In this document: one piece after another, positions 1 to 64,000 of the stretch
Layout of the letters: each line of letters starts with the position of its first letter
Position numbering within the stretch: position 1 is the first letter of the stretch
NCBI RefSeq assembly: GCF_006965485.1
Contig: NZ_CP041360.1
Span: 8,594,501-8,658,500 of the forward strand
From: Spirosoma sp. KCTC 42546
GTDB taxonomy: Bacteria > Bacteroidota > Bacteroidia > Cytophagales > Spirosomataceae
DNA length: 64,000 nucleotides
Direction: 5' to 3'
The notes under the pieces: model-generated
Seen by the model: only the letters and a program-made list of their open reading frames with translations
Told to the model about the DNA's origin: nothing
Databases searched by the model: none
Translations under genes and position numbers: made by a program

Positions 1-2198
1 GATGCCAACAAATTAGCCGCTCGCTGCAAACGAACATGCCGGACAAACTCCGTTGCCGATTGATTAGTCAACGATTTCAGTTTCCGATGAAGCTGCATTC
101 GGCTGAGGTTTAACTCATCGGCGAGTTGTTCCGTCGAAAACGAGCTTTCAGGTAAATGATTCTCAATAATTCGAATTGTATTTTGCAGAAAGACTTCCTC
201 TGCCGATGAGACCTGAACATGAGTTGGCTTCAGGTATAATTCCCGGCTGAATCGTTCGCGAAGTTTTCTTCGTTGGGCCAGCAGGTTTTCAACACGAACA
301 GACAGTTCGAGTGGGTTGAAAGGTTTAGCTACATACTCATCGGCCCCACCATTAAACCCTTCAATCCGGTTTTCAGTAGCTGCTTTAGCTGTGAGCATAA
401 TAACTGGAATATGATCGGTTGTTGATTGTGCTTTTAGAGTTTGGCAGAACACCATTCCATTCATTACGGGCATCATCCAGTCGCAGATGATAATGTCTGG
501 AATAGCTTCGGTAGCCTTCGTTAAGCCATCCTGCCCCTCTCTCGCTTCGATTATCCGGTAGCTGGGAGCCATCAGTTGACGGATATAGTACCGTACATCG
601 TCATTATCGTCGATAATCAATAGTAATGGTAATTCTGTCTGATTATCATTGGATGTTTCTGCTATGTCGTCTGGCAGTTGATCCGGCACTATTGATTCCG
701 CATTTTTGTGATTGCTAGTGCCAGACGTTTCCTGAAAAACAGCTGTAGTGCTACTTATTGTATTGATTGAAGCCCCCCATGCTTCGGCACCAACGGGAAG
801 GATAACGGTAAACGTAGTCCCCTGTCCCTCCTGGCTGTCAACCGAAACTGAACCGTTTAGTACACTTACCAGCTCACGTACCAACGCCAGTCCAATTCCA
901 GTTCCTTCTGCATTGGTTGATGAACTACCCACCATCGCATCGGCGGACCGCTGATAAAACCGTTCAAAAATTCGGGCCTGCTGATCTGCCGGAATTCCTA
1001 TTCCTGTGTCCTGAACCTGAATCATGGCTTGTTTATCGGCCGACCCAGTTAATCGAACAAGCACTATCCCACCATTGGGCGTAAATTTCAGGGCATTCGC
1101 TACCAGGTTCGTAACTATTTTCTCGACCTTGTCGCGATCGAAATAAGCATACGAGAATAGGTCAGTTTCGGGTAAAAAGGATAGTTGAATAGATCGGCTA
1201 TCGGCCAGGGATGAAAAAGAGCCCGTTAGTAATCGAAGCCATTCGGTGAGGTTGCCGGGTTTTATATCGGGCTGGAGTTGCCCCGCATCTAACTTGCTCA
1301 GGTCAAGCAACTGATTAACTAACGATAATAATCGCGATGCATTCCGATGCATAAGCTGATAGGTTTGCTGGGCGGGATTTTTTTGTAATAAATCCGTTAA
1401 AGGTCCCAGAATCAGCGTGAGTGGTGTACGAAATTCATGCGAGATATTTGTGAAGAAATGGGTTTTTAGCTGGGCTAACTCACTCTGTTCGCGCTCGCGG
1501 ATGACTTCCTGTTCAATGGTAATTTTTTGGATTTCTGTTTGCTTGTTCTTATAGCTAAGCCCCAGCGAAAAGCAGAATAATTCAAGTAGAATACCAACGT
1601 TAAGGAAGAATATTGGACTAACTAATCTATTGTTATCGGCAAGTGAGGTAAAGGAGAGTGCCATCGACACCAGCCCGAAAATGAGTAACAGAGCGGACCC
1701 CGTTACAAAGTAATAAACTAGCTGACTCCGCTGGCTCCAGGCGGTTACTATACCGTATACCGATACCACAGCCACGCCAAGCCGCATGATAGAATGTACC
1801 CACTCATGAGTTGATGAATTTGTCCAGCTAGTGAAAAACAGGCAGGTAATTAGCTCTACAAACACATAAGCAAGTAGAACATACTCCATCCAGCGAAATA
1901 GCCAGAAGATGCGAGGGAGTAATCGGCGCAGATCTAAAAAGGCATCGGCGAAACGGTAATAAAAGACGTAGGCCAGCATCGGGAAGCCAATCCTGCCGAA
2001 GGGATGGATAACGGATTCGATCCGAGCATCCGTAAACGTCCACAGTACCCAGATAAAAAAGTAACTGATCCAGCAGAAAGTATAGGCAGCATAATAACGA
2101 TAAGCGCGATCGCCGGTCATAATGGCCTGCGCCCCGATGTATAGCGTCATCATGCCTACACCGCCCATAAAAAGTAATAGGAACTCCTCGTAAGTCAT
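1..2198 (-). CDS. Hybrid sensor histidine kinase / response regulator with AraC-type output, 3' end outside window
   Basis: One-protein two-component system: membrane sensor, kinase, receiver and DNA-binding output. I translated 732 codons from the ATG at 2196-2198; the frame stays open to base 1, so the C-terminus is missing. Residues 1-215 are rich in hydrophobic helices, about seven, resembling a 7TMR-DISM membrane domain without an obvious extracellular domain. A linker helix follows, then the HisKA H-box FFTNISHEFRTPL with His254 and an HATPase region. A receiver domain begins near residue 530 (LLIIDDNDD) with the phospho-acceptor Asp573 in ICDWMMPVMNG and a Lys in VAKPF. The final visible residues (SFSTEQLADELNLSRMQLHR) are the first helix-turn-helix of an AraC domain. 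This order is typical of Bacteroidota hybrid regulators. The ligand and targets cannot be read from the sequence. Confidence 0.9.
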   Translation of the reverse strand, partial: MTYEEFLLLFMGGVGMMTLYIGAQAIMTGDRAYRYYAAYTFCWISYFFIWVLWTFTDARIESVIHPFGRIGFPMLAYVFYYRFADAFLDLRRLLPRIFWLFRWMEYVLLAYVFVELITCLFFTSWTNSSTHEWVHSIMRLGVAVVSVYGIVTAWSQRSQLVYYFVTGSALLLIFGLVSMALSFTSLADNNRLVSPIFFLNVGILLELFCFSLGLSYKNKQTEIQKITIEQEVIREREQSELAQLKTHFFTNISHEFRTPLTLILGPLTDLLQKNPAQQTYQLMHRNASRLLSLVNQLLDLSKLDAGQLQPDIKPGNLTEWLRLLTGSFSSLADSRSIQLSFLPETDLFSYAYFDRDKVEKIVTNLVANALKFTPNGGIVLVRLTGSADKQAMIQVQDTGIGIPADQQARIFERFYQRSADAMVGSSSTNAEGTGIGLALVRELVSVLNGSVSVDSQEGQGTTFTVILPVGAEAWGASINTISSTTAVFQETSGTSNHKNAESIVPDQLPDDIAETSNDNQTELPLLLIIDDNDDVRYYIRQLMAPSYRIIEAREGQDGLTKATEAIPDIIICDWMMPVMNGMVFCQTLKAQSTTDHIPVIMLTAKAATENRIEGFNGGADEYVAKPFNPLELSVRVENLLAQRRKLRERFSRELYLKPTHVQVSSAEEVFLQNTIRIIENHLPESSFSTEQLADELNLSRMQLHRKLKSLTNQSATEFVRHVRLQRAANLLA

Positions 2199-2283
2199 AC
2201 CGATTGGTGTACCATTAAACCTACGAAGAATCAGCTAGTTGCGATTAGGTTAATGGAATTTTAATCTGTTAGACAACAAGGAG

Positions 2284-2679
2284 TTAGATCGTTGCTATTG
2301 CCTCTAATTCAATAGATAACCCATAGTGCAACGGCCCAACCGGTACTACAGAGCGGGCTGGACGGTGATCACCAAAAAATTGAGTATACAGTTGATTGAC
2401 CGTTCCCCAGGCGCTAATGTCCGATACGTAAACCGTTACTTTCAGAACGTTTGTTCGTTGACTACCCGATGCTTTTAAAATGGCATCGAGATTGGCTAGT
2501 ATTTGCTCGGTTTGCTCGGCCACACTGGCATCGGCTAGTTTCTGCCCAGATGCTGTAATAGGTAAAATACCTGATAGATAAACTAACCCATTATGGACTA
2601 CAGCCTGTGAATAATGACCGCCCGGCGCAGGCGCATCTGGTGTTTGAATAAAGGTCATAGGTTGTATTGGTAGTTTCAC
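2284..2679 (-). CDS. RidA-family enamine/imine deaminase
   Basis: RidA (YjgF/YER057c/UK114) family, 131 aa; the family hydrolyses reactive enamine and imine intermediates to ketones plus ammonia. The fold signature is clear: GGHYSQAVVHNGLVYLSG near the N-terminus and RPARSVVPVGPL...IELEAIA at the C-terminus, with the conserved Arg that holds the substrate carboxylate. An internal ATG (MTFIQTPDAP, residue 8) matches the usual RidA N-terminus better than the upstream ATG, so the true start may be 2658. It lies 17 bp downstream of a flavin amine oxidase on the same strand. That enzyme class releases imines, so the pair plausibly works in sequence, with RidA clearing the product. The coupling is inference; the family call is secure. 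Confidence 0.9.
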   Translation of the reverse strand: MKLPIQPMTFIQTPDAPAPGGHYSQAVVHNGLVYLSGILPITASGQKLADASVAEQTEQILANLDAILKASGSQRTNVLKVTVYVSDISAWGTVNQLYTQFFGDHRPARSVVPVGPLHYGLSIELEAIATI

Positions 2680-2696
2680 GCGACGGATCGCCTATA

Positions 2697-4058
2697 TTAT
2701 GCATCATACATCATACATTCCTTCACCGCCCGCTCTCCTGAGCGCACAGCCCCATCAATATAGCCATTCCAAATGTCTGATGTCTCGGTTCCTGCCCAGT
2801 GAATCTGACCAACAGGTTGACGTAAGGTAGTACCAAGGGTTGTCCAAACGCCCGGTCCCATTAGCCCTGCATAACAGCCACGCGACCATTCCTCATCCAT
2901 AAAACTGTGATCGAGGTAACGGACAGGTTTGAGTGCTTCCTGACCAAAGAATGTGGCGAAAGAGTGAAGTGCCGATAGTTTACGATCTTCATCAGAAAGT
3001 CCCGAAAACTCTTTTGCCTGATTGCCAAGCACAAACCCCATCATCACGCCCTGGCTACCATCTTTAGGGGAATTATCGAAGGTAACGGTAATGTGACCAT
3101 CGGGCGTAGCGGCAAGACCGTTCAGACCCTGTTCGCGCCAGAATGGTTTTTCGTAAATGGCATAGCATTTCCAGACGGAACCCATCGGCATCCGCTGAAT
3201 GAGTTGTGCTCGTTGGGTGGGGAGGAGTGGCTGAAAGTTGATTCGATTTTGAAGCGTGGGTGGAACGGTTACTATAACCCGTTTGGCCTGATAGGTTTTT
3301 GTTCCGGCTATGACAGTAACCAGCTCGCCTTCCTGTACAATGGCTTTTACTGGTGCGTTAAAAACAATTCGATCCCAAAACGTAGCCGCCATACGATCGG
3401 CAGTGGTTTGCGCACCACCAACGAAACGCTCTTCCTGCGCCCCATTTTTTATGTTCATCAGGGTATCTAAATCCCGGCCCGATTTTGTGTAGAACAAGGC
3501 ATGCAACATCGAAATTTCAGCTGGATCAGCTGCCCAGATGGCTTCTGCTGCAATCTTGAAAAACTGGCGTGCTACATCGAACCGCATCTGCTGATTCATC
3601 CAGGTTGCCAGGGTCATTGAATCGAACAGGGCCGCATTGGGAGTTTTCCAGGGCTCGGCGAGGTTAACTGTTTTCGATAGCTTGTTCATTTTCTTGATGG
3701 CGGCATCAAGGCTTAGCAGCGCGCCGATAGGCAGGGGAGGGATCAAGCCTTTATAGCGCTTTACCTGTCCGCGAAAAAACTGCGTACTTTTCCCCTCATC
3801 AAAGGTCCTGAATGTCTCAACGCTAAATTCCCGAGCCAGTGCATACAGGCGATCCTGCGTTGGCCCGACCCAGGTACCACCCAGATCAACGTAAGAACCA
3901 TCGTCAAACCGTTTCGTCCAGACGCGCCCACCCACACGCTCACGGGCTTCCAGAAGTAGGACATTCTTTTCAGCTTTCCGGAGTTCGTGGGTTGCTGTCA
4001 GGCCCGCATAGCCCGCACCAATAACAATGACATCGTAGGGGGGAGTCGCTTCGGACAT
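2697..4058 (-). CDS. Flavin monoamine oxidase family protein
   Basis: FAD-dependent amine oxidase, about 453 aa from the chosen start. The N-terminus carries the Rossmann dinucleotide motif VIVIGAGYAGLTA, followed by the family signature LLLEARERVGGRVWT and the GGTWVGPTQDRLYAL segment. The C-terminus has the FAD-contacting stretch HWAGTETSDIWNGYIDGAVRSG. The ORF could begin at 4148, but the first 30 codons would run through part of a perfect 22-bp hairpin at 4111-4161. The ATG at 4058 (MSEATPPYDVIVIG) gives the normal family length. No signal peptide is seen, so it is probably cytoplasmic. It is followed after 17 bp by a RidA-family gene. The amine substrate cannot be deduced. Confidence 0.9.
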   Translation of the reverse strand: MSEATPPYDVIVIGAGYAGLTATHELRKAEKNVLLLEARERVGGRVWTKRFDDGSYVDLGGTWVGPTQDRLYALAREFSVETFRTFDEGKSTQFFRGQVKRYKGLIPPLPIGALLSLDAAIKKMNKLSKTVNLAEPWKTPNAALFDSMTLATWMNQQMRFDVARQFFKIAAEAIWAADPAEISMLHALFYTKSGRDLDTLMNIKNGAQEERFVGGAQTTADRMAATFWDRIVFNAPVKAIVQEGELVTVIAGTKTYQAKRVIVTVPPTLQNRINFQPLLPTQRAQLIQRMPMGSVWKCYAIYEKPFWREQGLNGLAATPDGHITVTFDNSPKDGSQGVMMGFVLGNQAKEFSGLSDEDRKLSALHSFATFFGQEALKPVRYLDHSFMDEEWSRGCYAGLMGPGVWTTLGTTLRQPVGQIHWAGTETSDIWNGYIDGAVRSGERAVKECMMYDA

Positions 4059-4110
4059 ACAAGTACAGGTCGAACGGTTTAGGCCGAAACCTACGGAAAA
4101 ATGATGACCC

Positions 4111-4161
4111 TTAAAAATGCCAAATGCCGCAACTTCAGATTGCGGCATTTGGCATTTTTAA
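4111..4161. terminator. Perfect 22-bp hairpin, probable terminator
   Basis: Arms 4111-4132 and 4140-4161 are perfect reverse complements around a 7-nt loop. Both ends are A/T-tracts, so on the minus strand the stem ends in a run of T. It separates the small membrane protein gene at the end of the trp-his run from the amine oxidase start, and probably ends the trp transcript. Confidence 0.65.
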
Positions 4162-4176
4162 GAACAAAACTATTGG

Positions 4177-4512
4177 TTACACAATCGCGTCGATCAGCGC
4201 CGTCACTATGGAGACTAAGAAGCTGAATAGCAAAGCGGCAATGAAACCCGAAACGTGAAAGTGCGGTACTAAATAAGCCGTGAGATAAACCATCAGTACG
4301 TTTAGCACCAGCAGAAAAATGCCGAGCGTAAGTATCGTAATTGGAATGGTCAAAACCGTTAAAATTGGCTTAATAAAAGCGTTCAGGAAGCCTAGCACAA
4401 TGGCAACCATCAGATAGGTACCGGCTCCACCCGATACAGAAATACCCGGAATAAACTGACTGGCAATGTAAACGGCTACTGCGCTGATAAGGATACGAAT
4501 AATCAGTCCCAT
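4177..4512 (-). CDS. Phage holin family / YvlD-like four-helix membrane protein
   Basis: Small integral membrane protein, 111 aa from the ATG at 4512 (MGLIIRILISAVAVYIASQF). It has four strongly hydrophobic segments and the sequence NAFIKPILTVLTIPITILTLG, typical of the Mycobacterial-type 4-TMS holin superfamily IV (YvlD-like). Despite the family name, chromosomal members outside prophages have no shown lysis role, and no phage genes are nearby. A longer ORF begins at 4590, but the extra 26 residues are polar and unlike the family. It is the last leftward gene after hisIE (86-bp gap) and precedes a strong hairpin, so it may be cotranscribed with the trp-his genes. Function unknown. Confidence 0.75.
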   Translation of the reverse strand: MGLIIRILISAVAVYIASQFIPGISVSGGAGTYLMVAIVLGFLNAFIKPILTVLTIPITILTLGIFLLVLNVLMVYLTAYLVPHFHVSGFIAALLFSFLVSIVTALIDAIV

Positions 4513-4598
4513 GGAAAAGTGAGTGTTTGGTGAAAAACTATGCATAGACACCATTGTGATGCCCACCCGCGTTGAACAGACAAACCGCAAAGCCGAAT

Positions 4599-5225
4599 CT
4601 ATTGTTTGACGTGGCGTGCCTGCAACACGGCCACAATATCGTTTAAATCAATGTTTTTCTGCTCCAGCAGCACCAGAAAATGGAATAGTAGGTCAGCTGC
4701 TTCCCCTTTAAACAGGTCGTCGTTGTCGTCTTTAGCCTCAATCACGAGTTCGACAGCTTCCTCGCCAACCTTTTGGGCAATTTTATTAACCCCCCGATTA
4801 AACAGGGTAGTTGTGTATGATTTTTCGGATGGATTAACTTTCCGATCGTGGATAATGCCTTGTAAGTAATTCAGGAACTGGCCCCCGGCTGGATTGCCCC
4901 CGGCTGGATGGTTTACTTCATCAAAACAGGTATCGGCGCCCGTGTGGCAGGTTGGCCCGGCAGGATTGGCTTTAATCAATAGCGTATCGCCATCACAGTC
5001 TACTAAAATCTCCTGAACGTGCAGGAAATTGTTCGACGTTTCTCCCTTGGTCCAGAGCCGCTGTTTGCTACGGCTAAAAAAGGTTACGACATTTTCGGCA
5101 ACAGTTTTATCGTAAGCCTCACGATTCATATAGCCCAGCATCAGGACTTTACCTGTTTCGGCATCCTGAATCACCGCCGGAATAAGCCCATCGGGCGATT
5201 TATCAAAATTAATCTCAGAATTCAT
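4599..5225 (-). CDS. hisIE: Bifunctional phosphoribosyl-AMP cyclohydrolase / phosphoribosyl-ATP pyrophosphatase
   Basis: Histidine biosynthesis steps 2 and 3 in one 208-aa protein. Residues 1-110 are the HisI cyclohydrolase domain, with the metal-binding DCDGD motif (Asp76, Asp78, Asp80) and zinc cysteines Cys77, Cys93 and Cys100. Residues 118-205 are the HisE pyrophosphohydrolase domain with KVGEEAVELVIEA and EAADLLFHFLVLL. It begins 17 bp after trpA on the same strand, so it appears to be cotranscribed with tryptophan genes, while no other his gene is present here. Both pathways draw on PRPP. Whether it answers to the trp attenuator is untested but follows from position. Confidence 0.95.
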   Translation of the reverse strand: MNSEINFDKSPDGLIPAVIQDAETGKVLMLGYMNREAYDKTVAENVVTFFSRSKQRLWTKGETSNNFLHVQEILVDCDGDTLLIKANPAGPTCHTGADTCFDEVNHPAGGNPAGGQFLNYLQGIIHDRKVNPSEKSYTTTLFNRGVNKIAQKVGEEAVELVIEAKDDNDDLFKGEAADLLFHFLVLLEQKNIDLNDIVAVLQARHVKQ

Positions 5226-5242
5226 GACACAAAGGTAAGCCG

Positions 5243-6049
5243 TTACGCCCGAATCGTCTGCACAAACGCCCGGATGCTCTCGGCCGATGTTCCTTTTTCG
5301 GATAAATGGCGAATGAATGCACTGCCAACGATAGCACCATTGGCATGCAGGCTGGCTTTGTCGAAGGTATCATGGTTATTGATGCCAAAGCCAATCAGGC
5401 GGGGATTGCGGAGCTTCATGGCTTCGATCCGCTCAAAATAGGCTTGCATCGTGTCGCTAACGCCTTTCACCGAGCCTGTAATGCTTGATGACGAAACCAT
5501 GTAAATAAATCCATTAGATTCTTCGTCGATAAGCCGAATACGCGCTTCCGACGTCTGGGGCGTGATAAGATTGACATTTAGAATGCCGTACTCCTTAAAG
5601 ATTGGAGCGTATTCTTCCAGGAACAAATCAAGCGGTAAATCGGGTAGAATAACACCGTCGACACCCACTTCCTGGCACTTCTGGCAAAAATTCTCTATTC
5701 CAAATTGTAAGACTGGGTTGATGTAGCCCATCAGCAAAATCGGCACCGTAACCGGTTCGCCATCCGTTCCTTGTCGGCAATCAGCCAATTGAGTAAACAG
5801 CGTTTTCAGCGACATGCCGTTATCCAGGGCCTTGTCATTGCTCTGCTGAATGGTTTCACCATCGGCAACGGGGTCTGAGTAAGGCATCCCGATTTCAACG
5901 ATATCTACACCGGCTGCTTGTAAGCCGCGTAGAATAGACACCGTGTCATCAAGATTGGGAAAACCTGCGGTAAAATATACATTCAGCAACCGTTCGCTTT
6001 TGCGGTCGAACAGGTTCGTGATGCGGTTTTGAGTTAGTTCCTGAGTCAT
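5243..6049 (-). CDS. trpA: Tryptophan synthase alpha subunit
   Basis: Cleaves indole-3-glycerol phosphate to indole and glyceraldehyde-3-phosphate; indole passes to TrpB through the complex tunnel. 268 aa, the normal length. Catalytic Glu52 lies in VEIGMPYSDP and Asp63 in VADGETIQQSN. The phosphate-binding end includes GFGINNHDTFDKA and AIVGSAF. It is the seventh and last trp gene of the leftward operon. It is separated from trpB by a 92-bp gap filled by a perfect 26-bp-stem hairpin. Its start codon sits in the word AATGACTC, the same AATGAC word that builds the hairpin. Confidence 0.97.
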   Translation of the reverse strand: MTQELTQNRITNLFDRKSERLLNVYFTAGFPNLDDTVSILRGLQAAGVDIVEIGMPYSDPVADGETIQQSNDKALDNGMSLKTLFTQLADCRQGTDGEPVTVPILLMGYINPVLQFGIENFCQKCQEVGVDGVILPDLPLDLFLEEYAPIFKEYGILNVNLITPQTSEARIRLIDEESNGFIYMVSSSSITGSVKGVSDTMQAYFERIEAMKLRNPRLIGFGINNHDTFDKASLHANGAIVGSAFIRHLSEKGTSAESIRAFVQTIRA

Positions 6050-6066
6050 TTGGTGGTCATCTAGTA

Positions 6067-6131
6067 GTCATTCGTGGTCATGAGTTGTCATTTATTGTTA
6101 CACTGAATGACAACTCATGACCACGAATGAC
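6067..6131. repeat. Intercistronic hairpin trpB-trpA (GTCATT family)
   Basis: Arms 6067-6092 and 6106-6131 are perfect 26-bp reverse complements around a 13-nt loop. The arms are made of repeated GTCATT/AATGAC words. It fills the trpB-trpA gap and ends 17 bp before the trpA start. It has no T-run, so it is not an obvious terminator. Confidence 0.9.
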
Positions 6132-6141
6132 AATCTAATGG

Positions 6142-7341
6142 CTAAAGGTATTTGGAATACGTACTTAAATCTTTATCGCCACGGCCCGATAGGCACACCA
6201 CGACGACATCACTTGGCTTAAGGTTCATTTTCTCCAGTGCTGCCAGGGCGTGGGCCGATTCCAGCGCTGGAATAATACCTTCGAGCTTACTCAATTGAAA
6301 ACCTGCCTGAAGTGCTTCATCATCCGTAATGGCGTAGAAATCACCCCGGCCCGATTCGAACAAATGAGCGTGCAAAGGGCCAATGCCCGGATAATCCAGA
6401 CCCGCCGAAATGGAATAGGGCTCAATAACCTGGCCATCTTCAGTTTGCATCAGAATGGTCCGGCTTCCGTGTAAAACTCCTGGTTTCCCAAGCGCAGTCG
6501 TAGCGGCCGAATGTCCCGAGGAAACGCCTTGCCCGGCGGCTTCCGCAGCTACTAAACGAACTGATGGTTCATTGAGGTAATGATAGAAAGCACCTGCGGC
6601 ATTGCTACCACCACCAACGCAGGCTACAACATAGTCGGGGTTTGCATTACCGGTTTTCGCAAAAAGCTGCTTCTTAACTTCCTGCGAAATGACCGACTGA
6701 AACCGGGCTACCATATCCGGGTAGGGGTGCGGTCCAACCACCGAGCCAATAATGTAGTGCGTATCGACTGGGTTATTAATCCAGTGCCGCATAGCTTCAT
6801 TGGTGGCATCTTTAAGCGTCTGGCTGCCCGACGTGGCCGGAACGACCGTTGCGCCAAGCATTCGCATCCGGTCTACGTTGGGCTTTTGGCGTTCCATATC
6901 AATGCTGCCCATGTACACAATACATTCCAGTCCCATGAGAGCACAGACCGTAGCGGTGGCCACGCCATGCTGCCCGGCGCCTGTTTCGGCCACAATCCGT
7001 TTTTTGCCAAGTCGCTGTGCGACTAAAATCTGGCCAATTGTATTATTTACTTTATGCGCTCCGGTATGGCAAAGGTCTTCCCGCTTGAGGTAAATTGTTC
7101 CACCAACTTTCTCCGACAGTCGTTTTGCTAGAAACAGAGGAGTAGGCCTGCCGACGTAGTCTTCGAGCAACTGCCAGAATTCAGCCTGAAACGCAGGATC
7201 GGCTATAATGTTGAGGTAGTTCTGTCGTAATTCTTCGACATTTGGGTAGAGCATTTCGGGAATGAACGCTCCACCGAAGTGGCCATAAAAGCCTTTATCT
7301 GATACCTCAAATGAGGTTTGGGGTTCTAGGGTTGTTTGCAT
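6142..7341 (-). CDS. trpB: Tryptophan synthase beta subunit
   Basis: PLP enzyme that condenses indole with serine to make tryptophan. 399 aa, standard TrpB1 length. The PLP lysine is Lys97 in [10 protein letters not shown]. Conserved [12 protein letters not shown], the phosphate-binding [10 protein letters not shown] and the C-terminal SGRGDKDL are all present. The N-terminal [13 protein letters not shown] is typical of the alpha-complexing form. It starts only 5 bp after the stop of a PIN-domain toxin gene that lies between trpF and trpB, which is an unusual neighbour in a trp operon. Confidence 0.97.
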
Positions 7342-7346
7342 GCTAA

Positions 7347-7739
7347 TTAGTGCTTAACCAAGCGTAATCCTAAAGCTGGGAGATGATCGAAATCGTTGTC
7401 TGTAGTATGTAATTCCACATCTAAATACAGCGCTGTAGCCGCTATCCAGATGTCATTTTTGCCCATGTTGCGGGCTGAAGAGTTAAGAGGTGCCGTTTGG
7501 AGCTTTCCTTGACTGAAGGCATCAATTTGTGCATATACAGGAATAACATCAGATTCAATATCAGCAATGGGATATCTATCAATTAGATACCGCATAAAAT
7601 CAATCTTCTGAGCACCCCAGTCTGCTTTTAAGGAAAATGCTTCTAATTCACCTACAACTACGATCGGGATAACCGTTTGAATAATTGGCAGACTACGTTT
7701 GCGAATATGACCAATTAGGAGATTCGTATCATAAATCAT
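7347..7739 (-). CDS. PIN-domain protein, VapC-like toxin
   Basis: 130-aa PIN-domain ribonuclease candidate. The acidic Mg-binding residues are in place: Asp4 in [10 protein letters not shown], Glu31 in VVGELEAF, Asp96 in [12 protein letters not shown], and Asp114/Asp116 in [12 protein letters not shown] toxins of VapBC modules usually cut tRNA or rRNA. The start overlaps the end of the upstream 72-aa ORF by 4 bp (7736-7739), the usual antitoxin-toxin arrangement. The module sits inside the trp operon, between trpF and trpB. The active-site set is complete, so it is probably functional. The target is unknown. Confidence 0.85.
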
Positions 7740-7954
7740 ACGGCACCTCTATCTCCTTCTGTCAATAATTCGTCCATCCGCCGGTTTTCATCTTCTGTAA
7801 ATTCAGGAAATTTCAGTAGGAAAGGTTCATGAACGGCCGTTTCTTCTAAGAAACGTTCAACGCCCCAACGCTTAATGTCACTTGGTTTATAGGTATTTAG
7901 TTGCCCCTTCTTCATTGGGGGAATCTCATCCTCAATATGCTTCGTCGTTTCCAT
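7736..7954 (-). CDS. Putative antitoxin of the PIN toxin
   Basis: Small 72-aa acidic/basic protein immediately upstream of the PIN gene and overlapping it by 4 bp. I do not recognise a standard VapB DNA-binding fold with confidence. The segment YKPSDIKRWGVERFLEE may be helical, and the C-terminal part (EFTEDENRRMDELLTE) is acidic and suited to wrapping a toxin. A second in-frame ATG (MKKGQLNTYKP, residue 14) is an alternative start. The antitoxin role is inferred from gene order and overlap, not from homology. Confidence 0.6.
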   Translation of the reverse strand: METTKHIEDEIPPMKKGQLNTYKPSDIKRWGVERFLEETAVHEPFLLKFPEFTEDENRRMDELLTEGDRGAV

Positions 7955-8010
7955 TAGCGTTGTTGTTTAGGCGTTTAACAAGATTAGCGTTGGAAAAATT
8001 TACTCCAGCA

Positions 8011-8655
8011 TTACACTGCCTCTTCCTCTTCAACTGGCCGCACGCGGTCGATCAACTCTTTCACTTTGGCCACATCTTTTACGCCCGGTGCTAGTTCGAC
8101 CTGACTATTCACATCGACGCCGTAAAGTTTCATCCCTTTTAGGGTTGCCAACAGATCGAGGTTGTTCAGGCCGATGCCACCACTGATGAAAAACGGCTTT
8201 TCATTATCATATCGGCTCAGAATGCTCCAATCGAAGGTGTGTCCGTTGCCGCCGAACTGATCGCCTTTTGCATCGAATAAAAAGAAGTCGCACTGAGCTT
8301 TGTAATTGTTGAGCATCGAAAAATTGAACGACTCATCGACTCGAAAGGCTTTGATAATATTAATACCACGATTGCGCAGACTCCGGCAGTATTCGGGCGT
8401 TTCGTTACCGTGTAACTGGATATACTGAAAGTCGTATTTCTTTACCGACCGCAGAATATAATCCGGACTGGCGTTTACAAATACGCCTACTTTTCGTATT
8501 GACCGGGGTATGGCTTTTACAACTGCTTCGTCTAAGTCTTCACCCACAAAACGAGGGGATTGATCGTAGAAAATAAACCCAATAAAATCGGGATTCAAAG
8601 CAGCAATTTCCTTCAGGTTGTCGGCGTCGCGTAGACCGCACACTTTGATTTTCAT
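8011..8655 (-). CDS. trpF: Phosphoribosylanthranilate isomerase
   Basis: Amadori rearrangement of N-(5-phosphoribosyl)anthranilate to CdRP. 214 aa TIM-barrel. The catalytic Cys6 is in IKVCGLRDADN and the general-acid Asp lies in LYGVDVNSQVE near the C-terminus. Phosphate-binding FISGGIGLNNL is present. Its start overlaps the trpC stop by 4 bp (8652-8655), giving translational coupling. A 56-bp gap follows before the antitoxin gene. Trp pathway assignment is secure. Confidence 0.97.
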   Translation of the reverse strand: MKIKVCGLRDADNLKEIAALNPDFIGFIFYDQSPRFVGEDLDEAVVKAIPRSIRKVGVFVNASPDYILRSVKKYDFQYIQLHGNETPEYCRSLRNRGINIIKAFRVDESFNFSMLNNYKAQCDFFLFDAKGDQFGGNGHTFDWSILSRYDNEKPFFISGGIGLNNLDLLATLKGMKLYGVDVNSQVELAPGVKDVAKVKELIDRVRPVEEEEAV

Positions 8656-9476
8656 GAGTTGTATGAGTTGATAAAGGTGGGCATGCGTGACGTAAAATCG
8701 GTGACTAGCGTTTGTAAGGCCGCGGCCGGATCGGCCGTTTTCATGAACGCTTCGCCAATCAGGAAGCCATCGAAACCCGCCCGGAACAGGGTCAGCATCG
8801 TTTCGGCATCGTGTAGGCCACTTTCGGTAATCTTGGCAAATGTATCCGGAATCCGTTCAACTAACCGAAGGGAGGTATCCACTGACGTTGTAAACGTTTT
8901 AAGATTCCGGTTGTTAACGCCCACCAAATCAATATCATGGTTCAGGCATCGATCCAACTCTTCCTCATCATGAACTTCTAGCAGCACCTGCATACTCAAA
9001 TCGTGGGCCTGAAGGCTAAGCTCCGCGACTTCTTCAGCGGTTAAACAGGCGGCAATGAGCAGGACCAGATCAGCACCCCAGGCCTTGGCTTCGAGTAGTT
9101 GATAGCGGTCGATCACGAAGTCTTTACGCAAAATTGGGGTTCCGGGGTTAGCCAGCCGAGCGGCCATTAAATCGGCAGGGGTTCCGCCAAAGAAAGGCTC
9201 GTCGGTAAGTACCGAGAGAACGGCCGCTCCTGCCCGAACATAGCCCTGTGTGGTTTCGGTTACATCTGCTTTACCGTTGATGATACCTTTAGAGGGCGAT
9301 TTACGTTTGAACTCAGCAATGATACCTGTGGAGCGTAAGTCCTGAATCGCGTCGCGCGCTGAGAGGCATTGACGTTTGAAGTCAGGTAGTTGTTCCAGAT
9401 CGGAGATCGAAGTAGCTTCTTTTCGCTGGGCTACCTCAATTCGTTTTTGTGCAATTATTTCGTCTAGAATCGTCAT
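8652..9476 (-). CDS. trpC: Indole-3-glycerol phosphate synthase
   Basis: Ring closure and decarboxylation of CdRP to indole-3-glycerol phosphate. 274 aa, with the N-terminal family motif ILDEIIAQKRIEVAQRKE. The active-site lysines are in IIAEFKRKSPSKG and PILRKDFVIDRYQ, with VGVNNRNLKTF and ITESGLH further on. It is a stand-alone protein, not fused to TrpF. The start codon lies inside an AATGAC word that continues into the hairpin filling the trpD-trpC gap. It overlaps trpF by 4 bp. Confidence 0.97.
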   Translation of the reverse strand: MTILDEIIAQKRIEVAQRKEATSISDLEQLPDFKRQCLSARDAIQDLRSTGIIAEFKRKSPSKGIINGKADVTETTQGYVRAGAAVLSVLTDEPFFGGTPADLMAARLANPGTPILRKDFVIDRYQLLEAKAWGADLVLLIAACLTAEEVAELSLQAHDLSMQVLLEVHDEEELDRCLNHDIDLVGVNNRNLKTFTTSVDTSLRLVERIPDTFAKITESGLHDAETMLTLFRAGFDGFLIGEAFMKTADPAAALQTLVTDFTSRMPTFINSYNS

Positions 9477-9576
9477 TTTTTATACGTCATTTTTGTCATT
9501 TAGTGATCATTTATTGTCACCTATCGTCTCAGAACAATGGATGACCACTAAATGACAAGTAATGACTATGAATGAC
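9477..9576. repeat. Intercistronic hairpin trpD-trpC (GTCATT family)
   Basis: Core arms 9493-9510 and 9541-9558 pair at 17 of 18 positions, and further GTCATT/AATGAC words lie outside the core on both sides. It fills the trpD-trpC gap and reaches the trpC start codon. It belongs to the same word family as the hairpins before trpA and trpE, but the overall sequence differs. Confidence 0.8.
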
Positions 9577-9583
9577 TCTCTCT

Positions 9584-10570
9584 CTAATTTATCAACTTCT
9601 TAAAACATACCAGTGCCCGCTTACTTTCCAAGGACTCTCGGGCCAAGGCTACAGCTTCTTCGCGGGTAGCCGCCTTATCGGCCGCCAGTAGCGCCATCGC
9701 TGAGTTGGCCAGAACGGCCTGCTTTTGGGCTGAGGTCGCTTCGTCGTTGAGTACGTTCATGAAAATCTGAGCTGATTCATCCAACGTTTGCCCCCCTGCC
9801 AGCGATTTAGCCGTTTGGATATCAAGGCCTAACTGCGCTGGCTCCAACACCTGTTCGGTCTGATTACTAATGACTTTGAATGGTCCCGTTAGTGAAATCT
9901 CATCATAGCCATCCAGCGCATGCAGAATCATAAACCGCTTGTCTGTTTGCTGATAAAGGTACGCATATAATCGCGCCAATTCAAGGTTAAAGACGCCAAC
10001 AAGCTGTTTTCTCGGCTTGGCTGGATTAATCATCGGACCGAGTACATTAAAAAATGTCTTTACACCTAAATCCTTTCGGATTGGGGCTACATTCTTCATT
10101 GCCGGGTGAAACAGCGGGGCATGCAGGAAGCAAATCCCGGCTGTCTCCATCTTGCGCTGCAACTCGCCTACATCGTTGGTAAACTGATACCCTAGCCGTT
10201 CCATCACGGTTGATGACCCAACCAGCGACGAAACGCCGTGGTTACCATGCTTGGCTACACACTGTCCCGCCCCCGCAACGACGAATGATGATAACGTTGA
10301 TATATTAAACGTGTCTTTGCCGTCACCTCCAGTACCACACAAATCCATAGGGTCATAAGCGGCAAGGTCGACGGGCAGGCAGAGTTCCAGCATGGCGTCG
10401 CGGAAACCTTCGAGTTCTTCCAGACGCAGACTGCGCATCATATAAACCGTTAGAAATGACGCAATCTGTGCCGGATTATATTCACCCCGCCCAATACCCA
10501 ACAGAACTTCCCGTGCCTGGTCTTTGGTGAGGTGCTTGTATTCAAAAAGGTGGTTTAAAATAGCTTTCAT
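9584..10570 (-). CDS. trpD: Anthranilate phosphoribosyltransferase
   Basis: Transfers phosphoribose from PRPP to anthranilate. 328 aa. The PRPP/anthranilate-binding signature DLCGTGGDGKDTFNIST is near residue 80, followed by KHGNHGVSSLVGSS and a conserved GPMINPAKPRKQLVGV segment. The N-terminal helical domain (LTKDQAREVLLGIGRGEY) is complete. It is separated by 11 bp from the upstream methyltransferase-like gene and by a 107-bp hairpin-filled gap from trpC. Confidence 0.97.
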   Translation of the reverse strand: MKAILNHLFEYKHLTKDQAREVLLGIGRGEYNPAQIASFLTVYMMRSLRLEELEGFRDAMLELCLPVDLAAYDPMDLCGTGGDGKDTFNISTLSSFVVAGAGQCVAKHGNHGVSSLVGSSTVMERLGYQFTNDVGELQRKMETAGICFLHAPLFHPAMKNVAPIRKDLGVKTFFNVLGPMINPAKPRKQLVGVFNLELARLYAYLYQQTDKRFMILHALDGYDEISLTGPFKVISNQTEQVLEPAQLGLDIQTAKSLAGGQTLDESAQIFMNVLNDEATSAQKQAVLANSAMALLAADKAATREEAVALARESLESKRALVCFKKLIN

Positions 10571-10581
10571 TAGGGTTTATT

Positions 10582-11313
10582 TTATTGTAGAGACGCAATA
10601 CCTTGCGTTTCCTTATCCGGATGGTTCTTTATCCGAATGGTTTTAGCTAGGCGTAGCATTTGATGCGCGCCTTTTTGAAAATGATAATCAATAGGAGCTA
10701 CTTCTACCTGAATCCCTTTTTCTTGACAGGCTGCTAAAACCCTGTTTAGATAAGGTGATGGTTGGCCATTCAAAGCGATTATCGGGAAAATACGAACCTC
10801 GCTGGCTACACGGAGTAGCTCGTGTATCGACTCAAGATGAAACGCTGCCGACAGTTGTTCCGAATACAGAAATAGAAAATGCGAACACAGCGCCAAATCA
10901 AATGACTGATCTGGAAATGGCAATTTGGGTAATGCGGTGGCCTGATAGCGGCCCTGTTGTCGGCCAGCCTCGTAATCATCCAGAAATTGATTCATTGCCT
11001 TCATGCGTTCGTTGCCTACTTCATCGGGATCACGAAATGTTGTCCAGTTATACTGATCTGCGTTTTTGTGCAGTTGGCCGATGACAATGTCGTACGTCTC
11101 CCGAATACGTTCGGTTAATTCATGAGCCGAAAAAGTGTAAATCGGATCGATAGATACTACCGAATTGCCAACTGCTTTCATTTCGACGTTGAAACTGGCA
11201 GGGCCATCACCGACGCCCAATATTTGTTTGGTCAGGTCGTCATCTGTTAAGCGAAACATCTGTCGATACTCGGCCAACGTTCGACCCCAGGGAACAACTT
11301 TATTCAGTTTCAT
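10582..11313 (-). CDS. SAM-dependent methyltransferase-like protein inserted in the trp operon
   Basis: 243-aa protein with a class I methyltransferase layout. A motif I-like glycine loop ILGVGDGPASFNVEM starts near residue 31. An acidic end of strand 2 follows in VVSIDPIYTF, then a motif-IV-like PFPDQSFDLALCSHFLFLY near residue 155. The catalytic substrate is unknown and I do not recognise a named family. It overlaps the end of trpG by 4 bp (11310-11313) and lies 11 bp before trpD, so it must be translated from the trp mRNA. That placement hints at a link to tryptophan or anthranilate metabolism, but it could equally be a passenger gene. Confidence 0.75.
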   Translation of the reverse strand: MKLNKVVPWGRTLAEYRQMFRLTDDDLTKQILGVGDGPASFNVEMKAVGNSVVSIDPIYTFSAHELTERIRETYDIVIGQLHKNADQYNWTTFRDPDEVGNERMKAMNQFLDDYEAGRQQGRYQATALPKLPFPDQSFDLALCSHFLFLYSEQLSAAFHLESIHELLRVASEVRIFPIIALNGQPSPYLNRVLAACQEKGIQVEVAPIDYHFQKGAHQMLRLAKTIRIKNHPDKETQGIASLQ

Positions 11314-11876
11314 GCCTTCAACCAGTTCTCAATCATCTTGACACCGTTTTCTGTCAGGACCGATTCTGGGTGGAATTGCAGCCCTTTCACATCGAAGCGC
11401 GTATGCGACAGGCCCATGACGCGCCCCTGCTCATCGACGGCTGTAATCCGTAAATCAGCGGGCATCGAATCGGGCACGACTGTCCAGGAGTGATAGCGCC
11501 CAACTGTTAGCTCGTCGGGAATATCAGCGAATAGTCGTTCGGAGTGGTCTGTTACGGTGGCTTTATGGGCCACGCCATGCAGGACATCGCCAAGGTTTTC
11601 GAGCGTGGCACCGTATACTTCGCCAATGCCCTGATGGCCAAGGCAAATGCCCAGAATGCTTTTGGTTGGGCCATACTCTCGAACCAAATCCTGCATAATA
11701 CCCGCTTCGGACGGAATGCCCGGGCCGGGTGAGAGCATAATTTTATCGTACTGCCCAACGGCTTCCAGAGCAATCTTGTTATTCCGGATCACATCGGGTT
11801 TCAGCCCTAACTCTCGTAGAATATAGACGAGATTGTAGGTGAATGAATCGTAGTTATCTAAGACTAAAAGTTTCAT
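11310..11876 (-). CDS. trpG: Anthranilate synthase component II (glutamine amidotransferase)
   Basis: Supplies ammonia from glutamine to TrpE. 188 aa, class I amidotransferase. The nucleophile Cys78 lies in ILGICLGHQGIGE, and the His-Glu pair in LQFHPESVLTENG. The oxyanion segment MLSPGPGIPSEAG is present. Some PabA proteins look alike and can serve both folate and tryptophan synthesis; position directly after trpE supports trpG here. A 95-bp gap containing a purine-rich imperfect hairpin separates it from trpE. Confidence 0.95.
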   Translation of the reverse strand: MKLLVLDNYDSFTYNLVYILRELGLKPDVIRNNKIALEAVGQYDKIMLSPGPGIPSEAGIMQDLVREYGPTKSILGICLGHQGIGEVYGATLENLGDVLHGVAHKATVTDHSERLFADIPDELTVGRYHSWTVVPDSMPADLRITAVDEQGRVMGLSHTRFDVKGLQFHPESVLTENGVKMIENWLKA

Positions 11877-11971
11877 AAAAAAGGGAGGAGTGGGAGGAAG
11901 GAGGAAAGGGAGAAGGAATTAAAAGTATCTGTATGTAACAATCCTTCATCCCTCTCGTCCCGTTTCTCCTT
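11877..11971. repeat. Intercistronic imperfect hairpin trpE-trpG (GGAGGAAGG family)
   Basis: The left part is made of GGAGGA and GGAGAAGG words, and the right part of their complements (CCTTCATCC, CTCCTTTT). Pairing is clearly imperfect, so this looks like a decayed copy of the kind seen intact at 35174-35256. It abuts the trpG start codon. Confidence 0.65.
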
Positions 11972-13411
11972 TTAAATTGTTTTTGCTTGTTCTAGAGCTG
12001 TCCGTAAGGCGGCCAGTTTGTTGTGTACTTCCTGTAATTCGCTTTCAACGACCGACTTAGCCACAATGCCAGCTCCGGCCTGATAATAAAGCGTGTTGTC
12101 TTTACTCATGAAAGTGCGGATCATGATGGCGTGGTTGAACTCGCCATCGAAACCCATATAGCCAATGCTACCCGAGTAAAAACTACGGCTTAGGTTTTCG
12201 TAGCGATCAATCAACTGCATTGCATTGTGCTTGGGCGCGCCCGAGAGCGTGCCAGCGGGGAACGTTTCGGCTACGATTTGTAAAGGATCGGCATGTTCGG
12301 TTAAGTCACCTACCACTTTAGAAACAAGGTGAATCACGTGCGAATAGTACTGCACTTCTTTGAACGTCTCAACTTTTACCACATCGCAGTTGCGGCTTAG
12401 GTCGTTGCGGGCCAGATCGACCAGCATCACGTGTTCTGCCGATTCTTTGGGGTCGTCGTAAAGTTTTTGGGCGAGTTCGGCATCGTGTAGATCGTCGCCG
12501 GTGCGCCGGAAGGTTCCGGCAATCGGATAGATTGTGGCCTGACGGTTCTTGACGACAATCTGTGATTCGGGCGAAGAGCCGAAAATTTTGTAATTGCCGT
12601 AATCGAAGTAAAATAAATAAGGGGAGGGGTTCAGCGACCGTAACGCCCGGTATACATTGAATTCGTCGCCCGTGAAGGGTGTCGAAAACCGGCGGGATAA
12701 TACAATCTGGAATACATCACCCCGCTGGCAGTGATCTTTCCCTTTTTGAATAACTGCTCGAAACTCATCGTCGGTGAAGTTCGACTGTTCGGGTCCGGCT
12801 GTGCTGAATGAGTAAGTAGGGTAATTGCGACTGGTAATCAGATCACTGATGTAGTCAAGTGTGCTTTCAGGCTCGGTGTCGCCGTCGCGGAGATAGTTGT
12901 GTTCAAACAAATACAGCTCATCTTTGAAATGGTTGATGGCGAGTACGTAGCGATATACCGTGAAGACCGCTGCCGGAATCTGATTTTCGGTTGGTACAGG
13001 CGCATGAAGGGTAATATCCTCGAAGCTCTGCACCGCCGGATAGCCAAAATAGCCAAACAAGCCGTTGGTAATGAAAGGAAACGGTGCCTTCTCGTGTTTG
13101 AAACTATCCTTGAATTCTTGCAGGGCAGCCCGCATTTTGTGGACAGGCAACGTTTGAGTTTGTTCGGTTTCGCCCGGTAACTGAACCGTAAGCTGATTCC
13201 CTTCGTACGAAAACCGTGAAACAGGATCGAAGGCGATGTACGAGAAACTATTATCGTTGCCGTGATAATCAGAGCTTTCGAGCAGAATACTGTTCAGAAA
13301 GCGATCGCGGATACGCAGGTAAATGCTTACGGGCGTGATAATATCGGCCAGCATTCGTTTGTGGCGGCTAACAACGCGGTAGAATGTGGTTGGCGAAAGG
13401 GTAGTAGTCAT
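11972..13411 (-). CDS. trpE: Anthranilate synthase component I
   Basis: Chorismate plus ammonia to anthranilate; first committed step of tryptophan synthesis. 479 aa. The N-terminal feedback-inhibition motif LLES is present in NSILLESSDYHGND, so allosteric control by tryptophan is likely. The chorismate-binding core includes FQIVLSRRF, SSPESQIVVKN, YPIAGTFRRTG, DLARNDL and FPAGTLSGAPK. First gene of the operon, preceded by a leader-peptide attenuator. The ATG at 13409-13411 is inside an AATGAC word of the adjoining hairpin, so the start codon may be partly paired in the mRNA. Confidence 0.97.
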   Translation of the reverse strand: MTTTLSPTTFYRVVSRHKRMLADIITPVSIYLRIRDRFLNSILLESSDYHGNDNSFSYIAFDPVSRFSYEGNQLTVQLPGETEQTQTLPVHKMRAALQEFKDSFKHEKAPFPFITNGLFGYFGYPAVQSFEDITLHAPVPTENQIPAAVFTVYRYVLAINHFKDELYLFEHNYLRDGDTEPESTLDYISDLITSRNYPTYSFSTAGPEQSNFTDDEFRAVIQKGKDHCQRGDVFQIVLSRRFSTPFTGDEFNVYRALRSLNPSPYLFYFDYGNYKIFGSSPESQIVVKNRQATIYPIAGTFRRTGDDLHDAELAQKLYDDPKESAEHVMLVDLARNDLSRNCDVVKVETFKEVQYYSHVIHLVSKVVGDLTEHADPLQIVAETFPAGTLSGAPKHNAMQLIDRYENLSRSFYSGSIGYMGFDGEFNHAIMIRTFMSKDNTLYYQAGAGIVAKSVVESELQEVHNKLAALRTALEQAKTI

Positions 13412-13503
13412 TTGATAGTCATTAAGTGGTCATTTATCGTCATTGGTTGTCATTGCGCTTGTAATTAGTGACCACGAATGATCAACTAATGACTAGAAAT
13501 GAC
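13409..13503. repeat. Imperfect hairpin at the trpE start (GTCATT family)
   Basis: Five GTCATT-type words on the left face AATGAC-type words on the right (13460-13502). The outermost pair includes the trpE start codon, because CAT at 13409-13411 is part of GTCATT. It lies between the attenuator terminator and trpE, so it is present only in read-through mRNA. Confidence 0.7.
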
Positions 13504-13538
13504 AAAAAATAAGGCTCACCGGGATGACGGTGAGCCTT
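13504..13538 (-). terminator. trp attenuator terminator
   Basis: On the minus strand a 10-bp perfect stem AAGGCTCACC / GGTGAGCCTT (13529-13538 and 13511-13520) closes an 8-nt loop, followed directly by a run of six T. It lies between the leader peptide and trpE, as expected for a transcription attenuator. Confidence 0.9.
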
Positions 13539-13566
13539 AGGAAATTTGTTGAAAAACAACAATAGC

Positions 13567-13581
13567 GGCAACCTTCATCCC
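13567..13581 (-). promoter_or_regulatory. trp antiterminator segment
   Basis: The minus-strand segment GGGATGAAGGTTGCC can pair with GGCTCACCGTCATCCC (13521-13536), which covers most of the terminator's left arm plus its loop. That gives thirteen pairs with one mismatch and one small internal loop. The segment contains the TGA stop of the leader peptide. A ribosome reaching the stop would hide it, while one stalled at the Trp codons would leave it free. Confidence 0.75.
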
Positions 13582-13631
13582 TGTTGAGAAGAATGCCACC
13601 ACCAAATCATGTTGTTAATCGTATTATTCAT
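13575..13631 (-). CDS. trpL: trp leader peptide with three consecutive tryptophans
   Basis: An 18-codon ORF encodes MNNTINNMIWWWHSSQQG and stops 37 nt before the terminator stem. Three consecutive TGG codons (13596-13604) serve as the tryptophan sensor. No Shine-Dalgarno sequence is visible, as is usual in Bacteroidota. Leader length, Trp codons, antiterminator and terminator form a complete attenuator. A conserved trp-associated leader RNA has been described in Bacteroidetes (the Bacteroid-trp motif), and this may be a member. Confidence 0.88.
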   Translation of the reverse strand: MNNTINNMIWWWHSSQQG

Positions 13632-13693
13632 GAGTGTTAAACTCGTTGTATCAGATTGAACGCTATTTCTGCGTCACACCCCGTATTAGGCCA

Positions 13694-13725
13694 CAAATAT
13701 AAAGCGTTTGTTTTTTACCAATCAA
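13694..13725 (-). promoter_or_regulatory. trp operon promoter
   Basis: Minus-strand TTG (13723-13725), a 21-nt spacer, then TATATTTG (13694-13701), an exact fit to the Bacteroidetes TAnnTTTG -7 element. Predicted transcription start is near 13687, giving a leader of about 57 nt before trpL. Confidence 0.65.
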
Positions 13726-13743
13726 GGCTTTATCAATTTTTTT

Positions 13744-13783
13744 AACGCAAGGACGCAAAGAGTAGGTGCAACGAACGCCAAGG
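13744..13783. repeat. Short periodic repeat ACGCAA(A/G)G
   Basis: Degenerate repeats of ACGCAAGG, ACGCAAAG and ACGCCAAGG with a spacing of about 8-10 bp, between the trp promoter and the DUF2141 gene. Similar ACGCAAAG-type intergenic words occur in many bacterial genomes. Function unknown. Confidence 0.5.
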
Positions 13784-13819
13784 AATAGTATTCATTACCT
13801 CCCTGATGTGTGCATCAAA

Positions 13820-14302
13820 TCACATCTCAATCACACGTACCCGAATGCTTTTATTTTCCGTCAGGTCAAAGGAAGACTGATCGAAATCGGGTGGGCCCAT
13901 CATCATGGCAACATTCGAGAAGCCGAACGGCTCAGCGGGCATCTGCCCCGAAAAATCCATCTTCTGGTTCCCATTCAGGTCCTGAAAAAGCCGAACCGCA
14001 TATTTGCCGGGCGTCAGGCCTTCAAAAACGGCCGTAATTTCGCCTGAAGCTGGCACATCAATTGTTTTCTGCTGGATAGATTGGCCCGTAAAACTTTCCT
14101 TACTATTGCCCAAGCCCACATACAGTTTACCGGATCGGGTATTCACATTGTGTATGACAACCGTAAGCGAATAGGTTGCCCCAACGGATGTTGCCCCAAC
14201 GGACGTTGAGGTAGCAGTCGTTGACTGTTGGCCTAAACAAGGCTTGGCAAGGTTAACAATCAGTAAGGCAAAGATGATGACCGTGGTGATGATCGTTTTC
14301 AT
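13820..14302 (-). CDS. DUF2141 domain protein, exported
   Basis: 160 aa from the ATG at 14302, chosen because it gives a proper signal peptide (MKTIITTVIIFALLIVNLA); the ORF extends to 14404 with no family support. A short Ser/Thr-rich linker contains a duplicated SVGAT unit. The body matches DUF2141: LTVVIHNVNTRSGKLYVGLG, then GLTPGKYAVRLFQDLNGNQKMD, and PAEPFGFSN near the C-terminus. Members are small secreted beta-sandwich proteins of unknown role, common in Bacteroidota and Proteobacteria. It lies downstream of recQ on the same strand. Confidence 0.8.
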   Translation of the reverse strand: MKTIITTVIIFALLIVNLAKPCLGQQSTTATSTSVGATSVGATYSLTVVIHNVNTRSGKLYVGLGNSKESFTGQSIQQKTIDVPASGEITAVFEGLTPGKYAVRLFQDLNGNQKMDFSGQMPAEPFGFSNVAMMMGPPDFDQSSFDLTENKSIRVRVIEM

Positions 14303-14457
14303 GAGTTGTGCTGGTTTATGTTCGTTTGGTTCGACAGTACAAACATAGAGACCATCAATCGACACCTCCAACTGAAAGGGATGAACAGCACGGTTATGGG
14401 ACAAATTGCAATCCTGGAGGCTTTTCGTAAGGTTATAGGGACGTTTGGGATGCCTGA

Positions 14458-16371
14458 TTAGCCCAAATTTAATGTCAGATTGCCGTTTTTGTTATACCGG
14501 ATTTCTTCTTCGGCCAGCATCTGTTTTACAATTTGGGCAAGTGAATCAGCATCCGTTTGGGCGAAATGATGAGCTAGTTGTTTAGGCGATACGCCTGGCC
14601 CATTGGCGAGTGCGACATACTCCCGCACCTGATCCCGAACAACGGTTGTGACCGTTTCCGCCGATTTCTTCTTTTTGATACAGTTGTCGCAAATGCCACA
14701 GGCATCCCCCGGTTTTTCACCGAAATACGCTTGGAGTAGCCGGGTTCGGCACTGGGTGACATGTTCGGTATACAGGATAGCTGCCTGTACTTTTCGCATG
14801 GCCAACTCCTTTCTCCGGTTTAGCTCCTGCATGTTTACGGGCAGTGAGGGGGCGTCGAAGCGGGGAGTCAGAAACGTGAGTTGCGGCTTGTCTTTCTGCT
14901 TTTCGTAAATGACCACATTACGCTGATGCAACTGGGTTAATAGTTGCTCAATTTCGCTTTGGTTAATCAAAAAGGTTCGCGCCAGATTGGATTCGGAGAT
15001 AGTGATAAAATCCGTAAACAACTCACCACCATATACCCGTAATAGTAATTTTAGAAACGAGTCGAAACGCGGGTTCAGTACCTGAAATTCATACAATTGC
15101 CTGTTATCCAGTGTAATAGTTAGCCGTGAGGGATGGAAATAGTTTTCGTTTAACTGGATAAATCCCTCTAGTTGAAGCTGTTTAAGCGCGTAATGAGTTT
15201 CCTGTGGAGGCAGGCTAAATGTAGCTGCAAACGCGCCTAGATCGAAGTCGTAACTGCTAAACTCACCCCCGCCAACGGGTACAGCCGTATAATTGGCCAG
15301 CGCCTGATACACCCGGCGTAGCATCTCAATGGGTTGATAAAGCTGCTCGGTTCGGAAACGCAGACTTTCCAGATCGCCGGGTGTGTAAAGCATCACCGCA
15401 TAGGCCTTCAAACCATCGCGGCCTGCCCTGCCCGCTTCCTGATAATACGCTTCGAGTGAATCGGGAACGTCTAGATGGACCACTACACGTACATCGGGTT
15501 TGTCGATGCCCATACCAAATGCATTGGTGGATACCATGACGCGGGTCTGATCCTGAATCCAGGCATCCTGTTTTTCGGACCGTTGCTGAGTGGTTAATCC
15601 GGCGTGGTAAAAATCTGCCGAAATTCCCTGCTTTAGGAGCCACTGCGCCACTTTTTGCGTTTGCCTACGGCTACGAACATAAACAACGGCGCAACCCGGT
15701 ACATTCTGCAAAATCTTTAAGAGTCGTGCTTCTTTGTTTTCTTCCAGCACAGCAGAATACGACAGGTTGGGGCGGGCAAAGGTTTGCCGGAAAACGGCAG
15801 GCTCTTTTAGCTTTAATTTGTCCAGAATATCGGCCTGAACATCGGGTGTTGCCGAAGCCGTAAGCGCAATAATCGGTGTATCGGGAATGAGCTCCCTGAA
15901 TTCAGCAATTTGCAGATAAGGCGGTCGGAAATCGTATCCCCAGGACGAAATGCAGTGGGCTTCATCAATCGCCAGCAGGCAAACCGTCATCTGTTTGACA
16001 CGCTCAATAACGATTTCAGTCCGTAGTCGCTCCGGTGAAACGTACAGGAATTTGGTGTTGCCGTAAATACAGTTATCGAGCGTGGTATCAATCTCACGGG
16101 AGTTCATTCCCGAATAAATGGCCGCTGCTGGAATACCTCGTTTACGAAGTTGCTCGACCTGGTCTTTCATCAGCGCAATGAGGGGCGTTACCACAATGCA
16201 CACTCCTTTCATGGCCAGGGTGGGGACCTGAAAGCAAACGGACTTGCCTCCGCCCGTAGGCATCAGTACGAGGGTATCCTGCCGCGCTAGTACCGCATTG
16301 ACAACATCTTCCTGCATAGGCCGGAAGTTGGTGTATCCCCAAAACTGCTGTAATAGTTGCCGGACGGTCAA
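14458..16371 (-). CDS. recQ: ATP-dependent DNA helicase RecQ
   Basis: 637-aa superfamily II 3'-5' DNA helicase for recombination and fork repair. Walker A is MPTGGGKSVC near residue 38 and the DEAH box is LAIDEAHCISSWGYDFRPPY. Motif VI is YYQEAGRAGRDG. The RecQ zinc-binding domain shows Cys in CRTRLL and then ACGICDNC. The C-terminal part (VRDQVREYVALANG onward) is a short helical domain rather than a recognisable HRDC domain, so this is a short-type RecQ. It begins about 10 bp from a 100-bp inverted repeat shared with the divergent msrB upstream region. Confidence 0.95.
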   Translation of the reverse strand: MTVRQLLQQFWGYTNFRPMQEDVVNAVLARQDTLVLMPTGGGKSVCFQVPTLAMKGVCIVVTPLIALMKDQVEQLRKRGIPAAAIYSGMNSREIDTTLDNCIYGNTKFLYVSPERLRTEIVIERVKQMTVCLLAIDEAHCISSWGYDFRPPYLQIAEFRELIPDTPIIALTASATPDVQADILDKLKLKEPAVFRQTFARPNLSYSAVLEENKEARLLKILQNVPGCAVVYVRSRRQTQKVAQWLLKQGISADFYHAGLTTQQRSEKQDAWIQDQTRVMVSTNAFGMGIDKPDVRVVVHLDVPDSLEAYYQEAGRAGRDGLKAYAVMLYTPGDLESLRFRTEQLYQPIEMLRRVYQALANYTAVPVGGGEFSSYDFDLGAFAATFSLPPQETHYALKQLQLEGFIQLNENYFHPSRLTITLDNRQLYEFQVLNPRFDSFLKLLLRVYGGELFTDFITISESNLARTFLINQSEIEQLLTQLHQRNVVIYEKQKDKPQLTFLTPRFDAPSLPVNMQELNRRKELAMRKVQAAILYTEHVTQCRTRLLQAYFGEKPGDACGICDNCIKKKKSAETVTTVVRDQVREYVALANGPGVSPKQLAHHFAQTDADSLAQIVKQMLAEEEIRYNKNGNLTLNLG

Positions 16372-16379
16372 TGTAATTA

Positions 16380-16480
16380 TGGTTTACGATTTACGGTATT
16401 CGGTTTAGGGTTTTTCGAGAGTTCACGCGTTCGTGCATGCGTCAGCCCCCCGAATACCGTGAACCGAATACGGTAAACCA
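16380..16480. repeat. Imperfect inverted repeat between recQ and msrB
   Basis: TGGTTTAC and ACGGTATTCGG words on the left (16379-16420) pair with CCGAATACCGT and GTAAACCA on the right (16450-16480). It ends about 8 bp from the recQ start, like the intercistronic hairpins elsewhere, although here the flanking genes are divergent. Confidence 0.75.
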
Positions 16481-16574
16481 CTTACTTTGGGCGAATTTAC
16501 GGTTTGAAAACACAAATCGGTGAGATGGAGTTTTACGTTTATTGGTAAATACACAATCAGCAGCCAGAACGACT

Positions 16575-16982
16575 ATGATTCAGAAAGTTATTAAATCCGA
16601 CGAAGAGTGGCAGAAAATCCTGACGCCGGAACAATATCGGGTAGCTCGGGGGAAAGGTACCGAACGGGCTTTTTCTGGCGAGTATTGCGAGGCTCATGAT
16701 CCTGGAATCTATGCCTGTGTCTGTTGCGGTACGGAGTTATTCGAGTCGACAACTAAGTTTGAGTCGGGTACCGGCTGGCCGAGTTTTACAGAACCCATTG
16801 AGGAAGAGCGGATTCGACGGGGAAAAGATTTTAGTTACGGAATGTTTCGGGTTGAAGTGTTGTGCAATGTGTGCGATGCACACCTCGGCCATGTATTCAA
16901 CGATGGCCCTCCGCCTACTGGGATGCGGTATTGCCTGAACTCTGTATCGCTCGTGCTGAAACGAACAGCAGATGCTGAATAG
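16575..16982 (+). CDS. msrB: Peptide-methionine (R)-S-oxide reductase
   Basis: Reduces methionine-R-sulfoxide in proteins. 135 aa from the ATG at 16575 (MIQKVIKSDEEWQ); the longer form would need a TTG start at 16542. The structural zinc is held by two Cys pairs, CVCC in YACVCCGTELF and CNVC in VLCNVCDAHLGH. The catalytic Cys is in MRYCLNSVSL. The GTGWPSF substrate loop is intact. No export signal, so cytoplasmic. Confidence 0.95.
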   Translation: MIQKVIKSDEEWQKILTPEQYRVARGKGTERAFSGEYCEAHDPGIYACVCCGTELFESTTKFESGTGWPSFTEPIEEERIRRGKDFSYGMFRVEVLCNVCDAHLGHVFNDGPPPTGMRYCLNSVSLVLKRTADAE

Positions 16983-17148
16983 GGGTAATTAGGTATATTT
17001 TGATTCTATGGATTCTTTTAAATTCTGCTGACTGTCAGTGCGTTAGGGTTGACAGGATTCGTGGAATCAAAATTTCCTGACCGTGTGTAGCTTATTAATG
17101 CTCGTTTTGACCTGAAATTTGTATCAGATGAATCCTTATTAGTTTTAT

Positions 17149-19794
17149 ATGAATCGTGGGAAGTGGCTGGTGTTGCTGTTTGCAGTTGGGTTGCTGGCAA
17201 ATCCGGCGCTTGCTCAGAAAACAGATTTACCTACGTCGAATATACAGAGGAGCTATCCACTCAGCCTGTCCGTGACGGGCTCTAAAATCAAGTACTATAA
17301 AGACGATCGGGATGCATTTTCAAAGGTGCCTCCTCCGGCCGTTTTTCTGAATAAGAAAAGCCCTTCGGGGCGTCTGGCGGCTCCAACGGCTCAGTTTATC
17401 GTTACCTATTCGAACTTTACCCCTCAGGCACAGAAGGCTTTTCAATATGCTGTAGACATTTGGTCTACGTTGATTGTGTCCTCAGTGCCCATCCGAATTC
17501 AAGCCAATTGGGTTTCAGATGTGCCGAATTTGTTGGGGTCGGCCGGCCCCACTTCCTATCGCTATAACTTTGATGGTGCACAAAAAGCAACCGCTTTTTA
17601 TCCAATTGCGCTGGCCGAAAAAATTGCCCGACGAGAATTGAACAGTCCTGCCGAAGCCGATATTGTAGCCGATTTCAACCGAAATAATGAATGGTACTTT
17701 GGAACGGATGGCCTAACGCCAACAGGGCAAACCGATATGGTTACGGCAGTATTACATGAGTTGGCGCATGGGTTGGGTTTTATTGGCTTTTTTAATACTA
17801 AAGGGGAAGAAGGTAGTCCGAAGTTTGGCGAATATCTGGCTGATCTGCCTTCGATCTACGATTGCTTTATTGAAACAGGGGGAGGTGGTGGCCCCAAAAG
17901 ACGCCTGGTCACCTCGCAAGACGATTTTCCAAATAACTCGCTGGCATTAAACCAGCAACTAACAGGAAATGACCTGTTTCTGAATGGAAAGGTTTTACAG
18001 CAAACGACAGGAGTAAAACTTAGGCTTCATGCTAAAGCTCTGTTTTCTCGTGCCTCCAGTATTTATCACTTAGATGAAGATACCTATCCGCCGGGCAATA
18101 TTAACTCGTTAATGACGCCAAAGCTGGGATTGGCCGAGTCGATTCATTCGCCGGGGGAGCCTATTATGCGGTTTTTCTCCGATCTGGAATGGAAAACAAC
18201 ATCCGTTCTGCATGATCCGATCCAGAATACAGAAGATACCAGAGATCTGCTGCTTAGCACCCGCATCATAAGCGATACTACCTTGATTGCAGGTTCAATG
18301 CGCCTGGTGTATCGAAAAACGATGCCAACTACAAAAGATACAGTCGGTACAACGGTAAATCTAAGCCGGGTTGGTACTACGGATGTGTATCAGTATACCT
18401 TGCCTGCTGCCCAGGCGCAGGGCGATGTCTGGTATTATTTTCAGGCACAGGATGCATCAGGGCGAACATTTACAAATCCGGGTAAGCAACTGGGAGGAGC
18501 ACAGGTTTGGAATCATGTTCAGATGGGTCCAGATAATGTTCCGCCAACCATTCGATATGCGCCTGCTAAAATAAGTATTTTCTCCACGGCTCTTGCCGAC
18601 AGTTTACCAATCTACGCCCGCATTTCCGACGACCGCGCTGGTATTTCCAGTGCCTATGTCGAGTATCAGATTAATGGCGTAGCTCAACCAACACGCCCAC
18701 TAAGCTATAATCGACTAACTGTTGGCAATTATACGTACGACAGTATTTACGTTAACCAGCTTAATTTTCCCGCTAATTCGCTCAAAACGGGAGACAAGAT
18801 CACGTACCGTATTGTTGCCCAGGATGGGTCCCGCGCAAAAAATCAGGCTGTTAATCCATCATCTGGTTTCTATCAACTTACAGTTGTGGCTACACAAACT
18901 GTGCGTGACCAGTACGTCAATCTATTTAATGATGTTACAACGGCACGTGATTTTGCCGGGAATGGATTTAGTATCACAACTCCGTCTAGTTTCGGTGATG
19001 GCGCTATCCATTCGGAACACCCGTATCGGAATGGGAGTGATTTCCAATCACAGAGCAGTAACGAGTATGTATTGTTGGCACCGATTCGAATAAAAGCGAA
19101 CCCGGATAGTGCGTTTATTCGGTTCGATGAAATCGTGCTGGTTGAGCCGGGTACGGTGGGGAGCCATCCGGGCGATGCTAATTTTTACGATTACGTAGTG
19201 GTTGAAGGTTCCAGCAACAATGGCCAAAGCTGGAAACCATTACTAGATGCCTATAGCGCAAATACGCGCCCCGAGTGGTTAACAGCGTATACTAGTGATT
19301 TGGTAACCGGAATATACGGCGAGCGAAACTCAAAAGCTAGCGGTTTTCCGAGCATGTACCGACGACGTGAAATACCGCTTCTCGGCCAGGGAAGTGCCTT
19401 CCGGGCGGGGGATCAGATTCTGATCCGCTTTCGCCTGGTGGCTGATCAATTCTCGTACGGATGGGGTTGGGCTATTGATAACCTACTCGTACAGGCACCG
19501 CCCCCAGTCTTAGCCGAAGAGCCTATTCGTGAAGGCTCATTTAAACTTTACCCCAACCCCATTAGCAATGGTGTTGTGCGGGTAGAAGCGGAATTTATAA
19601 AGCCGATTACTGAAGTAGGTGTGACGGTTAGGAGCTTGACTGGGCAAGCGTTGCGAAACGTAACGCTGAAAGCAGTAGGTGGGAAGTTGCTGAGCCAGGA
19701 ATTCGATTTAAGTGAGTTGCCAACGGGTTTGTATCTGATGCAGGTAAAAGCAGGGGAATCAATACTGACGAAGAAGGTTATTATTGCGAAGTAA
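17149..19794 (+). CDS. T9SS-exported protein with HELAHGLGF zinc-protease-like motif
   Basis: 881-aa secreted protein. Residues 1-22 are a signal peptide ending LANPALA. A metalloprotease-like motif VLHELAHGLGFIGFF occurs at residues 202-215; HExxH (203-207) is complete, but the metzincin third ligand (HxxGxxH) is absent at the expected place. The middle contains beta-sandwich-like segments. The last 80 residues, from FKLYPNPISNG to the terminal KKVIIAK, are a type A T9SS C-terminal sorting domain, so export through the type IX system is expected. The gene is followed by a 17-bp gap to a PBP4-like lipoprotein gene. Substrate unknown; proteolytic activity is inferred only from HExxH. Confidence 0.85.
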   Translation: MNRGKWLVLLFAVGLLANPALAQKTDLPTSNIQRSYPLSLSVTGSKIKYYKDDRDAFSKVPPPAVFLNKKSPSGRLAAPTAQFIVTYSNFTPQAQKAFQYAVDIWSTLIVSSVPIRIQANWVSDVPNLLGSAGPTSYRYNFDGAQKATAFYPIALAEKIARRELNSPAEADIVADFNRNNEWYFGTDGLTPTGQTDMVTAVLHELAHGLGFIGFFNTKGEEGSPKFGEYLADLPSIYDCFIETGGGGGPKRRLVTSQDDFPNNSLALNQQLTGNDLFLNGKVLQQTTGVKLRLHAKALFSRASSIYHLDEDTYPPGNINSLMTPKLGLAESIHSPGEPIMRFFSDLEWKTTSVLHDPIQNTEDTRDLLLSTRIISDTTLIAGSMRLVYRKTMPTTKDTVGTTVNLSRVGTTDVYQYTLPAAQAQGDVWYYFQAQDASGRTFTNPGKQLGGAQVWNHVQMGPDNVPPTIRYAPAKISIFSTALADSLPIYARISDDRAGISSAYVEYQINGVAQPTRPLSYNRLTVGNYTYDSIYVNQLNFPANSLKTGDKITYRIVAQDGSRAKNQAVNPSSGFYQLTVVATQTVRDQYVNLFNDVTTARDFAGNGFSITTPSSFGDGAIHSEHPYRNGSDFQSQSSNEYVLLAPIRIKANPDSAFIRFDEIVLVEPGTVGSHPGDANFYDYVVVEGSSNNGQSWKPLLDAYSANTRPEWLTAYTSDLVTGIYGERNSKASGFPSMYRRREIPLLGQGSAFRAGDQILIRFRLVADQFSYGWGWAIDNLLVQAPPPVLAEEPIREGSFKLYPNPISNGVVRVEAEFIKPITEVGVTVRSLTGQALRNVTLKAVGGKLLSQEFDLSELPTGLYLMQVKAGESILTKKVIIAK

Positions 19795-19811
19795 TTCACA
19801 TAAGCTTGTGT

Positions 19812-21092
19812 ATGAAAGCATTGTTTCCGCTTGTCTTCGTCTGTTTTGTTCTTGGTTGCTCCCCTGCCCGACGCATCACCCGAGATCTGCATACGAATCC
19901 AATCTATACCGACCACTTTACGGGTGTCGCACTTTATGATCCTGCGCGGCAAAAGTCTCTGATTCAGTACAATGCGGATAAGCCTTTTACACCCGCATCG
20001 AATACCAAATTGTTTAGTTTCTATACGGGACTGCTGTCATTGCATGACTCACTCCCCGTATTGCGCTATGTTACGAATGGCGATTCACTGATTTTCTGGG
20101 GAACCGGAAATCCATTATTGCTTCACCCTGATCTGCCGGATACAACCGCGCTATCTTTTCTGCGAAAACGCCCGGAACGACTGTTTTTTTCACCAGTTAA
20201 TTATACCGGTCCCCGCTTCGGGCCGGGTTGGGCCTGGGATGATTACAACGATGATTATTCTCCAGAGTTAGCACCATTTCCCCTATATGGTAACGTGGTT
20301 CGATTTCAAAATGGGCTGCAGTCCATCGTTACGGCGAGTCCCCACCGATTTGTGGATAGCATTCATGTTTCTGCCGATGGCAAGGCAATTAACGGTGTTA
20401 AACGGTCTGAGTTTAGTAATCAATTTACGTATTCAGCCAGTAGCAAATCAGCACGACAAGATGTGCCATTTCGATGGTCGGCAGAGTTGGCAGCCCAGTT
20501 ACTAGCCGACACGTTGCACCGAACTATTGGTATTGTAAACCATCCCCTAACACCGAATGCCCGATTGATACGGGGCTCATCGACAGACTCACTTTACAAA
20601 CGAATGCTATATGTAAGTGATAATCAATTTGCCGAACAGGTGTTGTTTATGGCTTCGGCAGAGCGAGGAGGTTCAACCCTCATACCAACTACAGAGATAC
20701 GCCGAATGGTGGATAGTGTATTGCACCTACCCGTGGGGGCAGCCCGGTGGGTAGATGGTTCCGGACTATCGCGTTACAATGTGTTTACGCCGAACGTGCT
20801 AATTGATTTACTCCGCCTGATTTATGCTAAAGTCCCTCAGCAACGCCTGTTTGCGTTGTTGCCCGCAGCCGGACAATCGGGAACATTACGGAGCCTGGCT
20901 ATGGATGGGAAACCCTACATTTTTGCTAAATCAGGCTCTATGACCGGGGTATATAACTTAAGTGGCTATGTATTAACCAAATCTGGGAAGGTGCTATATT
21001 TCAGTATTATGCATAATAATTTCACACAGACTGTCAGTGAAATGCGTCGACGAACGGGCGAGTTGTTGAAGGAGATCCATGAACGATTTTAA
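19812..21092 (+). CDS. D-alanyl-D-alanine carboxypeptidase/endopeptidase, PBP4 (S13) family lipoprotein
   Basis: 426-aa peptidoglycan peptidase. The ATG at 19812 gives a lipoprotein signal with lipobox FVLGC (Cys16); the ORF could use a TTG six bases upstream. The S13 catalytic triplet is visible: SxxK as ASNTKLFS, SxN as SDNQFAEQ, and KSG as AKSGSMTGVYN. PBP4 proteins trim or cleave peptide cross-links in the periplasm. DacB proteins are often about 450-480 aa, so this is slightly short. It follows the T9SS protein by 17 bp and may be cotranscribed. Confidence 0.9.
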   Translation: MKALFPLVFVCFVLGCSPARRITRDLHTNPIYTDHFTGVALYDPARQKSLIQYNADKPFTPASNTKLFSFYTGLLSLHDSLPVLRYVTNGDSLIFWGTGNPLLLHPDLPDTTALSFLRKRPERLFFSPVNYTGPRFGPGWAWDDYNDDYSPELAPFPLYGNVVRFQNGLQSIVTASPHRFVDSIHVSADGKAINGVKRSEFSNQFTYSASSKSARQDVPFRWSAELAAQLLADTLHRTIGIVNHPLTPNARLIRGSSTDSLYKRMLYVSDNQFAEQVLFMASAERGGSTLIPTTEIRRMVDSVLHLPVGAARWVDGSGLSRYNVFTPNVLIDLLRLIYAKVPQQRLFALLPAAGQSGTLRSLAMDGKPYIFAKSGSMTGVYNLSGYVLTKSGKVLYFSIMHNNFTQTVSEMRRRTGELLKEIHERF

Positions 21093-21245
21093 GTGTAATA
21101 ACTTACTAAACTCAATACCTTACTCCGCTCATTAAAAATGAACTGTACCGATAGATAAATTTAAACAAAAACATGTTGATGGCTTGATAGGTGTTTAAGT
21201 AATGAATGCTTTTTTTGAGAAAAAATCATTTCACTCAACACATTT

Positions 21246-22046
21246 ATGCGTACCTCTATCACACCTTTTGTAGTTGCATTAGGCTTTTTGGTGAGCTTGT
21301 TCGCCTGTTCCGACCACCGTTTGGGTGGATCTTTATCTCCTGTTCGTCTTCGCCTGAAAACCGTTGCAGGCACTGGCCTTAATACGACCTACACCTACGA
21401 TAGCCAGAATCGACTATCGACTATCTCTAAAGCCGATGGTAGCTTGGGCGTTTTCTCCTATGGTGATCTCCTGGAAAAATATTCATACACTTTTCCCGGA
21501 GGACAGCATACCTATTTTAGTGAGTTTCCTAATGGTGCTGACCGAAGTACTGGATTGATTACTCCATACCCTAATGTCTTTGACGGTACTAGTTTTGCGG
21601 TACAACGATTTTTTATCTTTAGATCAGACGTTGGTCCTCCTGTGGCTGATGCTACATTTAGTTATGGATTTGATGCCAGTAAACACCTGACCGGCTATTA
21701 TAAATCAGATGCCCAGGATAATGCAACCAATCGAAACGGGATAAATACTAGCTATACGGGAGAAAACATTACGACCGCAAATTCTGTCTCTGGACGTACT
21801 GTTTTATTATTCGGTAAATTAGAATATGATGATAAACTAAATCCCTTCTTTGGATTGATGGACCCTAACATTGACCCTGTCCAGCAATTCAGCCGAAATA
21901 ATAGAGTAAAATTCACCGATAATCTAACCAATACAGTAACCACTTACGTTTATGAGTACAACCAGCAGGGTTTACCAATCAAGCGTACGGCAACAAGAAA
22001 TGGGAATACTCTGGAAGTTCTTACTTATACCTACGAATCATATTAG
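21246..22046 (+). CDS. Lipoprotein with YD/RHS-like repeats
   Basis: 266-aa predicted lipoprotein, signal MRTSITPFVVALGFLVSLFAC with the lipid Cys in LFACS. The body holds tyrosine/aspartate repeats typical of short RHS-like or DUF4595-like proteins: TTYTYDSQNRLSTISKADG, GVFSYGDLLEKYSY, TVTTYVYEYNQQGLPIKRT and EVLTYTYESY. Such small proteins are common in Cytophagales and often occur as single genes. No enzymatic motif seen. Function unknown. Confidence 0.7.
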   Translation: MRTSITPFVVALGFLVSLFACSDHRLGGSLSPVRLRLKTVAGTGLNTTYTYDSQNRLSTISKADGSLGVFSYGDLLEKYSYTFPGGQHTYFSEFPNGADRSTGLITPYPNVFDGTSFAVQRFFIFRSDVGPPVADATFSYGFDASKHLTGYYKSDAQDNATNRNGINTSYTGENITTANSVSGRTVLLFGKLEYDDKLNPFFGLMDPNIDPVQQFSRNNRVKFTDNLTNTVTTYVYEYNQQGLPIKRTATRNGNTLEVLTYTYESY

Positions 22047-22079
22047 GTAGATAATCTGTCAGCTTTCTGGAAATGAATT

Positions 22080-23957
22080 TTAGTGCGGCCATTGTGATAA
22101 TGGCCGCACGTTTTGTTGGGATTTATTCACTGATCTTTCGGGCGTTAAACGAACGGTAAATGCCGATTTGGTATTGGCGGGGAGTGTTACCTCAAACCCA
22201 ACCAGCAATGTGCCCGGATTGGGGGCGTCGTAGTCGTGGGGTGGATTGGTTGGCCAGGTTTTTAGTTCTATACGGGCGGGTTCGTCAACTTGTAGTATGA
22301 GCTTTTTGCCGTCTTTCGTCAATTCGGCTTTGTTTCCAGTTAGGATAACTGTTGCGGGGGTCAGCATCGTCCAGCGTATCGTTGTTTCTGTCGCTGTCGT
22401 TTCGATCTCATCCCGTACCACAACCTGCTCTTTGTTCAGAATGGCTACGCCCCGGTTAATTTTTTTCACTGATTCCTGATAGACATCCGTTAAGTCCGTT
22501 GTGGCATTCATGAACAGGGGTGTGTTCGAGTAACTCGTAATGGCGGCTTTCCCAATAACTCGTTGCAAGCTATTGTTCACCGTGAGGGTGTTATGGACAA
22601 AATTATTGTATCGGAAAATCTGCCAGCGTTGCGAGTCCTGCTTGCTGTTCCATAAATCTACCCCTTTTGATTCCAGCGATTCGTACTCCTGCATCCCAAA
22701 ATCCATCGCCCAACGAACGCCATCGGCTTCCATCACAAAAGAGCCAATATCCATGTGTGCGTGATTGACTGACGGACTTCCGGCTTTCAATCCCACAAAA
22801 ATTGCTGCCGGATTGGACCAGGAGGTACGCATGAGCGCCACCGGATTGCGCCCTTCACCAACCCAGATGGTGCTTTTGGGTTCACCAATAGCATTCATAC
22901 CCACGCCATTACTCCAGAGCATAATGGCCGGAAGCAGCCGATTTCGAATATGCTTCTTCGGGTCATCAGCCTGTAAGCGACTACGTTCTATCCATAATAA
23001 CGATGGGTCTTTTGATTTTTGAGAAAACCAGAACATGGCTGGCTGTAACTCGCCACTTAATCCCGAATCAGAATAGTTAAACGCGTTGCCTGATGGACCA
23101 GTCATGTTTTCCAGGTAACCGGCTGTTTTTAAAAAGCCGGGGCGGTCCGTCAGCCCGAAATCCGTGCCGAACGCTTTGTCAATGGCACTGATGAGCATCA
23201 CGTTAAAACTGGTACCATAGCCCCAGTAACTATATCCCTCCGGATAAGCTCCGTTAGGGCTATAATCGCCCATTGGTAATACCACCGACTCAATGGCTCG
23301 GTTAATAGTGCTTTTGGCCAATGTTGGTTGGTCTTCATAAATAGCCAATGCCCCATAGACCATACCCGCGTTGCAAACTTGGTTCCAATTGTGCGTTGCT
23401 TTAAGCCAACTGTTGTATTTAGTATCTAGTGAGGGCTCAATTCCCTTTTTTAAAATGGCTTCCTTTATAATGGCCCGCGACTGCTCTGATAAATCAGTAT
23501 ACAGCCAGTCGTAGCCAATCGACACAGCCATCGTCATTTCGGCTACGTCCAGAAAATGGGTGGGGTTCCAGTCCTCAAACGCTGCTAAGGCTAACAGCTC
23601 TTTTTCGGCCCGTTTCAGGTATTTGTCCTGGTGAGTGAGTCGCCAGGCGTAGGATAAATAAAACACCCGGCGTAGGCCTTCCCGTGATTTATCAAGCAGA
23701 CGTCGCCCGATTTTAATACGTTCCAGGGGAGCCGCATCAATCAGCGCATCGCACGCTGTCAGAATAGCCTGATGCAGGTTTCCCCAGGTTTTATCGGCAC
23801 CAATGGTACGTTTGATGGCTTCTTCTTCTCCTTTCAGCAACAACAACCGGGGATGATCAGGCAGCTTAGTAAATGTGGCCAACTGATCCACTTGCGCGAT
23901 AGCAAGAGAATGGACCAGAAAAAAGAGACCTGTAAATCGAAGGAGTAAGGAATTCAT
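22080..23957 (-). CDS. Heparinase II/III-family polysaccharide lyase-like protein
   Basis: 625 aa, exported (signal MNSLLLRFTGLFFLVHSLAIA). The N-terminal part, from HPRLLLLKGEEEAI to roughly residue 330, is an alpha/alpha-toroid with THNWNQVCNAGMVYGALAIY, a typical substrate-cleft motif. The C-terminal beta-sandwich domain carries SVNHAHMDIGSFVMEADG, the heparinase II/III-like His-containing signature. The family cleaves acidic polysaccharides (heparan sulfate, alginate or related); the substrate cannot be read here. No SusCD pair is adjacent, so this is not a classical polysaccharide utilisation locus. Confidence 0.85.
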   Translation of the reverse strand: MNSLLLRFTGLFFLVHSLAIAQVDQLATFTKLPDHPRLLLLKGEEEAIKRTIGADKTWGNLHQAILTACDALIDAAPLERIKIGRRLLDKSREGLRRVFYLSYAWRLTHQDKYLKRAEKELLALAAFEDWNPTHFLDVAEMTMAVSIGYDWLYTDLSEQSRAIIKEAILKKGIEPSLDTKYNSWLKATHNWNQVCNAGMVYGALAIYEDQPTLAKSTINRAIESVVLPMGDYSPNGAYPEGYSYWGYGTSFNVMLISAIDKAFGTDFGLTDRPGFLKTAGYLENMTGPSGNAFNYSDSGLSGELQPAMFWFSQKSKDPSLLWIERSRLQADDPKKHIRNRLLPAIMLWSNGVGMNAIGEPKSTIWVGEGRNPVALMRTSWSNPAAIFVGLKAGSPSVNHAHMDIGSFVMEADGVRWAMDFGMQEYESLESKGVDLWNSKQDSQRWQIFRYNNFVHNTLTVNNSLQRVIGKAAITSYSNTPLFMNATTDLTDVYQESVKKINRGVAILNKEQVVVRDEIETTATETTIRWTMLTPATVILTGNKAELTKDGKKLILQVDEPARIELKTWPTNPPHDYDAPNPGTLLVGFEVTLPANTKSAFTVRLTPERSVNKSQQNVRPLSQWPH

Positions 23958-24036
23958 AACAACCTATGCGTTTGAGTAAGGAACGAACCTAAACGCATAA
24001 GCCAAAGAAATGGCCACTTTACCCACTGACGAATGC

Positions 24037-25341
24037 TTATCGCTTGATTAACAAATACACGGGATAGCTCACCGCTATGAATCCAACCGCATATAAGCTA
24101 CTCGAAAAATCGCCGATAATAACTCCTAGTAGAAAAGCGAGCGAGGCAATGAGCAGGACCCATGTAGTAAAAGGGTACCCCCACGCCCGCACAGGCCGGG
24201 GGAGTTCGGGTTCTGTTTGACGGAGCCGAAGTAGTGCAGCAAAAGCTGATGCGTAACAGAGTACGAAAAAGAACGTAGCAATGTCGGAGAGTTTACTGTA
24301 TGTATTGGTCAGGATCATTAAGGTGGAAGCTCCTGCCGTGAGGATGGTCGCGTACGTGGGTGTACCTCCTGAGTTCACATGCGTAACGAACCGAAAAAAT
24401 AACCCATCACGACCCATGGCGAATATGGTTCTCGGGTTAAACATGATCTGTGCGTTGATAATGCCCATGATCGAGATCATCAGCATGAACGTGACGACCT
24501 GGGCACTGCCTGGACCAAAGAGTACCTGGACTGCATCGGCAGCAGGTAGTTTCGAACCCGCCAGCGTCTCCACAGGAAGAACATAGAGCAGGGCGAGGTT
24601 GACCAGGATATAAATACCAATGATCAATAAAACCCCGCTAATCATTGAGCGGGGTAGGTTTCTGCTCGGGTCTACGTCCTCCTCAGTGAAATAAGCCGCG
24701 GTGTGCCAGCCATCGTACGTATAAAAAACGGATTGGAGAGCAGCCAGAATTCCTAACCAGACGCCCCCTTCGGCCAGCGGCCTTATGTTGCTGGTCGAAA
24801 CAGCTACAGGTTGATCGGGTGTTATAATAAAGCAAACAAGCACAAACACCAGCAAACCAACGCCTTTCAGTACGCTCATTACCTCCTGTGCCCGGCTGGC
24901 AAACTGCACCCCAATGGAGTGAAAAGCCACAAAAATTACTAAAATTCCTATAGCTATGGTTTTTTGATACGCAACGAGCGATGGGGAAAGCAAACCCATA
25001 TATTCGCTCATGACCGCTGCTCCGAACGCCATAGCCGATACACTGCCAAGCCAACTGCTAATGCCAATGATAAAACCGGCATAATTGCCAAACGCCCTGC
25101 GTGCATATACGTACCAGCCTCCTGCTTTGGGTAGCATGGTGCCCAGTTCCATTACCGATAATGAACCGGCTAAGGCATACACACCAACAATCAGCCAAAC
25201 GGCTATAATAAGGGTTGGATTTCCAATGTCCTGGGCAATAGGGCCAGGCTTCCGAAGGATACCCGTACCAATAGTGCCACCAATAGTAACGGCCACGCCA
25301 AAACCGACGCCTAACAATTTTTTGAGTTGATTCTGGGCCAT
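24037..25341 (-). CDS. APC-superfamily amino acid permease
   Basis: 434-aa inner-membrane transporter with about 12 hydrophobic helices. The first helix has the APC substrate-binding glycine motif GVAVTIGGTIGTGILRKPG. The ATG at 25341 (MAQNQLKKLLGVGFG) was chosen over 25476 because the extra 45 residues are polar and unlike the family. Further family marks are YDGWHTAAYFTEEDVDPSRNLPRS and a conserved RTIFAMGRDGLFF segment. It resembles LAT/CAT-like permeases; the amino acid transported is not determinable. It is divergent from crcB. Confidence 0.9.
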   Translation of the reverse strand: MAQNQLKKLLGVGFGVAVTIGGTIGTGILRKPGPIAQDIGNPTLIIAVWLIVGVYALAGSLSVMELGTMLPKAGGWYVYARRAFGNYAGFIIGISSWLGSVSAMAFGAAVMSEYMGLLSPSLVAYQKTIAIGILVIFVAFHSIGVQFASRAQEVMSVLKGVGLLVFVLVCFIITPDQPVAVSTSNIRPLAEGGVWLGILAALQSVFYTYDGWHTAAYFTEEDVDPSRNLPRSMISGVLLIIGIYILVNLALLYVLPVETLAGSKLPAADAVQVLFGPGSAQVVTFMLMISIMGIINAQIMFNPRTIFAMGRDGLFFRFVTHVNSGGTPTYATILTAGASTLMILTNTYSKLSDIATFFFVLCYASAFAALLRLRQTEPELPRPVRAWGYPFTTWVLLIASLAFLLGVIIGDFSSSLYAVGFIAVSYPVYLLIKR

Positions 25342-25529
25342 AGTCCGGCAGGTAGGAGGGAGCTGGTATTGTACAATAATAGCGAAAAAGTCGCTTGCTA
25401 GCAGGATTGGCTTGCAGATGCCGCCGATACAATGGATTTGCGCGAATAAAAGCCGGTGAAAATCCGATGTATCCATGTCGTCTGCATGCCAACTCTGTCG
25501 AATTAGCGTTTTTTCGTAAGTTTGCCCAT

Positions 25530-25919
25530 ATGAGAATCCTGCTGATGCATCCCTATGTGCTAGTCTTCGTAGGTGGAGGAGTTGGTAGTTTGGCGCGTTA
25601 CGTTGCTGGGCGTTTGATTCCAGCCACGCTCACCGGGTCGCTCTTTCCCAATGCTATTCTGTTTGTCAATGTATTGGCCAGCTTTATATTGGGAGCGGTG
25701 GTAGGGTGGGTACTTAATCGGTCGGCGGGAGAGGAAGCTCGTTTATTGATTGGCGTAGGATTCTGTGGCGGACTTAGTACCTTTTCAAGTTTCAGCTATG
25801 ATACGGTTGTACTCTTACAAAATGGTCGTATTGGCGCGGCCTTATTGAATATCGGCTTAAACGTGCTACTCTGTTTATTGGCTTCGACGGGTGGACTTTG
25901 GCTTGGACGAGGTTTATAA
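25530..25919 (+). CDS. crcB: Fluoride ion channel
   Basis: Dual-topology fluoride exporter of the Fluc/CrcB family, 129 aa with four transmembrane helices. Signatures: VGGGVGSLARY, NAILFVNVLASFILG and the pore-lining GGLSTFSSFSYDT. The ORF could extend to 25395, but the family begins at MRILLMHPYV (25530) or MHPYV (25545). A TAAGTTTG -7-like element only 5 bp before 25530 would place the transcription start near the first ATG, favouring 25545. I found no fluoride riboswitch upstream. Confidence 0.92.
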   Translation: MRILLMHPYVLVFVGGGVGSLARYVAGRLIPATLTGSLFPNAILFVNVLASFILGAVVGWVLNRSAGEEARLLIGVGFCGGLSTFSSFSYDTVVLLQNGRIGAALLNIGLNVLLCLLASTGGLWLGRGL

Positions 25920-25935
25920 GTTTGTTCAATAAACT

Positions 25936-27381
25936 ATGAAATACATACATGTAGTTTTACTGCTTACACTAGTAATGAGTTTACCCCTTCAAGCCCAGGA
26001 TTTATCACGTCAGTTGCATGACGCACACGAGACGTTTAAAGAGAAAAGCTTTACACACCGTCGATTCAAGCATAAAGATATTCTATCGTTGCTAAATGCG
26101 CTGGGTGGCCCGCTCGCCGTCAGTCAGGTGGGAGAGTCATTGGAGAAACGGTCGATTCACCAGGTAAAAGCTGGAACAGGTCAAACCAAGGTGTTGCTCT
26201 GGAGCCAGATGCATGGTGATGAAGCCACGGCGACGATGGCGATGTTCGATATCTTTAACTTTCTTCAGGCAAAAAACGATGGTTTCGATGAGCTAAGGCA
26301 GACAATATTAGCTAACACAAGCCTGTATTTCGTCCCGATGCTCAATCCTGATGGAGCTGAGCGCTTTCAGAGAAGAACGGCTACGGATATCGACATGAAC
26401 CGGGATGCCCTGCGTCTGCAAACCCCCGAAGGAGCGCTCCTGAAAAATCTACAACAAACCCTTAAACCGCTGGTGGGCTTTAATCTGCACGACCAAAATC
26501 CTCGCTACGGTGTAGGTAAAACCGGGAAACAGGCGGTGGTGTCGTTTCTGGCAACCGCCTACGATGAAGAGCGAAACATTAACGACGTTCGGCAGCGTTC
26601 CATGCAGCTCATTGTAGGCATGAATCGGGCGTTACAACAGTTTGTGCCGGGGCAAGTTGCCCGCTATGACGATGAGTTTGAGCCACGCGCTTTCGGCGAC
26701 AATATTCAGAAATGGGGTACTACGCTGATCCTGATTGAGTCGGGTGGCTTTAAAGGCGATCCAGAAAAGATGACCATTCGAAAACTAAATTTTGTTGCCA
26801 TTCTGACCGCTCTGAAAGCCATCGCCGATGGATCGTACAAGCAGGAAAATAGTACAGATTACCAGGCTATTCCCGAAAATGGCCGTGCGCTGTTCGACGT
26901 ACTTATTCGTAATGCAACCGTCATCCGGGAAGGCCGACCTGTTATTGTGGATATTGGGATCAATCATAATGAAGTCAATAGTAAATCCGCAAGCGCATTT
27001 TACTACAAGAGCAGTGTTGACGATATTGGCGATCTGTCAACGTTTTACGGGCTGGAAGAAATCGACGCCACCGGTTTAACCCTGGTTCCGGCTTATATGT
27101 ACCCAGATACACTCGATTCGGCAGCTGACCTCGCTAAGCTCGATTTGCCAGCCCTCCGACGCGATGGTATTGTGGTGTTTAACGTTCGAAAGGCACAGAA
27201 AAAAAATCTCCCGACTCAGGCTGTTCATCTACTGAGTGAAGGCGTAGTGCCCGCCCAACCGCTTGAGTTAGAACAAATTCCAACATTCTTATTGAAAAAA
27301 GGCAATAAAATTCAGTACCAATTTGTCAATGGTTTTTGGAAAGAGAACCAAAGCACTCCGCAAAACGGGGTGATTGACTAG
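25936..27381 (+). CDS. M14-family zinc carboxypeptidase
   Basis: 481 aa with signal peptide (MKYIHVVLLLTLVMSLPLQA). The M14 zinc ligands are visible: HxxE in WSQMHGDEATATM, and the second His in VGFNLHDQNPRYG. The substrate-binding LNPDGAERFQRRTATDIDMNRD is typical of the carboxypeptidase A fold, and LILIESGGF may provide the catalytic Glu. The C-terminal 160 residues form an additional domain of unknown role. Exported, so it probably trims peptides in the periplasm or outside. A plus-strand intrinsic terminator lies 120 bp downstream. Confidence 0.88.
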   Translation: MKYIHVVLLLTLVMSLPLQAQDLSRQLHDAHETFKEKSFTHRRFKHKDILSLLNALGGPLAVSQVGESLEKRSIHQVKAGTGQTKVLLWSQMHGDEATATMAMFDIFNFLQAKNDGFDELRQTILANTSLYFVPMLNPDGAERFQRRTATDIDMNRDALRLQTPEGALLKNLQQTLKPLVGFNLHDQNPRYGVGKTGKQAVVSFLATAYDEERNINDVRQRSMQLIVGMNRALQQFVPGQVARYDDEFEPRAFGDNIQKWGTTLILIESGGFKGDPEKMTIRKLNFVAILTALKAIADGSYKQENSTDYQAIPENGRALFDVLIRNATVIREGRPVIVDIGINHNEVNSKSASAFYYKSSVDDIGDLSTFYGLEEIDATGLTLVPAYMYPDTLDSAADLAKLDLPALRRDGIVVFNVRKAQKKNLPTQAVHLLSEGVVPAQPLELEQIPTFLLKKGNKIQYQFVNGFWKENQSTPQNGVID

Positions 27382-27431
27382 GTATAACGCAAGCGTAATA
27401 ATGGCGTAACATTCATATAATACCAGGCGAT

Positions 27432-27439
27432 TACCTTTG
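27432..27439 (+). promoter_or_regulatory. Promoter -7 element of a candidate small RNA
   Basis: TACCTTTG is an exact match to TAnnTTTG, 50 bp after the M14 peptidase stop. I found no clear TTG at the -33 position. Predicted transcription start is near 27446. Confidence 0.4.
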
Positions 27440-27445
27440 TTAGAA

Positions 27446-27533
27446 ATAGTCTTGCACAAACAGGCAAACTGTCTCTAATTCTTCATATTGGTGTCGCACG
27501 AAAGACCAGAGCCTTGTTCTGGTTTTTTCTTTT
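27446..27533 (+). ncRNA. Candidate small RNA of about 88 nt
   Basis: The segment starts after an exact TAnnTTTG element and ends in an intrinsic terminator at 27501-27533. It contains a small hairpin around ACAGGCAAACTGT. No plus-strand ORF is convincing here. It could instead be the 3' untranslated region of the M14 peptidase mRNA. Confidence 0.4.
27501..27533 (+). terminator. Intrinsic terminator, plus strand
   Basis: AAAGACCAGA (27501-27510) pairs with TCTGGTTTTT (27518-27527) across a 7-nt loop, followed by a T-rich tail. It ends transcription from the M14 peptidase gene or from a separate small RNA. Confidence 0.75.
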
Positions 27534-27580
27534 GTGGAGAATCCCAATAGCTCAAGGTAAATCTCTAGTTTACTCATAAC

Positions 27581-27609
27581 GTTCACACTCGGCGAAGCCA
27601 AGCGTGAAC
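27581..27609 (-). other. Minus-strand RNA hairpin with wobble pairs
   Basis: On the minus strand a 13-bp stem closes a UUC loop. Two of its pairs are G-U and would be A-C mismatches on the plus strand, so the fold favours a leftward RNA. It lies beyond the TonB-receptor terminator. Confidence 0.5.
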
Positions 27610-27630
27610 AGTAACAACAGAAAATAGTCA

Positions 27631-27672
27631 TATCACAAATCGCCCGACTATTCAGCCGGGCGATTTGTGATA
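27631..27672. terminator. TonB-receptor terminator hairpin
   Basis: Arms 27631-27646 and 27657-27672 are perfect 16-bp reverse complements around a 10-nt loop. It begins 20 bp after the stop of the leftward TonB-dependent receptor and is GC-rich at the loop end. Confidence 0.75.
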
Positions 27673-27692
27673 ACAAGAAAGTGAAACTAGGT

Positions 27693-30600
27693 TTAGAACG
27701 TATACCGCGCGCCAATCTGCATCTGCCAGCGTGAACCAAGCGGATCAATTGAATAGGGAGCCGCCGGAGCTGACCAGGTAAAGGTTGGGTCGCCGGTTGT
27801 CGGGTTGTTTGTCCGAGAGAGACCAATCGATGCCGTCGAGTTGAATGTGTTGGGAGAGAAATAAGAATAGCCCAGTTTTTTGTCCAGCAGATTCAGGAAA
27901 TTAATAATGTCGTAGCTGATCTGAATCGACTGACGGCCTTTCAATTTGAACTCATGCAGAAACCGCAGATCCATCGTATTGTTCCAGGGTGTACGTCCAC
28001 CGTTACGCTCGGTAAAGGTTCCTTTACGTGTTTTTAGATACGAATCTGACTCCACAAAGGCCATAAAGTCAGTTGCTTGTGTTCCTGTTGGTAAAAGCTT
28101 CTGCGCTTCGGCCAGATCTTTAGGAATATAGGCTAAGCTATTGGCCTGTCCTGTTCCATCAACAGTTGAGTTGACATAGCCCCACGAAAATGGTGTGCCC
28201 GATTGTAAGGCGTAGAACAACGTAACGGTAGTCGCATTACGTGGATTCCATAGCTTACGGTAGTTGATCGTACCCACAATGCGGTTCCGAATATCGAAGT
28301 TTGAGTAAGCCAGCTGGGGGTTGTTTGGGCTCAATGACTGGTTCAACTGCCAGTTCGATTCCATTGAATTTCGGATACCGTTTGTCAGGTCATACGATTT
28401 TCCGTAGGTATAAGCTGTTGAAAACCCGAAGCCAGCAGCGTAGTTCTTTTGGATCTGAGCCGTAATACTGTACCGATACCCTTTATTGGTGTTCGATAAC
28501 AGGTAAGCGTTCGCAAAATTATTATCGATCCGCTGAGCACCCGCCGATCCGTTTGCGGCTACATAAATTGGCTGCTGTTGTTGTGTATCATAGCTGTAAT
28601 ACCGGACTACATCTTTGGTATTTACCTGCTGAAACTTCAGGTCCTGAATCACTTTCGTGTACAAACCTTCAACGGTAAGCTTATAGCCATTTACTGTATA
28701 ATCGACGGCGATGTTGTTGCGGAACATCTGAGGCATTTTGAAATTATTGTCAATCAGGTCGACCTGAGTCCGGGTTACACCGCCGTTGGCTGGGTTATTA
28801 TTGATCAGTAATCCGCCGTTCGGAACAAGTGGGTCGCCTACCAGTTTGGTGGTTGCCGTGGCGTTGTTATTAAAGTCATACGCACCGTAACCTACGCCAT
28901 TGTTGTAGAACGCATAGCCTAACCAGGCAAATGGAATCCGACCGGTAAACAAGCCCGTTCCACCCCGAATAACTACGCTTTTGTCGCCCTTTACATCGAA
29001 GTTAAAGCCTAAGCGAGGGGAGATCTGAACATTATTCAAAAAGCTATTGGTAATTTGGTTTAGGGGTGTGAAGCTATAGGTAGTACCCATATTCGTTGGA
29101 TCACCAGCCGACCCCGTTACCTGTGAGCTAAGCGTTGGCTTGTTTGGCAGGCCTGAGTAATCGAAACGAACACCAGGAGAAAGCTTCAGACGGTCGCTAA
29201 GCTGAATATCATCCTGAACGTAGAAACTCATCAGGTTGACATTGAAGTGTGCATATGGATTGTTGAATTGAGTATCCAGGTTGTTCGTGGCATCACCAAA
29301 GGGGTAGGAGCCTCGAACCCGGTTCGGTAATTTGAGGAAGAAATTATCCAAACCACTTCGGGCAGGCGTATTCGAAGCGGCAATAGCTCCTGTACCTGCG
29401 TAAGAAATCCGTCCGTTAGGCGAATTGACAAACCCGTAGTCGATCGTGTAAAATTCGTTGTGCGTACCAACCGTAAAGGTATTTTTTCCCAGATAGAAGG
29501 TAAAGTTATCGGTTACCTCAAAGGTTTTCTGACGCAGGTTGAATACCGATGCTTCCCGGTCATTTCCTAAAAATATCGTACCGCCATTATAGGCAATCTC
29601 AACTTGTGGAAAGGTCCTGACATTGGATAAGGTGTTTCGGAAATCATGAACGTTTGAATAACCAAGGATCAAACTGTTTGACGCCCGACCACCAAACTGA
29701 CTTTTTAACTCAGCAACTGTGCTACTTTGATTGTTGGTCTGTTTAAAGTCGATACTACCAAACCGGAAATTTTGTGCATCCCGTTCCAGGTTCGTTGCTT
29801 CTGAAAACACCGTATTGTTACGGATACTCAACTGGTTTTTGTCATTGATATTCCAGTCAATACGGTTGAATAACTTCGTGCTTTTAGCATAAATCGAGTA
29901 GTCGCCATAGGAACCAGCATCAAGGCCATAGTTTGTTTTGACAAAATCGCTGATTTGCTGGGCAACGGCAACGTCTTTAATCAAGGAGCTGGGTGAACCA
30001 GCCTGAAACTGGACGGGGTCCTGCCTACGGGTAATTTCTTCGTTGGTGAAGAAAAAGAGTTTATTTTTGATAAGCGGAAGCCCTACCCGGACGCCTGTTT
30101 GATACTCGTAAAATGTACTGGGCAGCTTTTCTTTGGCATCCGATGCACCATTCCATGAGCCGGTTAAGCTGGCATTTCGGGTAAATCCATAAACGGAACC
30201 TGTTACTTCATTGGTGCCACTGCGTGTTACTGCATTGACCGATCCACCCAAAAAGTTACCCAGGCGTACATCAAACGGTGCCACGGCAACCTGAATGTCC
30301 TGAATGGCATCGAGGCTAATTGGATTTGTACGTGTACTCGAACCCGGTTGGCCTGATGTGCCGGTTGATCCGCCTAGCGAGGGACTAAAACCAATGGCGT
30401 CGTTATTGATCGCGCCATCTACGGTTACGTTATTATACCGGAAGTTCGTACCCGCAAATGAGTTGTTATTATTGACCTGTGGCGATAAACGCGTCATATC
30501 GGTCAGGCTCCGCGAAATAGTGGGTAACCGGCGGATGGTTTCTCCACTCACGCTGAGACCTGCTCCCTGCCGTTCTGCTTCCCGATTGGCTTTCACGACA

Positions 30601-30959
30601 ACTTCGCTTAGTTGTGTGCTGGCATCCTGAAGGGTAAAGTTAAGATTAGTTGTTTCGCCCAGTTGAAGTACAACATCATTACGACTGGCGGTTTGATAAC
30701 TTACATAGGTGACAACGACTTCGTAAGGACCACCTGCATTCATATTATTAATACGGTATCGCCCGTCAATATCTGTAACAGCGGCATATTTGGTGCCGGT
30801 TGGCGTGTAAACTGCTTGTACCGTTGCTCCAACCAGGGCTTCTTTCTTGGCATCGGTAATATGTCCACTAAGCCCGCTGGTTGTTACTTGTGCCCAGGTG
30901 GCCAATGGGGCTATAAAAAGGATAAGTGCAACTAGTACAGAAGGAACAAGTAATTTCAT
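27693..30959 (-). CDS. Oar-like TonB-dependent outer membrane receptor
   Basis: 1088 aa. Signal peptide MKLLVPSVLVALILFIAPLATWA, then a carboxypeptidase-regulatory-like domain (residues 25-115; LSGHITDAKKEALVGATV through FTLQDASTQLSEVVVKAN). The plug domain follows (SRSLTDMTRLSPQ, IQDIQVAVAPFDVRLGNFLGGSVNAVT), then a 22-strand-type beta-barrel to the terminal aromatic residue (MQIGARYTF). This is the Oar-type subgroup rather than SusC: no SusD neighbour is present. Some Oar proteins carry peptides or surface-associated cargo; the ligand here is unknown. The divergent Rrf2 regulator is its only upstream neighbour. Confidence 0.92.
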   Translation of the reverse strand: MKLLVPSVLVALILFIAPLATWAQVTTSGLSGHITDAKKEALVGATVQAVYTPTGTKYAAVTDIDGRYRINNMNAGGPYEVVVTYVSYQTASRNDVVLQLGETTNLNFTLQDASTQLSEVVVKANREAERQGAGLSVSGETIRRLPTISRSLTDMTRLSPQVNNNNSFAGTNFRYNNVTVDGAINNDAIGFSPSLGGSTGTSGQPGSSTRTNPISLDAIQDIQVAVAPFDVRLGNFLGGSVNAVTRSGTNEVTGSVYGFTRNASLTGSWNGASDAKEKLPSTFYEYQTGVRVGLPLIKNKLFFFTNEEITRRQDPVQFQAGSPSSLIKDVAVAQQISDFVKTNYGLDAGSYGDYSIYAKSTKLFNRIDWNINDKNQLSIRNNTVFSEATNLERDAQNFRFGSIDFKQTNNQSSTVAELKSQFGGRASNSLILGYSNVHDFRNTLSNVRTFPQVEIAYNGGTIFLGNDREASVFNLRQKTFEVTDNFTFYLGKNTFTVGTHNEFYTIDYGFVNSPNGRISYAGTGAIAASNTPARSGLDNFFLKLPNRVRGSYPFGDATNNLDTQFNNPYAHFNVNLMSFYVQDDIQLSDRLKLSPGVRFDYSGLPNKPTLSSQVTGSAGDPTNMGTTYSFTPLNQITNSFLNNVQISPRLGFNFDVKGDKSVVIRGGTGLFTGRIPFAWLGYAFYNNGVGYGAYDFNNNATATTKLVGDPLVPNGGLLINNNPANGGVTRTQVDLIDNNFKMPQMFRNNIAVDYTVNGYKLTVEGLYTKVIQDLKFQQVNTKDVVRYYSYDTQQQQPIYVAANGSAGAQRIDNNFANAYLLSNTNKGYRYSITAQIQKNYAAGFGFSTAYTYGKSYDLTNGIRNSMESNWQLNQSLSPNNPQLAYSNFDIRNRIVGTINYRKLWNPRNATTVTLFYALQSGTPFSWGYVNSTVDGTGQANSLAYIPKDLAEAQKLLPTGTQATDFMAFVESDSYLKTRKGTFTERNGGRTPWNNTMDLRFLHEFKLKGRQSIQISYDIINFLNLLDKKLGYSYFSPNTFNSTASIGLSRTNNPTTGDPTFTWSAPAAPYSIDPLGSRWQMQIGARYTF

Positions 30960-31422
30960 TTCAAACTATATTGGTGATTTCCAGTGCAAAATTCATGGAA
31001 AACCACACTGGGCCTGTTAGCTGTATGTTATGAAAGAGGTATGTATAATTAAGAAATTGTTAAGGACGGGTATTTGTGTATAATCTATTGGTAATAGAGG
31101 CCGTTTGGTAAATGAGTTGCGGTTTTTTAATGGTTGATCTTACCTTGTTCGCTTGCAGATGCGTTACGTCAAAATCACCTTTTCGCTCAGTACCCAAGTA
31201 AGTCGATGAACTTTTAGGATATTTGTGAATGTTCGGCATTAAACTTGTAGAAGTGGAGATATAAGTCAAGAAAATGTTCCTTTATTTGAAACATTTTCCA
31301 CGGAAGCCTAATAAGTTTTGGCTGAATGTGAAGTACTTACTAATTTGCCCACATGCATTCAAGTAGTACCTGCCAAACTACAGGCATTACCATTTACTAT
31401 AACACCCTTAGTCACCGTAACA
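30960..31422. other. Intergenic region between the TonB receptor and the Rrf2 gene
   Basis: 463 bp, AT-rich, holding divergent 5' regions. I see no convincing ORF: the 69-codon minus-strand frame at 31060-31269 has no recognisable features. The only clear structure is the dyad at 31270-31298. No exact TAnnTTTG promoter was found. Confidence 0.5.
31270..31298. promoter_or_regulatory. Dyad GAAAATGTT-N11-AACATTTTC upstream of Rrf2
   Basis: Perfect 9-bp arms with an 11-bp spacer, 125 bp before the Rrf2 start. Its size and symmetry suit a dimeric regulator, possibly Rrf2 itself. Assignment is inference. Confidence 0.4.
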
Positions 31423-31917
31423 ATGATCTCTAAGAAAGCGAAGTATGCCATTAAGGCGCTTAAGGTTTTGACTGAAGAGTACGGGAAAGGTCCCGTCCTG
31501 ATTTCGTACATTTCAGCGAAAGAAAATATCCCCAAAAAATTCTTAGAGGCTATCCTCCTGGAACTTCGTAACCACGGTATTCTGCAGAGTCAGAAGGGGA
31601 AAGGCGGTGGTTATCTGTTACGTGTTGATCCGGGTCGGGTAAATCTGGCGCAGGTACTTCGCGTAATTGATGGGCCCATTGCACCAACTCCCTGCGTATC
31701 GTTTAACTTCTATGTGAAGTGTGATGACTGCAACGATGAAGTCACTTGCGCACTACGACCTATTATGGAGCGGGTGCGGGATGCGAACCTCGGGGTATAT
31801 GAAAATACAACCTTGCTAACGTTCCAGAATCCGGCTTCACTCGAAACGAAAGAAATTCCCATAGGCGCCAATACCACCGAATTGGTTGAATCGTCAGCGA
31901 ATCGAATGACTGCCTAA
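31423..31917 (+). CDS. Rrf2-family transcriptional regulator
   Basis: 164 aa from the ATG at 31423 (MISKKAKYAIKAL); an upstream frame to 31318 has no family support. The winged helix covers residues 1-75, with KFLEAILLELRNHGILQSQKGKGGGY, a typical Rrf2 recognition region and GGY wing. Four cysteines follow in CVSFNFYVKCDDCNDEVTC, spaced C-x8-C-x2-C-x5-C. Rrf2 proteins often bind an Fe-S cluster or sense thiols through such cysteines (IscR, NsrR, CymR), so redox, iron-sulfur or sulfur sensing is plausible. It is divergent from the Oar-like receptor. Confidence 0.9.
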   Translation: MISKKAKYAIKALKVLTEEYGKGPVLISYISAKENIPKKFLEAILLELRNHGILQSQKGKGGGYLLRVDPGRVNLAQVLRVIDGPIAPTPCVSFNFYVKCDDCNDEVTCALRPIMERVRDANLGVYENTTLLTFQNPASLETKEIPIGANTTELVESSANRMTA

Positions 31918-31926
31918 GGTAAGTTA

Positions 31927-32020
31927 TTAGTTAAAAGTGAAGTAGGTGTAGTAAGTGGCTGACGCGAAAAGCAATACAATCGCATCAGCCACTTACTACA
32001 CCTACTTCACTTTTAACTAA
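31927..32020. terminator. Perfect 36-bp hairpin between convergent genes
   Basis: Arms 31927-31962 and 31985-32020 are perfect reverse complements around a 22-nt loop. It separates the stops of the Rrf2 gene and the DUF4301 gene, so it could serve as a two-way terminator, although it has no clear T-run and is much longer than a usual terminator. Confidence 0.7.
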
Positions 32021-32026
32021 TCGACT

Positions 32027-33538
32027 TTACGCTGGTTGGTGTTCTTTCCGTAGCAGATCATTAACCGTTTTTACCGGATTGAACGTAATAAGGGGTACTT
32101 CTACGAAAATCGTATTCCAGTCGGCCATAGCGCCGTTCCAGAGGCCAGGCAACTCCTGCGCCTTGAGATCTTTTCCATCTTTCGATTTAGCTGTAATGAA
32201 GCCCGTTAGTGGATCACGGTAGGCAGGAAGATCATATTTGCGTCCGTTATGGTCTTTCAGTCCACAAACTAAATCAACTGGATTGAAGTGGGTAGCCTCA
32301 TCAAAAATGGCTTTTTGGGCTGGGTTTGCTAAGTCAATTTGAGCTGACTCAACCACCTGTAACGAAACGGAACCATCCTGATTTCTGGCCCAGAATGGCC
32401 CACCACCTGGTTCGCCAACGTTTTTTACCATCCCGCAGGCACGTACAGGCCGATCCAGTTTCCGACGGAAGTAACCTACCTTCTCCTCTTTCGACAAGTC
32501 CTCGAAGCCTTCGGGAGGTAGCGTAAATAGGGTACGGCGGAAAAGCTCGTCGGCTTCGGCCAGGTAACCATCACTCACCTCTTCGCTGTCCAGCAAACCC
32601 TGTATCCGGGCAATCTGTTGCTGAGCATCGAGCAATACGGCTGCCAGCACTTTCTTGTAGGTTACAGTTGGCTCTTTAATCTCATCAGGAACAACATTGT
32701 CAATGTTTTTAATAAAAACGATGTCAGCCTGAATATCATTAAGATTCTCGATCAGTGCACCATGACCCGCCGGACGGAATAATAGTGATCCATCAGCGTT
32801 ACGGAAAGGCGAATTGTCCAGGTTTACCGAAATGGTATCCGTCGATTTTTTCTGTTCAGAGAACGTAATATCGAAGGTAACACCCAGCCAGGCTTCGTAA
32901 TCGGCTTTCTGTTCGTCAATTAGTGTCTCAAACCGGTCGCGGTGTTCGGGCGAGACGGTGAAATGGATTTTAACCAATCCATCCGAATTGGCGTAGGCGG
33001 CTCCTTCTACCAAATGCTCTTCTACCGGTGTACGAGGACCGTCAATGTATTGGTGGAATTTAAGTAAGCCTTTGGGCAAACTGCCGTACTCCAGACCTTC
33101 GTCAGTCAGTAAAAACTGTAAAACGGTTTTCCGCTCATTTTCGGCAACGGCTTTGTCCAAATCTTGGCCCTTGGCTGCCATTGCGGCTTTCAAGTCTTCA
33201 TAAAAAGCAAAGTCGGTCAGTCGGGTAAACACTTCATCGACCGATTTGTCTGATTTGCCATCCATGGCGGCAAAAAGCGATTTAAACATTCGGGTCGCGG
33301 CTCCCGAAGCCGGCACGAATTTGACCAGATCACGCTCATGAGCAGCCGCATCGAAGCGGTGAATGTAGGCCGGTATCTGGTCTTCCTCAATTCGAACGAT
33401 ACCATCGCCAATAGTAGCGGCTTTGATGACGTTTAGGAATGGGAAGCCGTGAACGAAATAGTTTATCTGTTGGTCAATCTGGTCGAGCGATACGCCCTGT
33501 ACCAGAATCTGGTCCTGATCCTGCTCAGTAAATGCCAT
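32027..33538 (-). CDS. DUF4301 family protein
   Basis: 503 aa cytoplasmic protein matching DUF4301, a family largely confined to Bacteroidota. Seen here: FVPASGAATRMFKSLFAAMDG near residue 95, resembling a nucleotidyltransferase-like glycine/arginine loop; GSLPKGLLKFHQY; LFRPAGHGALIENLND; and RPVRACGMVKNVGEPGGGPFW. The RPAGHGALIENLN segment recalls sugar-nucleotide pyrophosphorylase-like proteins, so a nucleotide-sugar role is possible but unproven. It ends beside a perfect 36-bp hairpin. Confidence 0.85.
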   Translation of the reverse strand: MAFTEQDQDQILVQGVSLDQIDQQINYFVHGFPFLNVIKAATIGDGIVRIEEDQIPAYIHRFDAAAHERDLVKFVPASGAATRMFKSLFAAMDGKSDKSVDEVFTRLTDFAFYEDLKAAMAAKGQDLDKAVAENERKTVLQFLLTDEGLEYGSLPKGLLKFHQYIDGPRTPVEEHLVEGAAYANSDGLVKIHFTVSPEHRDRFETLIDEQKADYEAWLGVTFDITFSEQKKSTDTISVNLDNSPFRNADGSLLFRPAGHGALIENLNDIQADIVFIKNIDNVVPDEIKEPTVTYKKVLAAVLLDAQQQIARIQGLLDSEEVSDGYLAEADELFRRTLFTLPPEGFEDLSKEEKVGYFRRKLDRPVRACGMVKNVGEPGGGPFWARNQDGSVSLQVVESAQIDLANPAQKAIFDEATHFNPVDLVCGLKDHNGRKYDLPAYRDPLTGFITAKSKDGKDLKAQELPGLWNGAMADWNTIFVEVPLITFNPVKTVNDLLRKEHQPA

Positions 33539-33670
33539 ATTGATAATAAAGGTAAAATAGCGTTAGGAACGGGTGGCAAATTGGGTATTTCAGCAATATG
33601 ACGCAAATCAAATTAAGGTAAAATCAGTAGGAAAGGTTAATACCAATTACCTGATTCTGGATTCTGCCCT

Positions 33671-33678
33671 TACTTTTG
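33671..33678 (+). promoter_or_regulatory. Promoter -7 element of the HAD gene
   Basis: TACTTTTG is an exact TAnnTTTG match, 27 bp before the ATG at 33706. I did not see a good TTG at the -33 position. Confidence 0.45.
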
Positions 33679-33705
33679 CCTAGTTCCAAATGCCAACACT
33701 TTGTT

Positions 33706-34386
33706 ATGAAACTAATTGCGTTTGATGCCGACGACACGCTATGGGTTAACGAACCAAATTACGTAGATGTTAAAGAGAAATTATGTGAACTGCTGTCGCA
33801 CCACATCGATCAGGAGACACTTGCCCTGCGATTTTATGATGCGCAGATCAGGAACCTGAACATATTTGGATATGGGGCAAAGAGTTTCATTCTCTCAATG
33901 ATTGAAACGGCAATAGAGTTAACAAACGGAGCCATCACAGGTACTGAGATTCAGCAAATTATCGACATTGGGCGACGGTTAATCGACTTCCCGATTGAGG
34001 TGTTCGATGGTGTGCCCGAGGTATTGGAAATGCTATCCAAACGATTTGACCTAATGGTGCTGACCAAAGGTGATCTCTTCGATCAGGAAAGCAAGATAGC
34101 CCGCTCAGGCTTAGGCCATTATTTTAAGCATGTTGAAATCGTCAGTGAAAAAAACGAACAGGCTTATCTGCGAATATTACAACGATATGCTATTCAACCG
34201 GCTGATTTTCTGATGATTGGCAACTCACTTAAGTCGGATATACTGCCCGTGGTTCACATTGGTGGACGAGCGATCCATATACCCTACTCGATCACCTGGG
34301 CGCATGAGCAGGTTGCCGATGATCAGTTAACCGGTAAATCGTTTATAACGCTGGAGCATATGCGCGAGTTACTGGACCTGCTCTAG
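33706..34386 (+). CDS. HAD-family hydrolase
   Basis: 226-aa phosphatase-like protein, from the ATG at 33706. Motif I is AFDADDTLW (nucleophile Asp8, acid Asp10), motif II is VLTKGD, and the C-terminal motif is MIGNSLKSDILP. The cap (residues 15-90) is helical, as in subfamily I enzymes such as phosphoglycolate phosphatase or YjjG. The substrate is not predictable. Its stop overlaps the stop of the convergent nitrilase-family gene by 4 bp. Confidence 0.88.
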   Translation: MKLIAFDADDTLWVNEPNYVDVKEKLCELLSHHIDQETLALRFYDAQIRNLNIFGYGAKSFILSMIETAIELTNGAITGTEIQQIIDIGRRLIDFPIEVFDGVPEVLEMLSKRFDLMVLTKGDLFDQESKIARSGLGHYFKHVEIVSEKNEQAYLRILQRYAIQPADFLMIGNSLKSDILPVVHIGGRAIHIPYSITWAHEQVADDQLTGKSFITLEHMRELLDLL

Positions 34387-35165
34387 TCTATTGTAAAGCT
34401 ATCAGCATCCAGATTTGCCGGAAACTTCGTCCGAAACGCCCGCAGCTCATCCAGCGAGAGTGTTTGCTGATGGACCATTTCTGTGTCAGAGTGTCGAAAA
34501 AGCACATCTCCTTTAAAGTCGATTACGGCTGAGTCCCCTGAATAGAGATGTCCCGTATGGTCTGTACCTACCCGGTTGACCCCCGCCACATAGCTTAAAT
34601 TCTCAATAGCGCGAGCTTGCAGAAGTATATTCCATGGATTACGTCGGACGGATGGCCAGTTCGCCACGTAAAGCAGTAAATCGTACTCGAAATCGGTAGA
34701 ATCGGCCTGGCGGTTACGACTCCAGACCGGGAAGCGCAGATCGTAACAAACGAGTGGGCAAATACGCCAGCCTTTCCATTCTTTTATAATTCGGCGAGTT
34801 CCAGCCGTATAGACCTTGTCTTCGCCAGCCATCCGAAACAGATGACGTTTGTCGTACGTATCGAACTGACCATCAGGCTGCATCCAGATCAGTCGATTGA
34901 AATAACCCCTTTTTTCCTGTATTACATAGCTACCCGTTACTACCGCGCCCGTTTGTGCAGCCATTTGCTTCATCCAACGGAATGTTGTCAGATTCATAGG
35001 CTCAGCTACGGCCTGTGCCTCCATGGTAAAACCCGTTGTAAACATCTCGGGCAAAACAATCAGATCCGTTGGCTCGGCTAAATTAAAAATACGCTCCTCC
35101 AGCATAGCCCGATTTGCTACGGGGTCGTGCCAGTAAAGTTCAGTTTGGAGGAGGGTAATGTTCAT
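34383..35165 (-). CDS. Nitrilase-superfamily amidohydrolase (omega-amidase-like)
   Basis: 260 aa. The Glu-Lys-Cys triad is visible: Glu40 in VLPEMFTTGF, Lys106 in TYDKRHLF, and Cys140 in CPLVCYDLRFPVW. The sequence is close to YafV/omega-amidase, which hydrolyses alpha-keto-glutaramate or -succinamate. The substrate is not proven here. It is the last gene of the leftward run ruvX-def. Its start lies 8 bp from a perfect 31-bp-arm hairpin. Confidence 0.9.
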   Translation of the reverse strand: MNITLLQTELYWHDPVANRAMLEERIFNLAEPTDLIVLPEMFTTGFTMEAQAVAEPMNLTTFRWMKQMAAQTGAVVTGSYVIQEKRGYFNRLIWMQPDGQFDTYDKRHLFRMAGEDKVYTAGTRRIIKEWKGWRICPLVCYDLRFPVWSRNRQADSTDFEYDLLLYVANWPSVRRNPWNILLQARAIENLSYVAGVNRVGTDHTGHLYSGDSAVIDFKGDVLFRHSDTEMVHQQTLSLDELRAFRTKFPANLDADSFTID

Positions 35166-35173
35166 GAGAAGGA

Positions 35174-35256
35174 GGAGTAAGGGGAGGAGCGGGAGGAAGG
35201 AGGAAAGGGAATAGCTACAAATCCCTCCTCCTTCCTCCCGCTCCTCCCCTTACTCC
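35174..35256. repeat. Intercistronic hairpin def-amidohydrolase (GGAGGAAGG family)
   Basis: Arms 35174-35204 and 35226-35256 are perfect 31-bp reverse complements around a 21-nt loop, built of GGAGGA-type words. It fills the gap between def and the amidohydrolase and ends 8 bp before the latter's start. Confidence 0.92.
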
Positions 35257-35258
35257 TT

Positions 35259-35831
35259 TTATTTTGGGAACTTCATTTTATACTCGGCGTCCGTTTTGCC
35301 TTTCGAGATGTCGGCCAGTTTTTTCTTGATAAGTGTCCGGCGGAGGGTAGGCAGGTAATCGGTGAAGAGTTTACCATCGAGGTGGTCGTATTCATGCTGA
35401 ATGATACGGGCAGCCATGCCTTCATATTCTTCTTCATGCTCCTTCCAGTCGATATCGAAGTAGCGAATTACGATAATCTCGGGTCGGAACACTTCGCCCC
35501 GAATGCCCGGAATACTCAGGCAACCTTCTTCAAATCCCCAATCGTCGCCCGCTTCTTCAATGATTTCGGGGTTGATAAATACTTTTTTGAAACCGATCAG
35601 CGTAGAATCAATATCTTCTTCGGGCTCATCTTCATTGAGTGGTTCACCATCCACCACAAACATCCGAATGCTCTGCCCGATTTGCGGAGCTGCCAGTCCA
35701 ACACCCGATGCGGCATACATCGTCTCAAACATATTCTCACTCAGCGTTTTCACATCGAGGCTACCGGGTTCAATATCTTTGGCGCGCTTCCGTAAGACCG
35801 GATCGCCGTAGGCAATAATTGGGAGAATCAT
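35259..35831 (-). CDS. def: Peptide deformylase
   Basis: Removes the N-formyl group from nascent proteins. 190 aa from the ATG at 35831 (MILPIIAYGDPVLRKRA). The ORF is open to 35882, but the extra codons run through a hairpin. All three motifs are present: GVGLAAPQIGQ, EGCLSIPG (metal Cys) and QHEYDHLDG (metal His pair with catalytic Glu). Downstream of ruvX, with a 78-bp hairpin-filled gap. Confidence 0.96.
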   Translation of the reverse strand: MILPIIAYGDPVLRKRAKDIEPGSLDVKTLSENMFETMYAASGVGLAAPQIGQSIRMFVVDGEPLNEDEPEEDIDSTLIGFKKVFINPEIIEEAGDDWGFEEGCLSIPGIRGEVFRPEIIVIRYFDIDWKEHEEEYEGMAARIIQHEYDHLDGKLFTDYLPTLRRTLIKKKLADISKGKTDAEYKMKFPK

Positions 35832-35837
35832 AATTTT

Positions 35838-35911
35838 AATGAATAATGGATAATGTAAGATGGATAATGACATAGCGAACATTGTGCATTATCCATCTTA
35901 CATTATTCATT
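35838..35911. repeat. Intercistronic hairpin ruvX-def (GATAATG family)
   Basis: The right arm 35887-35911 pairs with 35838-35869, except for a 7-8-nt extra GGATAATG-type word in the left arm. Arms are made of repeated ATAATG units. It ends 6 bp before the def start and reaches to the ruvX stop. Confidence 0.85.
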
Positions 35912-36323
35912 ATCGTTTACTTTCCATGTACGACTGAAGAATAATGGCTGCGCTTACTTTATCAATATTTCCTTTCACACGTCGGTCTTTTTTCGTGCTT
36001 CCGCCTGCAATCATAGCCTGTAGAGCCATTACAGACGTAAACCGTTCATCATGCCAATAAACCGGGATATCGGGCAAAGCGTTCTGTAAATGCGTTACAA
36101 ACTTCCTGACACGGGGGGTGTTATCCGTATCCAGGCCATCCAAGCCCTTAGGTAATCCAACAATAAAGGCCTCGACGGGCTCCCGCAAGACGTAGGCTTT
36201 CAGAAACTTTAAGACTTCATGCGAGGGGACTGTCTCCAGCGCCGACGCGATGAGTTGCAAAGGGTCCGTTACGGCGATGCCCGTACGTTTCATGCCGTAG
36301 TCGATTGCTAAGAGTCGTGCCAT
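35910..36323 (-). CDS. ruvX: Holliday junction resolvase-like protein
   Basis: 137-aa YqgF/RuvX RNase H-fold protein, from the ATG at 36323 (MARLLAIDYGMKRTGIAVTDP); the longer ORF to 36500 overlaps the upstream gene and is not supported. Acidic active-site residues are seen in LLAIDYG, in VYWHDERFTSVMA and in NIDKVSAAIILQ. The family functions in 16S rRNA 5'-end maturation or junction resolution. It follows the MobA-like gene with an 88-bp gap. Confidence 0.92.
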   Translation of the reverse strand: MARLLAIDYGMKRTGIAVTDPLQLIASALETVPSHEVLKFLKAYVLREPVEAFIVGLPKGLDGLDTDNTPRVRKFVTHLQNALPDIPVYWHDERFTSVMALQAMIAGGSTKKDRRVKGNIDKVSAAIILQSYMESKR

Positions 36324-36411
36324 TTTAGTGGCAAAGGTACGAAGGGTGGGGGAAGGGGCAAAGAGCAGGGTGCGTAGAGCACGGAGCTGGATGGAAAAAA
36401 TGCCTGATGCC

Positions 36412-37044
36412 CTAGCTTTTAGGCTGAGTTCCCTGATCCTCGAACCCTGCTCCTTGCCTTTTACTCCAGGCTTCCACATCCTGCCAGGTATCCAGATCAA
36501 TGGCGGCTAACGGGAATGGAATCTCAGCACAGTCGCCAGCGTATTGCTTGATGAGTTTGCGAGCACCTATATCGCCCGACAGTTGCATAAATTCGGAACC
36601 GTAGCGAATATCGAATAAAGCAGGAACACCCAGATGACCAGCTTCTCCGTAACGGCAGGCAACAATACCCCGACCTGTCTGTTGCTGAGTTGTGATTAAC
36701 TCTTGTAGAAGATCGGTGGTAACATAAGGCTGGTCGGTCAGAACAACCAAAAAAGCATCGACAGGTTCATCGATCAGTGCCTTTAAGCCAAATTTGAGAG
36801 ATGATGCCATCCCTTCAGGCCAGTTGGGGTTTAGTACAACCTGGAGGGGTAGATCAGCAAGTTCGGGTTGGATTTGTTCATAGTTCGAGCCCAGAATGGC
36901 AATCACTGGACCTGATTGTAGCGATAAAGCAGCATCGGCAATCTGCCGAATGAGTGTTTTTCCGTTATGAGTGAGCAACTGCTTAGGTTGACCGCCCAGT
37001 CGGGTTGAAGCACCCGCGGCTAAAATGATCGTGGCAATAGGCAT
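36412..37044 (-). CDS. MobA-like nucleotidyltransferase (molybdopterin cytidylyltransferase type)
   Basis: 210 aa with the NTP-transferase signature ILAAGASTRLGGQPKQLL at the N-terminus, the nucleotide-selecting NPNWPEGMASSLKFGL and the metal-binding TDQPYV. This subgroup (MocA/MobA-like) attaches CMP or GMP to molybdopterin. It lies 2 bp after an XdhC-family gene and in the same run as a molybdo-hydroxylase, which supports cofactor maturation for that enzyme. Xanthine-oxidase-family enzymes usually carry MCD, so CTP would be the expected nucleotide, but I cannot tell it from sequence alone. Confidence 0.88.
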   Translation of the reverse strand: MPIATIILAAGASTRLGGQPKQLLTHNGKTLIRQIADAALSLQSGPVIAILGSNYEQIQPELADLPLQVVLNPNWPEGMASSLKFGLKALIDEPVDAFLVVLTDQPYVTTDLLQELITTQQQTGRGIVACRYGEAGHLGVPALFDIRYGSEFMQLSGDIGARKLIKQYAGDCAEIPFPLAAIDLDTWQDVEAWSKRQGAGFEDQGTQPKS

Positions 37045-37046
37045 GC

Positions 37047-38225
37047 TTAGATCGTATCTACACCGATGCTGTCAGAATCAATAGGATCTGCCTGCCGGCC
37101 ATGATTTGCCGAGTTGCCAGAAAGTCGCTCGTGAATGGGACCGGATTTGTCTTTGAGAAAACCACCAGCACCTTTCGTAAAAAAGGCTTTGATCTCGGCC
37201 ATAATCGATAAGGCAATTTCATCCGGCGTTTCGGCTCCGAGGTCAAGCCCAATAGGGGCGTGAACGCGATTGAGGGAGGCATTACTAAACTGTAGCCCAT
37301 CTTTTTTAAATTCCTCCTGCATCTTATCGAACCGTTTGCGTGGTCCCAGCATACCAATATAGGGCACATCGGTAGTCAGCAGCTTTTCCAGTACAGCCTT
37401 ATCGTAATTGAAATTGTGCGACATCAGCACGGCGGCTGTTCGGTTCGTAATCGTCAACTGATCAATAACCACTTCCCGACCCGCATACAGCACACAGGTA
37501 GCGACCGGAAACCGTTTGGGGGACAGGTGCGCAATGCAATCATCGGTAACGGTCACCTGCCAGCCGAGTTCGCGGGCAAGTTTGGCTACAGGAATGACAT
37601 CGTAACCTGCTCCAAAAATGACCAGTTCAATACCTGGATCGATGCGCTCGATAAATATCTCCGCACTTCCCGACAATACAGAATAGGAACGAGTCAACGG
37701 CTTGCCTGTATTGAATACGCCCTGCATATCGTCGTATAGCCAGGCGGGTATCGATTCGGTTGTTTGCTCTGTGAGCATAAACCGATTACCCGGAGCCAGC
37801 CCTGTAAATTCATCGCTTTTCAAGACTGTGGCCAGAGACCGAACGTCGCGTTTCTGCGTGAACTCTTTGAGTAAGGCAATTGGATTTTGTGAGCTAATGG
37901 GGTCAATTGGCTCAATCAACACATCGATAATGCCATTACACCCCAGCCCAACGCCAAAGCTGTTGGCGCCATCGTCCATCGTATCGTAGGTAACAACAAT
38001 CGGTTCTCCATCGAGCATTACCTGCCGCGCTTTGCGTAATGCATCGCCTTCCAGACAGCCGCCACTAATGGCTCCTTCCCAACGACCGTCGTCGGTAATA
38101 AGCATACGAGCACCCGGCCGACGGTACGACGAACCTTCGACCCACACAACCGTGGCCAGAGCGGCTTTCCGTTGCGAAAAGTCAATCTGTTCAAAAACGT
38201 CAACGATACGGGTTATTTCTTTCAT
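37047..38225 (-). CDS. XdhC/CoxI-family molybdenum cofactor maturation protein
   Basis: 392 aa. The N-terminal XdhC/CoxI domain has ATVVWVEGSSYRRPGARML and AISGGCLEGDALRKA, ending with a Cys-containing GLGCNGIIDVLIEP. The C-terminal Rossmann-like domain shows LVIFGAGYDVIPVAKLA, AVLMSHNFNYD and HAPIGLDLGAETPDEIALSI. XdhC proteins bind molybdenum cofactor, assist its sulfuration and deliver it to xanthine-oxidase-type enzymes. Located between the hydroxylase subunits and a MobA-like gene, which is the expected chaperone position. Confidence 0.93.
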   Translation of the reverse strand: MKEITRIVDVFEQIDFSQRKAALATVVWVEGSSYRRPGARMLITDDGRWEGAISGGCLEGDALRKARQVMLDGEPIVVTYDTMDDGANSFGVGLGCNGIIDVLIEPIDPISSQNPIALLKEFTQKRDVRSLATVLKSDEFTGLAPGNRFMLTEQTTESIPAWLYDDMQGVFNTGKPLTRSYSVLSGSAEIFIERIDPGIELVIFGAGYDVIPVAKLARELGWQVTVTDDCIAHLSPKRFPVATCVLYAGREVVIDQLTITNRTAAVLMSHNFNYDKAVLEKLLTTDVPYIGMLGPRKRFDKMQEEFKKDGLQFSNASLNRVHAPIGLDLGAETPDEIALSIMAEIKAFFTKGAGGFLKDKSGPIHERLSGNSANHGRQADPIDSDSIGVDTI

Positions 38226-38234
38226 GACTATTGG

Positions 38235-38310
38235 GTTTGAAATTTGAGGTTCGTAGTTTGAAGTTCTATGTGCGTCAGCAACTTCAAACTACGAACCTCA
38301 AACTTCAAAC
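38235..38310. repeat. Intercistronic hairpin iorB-like-XdhC (TTTGAAGTTTGAGG family)
   Basis: Arms 38243-38265 and 38280-38302 are perfect 23-bp reverse complements around a 14-nt loop, extended by GTTTGAA and TTCAAAC on the outside. It fills the gap and ends 9 bp before the XdhC start. Confidence 0.9.
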
Positions 38311-38316
38311 TAAAAA

Positions 38317-40518
38317 TTACACCTTTTCTAAATCAAACGGCAACCGACGAACACGCTTACCGGTTGCTGCAAAAACGGCGTTTGCTAAAGCGGGTGCTAA
38401 GGGTGGCAAACCCGGTTCGCCAACTCCTTTAATGGTTGGACCGCCTTCGGCCAAAATATGTACCTCAACATCCGGCATTTCGTTAATGCGCACCATCCGG
38501 TTGGCATCAAAATTCTTCTGAACAGCCTGACCATTCTCAAACGTGATGCCGTCTTTCGTTGCGGCTGTTAAGGCCATGGCAATGGCACCTTCAACCTGCG
38601 CCTTAACTGTATCGGGGTTAACGACGGTGCCGAGGTCAATTACGCAATAAACCTTATCAACTGTAACACCGCCAGTCTTGTTTTTCGATACTTCGACAAC
38701 CTGACCTGCCAGACCCGCGAAAAATTCCCACTGGGCAACGCCCCGCCCTTTTCCAGCCGGAAGCGGTTTATCCCAACCCGATACTTCTTTCAGTTTCGTG
38801 AGTACCCGTTTCGCATCCGTATCTTTCGTTAACATCGCCATCCGAAACGCCAATGGGTCCTGGCCCGCTTTATGCGCCATTTCGTCCAGAAAACATTCAT
38901 GCGCGAACGCCAGGGTCGAGCTGGTTACAGATCGCCAGTAGGTTAGTGGTACGTGGGTTTCGGCGTGAACATATCGGGTGTTCAGGTTTGGGATCTCGTA
39001 TTTCTGCTCGTTGGTTCCTTCAAGCATAGTCCCGTCGGGCTTGGTTTTATCGTACTTCTCGTTCATTGTCGCGTCGATAGACGGCGAAATGACCTTGTGC
39101 TGAAAGGCTATGGCTTTTCCATCGGCAGATAAGGCCCCCCGCATGGCGGAGAACGTCATGGGCCGGAATGGCCCCAATTGGGTATCGTCTTCGCGGGACC
39201 AGACAACTTTAACCGGTTTGCCAATGGTTTTCGACAAAAGTGCGGCTTCAGTCGCGAAGTCCTGCGTAAGCCGCCGACCAAACCCTCCGCCATTGAACAG
39301 AACGTGTACGGTTACATTATCGGCCGGAACCTTGAGCACCTTGGAAACCTCATCCCGAACTAGATCACCCCCCTGCGACGATACCCATAGCTCAATTTTA
39401 TCGCCAGGCTTATAGTGCGCCAGTGCGTTCATCGGCTCCATGGTTGAATGGCTTACGATGGGGGTTTCGTAGAACGCGTCGAGTTTGGTTGGGGCATCGG
39501 CAAATGACTTGTCGAAATCGCCCGAGTTGTGACCAACTACACCATCTGTTTTGGCCAGCTCATGGAGGTTTTTCTCAAAAGCAACCGAATTGAACGTGTC
39601 GTGGCCCTGATGATCCCAGTTCACCTTCAGCGCTTTACGACCTTGTAAGGCAGCCCAGTAAGTATCGGCGATGATAGCAACACCTTCGTATCGGTTTTTA
39701 CCGACTACGCGTTCCACCTTCACCACCTGCCGAACGCCTTTGACTTTCAGCGACTGAGCCGCATCGAAACTTACCAGCTTACTGCCAAACACGGGGCAGC
39801 GTTCAATCGACGCATAAACCATGCCCGGCACTTTGGCATCCATGCCAAATGTTGCCTGACCTGCCACTTTCAAGGGTACGTCGGGGCGTTGCATCGACTT
39901 GCCCAGCATGGTAAACTGCTTCGGGTCTTTCAGTTTGGGCTCTTTCGGAACCGGTAATTTTGCTGCTGGTTCGGCTAGTTGGCCGTAGGTTAATGTTTTA
40001 CCCGTTGGTTTATGAATAACGGTGGCGTTGGCGGCAAAACACTCGTCGATGGGTACGCTCCATTGATCGCTGGCGGCTTTAACGAGCATTTCGCGGGCGG
40101 AGGCCCCTACTTTGCGCATCTGCGTATAGCCACCCCGAATGGAGCCGCTACCACCTACTGCTTGCGACCACATCCCTCCGTATTTGCTCTCACCCCCAGT
40201 TTGCCGAATAACGACTTTGTCTAACGATACTTCGAGTTCTTCCGCAATTAGGGCTGGAACCGACTGATACGTACCCTGACCAATTTCGGGCCGGGGATTC
40301 ATAAGAATAATTCGCCCCGATTTTTCGATAATAATGTAGGGCGTAAGTTCAACGGACTCAGGCAAAGCCAATCCAGGCCAGGCACTCAAGTTCAATACAG
40401 GGCTGGTGGCTAAGCTTTCGGCTGCGGGTAAACCAAGCGCAAAAGCGGCTCCACTTAAGCCAGCCGCTTTTAGGAAGTTCCGGCGTGAAGTACCGATCTG
40501 ATTAGGTTTCTGGCTCAT
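38317..40518 (-). CDS. Molybdopterin-binding subunit of a xanthine-oxidase-family hydroxylase (IorB-like)
   Basis: 733 aa. A twin-arginine signal is present ([20 protein letters not shown]), so export of the folded enzyme is expected. The aldehyde-oxidase-type large subunit is complete: [55 protein letters not shown] and the C-terminal [18 protein letters not shown]. It resembles the beta subunit of isoquinoline 1-oxidoreductase and other membrane-side oxidases with no separate FAD subunit. It overlaps the 2Fe-2S subunit gene by 4 bp. Substrate unknown. Confidence 0.92.
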
Positions 40519-41027
40519 CGCTTACCGATTTTAGGGGTGGATTTCGGTGATTTAGGGGGAGCGGCCATCTCGGCTGATGCCGTGTGAATGGCTTGCCGAA
40601 TGCGGCCATACGTACCACAACGGCAAATATTCCCTTGCATAGCCATATCAATATCGGCGTCAGTCGGCTTGGGTGTTTGCTTCAATAGCGCCACCGCCGA
40701 CATAATTTGTCCGGACTGACAGTAACCGCACTGGGGCACCTGATGCTCAATCCAGGCTTTCTGAACCGGGTGATCGGCGTTTTTAGAAAGTCCTTCTATG
40801 GTGGTTATTTTCTGGCCAACCACCGCCGAAACAGGAACACTGCATGAACGGGTAGGATTGCCATCTAAGTGCACCGTGCAGGCTCCGCATTGGGCAATAC
40901 CACAACCAAATTTGGTGCCTGTGAGGCCCACTACATCGCGGATTGCCCATAGCAGTGGCATGTCGGGGTCCACGTCGACGATATGCGCCTGATTGTTAAT
41001 TGTTAATTTTAGGGATGCCATGTCCAA
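40515..41027 (-). CDS. 2Fe-2S subunit of the molybdo-hydroxylase (IorA-like)
   Basis: 170-aa iron-sulfur subunit. The plant-type 2Fe-2S cluster ligands are in [16 protein letters not shown] plus the Cys in RSCSV, and the second cluster in CGYCQSGQ and [14 protein letters not shown]. The C-terminus is extended by a Pro/Lys-rich tail ([14 protein letters not shown]). It passes electrons from the molybdenum centre in the partner subunit. First gene of the leftward cluster; a palindrome at 41135-41162 lies upstream. Confidence 0.93.
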
Positions 41028-41134
41028 TTACGGATAAAAATCAGCGGTCTATTATACTGGGAAAGATACGGTTTTTACAGTATTTATCCGCGGGTTACTG
41101 TTTACTAGAGCATGTAGTTGTTTGTAAACCGTAA

Positions 41135-41162
41135 ATTATACATACTGACGGTATGGTATAAT
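41135..41162. promoter_or_regulatory. Palindromic operator between the hydroxylase and Nudix-regulator genes
   Basis: ATTATACATAC and GTATGGTATAAT form a near-perfect palindrome around TGACG, with one extra base in the right arm. It lies 108 bp from the hydroxylase start and 40 bp before the Nudix-type regulator. It fits an operator for that dimeric regulator. Confidence 0.5.
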
Positions 41163-41201
41163 CAGCCATAAAATGACGTATAGAAAATTTTATATTTCCG
41201 C

Positions 41202-41966
41202 ATGACTTACACCGACCAATTACGGACGTACTATGAACGAGTAACCGAGGAGTGCGTATCTGGCCTATCGCTCGATTGCGTTATTTTCGGCTTCCATGAT
41301 ACAAGGCTGAAGGTATTGCTATTACAATGGAAAGACACCAATGAGTGGAGCCTGCCAGGTGGGTTTATCTATAAGGCCGAATCGGTAGACACGGCGGCCG
41401 GGCGTGTACTTCGTGAACGAACGGGCCTGGATCAACTATTTTTGCAACAGTTTCACTTGTTCGGCGATGCCGTTCGATATGATACCGACGATACGTGGCA
41501 ACGGTTAAAAATGCCCATGAAGTTTGGGGTGAATTGGCCCACCCGGACAATCTCCATGGGTTATTACGCTTTAGTCGACTATACCAAAGTAACGCCCACC
41601 GTTGATTTTATGTCGGACGAATGCCGCTGGTGGGATGTTGGCGATTTGCCCTCACTGCTCTATGACCATCGACACATCATTGATGTGGCCCTGAAAACAC
41701 TTCGGCTCCAGTTGAACTGGCAACCGATTGGGCTGAATCTGATGCCCGAAAAATTCACGATACCCGAATTACAACGACTTTACGAAGCGGTTCTGGATCG
41801 ACCATTGGACGCCCGCAACTTTCATAAAAAAATAACAGGATTGAACATCCTGACTCGCCTAGACGAACGCCGGACGGGCGGGGCGCATAAATCGCCCTAT
41901 CTCTATCAGTTCGATGAGGTGAACTATCAGAAAGCCTTGATTAACGGTAACCTGAATTTTGTTTGA
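41202..41966 (+). CDS. NrtR-like Nudix-domain transcriptional regulator
   Basis: 254 aa. The N-terminal Nudix domain has the expected fold (WSLPGGFIYKAESVDTAAGR), but the Nudix box is degenerate: the central RELxEExG becomes RVLRERTG, losing metal-binding glutamates. The C-terminus (from about residue 165; PEKFTIPELQRLYEAVLDRP, NFHKKITGLNIL) is a winged helix. This is the NrtR/AraR architecture, where the Nudix domain binds a nucleotide or sugar ligand and does not hydrolyse it. The divergent position suggests control of the molybdo-hydroxylase cluster. Confidence 0.87.
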   Translation: MTYTDQLRTYYERVTEECVSGLSLDCVIFGFHDTRLKVLLLQWKDTNEWSLPGGFIYKAESVDTAAGRVLRERTGLDQLFLQQFHLFGDAVRYDTDDTWQRLKMPMKFGVNWPTRTISMGYYALVDYTKVTPTVDFMSDECRWWDVGDLPSLLYDHRHIIDVALKTLRLQLNWQPIGLNLMPEKFTIPELQRLYEAVLDRPLDARNFHKKITGLNILTRLDERRTGGAHKSPYLYQFDEVNYQKALINGNLNFV

Positions 41967-42008
41967 GCTCGTCTCGTGAAGGCAGATGCTCAAATCTGAA
42001 CCCACAAA

Positions 42009-42038
42009 ACCTCTCTGTGATCTCTGTGCCTCTGTGGT
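42009..42038. repeat. Short CTCTGTG periodic repeat
   Basis: CTCTGTGATCTCTGTGCCTCTGTGG-type sequence, three CTCTGTG units at intervals of about 8-11 bp, upstream of the NTF2-like gene. It resembles the ACGCAAGG word repeat at 13744 in style but has a different word. Function unknown. Confidence 0.5.
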
Positions 42039-42078
42039 TAATAATTTTGACGGCTTATCTTTGCCGAAAACGCTTTTT

Positions 42079-42480
42079 ATGACTGCTCTCGATACTGTTT
42101 CAACCTATTACGACGCCTTTAATCGCAAAGACTGGGAAGGTATGCTCAACCTGCTCCACCCAAATGTTCAACATGACAGTAATCAAGGAGCTACCCGTTT
42201 CGGTAAAGAGATATTTAGCCAGTTTCTCCAGCATATGGACGATTGCTACGATGAAACCCTAACGGATATTGTCATTATGACGGAACCAACGGGGACTCGC
42301 GCGGCCTGCGAATTCGTGGTGAATGGTGTGTACAAAAAAACGGATGGCGATTTGCCAGCCGCAATGGGCCAAACCTATGTAATGCCCGCCGGTTCGTTCC
42401 TGGAGGTTGCCGATGGACTCATTACCCGCGTTACAACTTATTATAATTTGCCCCTATGGGAGTCGTTGGTTTTGGGGTAG
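42079..42480 (+). CDS. NTF2-like / SnoaL-type ketosteroid-isomerase fold protein
   Basis: 133 aa from the ATG at 42079 (MTALDTVSTYYDAFNRKDW); upstream codons from 41986 run through the CTCTGTG repeat and are not family-like. The NTF2-like fold is indicated by YYDAFNRKDWEGMLNLLHPNVQHDSNQG at the N-terminus and VTTYYNLPLWESL at the C-terminus. Such proteins act as isomerases, hydrolases or carriers; the activity cannot be predicted. Co-directional with the GNAT gene. Confidence 0.75.
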   Translation: MTALDTVSTYYDAFNRKDWEGMLNLLHPNVQHDSNQGATRFGKEIFSQFLQHMDDCYDETLTDIVIMTEPTGTRAACEFVVNGVYKKTDGDLPAAMGQTYVMPAGSFLEVADGLITRVTTYYNLPLWESLVLG

Positions 42481-42490
42481 TTGGGTGGAC

Positions 42491-42609
42491 TCTGGCGCGG
42501 GTATTTACCCGTGTCTTTTAATGAAGTCAGCATTTGCTGATGCATGAATAGCCAGTGGGCCAGCGAATGCTGGCTATAGTAAAAAGCACGGGTAAATGCC
42601 CGCGCCAGA
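42491..42609. repeat. Branched inverted repeat between the NTF2-like and GNAT genes
   Basis: Outer arms 42491-42520 and 42581-42609 pair with few mismatches (TCTGGCGCGGG.ATTTACCCGTG against its complement). Inside is a second hairpin, ATAGCCAG...CTGGCTAT. The GNAT start codon at 42596 lies in the right arm. Confidence 0.85.
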
Positions 42610-43240
42610 CACACTAATCACATCTCCATTGCCGAGTATCTCCCCCTCTTCACTCACCTTTCTTAAGCTAACAGGATTAGCTATTCAAACGGTTTTCGAT
42701 GAGTTAGCGGCCTTACGGATCGCGGTCTTTTACGACTTCCCGTATTTGTACGAAGGCTCGGTTGAGTACGAGAAAACTTATCTGGAAACCTATGCCCGCG
42801 CTGAGCGGTCGTTTCTATTTGCTGTTTACGATGGTGATCGGATGGTAGGTGCTACAACCGCTTTGCCGCTGCGCGATGAAACTGCTGAGGTTCAGGCTCC
42901 CTTCCTGAAGGCGGGCTATGATCTGGACACGATTTTCTACTTCGGCGAAAGTATTCTGCTTCCCGCTTATCGGGGGCTTGGTCTCGGACATCAATTTTTT
43001 TCTGAGCGAGAAGCTCATGCTCAACAATTTGGTCACTATAAAATGACTTGCTTTTGCGCTGTAAAACGCCCCGCTGATCATCCACTTCGCCCCGCTGATT
43101 ATCAACCCCTCGATAACTTCTGGACAAAACGAGGCTATCAACGTGATGAAAGTCTGCAAAGCGAATTCGTCTGGCCCGACCGAAACGAGACTCTCGATAC
43201 CGCTAAACCAATGATTTATTGGACACGATTACTCCCCTAA
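42596..43240 (+). CDS. GNAT-family N-acetyltransferase
   Basis: 214-aa acetyl-CoA-dependent transferase. The acetyl-CoA-binding region is LLPAYRGLGLGHQFFSERE (R/Q-x-x-G-x-G/A type), preceded by the beta-strands FLFAVYDGDRMVGATTALPL. The only ATG giving a complete N-terminus is at 42596, in the right arm of the flanking hairpin; a TTG at 42629 is an alternative. Substrate unknown. Confidence 0.8.
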   Translation: MPAPDTLITSPLPSISPSSLTFLKLTGLAIQTVFDELAALRIAVFYDFPYLYEGSVEYEKTYLETYARAERSFLFAVYDGDRMVGATTALPLRDETAEVQAPFLKAGYDLDTIFYFGESILLPAYRGLGLGHQFFSEREAHAQQFGHYKMTCFCAVKRPADHPLRPADYQPLDNFWTKRGYQRDESLQSEFVWPDRNETLDTAKPMIYWTRLLP

Positions 43241-43327
43241 TCTGCCTACTGAACTCGTTCGCCAGTCTCTTTTTCCTAACATAAACCCTTTCCGGCAGTT
43301 GTTTTTGTGAATACAACACCTAATACT

Positions 43328-44470
43328 ATGAAAACAACCTCATCGGAAGATCGCACAATTGGGCTGGGAGTTATTGGTATGGGGGGCTTCGGGCTGTTCG
43401 CTGTTCAGCAGTTTTTGCAAACGCCTAACACAAAATTAGTCGCCATTGCCGGGTCGAAACGGGAGGAGTCTATTGTGGCTGCCAAACGATTTGGTGCCGA
43501 GACCCTAGGAAGTATTGATGAATTGGTCAATCACCCAGATGTTGACTTGATCTACATTGCAACTCCTCCTTTCATGCACTACGAGCAAGCTATGCTGGCT
43601 CTAAACGCAGGCAAACACGTCATCTGCGAAAAACCGCTGGCCATGAATCCTGAACAGGGTCGCGAAATGATCGAAACAGCGCGCGAAAAAGGGTTACTGA
43701 TGGTTACGAACCTGATGCAGCGCTATAACCCTATGTTTGCCCGTGTCAAGCACCTGATTGATAAGAATTTACTAGGCGATTTTTTGCACGGGTATTTCGA
43801 AAATTACGCAGGTGATGAAGGTCTTTCGCCCGAACACTGGTTCTGGGATCGGACTAAATCGGGCGGCATATTTATTGAACACGGTGTTCACTTCTTCGAC
43901 ATGTTTACGGGCTGGTTTGGTGATGGAACGCTAAAAGCATCACAGGTTGTAAAACGCCCGAACAGTAATGATATTGAGGATCAGGTTCAGGCCACGGTTG
44001 AATATGGCGACGATACAACGGGCAAGAAACTGGTTAATTTCTACCACGGTTTTACGCAAACGGGCCGGATGGACCGTCAGGAAATGCGCTTGTTATTTGA
44101 GCGGGGCGACATTACCTTATTTGAGTGGGTACCCACCCGAATGATTATGCGCTGCGTTGTTGATGAAGAAACGACCCGTGCGCTGATGGAGCTGTTTCCG
44201 GGGGCTCAACTGAATGTAACAGCCAACATCGGCGGTAAAGACCGAACCTTAGGCGGACGCCACAAAAAGTTCGACGCTTATCAGCAAATTGAGCTTCGAT
44301 TTGGCTTTGGTGATGAGAAACAGCACATCTACAGCGAATTACTCCGACTTATGTTCCGGGACCAGGTTAGAGCGATCCATTACCCCGAATCGCATCGAAT
44401 AATTACGGAACAGAATGGACTCAATTCATTGCTACTGGCAACAGAAGCAGATCAATTAGCGCGTAGCTAG
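43328..44470 (+). CDS. Gfo/Idh/MocA-family oxidoreductase
   Basis: 380 aa from the ATG at 43328 (MKTTSSEDRTIGLGVIG); a GTG at 43307 would add seven residues. The NAD-binding loop is LGVIGMGGFGLFAV, followed by LIYIATPPFMHYEQA and the family EKP motif in HVICEKPLAMNPEQG. The C-terminal domain has a conserved His in SGGIFIEHGVHFFD. The family oxidises or isomerises sugars. The nearby NagB-PIG-L fusion hints at amino-sugar metabolism, but the substrate is open. Confidence 0.87.
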   Translation: MKTTSSEDRTIGLGVIGMGGFGLFAVQQFLQTPNTKLVAIAGSKREESIVAAKRFGAETLGSIDELVNHPDVDLIYIATPPFMHYEQAMLALNAGKHVICEKPLAMNPEQGREMIETAREKGLLMVTNLMQRYNPMFARVKHLIDKNLLGDFLHGYFENYAGDEGLSPEHWFWDRTKSGGIFIEHGVHFFDMFTGWFGDGTLKASQVVKRPNSNDIEDQVQATVEYGDDTTGKKLVNFYHGFTQTGRMDRQEMRLLFERGDITLFEWVPTRMIMRCVVDEETTRALMELFPGAQLNVTANIGGKDRTLGGRHKKFDAYQQIELRFGFGDEKQHIYSELLRLMFRDQVRAIHYPESHRIITEQNGLNSLLLATEADQLARS

Positions 44471-44598
44471 GGGAGTAGATAGAGGAGACGAGTTAATAAA
44501 AAAATTTAAAATAGTAGGTCGGGTCATTAAAATACCTGAAAACTAGCCGATTTTTTTCGACCTTTGTGGCTTCTCATCTTATCTCCGCATAGCGCATC

Positions 44599-46572
44599 AT
44601 GATTACGGAGTCTACTCTACTCGACAACCCAGACGGACAATTGTCAGCAGCATTACCCACTGGTGGCCCTATTCAATCGGCCATCACCTACGAAAAAATT
44701 CCGACCCACATTTACGCCGACGCCAAAGATGCATCGCGGGCTGTGGCCCAGGAACTAGCCGATCTGATCCGTCAGAAACAAAGTGAAGGAAAGCCCTGCG
44801 TTCTCGGGCTAGCAACCGGCTCATCGCCTAAAACGGTGTATGCTGAACTGATTCGGATGCACCGCGAAGAAGGATTAAGCTTCCACAACGTTGTTTCGTT
44901 CAATCTGGACGAATATTACCCAATGGAACCCGACTCGCTGCAAAGCTACTGGCGGTTCATGCGGGAGCAGTTGTTCGATCATGTTGATATTCCAGAAGGT
45001 AATTACCATGTTCCCGATGGTACCGTTCGTACGGATAAGGTCGCTGAATTCTCCAAGAAATACGAGGCTGAAATTGAAGCCGCTGGTGGACTGGATTTTC
45101 AATTGCTGGGTATTGGTGGAAATGGCCACATCGGGTTCAACGAACCAGGCTCGCTGATCAACTCACATACGCGTTTGATGATGCTCGATAACTCGACGCG
45201 GGCTGCTGCCTCCGTTGATTTTGGGGGCTTACCCAAAACACCACGCAAAGCCATTACGATGGGAGTTTCGAGTATTCTAAGCGCCCGACGCGTGGTTCTG
45301 TTGGCCTGGGGTGAGCGGAAAGCGCCTGTTATTCGTGGAGCGGTAGAAGGACTGGTTACAGAATTAAATCCGGCTTCCTACCTGCAAACGCACCCAAACG
45401 CGTTGTTCGTAATTGACGAAGCGGCTGCCTCTGAGTTGACCCGTATGAAAACACCCTGGCTGGTGGATTCTGTGGTTTGGGACAACAAAATGAAGAAAAA
45501 GGCCGTCACGCATTTGTCACGGACACTTGGTAAGCCCGTTTTAAAACTAACCGACCGGGATTATAACGACAATGGTATGAGCGATTTGCTTGCTCAATAC
45601 GGTCAGGCGTACGATATTAACATTGACGTTTTCAATCAACTTCAGCATACCATTACCGGCTGGCCGGGCGGCAAGCCAAACGCCGATGATACCAATCGGC
45701 CTGAGCGGGCATTGCCTGTTCAGAAACGCTGCCTGATTTTCAGCCCGCACCCCGACGATGACATCATCTCGATGGGGGGCACATTCCAGCGTTTGCGTGA
45801 TCAGGGCCACGAAGTGCACGTCGGTTATCAAACGTCGGGTAACATTGCCGTTGCCGACGATGAAGCCTTGCGTTTTGCTGACTACGTAGTCGACTTCAAT
45901 ACGAAGTTTGGGATCAAAAGTCCCGAAGCAACCCGGATTTTCCAGGATGCAGCCGCTTCATTACGGGAGAAAAAAGACTCCGAAATGGACACCATGGAAG
46001 TGCGTTACGTGAAAGGACTGATTCGGATGGGGGAAGCCAAATCGACCTGCCGGTTTGTTGGAATTCCTGTTGAGAATGCTCACTTCATGAACATGCCGTT
46101 CTACGAAACAGGTACCGTGGACAAGAAGCCGCTCAGCGAAGAAGATATTAAGATTACCATGGCGTTGATTGAAGAGATAAAGCCTCATCAGATATACGCT
46201 GCCGGTGATCTTGCCGATCCGCACGGTACGCACAAAGTCTGTTTAGATGCTATTTTTGAGGCTGTTCGTCGGTTGAAACATAAGAACTTCATGAAAGACT
46301 GCTGGGTTTGGCTCTATCGTGGAGCCTGGGCTGAGTGGGACATTCATGAAATTGAAATGGCCGTACCCATGTCGCCGGATCAGGTAATGAAGAAGCGACT
46401 TGGTATTTTCAAACACCAATCGCAGAAAGACGGTGTTGTGTATCAGGGAACCGACTCCCGGGAATTCTGGCAACGGGCTGAAGAGCGTAATGGCGCTACG
46501 GCAGGCCTCTACAACCGGCTCGGTCTGGCCGAATACGAAGCTATGGAAGCGTTTGTGCGCTGGCGGTTTTAA
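44599..46572 (+). CDS. nagB: Glucosamine-6-phosphate deaminase fused to a PIG-L/LmbE deacetylase-like domain
   Basis: 657 aa with two catalytic domains. Residues 25-300 are NagB: catalytic Asp and Glu in FNLDEYYPM, the active-site His in GGNGHIGFNEPG, and TMGVSSIL. Residues 370-657 are a PIG-L/LmbE metal-dependent deacetylase domain, with FSPHPDDDIISMGG and the zinc His in DPHGTHKVC. Together they could deacetylate an N-acetylglucosamine derivative and deaminate glucosamine-6-phosphate, but the real substrate of the second domain is unknown. Long NagB proteins of this type are known in Bacteroidota. Followed by a strong two-way terminator. Confidence 0.88.
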   Translation: MITESTLLDNPDGQLSAALPTGGPIQSAITYEKIPTHIYADAKDASRAVAQELADLIRQKQSEGKPCVLGLATGSSPKTVYAELIRMHREEGLSFHNVVSFNLDEYYPMEPDSLQSYWRFMREQLFDHVDIPEGNYHVPDGTVRTDKVAEFSKKYEAEIEAAGGLDFQLLGIGGNGHIGFNEPGSLINSHTRLMMLDNSTRAAASVDFGGLPKTPRKAITMGVSSILSARRVVLLAWGERKAPVIRGAVEGLVTELNPASYLQTHPNALFVIDEAAASELTRMKTPWLVDSVVWDNKMKKKAVTHLSRTLGKPVLKLTDRDYNDNGMSDLLAQYGQAYDINIDVFNQLQHTITGWPGGKPNADDTNRPERALPVQKRCLIFSPHPDDDIISMGGTFQRLRDQGHEVHVGYQTSGNIAVADDEALRFADYVVDFNTKFGIKSPEATRIFQDAAASLREKKDSEMDTMEVRYVKGLIRMGEAKSTCRFVGIPVENAHFMNMPFYETGTVDKKPLSEEDIKITMALIEEIKPHQIYAAGDLADPHGTHKVCLDAIFEAVRRLKHKNFMKDCWVWLYRGAWAEWDIHEIEMAVPMSPDQVMKKRLGIFKHQSQKDGVVYQGTDSREFWQRAEERNGATAGLYNRLGLAEYEAMEAFVRWRF

Positions 46573-46586
46573 GTAAGTTTCTCAAA

Positions 46587-46639
46587 AATAAAAAGCCTCC
46601 TGCCTGCTGTTAAAAGCAATAGGCAGGAGGCTTTTTATT
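46587..46639. terminator. Bidirectional terminator
   Basis: Perfect 19-bp arms 46587-46605 and 46621-46639 with A-rich and T-rich ends. It serves the nagB fusion from the left and the membrane protein from the right. Confidence 0.88.
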
Positions 46640-46649
46640 TACCCACGCT

Positions 46650-47237
46650 TTAGGCCGAGCCCAGAGTTATTGCGGGTTGATTATCAGTCTGTTTACGCAC
46701 TTTCGTTACTTCCCATGTCAAACCGAGAACAGTGAGCACATAAATAGCTGAAACAAGCAACGGTAAGATGGTAAAACGGTCGTCAGGAAAAAGATACCAG
46801 CAAGTAACTACTCCCAATGCTCTTATCAGTGCATGCAACTGGCATATAGTGCTGTTATATAGCCAGCCAATAATAGGCCAGTGAAGGCTCATGCCAATGG
46901 CCAGGCAAAGTGGCACCAGCGATTTATTGACACCACTCGCGGGAATTGTGATACCCCAACTGAGCATCATAGCGAATAGAGCAAAAGGAATCAGGCTTGC
47001 CAGGGGTGTTTTAACTATCAAATTAGATTTAAACGGTTTTTGTAAAACCAATCCTAACGGAAATAATAAACCACTTGTAAAAAAGGCTGTCAGTACCCAC
47101 TGAGCCGGTTTTAAACAAAAGCCAGCAATGCCAAGGGTAAACCAGTAAATAGCACCTGCCACGGGCAGCGAAAGACCTGCGTTGGCAACCAGGAAAAATT
47201 GTTGTTTATGGTCTATAAGTTCTTTGTGAAAGTTCAT
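46650..47237 (-). CDS. Integral membrane protein, six to seven TM helices
   Basis: 195 aa, strongly hydrophobic: helices near residues 16-32, 45-65, 79-97, 107-124, 137-153 and 158-176. Features include FFLVANAGLSLPVAGAIYW and the conserved-looking HWPIIGWLYNSTICQLHALIR. I cannot place it in a named family with confidence. Isolated gene between a two-way terminator and the divergent DRHyd-like gene. Function unknown. Confidence 0.6.
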   Translation of the reverse strand: MNFHKELIDHKQQFFLVANAGLSLPVAGAIYWFTLGIAGFCLKPAQWVLTAFFTSGLLFPLGLVLQKPFKSNLIVKTPLASLIPFALFAMMLSWGITIPASGVNKSLVPLCLAIGMSLHWPIIGWLYNSTICQLHALIRALGVVTCWYLFPDDRFTILPLLVSAIYVLTVLGLTWEVTKVRKQTDNQPAITLGSA

Positions 47238-47477
47238 TGGTAAAGTGAGAGTAAATGCGTGAGGAGTTATGGACTAAGTTAAAATTAGTAGGTCAAACCA
47301 GTGAACCCGTTATTAAAGCCGATAAACTGGATTAATTGTCGGATCAACAGCACTTTAAGTAGGTTGAAATTGCCTGATCCACCCATAAACTCTGTTAAAA
47401 AAAGTAGAGCTTACTCCTAAAAATTAACCGAACTAATCATTGTGATACAAAAATTGAATATACTTGCATTTATATAT

Positions 47478-47502
47478 TGTAGTTATATTATATAATTCTA
47501 CA
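47478..47502. promoter_or_regulatory. Dyad TGTAG-N15-CTACA in the leader of the DRHyd-like gene
   Basis: A TGTAG ... CTACA dyad with A/T-rich centre, 20 bp before the ATG at 47523. It could be an operator or a weak leader hairpin. Only five bases per arm are well matched. Confidence 0.3.
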
Positions 47503-47522
47503 GCACCCTCCCTTTCAGTCCT

Positions 47523-48296
47523 ATGACCAGACAGAACAAACAGAGAACATTTCGACTTTTTGCTTTACACGAATTTATTCAAGACCACTTTAGTAAGTCT
47601 GACTGGATCAAGGTTGGTTATCTAACAGATAGCCTTGAGTTGATTGAAGACCATCCGCGGTTACTTCGTAGTCTGGATTTTAAAGATGATGATTATGAGG
47701 GAAACAGCTTGCAGGTTTTATCGAAACTGATTAGCGAAAGCACCAGTAACCTCTATGAAATCGAACGGTTTGTTGAAGCAAAAAAAGCAACGTTGATTCG
47801 GCCTGTCCGGGAAATGCCGGAATTTGTTTCAACGGTTCAGTCCGTTACGCCCGATCGGGTAATTACGTTTGCCCCGGATGTATTTCGAATTCCGGCTAAA
47901 ACCGTTGAGTCAAACGTCCTATCGGTAATGATGCCTTTCGAGAGTAAGTTTTCGGGTACCTATACCGCCATTCGGAACGTGTGTGCCCGACTTGGAATCG
48001 ACTGCAAACGGGCTGATGATATTTGGGATAATAGTATTCTGATTCAGGATATTTTCGATCTGATCTTTACCTCAAAAGCTGTCATCACCGATTTTACCGA
48101 TCGTAACCCGAATGTGTTTTACGAAACTGGCGTTGCACATACACTCGGTAAACTGGTCATTCCTATCACACAATCCACTAGCGATATTCCATTTGACCTT
48201 CGGCATCACCGCGCCTTGACCTATCTCCCCAATACCGAAGGCTTATTGAAGCTGGAGAAAGATTTAGAGAAGAAGCTGATGAAGGTGTTCAGTTGA
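47523..48296 (+). CDS. Nucleotide-binding DRHyd/TIR-like domain protein, possible stress or defence effector
   Basis: 257 aa. The C-terminal half (residues 131-235) matches the nucleoside-deoxyribosyltransferase-like (DRHyd) fold, related to TIR and SLOG-type domains: VLSVMMPFESKFSGTYTAI, then CKRADDIWDNSILIQDIFD and AVITDFTDRNPNVFYETGVA. Glu201 in FYETGVAHTLGK sits where the family keeps its catalytic glutamate. DIPFDLRHHRALTY follows. The N-terminal 110 residues are helical, with SDWIKVGYLTDSLELIEDHPRLLRSL; I do not recognise this segment. DRHyd-like domains are known in predicted nucleotide-metabolising defence and stress proteins. No other defence gene is adjacent. Confidence 0.65.
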   Translation: MTRQNKQRTFRLFALHEFIQDHFSKSDWIKVGYLTDSLELIEDHPRLLRSLDFKDDDYEGNSLQVLSKLISESTSNLYEIERFVEAKKATLIRPVREMPEFVSTVQSVTPDRVITFAPDVFRIPAKTVESNVLSVMMPFESKFSGTYTAIRNVCARLGIDCKRADDIWDNSILIQDIFDLIFTSKAVITDFTDRNPNVFYETGVAHTLGKLVIPITQSTSDIPFDLRHHRALTYLPNTEGLLKLEKDLEKKLMKVFS

Positions 48297-48344
48297 TTCG
48301 TTAGACTTACTTGTTGTACCTTCGGGGAAACCTTTCTGGCTTTT

Positions 48345-49517
48345 ATGCAATCCTCCATTTCGACACGTTCCGCCAGCACTCAACGTTCCGAAGTTAGTTC
48401 CGGCCGCCTGCTTTCGCTTGATTTTTTTCGCGGTCTCACTGTCGCAGCGATGGTTACGGTCAATAACCCTGGCGATTGGGGCTACATTTATGCACCCCTC
48501 GAACATGCGCCCTGGAACGGATGGACACCTACCGATCTCATTTTTCCGTTCTTTCTGTTCATTGTCGGTGTGTCGATTACGTTTGCTTTGTCGGGAGGAA
48601 AGGAAAGGGATGGACAAATGGGGGAGCAGCGAGTTGTTGGAAAGATTGTGAAACGGAGTATTACCCTGTTTTTGTTGGGTTTATTTCTGAATTTCTTCCC
48701 AAAATTCGACATCTCAATTGTTCGGATTCCGGGTGTATTACAGCGTATTGCACTGGTTTACCTGGCCTGTTCGCTCATTTTTTTGAAAACGACCCCACGC
48801 CAGCAAGTGTATATTCTCTGCGGCTTGCTGGTAGGCTACTGGTTATCAATGACGGTCATTCCAGTGCCGGGTGTAGGTTATGCTAATCTTGAGCCGGAAA
48901 CCAACCTCGCTGCCTGGTTTGACCGGACAATTCTAATGCCCGCGCACGTGTACAAACCGGCAAAAGTCTGGGATCCCGAAGGGCTGTTTAGTACGCTTCC
49001 GGCTATCGGTACAGGCTTACTGGGTATACTAACTGGAACTTGGTTGCGAAGTGATCGGTCGGCCGCCGAGAAAGTAGCGTGGTTATTCGCTGTGGGCTGT
49101 CTGTTAACCTTAGGCGGGCTAATCTGGGATAGCTTCTTTCCCATCAATAAAGCCCTCTGGACGAGTTCGTATGTGCTCCTGGCGGGTGGCCTGGCTATGC
49201 TTGGTCTGGCACTGTGCTATTGGCTGATTGATGTGCAACACTACAAACGGGGCGTATTGCCATTTGTAGCCTTTGGCGTTAATGCCATCACGGTGTTCTT
49301 TCTGTCGGGGTTGATTCCGCGTATTATGACCCTGATTCACGTTACCCAACCCGATGGTACTGAAATTGGCTCAAAAGAATATCTCTATCGAAACTTTATT
49401 GCTCCGTTCTTCGCCGATCCCAAAAATGCATCGCTGGCGGGTGCGCTGACATTTGTCTTGATTTGGTTTGGTATACTGTGGTGGATGTACCGGAAGAACG
49501 TGATTATTAAAGTGTGA
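48345..49517 (+). CDS. Heparan-alpha-glucosaminide N-acetyltransferase-like membrane protein
   Basis: 390 aa, about ten membrane helices. The family start is LLSLDFFRGLTVAAMVTVNNPG, followed by WTPTDLIFPFFLFIVGVSITFAL, the signature of HGSNAT-like/DUF5009 acyltransferases. Bacterial members (NagX) sit in amino-sugar loci and may move or acetylate N-acetylglucosamine or related sugars. The nagB-PIG-L fusion lies 1.8 kb upstream. Substrate not proven. Confidence 0.85.
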   Translation: MQSSISTRSASTQRSEVSSGRLLSLDFFRGLTVAAMVTVNNPGDWGYIYAPLEHAPWNGWTPTDLIFPFFLFIVGVSITFALSGGKERDGQMGEQRVVGKIVKRSITLFLLGLFLNFFPKFDISIVRIPGVLQRIALVYLACSLIFLKTTPRQQVYILCGLLVGYWLSMTVIPVPGVGYANLEPETNLAAWFDRTILMPAHVYKPAKVWDPEGLFSTLPAIGTGLLGILTGTWLRSDRSAAEKVAWLFAVGCLLTLGGLIWDSFFPINKALWTSSYVLLAGGLAMLGLALCYWLIDVQHYKRGVLPFVAFGVNAITVFFLSGLIPRIMTLIHVTQPDGTEIGSKEYLYRNFIAPFFADPKNASLAGALTFVLIWFGILWWMYRKNVIIKV

Positions 49518-49528
49518 CCTACTCACGA

Positions 49529-52500
49529 TTAGAATCCTACTTTCAACTGCGCACTCGTTCCATAGGTGATTGCCTTTCCTGTATCAAATCCCACGCGTTG
49601 CAACATTGCTACATAACTAGCCGGAATGATTAACTGATGCTTAATCTGTACAACATCGCCATTCGTTGGTAGGCGATTGCAGGACCAAACGCTCGGATCA
49701 TTCCATAGCCCATCTTTGACCGTATACATGTTCAGGCAGGGCGTCAGGGTCTGGAAAGTAGCTGAGCCGCTAAAGCCTGAATTTTCCGTAGCGGAACATT
49801 GAATATTTAATTGCCATTCGTAAGAGGTTGAACTGCTAAGCCCCGTTAGAATAACAGAGCCAGCTCCATTTGTACTCGGTAGGTTATTACGTGTTATCCA
49901 GTCGGTAGCACCCACCACCCGGTAACGAATGTCGGCGGCATAATAGGCATACCAATTTAACTGGGCTGAACTAGTTGTGATCGGGCTTGCAGATAAACTA
50001 AACAGAGAAGGTTGGCTGCACGGAGAAGTGGTAAAGGAATTAAGCGATGAAAAATCAGTTGTGATGCCGTCAGCACAGTGCGCCTGCACCTGATATTCAT
50101 AGCTGGTGCTACTCGTTAAGCCTGTGAGCGTAAGCGAAGCGCTGGTTATACTACTCAGTGTTGTCCAGTTGGCTGTTCCAACTACCCGGTAATGAATATC
50201 GTATGTTACATCCGTTCCCGTTTGTTCCCAGGTTAAGGTGGCAGAGGAAATCTGTGGATTGGCAAATAGAAAGCTGGGGGTCTTACACTGGGTAGTAAAG
50301 TTAGGGCCAGCAACAAAGTCAGAAAGATTGGCGGGCGAACAGGCCGCTCTGATCTGCCATTCATACGTGGTGTTGTTCGTTAGTCCTGTCAGATTATAGG
50401 TAGTATTGGTTGTAGTACTTACCATAACCCAGTTGGCAGCCCCTATAGGTCGATAGCGAATCTCATAGGGCGTATCAGGGTCGTTGTTAATATACCAAAC
50501 TAACTGCACACTGGTAGAGGTCTTCAGCGATGTACTCAAACTAGACCCATTCGCTGCATTGCAGGTAGTGGTGAACTGCTTTGTTATGGAGTAGTCAGAA
50601 AGGGAACTGGCCGAACAAGCTGTTCTTACCTGCCATTCATATTGAGTATTAGGGGTTAACCCAGTGACTGAATAGCTACTGCTGGTGCCCGTTCCCGGAA
50701 TAGTATTGACGTTGCTCCATACGGTAGTTCCTACAGGGCGGTAGTGTAGTTGATAAGTTGTTCCTGCATCCGGGGCACTGCTCACTGTCCAGCCTAGGAT
50801 AGCCCGTGTAGCTGTAGGTGAATTGGAGAGCCCCGTTGGCGTTCGACAGAGAGTTGTGAAGTTTGCTAAAGGCGTGTAGGCCGAACTCTCGGTAGCTGAA
50901 CAAACATTCTTTACTTGCCATTCGTACGTAGTACTATTGGCCAGCCCCGCCTGTGTATAGGCTGTATTAAATACGACACTACTGACACTGCTAACGGTTG
51001 TCCAGGCAGGTGATCCCACAGGTCGATAGCGAATTTCTGCCGTTCTGCCGGATTCTTCGAATGGAGTGTACCAGGAGAATTGAACGGATGCACCACCTAT
51101 ATTACTTGTGCCGTAGGCTAATGGGGTCTGGCAGGAAAGCGTTGTAAAGGACTGCACATTGGTAAAATCGGAGGTGGAGGAGCCTGAGCAAACGCCCTGT
51201 ACCTGCCATTCGTAGGCTGTATTGGCTGTAAGGCCTGTTAGAGAATAGGTGGTTGAGAATTGCCCATTGGGTATATTGTCAATTGTTGTCCAGGCAGGGT
51301 TTCCTGCGTTTCGCCAGCGAAGCGTATTTGTTTGGCCGGCATTGCCAGTCCAGTTGAGGGATGCCGAAATCCGGACCGGACTGCTGTTTGGATAGAGTGG
51401 AGTTGGGCAGGTAGAGAAGGCTATAATTGGACTTAGGCTACCCGTTGTGGTATTAGAAGGGCGAATACGATAGTAGAAATGGTTACTCAAGGTAATTGGG
51501 CTATCGGTAAAGCTGGTCACATCAGGAGCAACGCCACCAATTTGAACGAAACCGTCAGTAGGGGATGTAGATCGCTCAATGAAATAACCCATTTCGTTAT
51601 CCGCATTATCCTGCCATGTGAGCACAATCGTAGTTCCGTTTAAGCGACTGGTCAGATTACTGGGGGGTATTACATTTGTAGGGGGGGCATCAAGGGTGTA
51701 TGCTGTATGCGTCTGACGAAGCGCTAATCCGGCCAGTATCTGGTTAATTTGGCCCGGTGTAAATTCATGCGTGCAACTGGGCCAGTACGACATTAAATTG
51801 GATATCGACGGGCTGTATAGTTCTCCGTTGGAATCACGGGCTGTGCTATTGGGATCATATTGGTAGCAATTGTTTATGAGGATTGTTTGAGCTCCGGGTA
51901 GGCCATACGGATCGGCTGGTGTATCGCAGATAAAGTCTCCATTGGTTTCGCAGTTCGCCCCTGGTCCGCGCGTAACTAATTCGTCGGTAGTCGAATTTCC
52001 ATTGCCGAAACCATATGTATGGAAAAGCCCAAAATTGTGCCCTAATTCATGTGGGAGTACAAACTCGCCCCAATTAAAATATTGACCGTTGCTTCCGTAC
52101 GTTCGGATAACTGAACGAGTCGATTCTACATAATTTGCCGGGAAAGATGCATAGCTTCTGTCTTCGTGGTTTGGTGCAAACACGTTGATGTAATATTGGT
52201 TCATCGCGTTGTAGGCGTCGTGGCCTGAGGGTACATTGTTAAACCCTTCATACGTCACGTCATCGTCTATATAATCAGGAACGGTACCGGCAAAGTAAAA
52301 CTGAATGCCAATACCATTAAGCAGATAGTAACTATTGGTGGTAGCCATTGCCTCATTCAGTTTGGCCAAAGGATAACCTTCAGTACCATTGCTCCGACGA
52401 ATGATATGGGGTCGAATTGGTACATAATTTATACTGGTAACTGCTTTCCGAGCACCCATTTTACGCTTGAACGCCAACATCGCCTGTTGCTGAAGGGCCT

Positions 52501-52642
52501 TGGCCTGGGTTAGAGTAAGGTCTAGTGTACCACAGCTTGCTGAGCCAGACGGCGGGGTTGTTTGAGCTAGTGTTGGACTAGTCAAACTGAGCCAGAGCAT
52601 CAGCCCAATTGCGAACAGGAGGGGTAAGGATACATACTTCAT
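49529..52642 (-). CDS. Secreted M43-type metalloprotease with about seven FN3 repeats
   Basis: 1037 aa with signal peptide ending TSPTLAQ. The metzincin-type zinc site HELGHNFGLFH (198-208) is complete, and a Met-turn (SNLMSYWPS) follows near residue 290. Seven fibronectin type III domains cover about 325-960; six share a YEW/YQV-x-x-x-C ending and start with a Cys (CPTP, CQTP, CRTP, CNAA, CKTP, CSQP). The last 70 residues (LNMYTVKDGLWNDPSVWSCNRLPTNG and so on) resemble a G8-like domain and lack the usual T9SS sorting signature, so the export and anchoring route is open. Many small direct repeats occur in the FN3 DNA. Confidence 0.88.
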   Translation of the reverse strand: MKYVSLPLLFAIGLMLWLSLTSPTLAQTTPPSGSASCGTLDLTLTQAKALQQQAMLAFKRKMGARKAVTSINYVPIRPHIIRRSNGTEGYPLAKLNEAMATTNSYYLLNGIGIQFYFAGTVPDYIDDDVTYEGFNNVPSGHDAYNAMNQYYINVFAPNHEDRSYASFPANYVESTRSVIRTYGSNGQYFNWGEFVLPHELGHNFGLFHTYGFGNGNSTTDELVTRGPGANCETNGDFICDTPADPYGLPGAQTILINNCYQYDPNSTARDSNGELYSPSISNLMSYWPSCTHEFTPGQINQILAGLALRQTHTAYTLDAPPTNVIPPSNLTSRLNGTTIVLTWQDNADNEMGYFIERSTSPTDGFVQIGGVAPDVTSFTDSPITLSNHFYYRIRPSNTTTGSLSPIIAFSTCPTPLYPNSSPVRISASLNWTGNAGQTNTLRWRNAGNPAWTTIDNIPNGQFSTTYSLTGLTANTAYEWQVQGVCSGSSTSDFTNVQSFTTLSCQTPLAYGTSNIGGASVQFSWYTPFEESGRTAEIRYRPVGSPAWTTVSSVSSVVFNTAYTQAGLANSTTYEWQVKNVCSATESSAYTPLANFTTLCRTPTGLSNSPTATRAILGWTVSSAPDAGTTYQLHYRPVGTTVWSNVNTIPGTGTSSSYSVTGLTPNTQYEWQVRTACSASSLSDYSITKQFTTTCNAANGSSLSTSLKTSTSVQLVWYINNDPDTPYEIRYRPIGAANWVMVSTTTNTTYNLTGLTNNTTYEWQIRAACSPANLSDFVAGPNFTTQCKTPSFLFANPQISSATLTWEQTGTDVTYDIHYRVVGTANWTTLSSITSASLTLTGLTSSTSYEYQVQAHCADGITTDFSSLNSFTTSPCSQPSLFSLSASPITTSSAQLNWYAYYAADIRYRVVGATDWITRNNLPSTNGAGSVILTGLSSSTSYEWQLNIQCSATENSGFSGSATFQTLTPCLNMYTVKDGLWNDPSVWSCNRLPTNGDVVQIKHQLIIPASYVAMLQRVGFDTGKAITYGTSAQLKVGF

Positions 52643-52885
52643 ATTGTACGGTCAAGGAAGGCAGTGATTGGTTTTTGAGAGCAGTGAACGGAATGCAAAC
52701 GTTTTGGCAAGTGATCTACTAAATGCAGTAAATCCGTACAAACAGGCGAATGGCAGAGTTAATGGAGCCTCGTTGTTCCCGAAAATGCAGCTTACCAACG
52801 GTCTCATTTGCAACATAAAAACTAGAGCATAGCAAGTTAGATACAATTAAAAATAGGAAGCGAGTGGGTATACTTCCAAAAGGCT

Positions 52886-52927
52886 AAATTGTCCCCAATT
52901 GGAAAGAAATTGTCCCCAACTTGAAAG
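52886..52927. repeat. Tandem 21-bp direct repeat
   Basis: Units 52886-52906 and 52907-52927 share AAATTGTCCCCAA plus the ending GAAAG, 18 of 21 bases. They lie 244 bp upstream of the FN3 metalloprotease start. A 21-bp period is two helical turns, as in direct-repeat sites of LytTR-type regulators. No regulator can be assigned. Confidence 0.6.
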
Positions 52928-52975
52928 TGTATTAGGTTCTGATAAGCGATCTTATATCGGCTAGGCTATCGCTAA

Positions 52976-53021
52976 AAAACAGCAACGCTCCCGCTAGTTC
53001 TAGCGGGAGCGTTGCTGTTTT
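52976..53021. terminator. Perfect 21-bp terminator of the nir operon
   Basis: Arms 52976-52996 and 53001-53021 are perfect reverse complements around a GTTC loop. It begins 16 bp after the stop of the leftward response-regulator gene and has a T-run on that strand. Confidence 0.85.
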
Positions 53022-53037
53022 AGCCGAATCAATAGAT

Positions 53038-53709
53038 CTATCGGTTTTTCTCTTCCAGAGCAACCCGAATTAAATCAACGGTATTTTTTACTCCAGCTTT
53101 ACGGATAATACTTGCTCGCTGATTCGCAACGGTGTTCGGGCTTATACCAAAGCGGTTCGCAATTTCGGGGCTGCTCATGCCCTCAATGAGACAGGTTAGA
53201 ATCTGGGCTTCGCGCGAGGTAATTTTGTTCCAGATGGATGTTCGTTTGGGCTCGGCCGCTCTCGCTTCTTTTCGTTGGGTATTGTTGGGCAGCACTAAAT
53301 GCTGGATAATTACCGATGAGGCATTCGGTGGATAGTACAAATCACCACTGAAAACCGTGCGGACAGCCCGTAATATTTCCTCAAGCCCCGTGTCTTTCAG
53401 GATGTAACCCGCAGCCCCATGTTGTACCGCCTTTATAATATAGTCCGGGTTGTTGTGCATGCTGAACATCAACGTTCGAACGCGGGGGTATTGACTGGAG
53501 ATAACTTTGAGGGCGTCAATACCCGACATCCGGGGCATGGTGATATCTAACAGTAAAACATCTGTCTGAATACTGGAAAGTAAGTCAATTGCTTCGTCGC
53601 CGTCGGAGGCTTCGCCCACAATCTGTATATCGGCTTCATCTTCCAGCAACATCCGAATCCCCTTTCTTACCACAGAATGGTCATCGGCTATGAGAATTCG
53701 TATCGACAT
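53038..53709 (-). CDS. NarL/LuxR-family response regulator
   Basis: 223 aa. Receiver domain with acidic pocket ADDH (Asp9, Asp10), phospho-acceptor Asp55 in VLLLDITMPRMSG, and Lys in ILKDTGLEE. The LuxR-type helix-turn-helix (residues 160-220) is TSREAQILTCLIEGMSSPEIAN, FGISPNTVANQRASIIRKA. It begins 2 bp after the kinase gene stop and is the last gene of the nirB-nirD-kinase operon. It probably controls the nitrate/nitrite genes on both sides of the window. Confidence 0.93.
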   Translation of the reverse strand: MSIRILIADDHSVVRKGIRMLLEDEADIQIVGEASDGDEAIDLLSSIQTDVLLLDITMPRMSGIDALKVISSQYPRVRTLMFSMHNNPDYIIKAVQHGAAGYILKDTGLEEILRAVRTVFSGDLYYPPNASSVIIQHLVLPNNTQRKEARAAEPKRTSIWNKITSREAQILTCLIEGMSSPEIANRFGISPNTVANQRASIIRKAGVKNTVDLIRVALEEKNR

Positions 53710-53711
53710 GG

Positions 53712-55196
53712 CTAGTTAAGGTTATCTACTAGATTAACACTGACGCGGACTTTCGTTCCCCTTTTAGGCTTCGTTGTAATGGTTAACTCACCGTTGAGCA
53801 ATCGGGTTCGAGTACGCATATTATCGAGACCGTTGATTGTTGGTAATACCTTTTCATCGGCCGTATACGCTTTCATGACAAACCCTTTTCCATCATCTTC
53901 TACGGATAAAAGCAACTTATGCATATCCTGCTGCAAGGTAATTTTTATAGTTTTTGCTTCGGCATATTTCACGGCATTGTGCAAGGCTTCCTGCGCAATA
54001 CGATATAAACCAATCTCCATGGATGGGCTGAGCCGTTTAGCATCCTTCGAGCCGGTAAAGACAACAGGAATACCTACTGATCGGGTTGTTTGTTCAGCCA
54101 GGAGTTGCAGGGTAGGGCCTAAACCGAAGTCGCTTAACGTTGAAGGCATCAGGTTATAGGAAACCTGCCGGGTTGTTTGAATCGTGTCGGCAATCAGATC
54201 GCATAGTTCCGCAAAACGAAGTCGCTGTTTTTCATCCGTAAATGACGTGGCCTTCAGCTTTTCTGCGTGTAATTTCAGGCCGGTAAGCATCTGACCGATG
54301 CCATCGTGGAGTTCACGGGCAAAGCGCCGACGCTCTTCTTCCTGACCTTCCAGCAATGCCGCCGATCGAACGGTATCTTCAGCCAGTTGTAGCTGATATT
54401 TTTCCTCGGTAGTCCGTAATAACTCACGTTGAGTATCAACCAGTTTCCGATTAGAAGCGGCCAGATTTTGATTCGTAGCTTCTAACTCCCTGTTAGTTAG
54501 CTCCATGTGGTTATTCGCTAGTTGCAGCGCCTTCTCCGACCTGTCCAGTCTACGGATAATATGACGGGTGTAATTGACCACCGGTCTAAAAACAAATAGG
54601 CCCTCAACCAATAGAGTCAACAGCGTGGCAATAGTAAGCAACCACTCGATTCGTTCAAGCCGTTTTACCTGATCAAAGCTTTCGGTATCAAACTGAAAGA
54701 CGATTGCATTCATTTGCTGTATGAATGGGAACTCATCGCGTAAAATGATTTGAAGTGCCGCCTTTTTCTCATCAAGTGTACTGCTAGGATCGTTGATGCG
54801 GCTAAAGTGGTTAAAAAGTGACTGAAATATGGGGGCGACGCGCGTAAACATGCTATCGAGTTGACTGCTCTTTCGAACCGTATAGTCCTTTTCCATATGC
54901 AGCATGCCGTTCCGCAACTGAATATGACTCTGACTCCAGGACTGGAGTAGCGAATCGAATGAAACGGTATCGGCGGCAGTAAGCCCCTCAATCCGAAGCA
55001 TAGCTAACTTTGTCAGGCGCTGACTAAGCATCCGTTGCCGCCCCGCCACATTCACTACCCGGCTGTCATCGTAATGAGTGCTGATGGTATGCTTGATAAA
55101 CAGGAGCCCGCTCAAAGATAACACGGCAATAACCGTGAGGGCTATCATATAAAACCGCGTTAGTCGGCTGGCTACCTGTTGATCGAGTTGAGTCAT
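53712..55196 (-). CDS. NarX-like sensor histidine kinase, probable nitrate/nitrite sensor
   Basis: 494 aa. TM1 is near residues 16-34 and TM2 near 184-206; the periplasmic segment between them holds VVNVAGRQRMLSQRLTKLAM (48-67), the P-box-like motif of NarX/PilJ-type sensors, where an Arg binds nitrate. A coiled-coil linker is rich in NxELxxxN. The HisKA_3 H-box is RRFARELHDGIGQ (His297), followed by an HATPase domain with VEDDGKGF. Cotranscription with nitrite reductase makes nitrate or nitrite sensing a strong inference. The start ATGACT is preceded by a second copy of its own first 26 bases. Confidence 0.92.
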   Translation of the reverse strand: MTQLDQQVASRLTRFYMIALTVIAVLSLSGLLFIKHTISTHYDDSRVVNVAGRQRMLSQRLTKLAMLRIEGLTAADTVSFDSLLQSWSQSHIQLRNGMLHMEKDYTVRKSSQLDSMFTRVAPIFQSLFNHFSRINDPSSTLDEKKAALQIILRDEFPFIQQMNAIVFQFDTESFDQVKRLERIEWLLTIATLLTLLVEGLFVFRPVVNYTRHIIRRLDRSEKALQLANNHMELTNRELEATNQNLAASNRKLVDTQRELLRTTEEKYQLQLAEDTVRSAALLEGQEEERRRFARELHDGIGQMLTGLKLHAEKLKATSFTDEKQRLRFAELCDLIADTIQTTRQVSYNLMPSTLSDFGLGPTLQLLAEQTTRSVGIPVVFTGSKDAKRLSPSMEIGLYRIAQEALHNAVKYAEAKTIKITLQQDMHKLLLSVEDDGKGFVMKAYTADEKVLPTINGLDNMRTRTRLLNGELTITTKPKRGTKVRVSVNLVDNLN

Positions 55197-55234
55197 TTTG
55201 TTGCTACCTGTTGATCGAGTTGAGTCATTTTGTT
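55171..55234 (-). repeat. 32-bp tandem duplication over the kinase start codon
   Basis: Two perfect 32-bp units (55171-55202 and 55203-55234) each contain an ATGACTCAACTC start. The upstream copy encodes MTQLDQQVATK and stops at TGA, which overlaps the kinase ATG (ATGA). This makes an 11-codon upstream ORF that is probably translationally coupled. Confidence 0.85.
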
Positions 55235-55252
55235 GTGGTATTCGGTATTTGG

Positions 55253-55606
55253 TTATACCCCAATATACACCATTCCATCTGCTATTTTGACCGGAAAGGT
55301 GTCAATCTCGTATCCGTCATCATTCAGGCATTGGCCCGTTTTGAGCGAAAACGTCTTCTTGTGAAAAGGGCAAGCCACTTTAGGTTCTTCGCCCTGGCTG
55401 CCGATCATACCCCGCGACAGGGCCATCTGCTGGCGATGCGGGCATTCGTTCGCGGTTGCATACCACTCGCCCCGGCGTGCAAAATTGAATATGGCAATCT
55501 GCCGACCGCCGAGCAGCACACAGGCACCTCCATCTTCAGGAATATGTTCAGTTTTACAGGCAGGATGCCAAGTAATTTCGTTTTTATGTATTGTTAGTGT
55601 TTCCAT
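55253..55606 (-). CDS. nirD: Nitrite reductase small subunit, Rieske-type
   Basis: 117-aa partner of NirB. Rieske 2Fe-2S motif ANECPHRQQMAL (C-x-H) and VACPFHKKTFSL (C-x-x-H). It is a short NirD, common in Gram-negative assimilatory systems. The gene follows nirB by 114 bp containing a decayed GTCATT-type inverted repeat. It is 56 bp before the kinase gene on the same strand. Confidence 0.94.
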   Translation of the reverse strand: METLTIHKNEITWHPACKTEHIPEDGGACVLLGGRQIAIFNFARRGEWYATANECPHRQQMALSRGMIGSQGEEPKVACPFHKKTFSLKTGQCLNDDGYEIDTFPVKIADGMVYIGV

Positions 55607-55609
55607 TGT

Positions 55610-55690
55610 CTTTGATAGATTGTCATTCAGAAGTCATTAAGGGTCATTCGGTTGGTATTAATGGTTGATGACTACCGATTGGCAATCTAT
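55610..55690. repeat. Decayed inverted repeat nirB-nirD (GTCATT family)
   Basis: GATTGTCATTCAGAAGTCAT words pair with ATGACTACCGATTGGCAATC on the right at roughly three of four positions. The GTCATT word is shared with the trp operon hairpins. Confidence 0.6.
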
Positions 55691-55720
55691 GACCATCAGT
55701 GCCCACCGAATAACTTTCCT

Positions 55721-58270
55721 TTAAACCCACTCTTTAGCTCGCTTCTGATCGCGCAGGGCGTCAAATTGAACCGTTGGGTCTTTTTGCTCGGGTACATTTA
55801 CGAAATGAGCAAAGCGTGCACGGAGTTGTGGGTTATCCACTACTTCTTTCCATTCACATTTGAACGTATCAACCAGCAACTGCATCTCGCGCTCCAGATC
55901 GTCGGCAATGCCTAATACATCGTTAATAACAACGGCCCGTAAATAAGCCATGCCACCTTCCAGCTTGTTAAGCCATGTGGCTGTGCGAGTTAGCGGATCG
56001 GCGGTTTTGATGTAGAACATCAGGAAACGATCAATGTAGCGGATACAGGTTTCTTTGTCCACATCAGAAGCCAACAATTGGGCGTGTTGGGGTTTGGAAC
56101 CACCATTGCCACCTACATACAGGTTCCAGCCTTTTTCGGTAGCAATAATGCCGAAGTCTTTACTCTGGGCTTCGGCACATTCGCGGATACAACCCGATAC
56201 GCCCGACTTGATTTTGTGCGGAGACCGGACGCCTTTGTATCTTTCCTCAACCTCTATGGCGAATGAGACCGAATCCTGTACGCCATAGCGGCACCAGGTA
56301 CTCCCTACGCAGCTTTTTACGGTACGCAATGATTTTCCGTAGGCGTGCCCACTCTCGAAACCCGCAGCGATGAGTTCTGCCCAGATGATGGGTAAATCGC
56401 CGACGTGAGCCCCGAACAAATCAATGCGTTGGCCCCCTGTGATTTTAGTATAGAGACCGTATTTCTTAGCAACCTGCCCAATCACAATCAGCTTATCGGG
56501 TGTTATTTCACCCCCTGGAATACGCGGCACCACCGAATATGTGCCGCCTTTCTGGATATTGGCCAAAAAGCGGTCGTTGGAATCCTGAATCGTAGCCCTG
56601 CCTTTTTCCAGGATATTCTCATTCCAGAGACTTGCCAAAATGGAGGCAACTGCGGGTTTACACACCTCGCATCCATCGCCATGACCAACATGGTCCAGTA
56701 CGGCGTCGAAGGTTCTCAGGCTGTTGATTTTTACTAAATCCAGGAGCTCCTGACGAGTAAAGTCGAAGTGTTCGCAAAGGATGTTACGGACGTACACACC
56801 CTTCTGCTTCATGACACCCTGAATAATGTCTTTCACCATGGGTGTACAGCCTCCACAACCGGTGCAGGCTTTTGTCGCTTTTTTTAGCGCATCGATCGTA
56901 TTATGGCCATTCTCGCCAATTTCATGGCAAAGCATGGCTTTCGTTACGGCTTCGCAGGAGCAGATCAGGGCATCGTCGGGCAAACTCATTACTCCGGCCC
57001 CGGCTTCTTCGCCACCCCGTGAGCCCAGAATCAGATCCTCGGGATCAGGCGGGAGGATGGTTTTGTTCTTGCAGGTTTGCAGGAGCATAGTATACTGGTC
57101 GGCATCGCCTACCAGAATACCTCCTACTAGTTCTTTCCCATCTGCCGAAACGTTGATCCGCTTGTAAACGCCTTTCGCCTTATTCTCGTAAACGATTGTT
57201 CGACAGGATGGCTCAGTTGCAAATGGATCACCAAACGAGCCAACATCCGTACCAATCAGCTTGAGCTTCGTGGACATATCGTAGGGCTTGAATTCCTTCT
57301 CTTCACCCATTAAACGTGATGCGACTACCTCAGCCATTTCGTAGCCGGGAGCCACCAGTCCGTAAATCATGTGGTGCGCTACAGCACATTCACCAATGGC
57401 GAAAATGGATGGGTCGGAAGTTTGCAGAAAATTATCGACAATGATCCCCCCGCGTGGGTGCGTATCCAGACCAGACGATTTAGCTAGCTCATCGCGCGGA
57501 CGAATTCCTGCCGAAATAATCAGCATGTCAACGTCTATACGCGAGCCATCGGCAAACAGTAGGCCAGTAATCGTGTCGTCGCCAGTGATTTCCTGAGTGC
57601 TTTTCGATAAGTGAATCTTGAGCCCCAGCGATTCCAGTTGCCGTTGCAGAATACCTGAGCCCGCGTCGTCAATTTGCCGGGGCATCAGGCGTGGAGCAAA
57701 CTCTACTACATGGGCTTCTTCCATCCCTAAGTCGAGTAGGGCTTTGGCGGCTTCGAGTCCTAGCAAACCACCACCCAGAACCGCTCCCTTCCGGACCAAT
57801 CCAGGCCGGCCCACTCCAGGCGGGGCTTTACGTGCGTGGGATTGAATAAGGTCGAGGTCTTCAATAGTACGATAAACAAACACGCCATCTTTCTCAACAC
57901 CAGCAACGGGCGGCACAAACGCGCCAGAGCCTGTGGCTAGTATTAGGTAGTCATAAGGTACTACTATTCCGTGGTGCGATCGTACTTCTTTTCGGCCCCG
58001 ATCAATGTCGATAACGGGGTCCGTCAGGTAGAGGGTAATGCCGTTATCGGCGTACCAACTTTGAGGGGCAAGTGTCAGATCATCGGCAGTTTTGCCGTCG
58101 AAATAGGCACTTAAATGAACCCTGTCGTAGGCTACACGTGGTTCTTCCCCAAAAACTGTCAGTCTAAATCGTTGTTCATTTTTTTCTTTGGCTACTATCT
58201 TCTCGCAGAACTTGTAGCCCACCATGCCATTGCCAATGACGACGACACGCCTGTTTGTGTTTGTGTTCAT
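55721..58270 (-). CDS. nirB: NADH-dependent nitrite reductase large subunit
   Basis: Reduces nitrite to ammonium with NADH; 849 aa, standard length. Order: FAD/NAD-binding oxidoreductase (VVVIGNGMVGYKFCEKI; LATGSGAFVPPVAG), a BFD-like 2Fe-2S domain (ICSCEAVTKAML, ACTGCGGCTPMV), then the sulfite/nitrite reductase hemoprotein with the siroheme/4Fe-4S ligands in KSCVGSTWCRYGVQ and SGCIRECAEAQSK. The siroheme comes from cobA, transcribed divergently. First gene of an operon with nirD, a NarX-like kinase and its regulator. Confidence 0.97.
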   Translation of the reverse strand: MNTNTNRRVVVIGNGMVGYKFCEKIVAKEKNEQRFRLTVFGEEPRVAYDRVHLSAYFDGKTADDLTLAPQSWYADNGITLYLTDPVIDIDRGRKEVRSHHGIVVPYDYLILATGSGAFVPPVAGVEKDGVFVYRTIEDLDLIQSHARKAPPGVGRPGLVRKGAVLGGGLLGLEAAKALLDLGMEEAHVVEFAPRLMPRQIDDAGSGILQRQLESLGLKIHLSKSTQEITGDDTITGLLFADGSRIDVDMLIISAGIRPRDELAKSSGLDTHPRGGIIVDNFLQTSDPSIFAIGECAVAHHMIYGLVAPGYEMAEVVASRLMGEEKEFKPYDMSTKLKLIGTDVGSFGDPFATEPSCRTIVYENKAKGVYKRINVSADGKELVGGILVGDADQYTMLLQTCKNKTILPPDPEDLILGSRGGEEAGAGVMSLPDDALICSCEAVTKAMLCHEIGENGHNTIDALKKATKACTGCGGCTPMVKDIIQGVMKQKGVYVRNILCEHFDFTRQELLDLVKINSLRTFDAVLDHVGHGDGCEVCKPAVASILASLWNENILEKGRATIQDSNDRFLANIQKGGTYSVVPRIPGGEITPDKLIVIGQVAKKYGLYTKITGGQRIDLFGAHVGDLPIIWAELIAAGFESGHAYGKSLRTVKSCVGSTWCRYGVQDSVSFAIEVEERYKGVRSPHKIKSGVSGCIRECAEAQSKDFGIIATEKGWNLYVGGNGGSKPQHAQLLASDVDKETCIRYIDRFLMFYIKTADPLTRTATWLNKLEGGMAYLRAVVINDVLGIADDLEREMQLLVDTFKCEWKEVVDNPQLRARFAHFVNVPEQKDPTVQFDALRDQKRAKEWV

Positions 58271-58331
58271 AGTTGATTGTAACTATAACATTGTGAAAAC
58301 CCCGTTTTATTATTGTATTTATCTAATAAAA

Positions 58332-58358
58332 TAGCCTTTTTCCTCCCAAAATAGGCTA
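58332..58358. promoter_or_regulatory. TAGCCT-N15-AGGCTA dyad at the nirB promoter
   Basis: Perfect 6-bp arms separated by 15 bp, just downstream of the nirB -7 element. Either an operator for the nir regulator or a leader hairpin. Low specificity because the arms are short. Confidence 0.35.
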
Positions 58359-58360
58359 GT

Positions 58361-58368
58361 CAAAAGTA
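58361..58368 (-). promoter_or_regulatory. nirB promoter -7 element
   Basis: On the minus strand TACTTTTG is an exact TAnnTTTG match, 90 bp before the nirB start. I found no good TTG at the -33 position, so a regulator may help. Confidence 0.5.
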
Positions 58369-58443
58369 AGAGGTGTTTTTGGTAAATCCTAATGAATAAT
58401 TTTGTTATAGGTTGAATAAGAAACATATTTTTTTGAAAAAGGC

Positions 58444-58473
58444 TTGTTTTTAAGAATTTCATCTCTACTTTTG
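58444..58473 (+). promoter_or_regulatory. cobA promoter
   Basis: TTG (58444-58446), 19-nt spacer, TACTTTTG (58466-58473): a full match to the Bacteroidetes promoter form. Predicted start is near 58480, giving a 70-nt leader. Confidence 0.65.
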
Positions 58474-58487
58474 AACCATAAATATTC

Positions 58488-58527
58488 AATAGTGGTAAAT
58501 ATCTATTAATAGTACAATACCACTATT
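58488..58527. promoter_or_regulatory. AATAGTGGTA ... TACCACTATT dyad in the cobA leader
   Basis: Perfect 10-bp arms 58488-58497 and 58518-58527 with a 20-nt AT-rich spacer, 8 bp downstream of the predicted start and 23 bp before the ATG. Either an operator for the NarL-like regulator or an RNA hairpin controlling cobA. Confidence 0.5.
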
Positions 58528-58550
58528 TAACGGGTAAACGGTAAAGTCAG

Positions 58551-59309
58551 ATGAAGCCAATGCTAACACTCGTGGGGGCGGGTCCCGGCGACGGCGAATT
58601 GATCACCTTAAAAGGGATCAGGGCGCTCCGACAAGCAGACGTTGTTTTATACGACGATCTTGCGAACCATACTTTACTAGAGTTTGCGCCTGAACAGGCT
58701 CTGAAAATCTACGTGGGTAAACGGGCTGGTAAAGCGTCGTTTACGCAGGAAGAAATAAATGAGCTGATTGTCCGGTTTGCGCAGGAACATGGCCACGTCG
58801 TTCGGCTTAAAGGGGGAGACCCTTATGTATTTGGGCGCGGATTTGAAGAGTACGAGTACGCCAGGCAGTTTGGTATTCGGTGTGAAGTGGTACCGGGGGT
58901 GTCAAGTAGTATAGCCGTTCCCGCTTCGCAGGGTATACCTGTCACAAGCCGGGGGGTTAGCGAGAGCTTTTGGGTAATTACCGGTACTACACGTAAGGGC
59001 GAGCTTTCCGATGATCTGCATCTGGCAGTTCAGTCGAAAGCAACCGTTATTGTGTTGATGGGAATGAGTAAAATAAATGAGATATGCACGCTATTTTGTG
59101 AGGCCGGACGCGGCCACCTGCCTATGGCAATCGTGCAGAATGGTACGCGCGCTGATGAGCAGTGCGTACTAGGTCAGGTCTGGAATATACCGCAGTTGGC
59201 AGCAGAGCAAGGCGTGGGGGCGCCCGCTGTGCTGATCATCGGTGAAGTTGTTGCGCTACACCCGTCTTATCTGGCCGAATGTATGCGAAACTTCTCTATG
59301 GCCTACTGA
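58551..59309 (+). CDS. cobA: Uroporphyrinogen-III C-methyltransferase
   Basis: SAM-dependent methylation of uroporphyrinogen III to precorrin-2, the first step to siroheme for NirB. 252 aa, single-domain form. The family signature is LVGAGPGDGELITLKGIRAL near residue 7, with YVGKRAGK, RLKGGDPYVFGRG and PGVSSSIAVPASQGIP. The dehydrogenase and ferrochelatase steps are not encoded here. First gene of the rightward nitrate set. Confidence 0.95.
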   Translation: MKPMLTLVGAGPGDGELITLKGIRALRQADVVLYDDLANHTLLEFAPEQALKIYVGKRAGKASFTQEEINELIVRFAQEHGHVVRLKGGDPYVFGRGFEEYEYARQFGIRCEVVPGVSSSIAVPASQGIPVTSRGVSESFWVITGTTRKGELSDDLHLAVQSKATVIVLMGMSKINEICTLFCEAGRGHLPMAIVQNGTRADEQCVLGQVWNIPQLAAEQGVGAPAVLIIGEVVALHPSYLAECMRNFSMAY

Positions 59310-59325
59310 GAAAGTTTAACGTTTG

Positions 59326-59425
59326 GCGTTCGAGGTTTGAAGTTGTTGTTCTCTATTATGTTTGTTTCTACTAGGGAATCAGTTAGTAGTGAACCTTAAA
59401 CTTCGGACTCTAAACGTCAAACTAA
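59326..59425. repeat. Imperfect inverted repeat after cobA (TTTGAAGTTT family)
   Basis: GTTTGGCGTTCGAGGTTTGAAGTT on the left against a complementary stretch on the right with several mismatches. It uses the same TTTGAAGTTT words as the hairpin before XdhC. Confidence 0.6.
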
Positions 59426-59430
59426 ACAAG

Positions 59431-59470
59431 AAAAAAGCCGATCCGGTGTGGGGGCACCTTTGGATCGGCT
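59431..59470 (-). terminator. Leftward intrinsic terminator
   Basis: AGCCGATCC (59436-59444) pairs with GGATCGGCT (59462-59470), with an inner GGTG/CACC pair. The T-run is on the minus strand only, so it acts on leftward RNA, although both flanking genes point right. Confidence 0.7.
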
Positions 59471-59502
59471 AAACGGGATTTGTCTATGCGAAAAACACAA
59501 AC
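59431..59502 (-). ncRNA. Candidate small RNA on the minus strand, about 72 nt
   Basis: An intrinsic terminator pointing leftward ends at 59431-59436 with a run of T. A minus-strand TTTG-N20-TTTCTTTG (59535-59538 and 59507-59514) resembles the Bacteroidetes promoter with one mismatch. No protein-coding frame is convincing. The RNA would lie between cobA and the porin gene. Confidence 0.45.
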
Positions 59503-59705
59503 GCTTCAAAGAAAATGAAAAATAACAGGTAAAGCAAATTAGCGCATTCATGCTATCGGCCTGGCAATAGCCCGCCGGTTAGCCGTCTTCTCTTCTTCCA
59601 GGTCACGCTTACGGTCTGTTCTACAACGCCTTACCCCAATTCGGGTAGGTCCACTCACTGTTGTTTCTACCATTCATTTTCTTCTTAATCGGATTGCCTA
59701 TTCGT

Positions 59706-61250
59706 ATGAATTATATAATCAAACGGGTGTCATTAGCCGCTGTTATTTTGCTACTAACCCAATCAACACTATTCGCTCAGTTCTCGCTCATTGGCCAGGT
59801 TCGAACTCGGACCGAACTACGTAACGGGCTTGGTAACCTCGCTCCAAAAGATGCGCCTGCTGCCTTTTTTACCTCACAACGTACCCGGCTTACGTTCGGC
59901 TACAAGTGGGATCGTGTACAGTTTCAAACGTCTATTCAGGATGTTCGGGTATGGGGACAGGATGCGTCTACCATCAATAATGCCGACGGGAATCGCCTGA
60001 TGGTACACGAAGCCTGGGCCGAAGTAACGCTGGCTAATGGTGCCGATACGACCATCAAATTTAAACCCATTCAGAACCTTTCCCTTAAAATAGGTCGTCA
60101 GGAGTTGGTTTACGACGACGTACGTTTATTAGGTAACCTCGACTGGCTTCAGCAGGGACGCCGGTTCGATGCCGCCTTGCTGAAAGGTCAGCACAAGGGC
60201 TGGGCACTTGACCTCGGCGTGGGCTTCAACCAAAATACCGACGCGTTTGGGATCGTAGGTGATAATTACACGGCTGGGAATGTGCCTGCTTCGGCTTTGT
60301 CGAACAAAAACGTAACTCTGGCAATTCCAGCGGGATTTATACCAACATCGGGTAAGGGGGGGGCACCTGTATTGGCCACGCCATTGAGTACCAACGGGCA
60401 GAATCAGCAATTCAAGTCGTTTCAGATGGCTTACCTGACACGCAAATTCAACCAGACAAAATTCTCGGCACTGTTCTTTAAAGATGATTTTCAGAAGTAC
60501 CGGTCCGATTCACTTGGGAATGCTACGGCGGGTTACGTATATGGGAGACGTTATGATGTTACCGGTACAAATTCACGCCTGACGTATGGGGCCATGTTGA
60601 CAGGTTTGTTGGGAAACAACTCATCAAAATTTGGTAATGTACAATGGCAGGCATTTGCGTATGGCCAAAGTGGCAAAGACCGTGATGGCTTAAGCATCAA
60701 AAACGCGTACCACTACGGTGGGAATGTGATGTTCCAGAAAGGACTGCTAAGTGTTGGTCCCGGTTACGAAGTGCTATCAGGCAACGATGCCACAACAATT
60801 CAGTCGGGAGAAACCAGCCGATTTGATCCACTGTATGGAACGCCACACCGGCATTGGGGCTATATGGACTATTTCTATGTGGGAACGGGCTCACCATCGG
60901 GTGGGTTGAAAGATGCGTTTCTGAAGTTCAAATACACGGGAACACGCCTGACCACTACGTTTGATGTTCACTACTTCGCGCTGGCAGCTCCAACCTACAA
61001 TAAAATGCCTGATGCCCCCGCCGGTACGCTCCTGTCGACTAAACTGGGTATGGAATACGACTTCGTGGCGAATTATACGCTCAACAAGTTTACGAGCCTG
61101 GAATTTGGCTATTCGGTCATGAATGGGACCAACAGTCTGGAGTATGCAAAGCAGGGCACCATGGACGAAAAGAGTAAGATCGGCACCTGGGCTTATCTGA
61201 TGATTAACATCCGCCCTGATTTCTTTGCCGCGAAAGCAGCCACCAAATAG
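59706..61250 (+). CDS. Alginate-export-like outer membrane porin, probably for nitrate
   Basis: 514 aa from the ATG at 59706, with signal peptide ending STLFAQ; the ORF could extend to 59661. Beta-barrel protein of the alginate_exp type: SLIGQVRTRTELRNGLG, FTSQRTRLTFGYKWDRVQFQ, DVRVWGQDASTINNADGN. The last strands end near YLMINIRPDFFA. In Bacteroidota such porins often accompany nitrate assimilation genes. Position between cobA and the nitrate transporter suggests nitrate uptake across the outer membrane; this is inference. Confidence 0.83.
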   Translation: MNYIIKRVSLAAVILLLTQSTLFAQFSLIGQVRTRTELRNGLGNLAPKDAPAAFFTSQRTRLTFGYKWDRVQFQTSIQDVRVWGQDASTINNADGNRLMVHEAWAEVTLANGADTTIKFKPIQNLSLKIGRQELVYDDVRLLGNLDWLQQGRRFDAALLKGQHKGWALDLGVGFNQNTDAFGIVGDNYTAGNVPASALSNKNVTLAIPAGFIPTSGKGGAPVLATPLSTNGQNQQFKSFQMAYLTRKFNQTKFSALFFKDDFQKYRSDSLGNATAGYVYGRRYDVTGTNSRLTYGAMLTGLLGNNSSKFGNVQWQAFAYGQSGKDRDGLSIKNAYHYGGNVMFQKGLLSVGPGYEVLSGNDATTIQSGETSRFDPLYGTPHRHWGYMDYFYVGTGSPSGGLKDAFLKFKYTGTRLTTTFDVHYFALAAPTYNKMPDAPAGTLLSTKLGMEYDFVANYTLNKFTSLEFGYSVMNGTNSLEYAKQGTMDEKSKIGTWAYLMINIRPDFFAAKAATK

Positions 61251-61293
61251 ACTCATTGAACAACTATTTCCTCGTTTTCTAAACACAACTAGC

Positions 61294-62595
61294 ATGAATC
61301 TCACATCAAATAAACCGCTCGATTCGCTAAACATATTCAACGTAAAAGGTGTGCAGATGCGGACCTTTCATATTACGTGGTTAACCTTTTTTGTCTGCTT
61401 TTTCGGCTGGTTCGGATTGGCTCCACTGATGCCCGCCATCCGCGCCGATTTAGGGCTAACCAAACCACAGGTGGGTAATACCATCATTGCGGCTGTATCT
61501 GCTACAATCCTGGCCCGCCTGGTCATTGGTCGGCTGTGCGATACCTGGGGGCCGCGCAAAACCTATACAGCCTTACTGGTACTGGGTTCATTACCAGTTA
61601 TGTTCGTTGGTCTGGCGCATGATTACACCACATTTCTGTTGTTCCGACTGGCGATTGGTGTCATTGGCGCATCGTTCGTGATTACGCAGTTCCATACATC
61701 AATCATGTTTGCGCCGAAAATCAAAGGCACAGCCAACGCCGTAGCGGGTGGCTGGGGGAACCTGGGCGGAGGCATCACGCAACTGGCTATGCCACTCATC
61801 ATGGCCGCTATCGTTGGCTTCGGCTATACAAAGCCCGAAGCCTGGCGGCTGGCAATGATTTTTCCGGGCGTGCTAATGCTCATTATGGCATTCGTCTATT
61901 ATCGCTTTACCAAAGACACACCTGCGGGCAACTATGCAGAGATCAAACGGTCGGTGGCAACGGAGGAAAAGGTAAGTTTCTGGACAGCCTGCGCCGACAT
62001 CCGCGTCTGGGCGCTGGCCCTGGCGTATGCCTGCTGCTTCGGCATGGAAATCACCTTTGATGGAGTAGCCGCGCTTTATTTCTTTGATAATTTCAAACTG
62101 GCCGAAACAGAAGCCGGTTTCTGGGCCATGCTCTTTGGCGGCATGAATATTTTTGCCCGTGCTCTTGGCGGAATTTTGGCTGATAAAGTCGGCAATAAAT
62201 ACGGGATGCGCGGCAAAGGCATCCTGCTGGCAGGCATGCTGGTACTGGAAGGAGCTGGAATCATGCTGTTTGCGCAGGCGGGTAGTTTGCCGCTGGCTAT
62301 CATCTCCATGATTACGTTCGCCCTGTTCTTGAAAATGTCGAACGGCAGCACCTACGCCATTGTGCCTTTTGTGAACCCTAAAGCAGTTGGTGTTATTTCT
62401 GGTGTAGTGGGTGCGGGTGGGAACCTCGGTGGAATGTTGATGGCCTTTCTGTTCAAGTCGCAGTCCATCAGCTACGGCCAGGCCTTCCTATACATCGGCT
62501 GTATTGTAGTTGCTGCCGGATTGCTCTTATTCCTGGTGAATTTCAGTAAAGAAGTTGTTCTGGAACAGGCAGAAGCGGAATTGCAGTTGAATTAA
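61294..62595 (+). CDS. NNP-family nitrate/nitrite transporter
   Basis: 433-aa major facilitator with twelve helices, from the ATG at 61294; upstream codons overlap the porin gene. NNP signature motifs are both present: ANAVAGGWGNLGGGITQLAMP in TM5 and ISGVVGAGGNLGGMLMAFLF in TM11. The conserved Arg in TILARLVIGRLCDTWGPR may bind nitrate. Imports nitrate through the inner membrane. It precedes the nitrate reductase gene. Confidence 0.94.
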   Translation: MNLTSNKPLDSLNIFNVKGVQMRTFHITWLTFFVCFFGWFGLAPLMPAIRADLGLTKPQVGNTIIAAVSATILARLVIGRLCDTWGPRKTYTALLVLGSLPVMFVGLAHDYTTFLLFRLAIGVIGASFVITQFHTSIMFAPKIKGTANAVAGGWGNLGGGITQLAMPLIMAAIVGFGYTKPEAWRLAMIFPGVLMLIMAFVYYRFTKDTPAGNYAEIKRSVATEEKVSFWTACADIRVWALALAYACCFGMEITFDGVAALYFFDNFKLAETEAGFWAMLFGGMNIFARALGGILADKVGNKYGMRGKGILLAGMLVLEGAGIMLFAQAGSLPLAIISMITFALFLKMSNGSTYAIVPFVNPKAVGVISGVVGAGGNLGGMLMAFLFKSQSISYGQAFLYIGCIVVAAGLLLFLVNFSKEVVLEQAEAELQLN

Positions 62596-62700
62596 GGGAG
62601 AAAGGAGGAAAGGGAAGAGAGGTAAGAAAGGAATGAATTTATTTCCCTCTTTCCCCTCGTCCCTTTCCTCCCTCTCCTCTTTTCCTCTCCCTTTAAAATC
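62596..62700. repeat. Intercistronic purine/pyrimidine hairpin transporter-nitrate reductase (GGAGGAAGG family)
   Basis: GGAGAAAGGAGGAAAGGG words on the left and CCCTTTCCTCCCTCTCC words on the right form an imperfect inverted repeat. It fills the 105-bp gap and ends directly before the nitrate reductase start. Confidence 0.75.
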
Positions 62701-64000
62701 ATGACTCATCAAACGACCTGTTGCTATTGTGGTGTTGGCTGTGGAATTGTGGTCAAACAGGAGCCGAACGGACGATTGACCGTTGAGGGCGATAAGCAGC
62801 ACCCATCGAATCGGGGCCTGCTTTGCTCGAAAGGGATGAATCTACATTATACGGTTATGGATCAGTCGGATCGACTGCTGCATCCGCAGATGCGTCTCAA
62901 CCGGAATATGCCCATGCAACGGGTAAGTTGGGATGCCGCCTTAGAGCGTACAGCCGCCGTGTTCAGGACATTTATCCAAAAATATGGCCCTGATTCCGTC
63001 GCGTTTTATGTATCGGGGCAGTGCCTGACCGAAGAATATTACCTGGTTAATAAGCTCATAAAAGGGTTTATTGGCTCAAATAACATCGATACGAACTCCC
63101 GCTTGTGCATGAGTTCGGCGGTAGTTGGCTATAAACTATCCTTGGGCGAGGATTCGGTGCCGGTTTGTTACGATGATATCGAAGAAGCCGACGTTTTTCT
63201 GGTGCAGGGGGCAAACCCTGCCTGGTGCCATCCCATAATCTGGCGTCGGATTGAAGCCCACAAAGCGGCTAACCCACACGTCAGGATCATTTGCGTTGAT
63301 CCGCGCAAAACCGATACGGCCCGGTCTTCAGATCTCCATTTACCCATTCGTCCCGGAAGCGATATTGTATTGAACAATGCCATTGGCCGGTTGCTGATCG
63401 AGAACGGCGATATTGATGCTGAGTTCATTACTAATCACGCAGACGGGTTTACGGCCTACAGTGAGCAGGTCATGAAGCGCTCGATCAGCGAAGCCGCGGA
63501 GATTTGTGGTATTTCTATAGAGGGTATTCAGCAGGCCGCGGACTGGATTGGCCGCTCGAAAGGCTTTCTCTCACTTTGGACAATGGGCCTGAATCAGTCG
63601 GTCATTGGGGTGAACAAGAATCTGGCCCTGATTAACCTACACTTAATTACGGGGCGGATCGGTAAACCCGGCAATGGACCATTTTCGCTTACGGGTCAGC
63701 CGAATGCGATGGGTGGCCGCGAAACCGGAGGATTAGCGAACGTGCTGCCCGCGCACCGTGATGTAACAAATGCAACTCACCGTGCCGAAGTCGAAACCTT
63801 CTGGAATAGCCCGATTAAAATAGCCTCGAAACCCGGCCTGACCGCTACGGAAATGGTTGAGGCATTAGCCGATGATCGCTTGAAAGCCATCTGGATTATC
63901 AATACCAATCCGCTGGTGAGTATGCCTGACCTTAATGCAGCCGAAAAAGCATTGAAGAATGCTCGTTTCGTTGTTGTTCAGGATGTATCGAACCGGGCTG
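62701..64000 (+). CDS. nasA: Assimilatory nitrate reductase catalytic subunit, 3' end outside window
   Basis: 433 codons from the ATG at 62701 to the window edge; no stop seen. The N-terminal 4Fe-4S cluster has CCYCGVGCG with a further Cys in LLCSKG. The molybdenum ligand Cys is in SRLCMSSAVVGYKLSLG. Further molybdopterin motifs are FLVQGANPAWCHPI, GLNQSVIGVNKNLALINLHL and PNAMGGRETGG. Cytoplasmic NasA type: no twin-arginine signal. With NirBD it converts nitrate to ammonium. Alternatives such as formate dehydrogenase are less likely because of the neighbours. Confidence 0.92.
   Translation, partial: MTHQTTCCYCGVGCGIVVKQEPNGRLTVEGDKQHPSNRGLLCSKGMNLHYTVMDQSDRLLHPQMRLNRNMPMQRVSWDAALERTAAVFRTFIQKYGPDSVAFYVSGQCLTEEYYLVNKLIKGFIGSNNIDTNSRLCMSSAVVGYKLSLGEDSVPVCYDDIEEADVFLVQGANPAWCHPIIWRRIEAHKAANPHVRIICVDPRKTDTARSSDLHLPIRPGSDIVLNNAIGRLLIENGDIDAEFITNHADGFTAYSEQVMKRSISEAAEICGISIEGIQQAADWIGRSKGFLSLWTMGLNQSVIGVNKNLALINLHLITGRIGKPGNGPFSLTGQPNAMGGRETGGLANVLPAHRDVTNATHRAEVETFWNSPIKIASKPGLTATEMVEALADDRLKAIWIINTNPLVSMPDLNAAEKALKNARFVVVQDVSNRA

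Follow-up and report, generated by a model that had tools for sequence, protein, structure and literature searches.

Palindromic hairpins beside stop codons in the intergenic gaps of Spirosoma

Overview

Intergenic gaps of Spirosoma sp. KCTC 42546 and of other genomes in its genus frequently contain long inverted repeats. Gene ends rather than start codons anchor these hairpins, making them palindromic 3'-end elements located near stops. Hairpins recur at particular gene junctions, their sequence is replaced between species, and two of their word families track the local codons. The explanation favored here, with a probability of roughly 0.45, is that they are REP-like 3'-end palindromes, some belonging to true dispersed families and others being word hairpins rewritten in place; as part of that explanation, whether a gap has a hairpin would depend largely on its gene junction and be conserved across the genus, unlike the hairpin's sequence.

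Hairpins of the 64-kb window

A sequence-only reading of the window (the whole 64-kb stretch of DNA analyzed) had named nine gaps between co-directional genes that are filled by an inverted repeat. All nine contain one, and the gene names agree with Pfam matches. Some dimensions need correction. The ungapped repeats span 65-119 bp rather than 78-115 bp, several being shorter than 78 bp. The proposed distance of 0-17 bp to the next ATG fails for 62604-62671, which ends 29 bp short of the called ATG, and for 42491-42609, which overruns the called GNAT start. Perfect arm matches, given as up to 31 bp, reach 32 bp at def/CN_hydrolase, but near perfection is not universal. The tight trpC-trpF junction (a 4-bp overlap) has no repeat, as had been noted. 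The nine hairpins and others in the window are as follows.

4110..4162, minus strand: terminator-like hairpin; 23-bp perfect arms, 3' arm ending T-rich; z -9.2
6067..6131, minus strand: trpB-trpA hairpin, gap 6050-6141; GTCATT/AATGAC decamer words; -46.5 kcal/mol, z -9.8; the trpA start downstream is ATGAC
9493..9558, minus strand: trpD-trpC hairpin, gap 9477-9583; GTCATT/AATGAC words; z -5.9; the trpC start downstream is ATGAC
11879..11965, minus strand: trpE-trpG hairpin, gap 11877-11971; purine GGAG words; z -3.2; begins close to the trpE TAA stop; weak ungapped score
13429..13503, minus strand: hairpin directly 5' of trpE; GTCATT/AATGAC words; z -3.9; the trpE start is ATGAC; does not follow the stop rule, the upstream called stop being about 316 bp away
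16390..16477, no strand: divergent-gap hairpin (minority class); TTTACGG words; includes the GCGTCAGC motif
31926..32021, no strand: convergent-gap hairpin, gap 31918-32026; 42-bp arms; -70.4 kcal/mol, z -17; this junction has a hairpin in 8/8 species compared
35173..35257, minus strand: def to CN_hydrolase hairpin, gap 35166-35258; 32-bp perfect arms; GGAG words; -78.2 kcal/mol, z -10.8
35843..35913, minus strand: ruvX-def hairpin; AATAATG words; extends to the ruvX TAA stop; z -8.6; the called def start (35882) falls within it, and orthologues begin further downstream
38235..38310, minus strand: hairpin between a MoCoBD gene and XdhC, gap 38226-38316; GTTTGA heptamer words; z -11.3
42491..42609, plus strand: SnoaL-like to GNAT hairpin; 49-bp arms, 84% matched; overlaps the called GNAT start; z -4.4
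46586..46640, no strand: convergent hairpin resembling a bidirectional terminator; 20-bp perfect arms, A-rich and T-rich ends; z -7.6
55615..55690, minus strand: weak nirB-nirD hairpin, gap 55607-55720; GTCATT words; Rieske_2 domain match
62604..62671, plus strand: hairpin from an MFS transporter to nasA (molybdopterin oxidoreductase), gap 62596-62700; GGAG words; z -3.0

RNA folding of eight of the nine named hairpins (nirB-nirD left out) gave z values of -3.0 to -11.3, and no shuffle folded equally well. Rfam yielded no match at gathering score within the 64-kb window, which rejects a known RNA family; tRNA was likewise rejected as their identity.

Abundance and position

The hairpins are real, genome-wide, and far above chance, as the architecture proposed from the window implied. 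Within 1.664 Mb of the KCTC 42546 genome, 290 inverted repeats are intergenic and 12 coding (1252 vs 8.4 per Mb). In the first 864-kb sample, each gap of at least 40 bp was dinucleotide-shuffled three times, and no shuffle gave a repeat at score 16, which rejects random low-complexity matches. A leading/lagging-strand bias was also rejected (68/268 vs 64/266, p 0.76). The proposed word families hold up, with periodic arms in 86 of 321 long hairpins by a strict measure, and genes do continue downstream of hairpins within operons.

Occupancy, counted in gaps of at least 60 bp in the KCTC 42546 sample and in same-genus relatives, is highest in convergent gaps (78/126 and 33/61), lower in co-directional gaps (165/534 and 116/469), and lowest in divergent gaps (18/169 and 6/99). 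Thus, the class without a start codon is the richest, contrary to a start-codon anchor. In co-directional gaps of at least 130 bp, the hairpin lies closer to the stop in 82/103 cases (48/57 in relatives), and abutment of the start codon, once put forward as the defining trait, does not stand. In these gaps 53/103 hairpins (36/57 in relatives) are within 20 nt of the stop, vs 7/103 (5/57) within 20 nt of the start. A short gap wholly filled by a hairpin brings the hairpin against the next ATG as well. Among co-directional hairpins, 105/169 (91/121 in relatives) lie within 15 nt of the stop, and in KCTC 42546 the median distance of the center past the stop is 50 nt for long and 54 nt for short hairpins.

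Recurrence at junctions and replacement of sequence

Among 21 same-genus genomes, the dispersion of hairpins over co-directional junctions is 3.07 against a null mean of 1.06, a value reached in 0/2000 permutations (27 junctions, 71/215 gaps); this test ignores kinship, and inheritance among close sisters as well as gap type can inflate the value. At orthologous sites the words or families of the hairpins differ from one species to another, and 242 of 313 hairpin-bearing orthologous pairs are not alignable by the criteria used. Within a close clade (KCTC 42546, G032, G003, and G008), hairpin gaps diverge more than hairpin-free gaps: identity is 0.56 with a hairpin in both (n=28; shuffled baseline 0.48) vs 0.72 without hairpins (n=38; baseline 0.51; p 0.00025). 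Promoters may constrain the hairpin-free gaps, lowering their divergence, and the two closest genome pairs show about equal similarity for hairpin gaps and other gaps (n of only 2 and 5). Since hairpins recur at junctions while their letters vary between species, the structure seems to outlast its sequence.

Two word families, AATAATG and ATGAC, track the neighboring codons, a link that was noticed first and then tested on overlapping data. AATAATG words accompany 13/51 TAA stops vs 1/32 other stops in KCTC 42546, and 7/38 vs 0/26 in relatives; of four word patterns, AATAATG alone tracked the stop codon in both sets. For hairpins within 30 nt of a start, ATGAC words occur with 3/10 ATGAC starts vs 0/65 others (3/17 vs 0/44 in relatives); farther than 30 nt from a start, such words are found in 1/154 hairpins, too rare to serve as a control. 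The nirD start, ATGGA beside a GTCATT-word hairpin, is a counter-example. More general permutations of stop codons were null in five of six counts, the exception being the reverse-complement count in relatives (16/5000). The far-from-stop control in KCTC 42546 was also low (211/5000). Start 5-mers recur in the 3' arm (5 vs 1.2 expected in KCTC 42546, 10 vs 4.0 in relatives; about 105/5000 each), and by the same permutation do not recur in the 5' arm. The idea that the words are stop signals in all frames, judged by eye, was dropped because the GGAG and CACAGAG words contain no stop.

A stronger version of in-place rewriting is a sequence-free element, in which a post-stop hairpin slot is inherited as structure and its letters are repeatedly regenerated in situ, by slippage and template switching, from the stop or start codon beside it. 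The idea is tentative, and we consider it rather doubtful. Many hairpins are not sequence-free, having close dispersed relatives: for 276 hairpins in a sample covering 19% of the genome, close relatives were found for 121, intermediate ones for 37, and none for 118. If true, a sequence-free slot would explain the same intergenic words in unrelated bacteria without common descent.

Pairing of the arms

On the transcribed strand, mismatches in long co-directional arms show no excess of G-U over A-C (184 vs 199), whereas short arms, used as a control, do (21 vs 8; difference p 0.012); a comparison between species gave 155 vs 137. Because the long arms lack this excess, their pairing is probably maintained at the DNA level. 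Divergent hairpins of relatives had G-U 6 vs A-C 0, from six hairpins, too few to argue from.

It is unlikely, if only slightly more so than the sequence-free slot, that the hairpins are ordinary intrinsic terminators, many bidirectional, that have grown long. Their stop-proximal placement, the richness of convergent gaps, a center about 50 nt past the stop like that of short terminator-like hairpins, and purine-first arms common to long and short hairpins fit such an origin, as does a survey of 118,019 genomes, whose available text places the peak of bacterial inverted repeats 50-80 bp downstream of stops (PMC13155455). However, a T-tract follows the 3' arm in just 10/133 long co-directional hairpins (11/86 in relatives; 21/219 overall, so that T-runs are mostly absent, as previously noted), the hairpins sit within trp and other operons, the arms are much longer than required, and long arms lack the G-U preference that short arms have.

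Somewhat less probable again is that they are transcript-level RNA structures under selection, kept by compensatory mutation. Junction recurrence, strong predicted folds, and an excess of double changes (177 vs 73 expected if independent, with pairing in the second species not required) are consistent with this. Against it, long arms lack the G-U excess, and about half of the paired Watson-Crick changes are transversions (72/148 and 51/104 in two counts). An RNA role is nevertheless compatible with the missing G-U bias, since a very stable hairpin may tolerate single mismatches unseen.

Adjacent double changes are not enriched (5 vs a mean of 3.7 expected), and thus the analysis does not show the clustered multi-base footprint expected of template switching. 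In one orthologous pair (G001/G022), the loop matches only as its reverse complement (20/5000 shuffles as good), a nominal value chosen from 235 loop pairs and uncorrected; a second case is weaker (366/5000). Overall, 6 same and 4 inverted loops among 235 are no excess over random pairs (47 and 28 of 1874).

A possible mobile origin

The idea that Y1 tyrosine transposases have spread the hairpins as a whole, as mobile palindromes of REP/REPIN type, is about as improbable as RNA selection. The genome contains five Y1_Tnp matches (L131-L135). Sequence beside L134, L135, and L133 matches 6, 5, and 1 gap hairpins in the KCTC 42546 sample, and that beside L131 and L132 matches none there. One fixed family comprises 24 half-sites in forward and 23 in reverse orientation, mainly paired. 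These findings, the 121 hairpins with a close relative, and a published REP placement that is identical in the available text (PMC3733652) argue for mobility. However, transposase-linked matches account for 12/276 hairpins, 118 have no close relative in the sample, and a search by eye found no clear case of clean insertion into an empty site. The REP foot tags are also rare: GTAG is at the 5' foot in 12/242 hairpins (8/141 in relatives) and at the 3' foot in 14/242 (6/141); CGTC is at the 5' foot in 3/242 (0/141) and at the 3' foot in 0/242 (5/141).

Least probable by far is the emphasis of the sequence-only reading on start-codon-linked translation control, which hairpins near the ATG in short gaps, the match of ATGAC words to ATGAC starts, and the start-proximal trpE hairpin (13429-13503) would suit but which is largely refuted by where hairpins sit in long, convergent, and divergent gaps.

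A working model

In the favored explanation, 3'-end palindromes of mixed origin, some hairpins would belong to dispersed REP-like families. The likeliest rewriter of the word hairpins would be quasipalindrome template switching, in which replicating DNA copies one arm from the other, together with slippage of 7-10-nt words; the adjoining stop or start codon perhaps seeds some words. By analogy with the REP hairpins of E. coli, the transcribed hairpin probably acts as a barrier at the message end, either protecting against exonucleases or slowing the ribosome or polymerase, and its sequence would be unimportant.

These hairpins provide a natural setting in which a site keeps its hairpin but not the hairpin's sequence, so that the old question of what keeps long hairpins paired, RNA selection with compensatory mutation or DNA copying between the arms, can be tested by strain comparison. 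They also carry a warning that covariation by itself is no proof of a functional RNA, and are relevant to the way genes within operons are kept apart in the Spirosoma group.

Comparison with known systems

Among the open-licence matches listed, no title or abstract opening describes these hairpins in Spirosoma. Like intrinsic (Rho-independent) terminators, they lie about 50 nt past the stop with a purine-leaning 5' arm; unlike them, they mostly lack a T-tract, have arms of at least 24 bp, and occur inside operons. The TAACTGA heptamer repeats of Beggiatoaceae, cyanobacteria, and some Bacteroidetes are also short iterated intergenic words common to distant phyla, but in the available text they are almost entirely direct, consist of a single word, and in the main genome studied lie mostly just 5' of start codons (PMC4679880). 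Hairpins made by template switching share concerted arm changes, with loop inversion as the strongest sign, but the accessible part of that report concerns RNA genes rather than a genome-wide intergenic element (PMC8794818).

REP/BIME/REPIN elements differ in several respects: most Spirosoma hairpins lack the GTAG/CGTC tag, for many the sample contains no close relative, roughly one-quarter to one-third of long arms consist of degenerate tandem words of 7-11 nt, and the hairpin family is swapped at orthologous sites. In other respects the likeness is close. REP elements are described as intergenic, beside gene 3' ends in co-directional and convergent gaps, and may supply the stop codon (PMC3733652), and ribosome stalling is reported for those lying no more than 15 nt from a stop (PMC12306157). 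The Spirosoma hairpins are likewise intergenic palindromes with this REP-type location at gene 3' ends, and part of them fall into dispersed families, some adjoining Y1 transposases.

Genome-wide distribution of the hairpins

The genome holding the window is one contig of 8.66 Mb. Long inverted repeats, here termed hairpins, are present in all nine gaps named by the sequence-only reading (trpD-trpC, trpB-trpA, trpE-trpG, def-amidohydrolase, ruvX-def, iorB-like (MoCoBD)-XdhC, NTF2-like (SnoaL-like)-GNAT, nirB-nirD, and transporter-nasA), as indicated by a repeat tool and a separate scan of our own, and the gene names match Pfam. RNA folding of 12 hairpins (8 in named gaps, nirB-nirD left out) gave z values of -3.0 to -17, equalled by no shuffle. 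The proposal of a genome-wide architecture is also upheld: 81 pieces of this genome (1.664 Mb, 1260 called genes; inverted-repeat score cut-off 16) contain 290 intergenic repeats versus 12 coding ones. Shuffled gaps of at least 40 bp from the first 864-kb sample yielded none.

Among gaps of at least 60 bp, hairpins occupy 78/126 convergent, 165/534 co-directional, and 18/169 divergent gaps, classes that are approximate because genes were called by a simple hexamer script, which misses small genes (e.g. nirD) and sometimes puts a start within a hairpin (e.g. def). Corresponding values for the relatives (60 pieces, 1.2 Mb, from 20 other same-genus genomes) are 33/61, 116/469, and 6/99. This order is predicted by the number of gene ends per gap: 2, 1, and 0.

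The stretch separating nirD from the gene that follows holds a perfect 32-bp tandem duplication (55171-55235), which overlaps that gene's called start. At locus L095, orthologous to the window gap hairpin 42481-42595, the inverted repeat has 73-bp arms and a 2-nt loop.

Position relative to stop and start codons

The start codon, previously taken as the anchor, does not hold that role. In co-directional gaps of at least 130 bp, the hairpin is closer to the stop than to the start in 82/103 cases (48/57 in relatives). The distance from a co-directional hairpin to the stop is at most 10 nt in 91/169 cases (relatives, 80/121) and at most 15 nt in 105/169 (91/121); the distance to the start is at most 10 nt in 29/169 (31/121). 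In 48 of 217 co-directional hairpins (our first sample plus relatives), the 5' limit of the arm falls within or before the stop codon. The trpE hairpin (13429-13503) is an exception to stop-proximal placement.

Certain words, short 7-11-nt units tandem in the arms, accompany particular codons: AATAATG words accompany TAA stops and ATGAC words accompany ATGAC starts, both associations having been seen first and tested afterwards. Three of the four word patterns tested against the stop (TGAAGA, GGAGG, and GTGAATGA) tracked no single stop in both sets, and nirD is a counter-example to the ATGAC link. The ATGAC start of trpA and trpC is kept in species carrying other hairpin words, suggesting that there the start codon came before the words. 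The exact AATAATG hairpin pattern occurs in 37 stretches of the species-genome collection.

Stretches with the exact AATAATG hairpin pattern
19 of 37: Spirosoma 14, Rudanella 3, Arsenicibacter 2
18 of 37: other taxa, including Pontibacter, Bacteroidales, Anaerolineae, Gemmatimonadetes, Planctomycetes, and Clostridiales

By rough gene calls (made with a model trained on the genome that holds the window), the focal hairpin is at most 20 nt from a gene end at 2/3 Rudanella and 2/2 Arsenicibacter loci and farther at several others.

Anatomy and families

At 65% self-identity, arms are periodic in 86 of 321 long hairpins (212 from this genome, 109 from relatives), with periods of 7 (46), 8 (20), 9 (15), 10 (4), and 11 (1). 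Judged against shuffled arms, 46/110 long hairpins of this genome with a close relative are periodic, as are 17/66 without one. The 5' arm is purine-rich: hairpins above 0.6 versus below 0.4 number 65:4 (co-directional), 23:2 (convergent), and 6:0 (divergent) here and 35:7, 10:1, and 0:0 in relatives, tallies that count members of repeated families more than once. The purine bias of this arm is shared by short hairpins. The motif GCTGACGC is enriched 30-fold in long hairpins, which make up 1.1% of the bases and hold 22 of its 67 occurrences.

Dispersed hairpin families exist: of 276 hairpins of this genome, 121 have close relatives elsewhere in the sample, 37 intermediate ones, and 118 none. 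One fixed, REPIN-like family, TTTGTCAT..GACG..ATCTT, is represented in this genome by 24 half-sites in forward and 23 in reverse orientation. By eye, each arm at its ~24 sites, TTTGTCAT(TCC/GCT/CCC)GACG..(GGA/AGC/GGG)ATCTT, is a small covarying hairpin. At three of five Y1 transposase loci, adjoining sequence matches 6, 5, and 1 gap hairpins. Long hairpins near the tyrosine transposase genes of two Y1_Tnp loci of this genome, L134 (5451516) and L135 (1717053), match gene-gap hairpins elsewhere in it.

Orthologous gaps

Both gaps carry a hairpin in 313 of the 1824 comparisons between orthologues (species pairs non-independent, one trp region, G004/G005, counted twice); 71 of these hairpin pairs are alignable and 242 are not. 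Close-clade gap identity is 0.56 with hairpins in both, 0.55 in one, and 0.72 in none (both versus none, p 0.00025); in all other pairs it is 0.51 with both versus 0.57 with none (p 3.5e-7). In the two closest species pairs (n=2 and 5) the drop is not significant.

In co-directional gaps, hairpin presence is junction-specific (dispersion 3.07 versus 1.06, 0/2000 permutations, kinship ignored); dispersion is non-significant in convergent gaps (159/2000 over 3 junctions) and in divergent ones (432/2000 over 7). All eight species compared carry a hairpin at ruvX-def, built of AATAATG words behind a TAA stop in four, of TGAAGA words behind TAG in two, of GAATGATGA behind TGA in one, and of CAGGATT words in one. 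At trpE-trpG, 8/21 species reach score 14, the make varying by species (GGAG, AATAATG, GCGGAC, GCGGGT, and others). Hairpin-bearing species number 9/18 at trpB-trpA and 6/14 at trpD-trpC.

Gene spacing at trpD-trpC (8652-10570 and orthologues) varies with hairpin presence. In four species (G018, G010, G006, and G027) the genes overlap by 4 bp, and in G015 a single base pair separates them; in the other species the gap measures 48-116 bp and in several of them holds a hairpin. The co-directional gap 4513-4598, possibly a promoter or leader, is hairpin-free in 21/21 species at a similar length (82-98 bp).

Maintenance of pairing

Sense-strand mismatches in co-directional arms are 184 G-U and 199 A-C in long hairpins versus 21 and 8 in short ones (p 0.012). 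When a hairpin is required in both species, there are 148 paired Watson-Crick changes, 72 of them transversions, and single changes of 38 G-U, 39 A-C, and 27 transversions, an ascertainment that favours paired changes. With the second hairpin not required, double changes in long arms comprise 104 that are Watson-Crick and 73 that are not, versus 73 expected in all, adjacent ones being 5 versus 3.7 expected; single changes there are 155 G-U, 137 A-C, and 353 transversions. Short arms show 129 double changes versus 51 expected, with single changes of 97 G-U, 65 A-C, and 233 transversions. For long arms, the mismatch and between-species counts suggest that maintenance at the DNA level is more likely than RNA selection.

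Among the 235 loop pairs scanned, inverted-loop totals do not exceed those of random loop pairs. The G001/G022 inversion (gap orthologous to 14303-14457) was reached in 20/5000 shuffles before correction for those pairs, and G001/G015 in 366/5000. A 37-bp perfect convergent hairpin in G004/G005 (gap index 123) has a 5-nt loop that appears inverted between species, too short for statistics.

Comparison with REP elements

The placement printed for REPs in PMC3733652 is the same as that of the hairpins here. For E. coli REPs, a stop distance below 16 nt is the range reported for ribosome stalling in PMC12306157. REP tag tetranucleotides are missing from most hairpin feet in this genome and its relatives, and a T-tract seldom follows the 3' arm in long co-directional hairpins. 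Given the shared placement and stop distance, with tag and T-tract mostly missing, the hairpins probably work like REPs, and part of them may be REP-like families.
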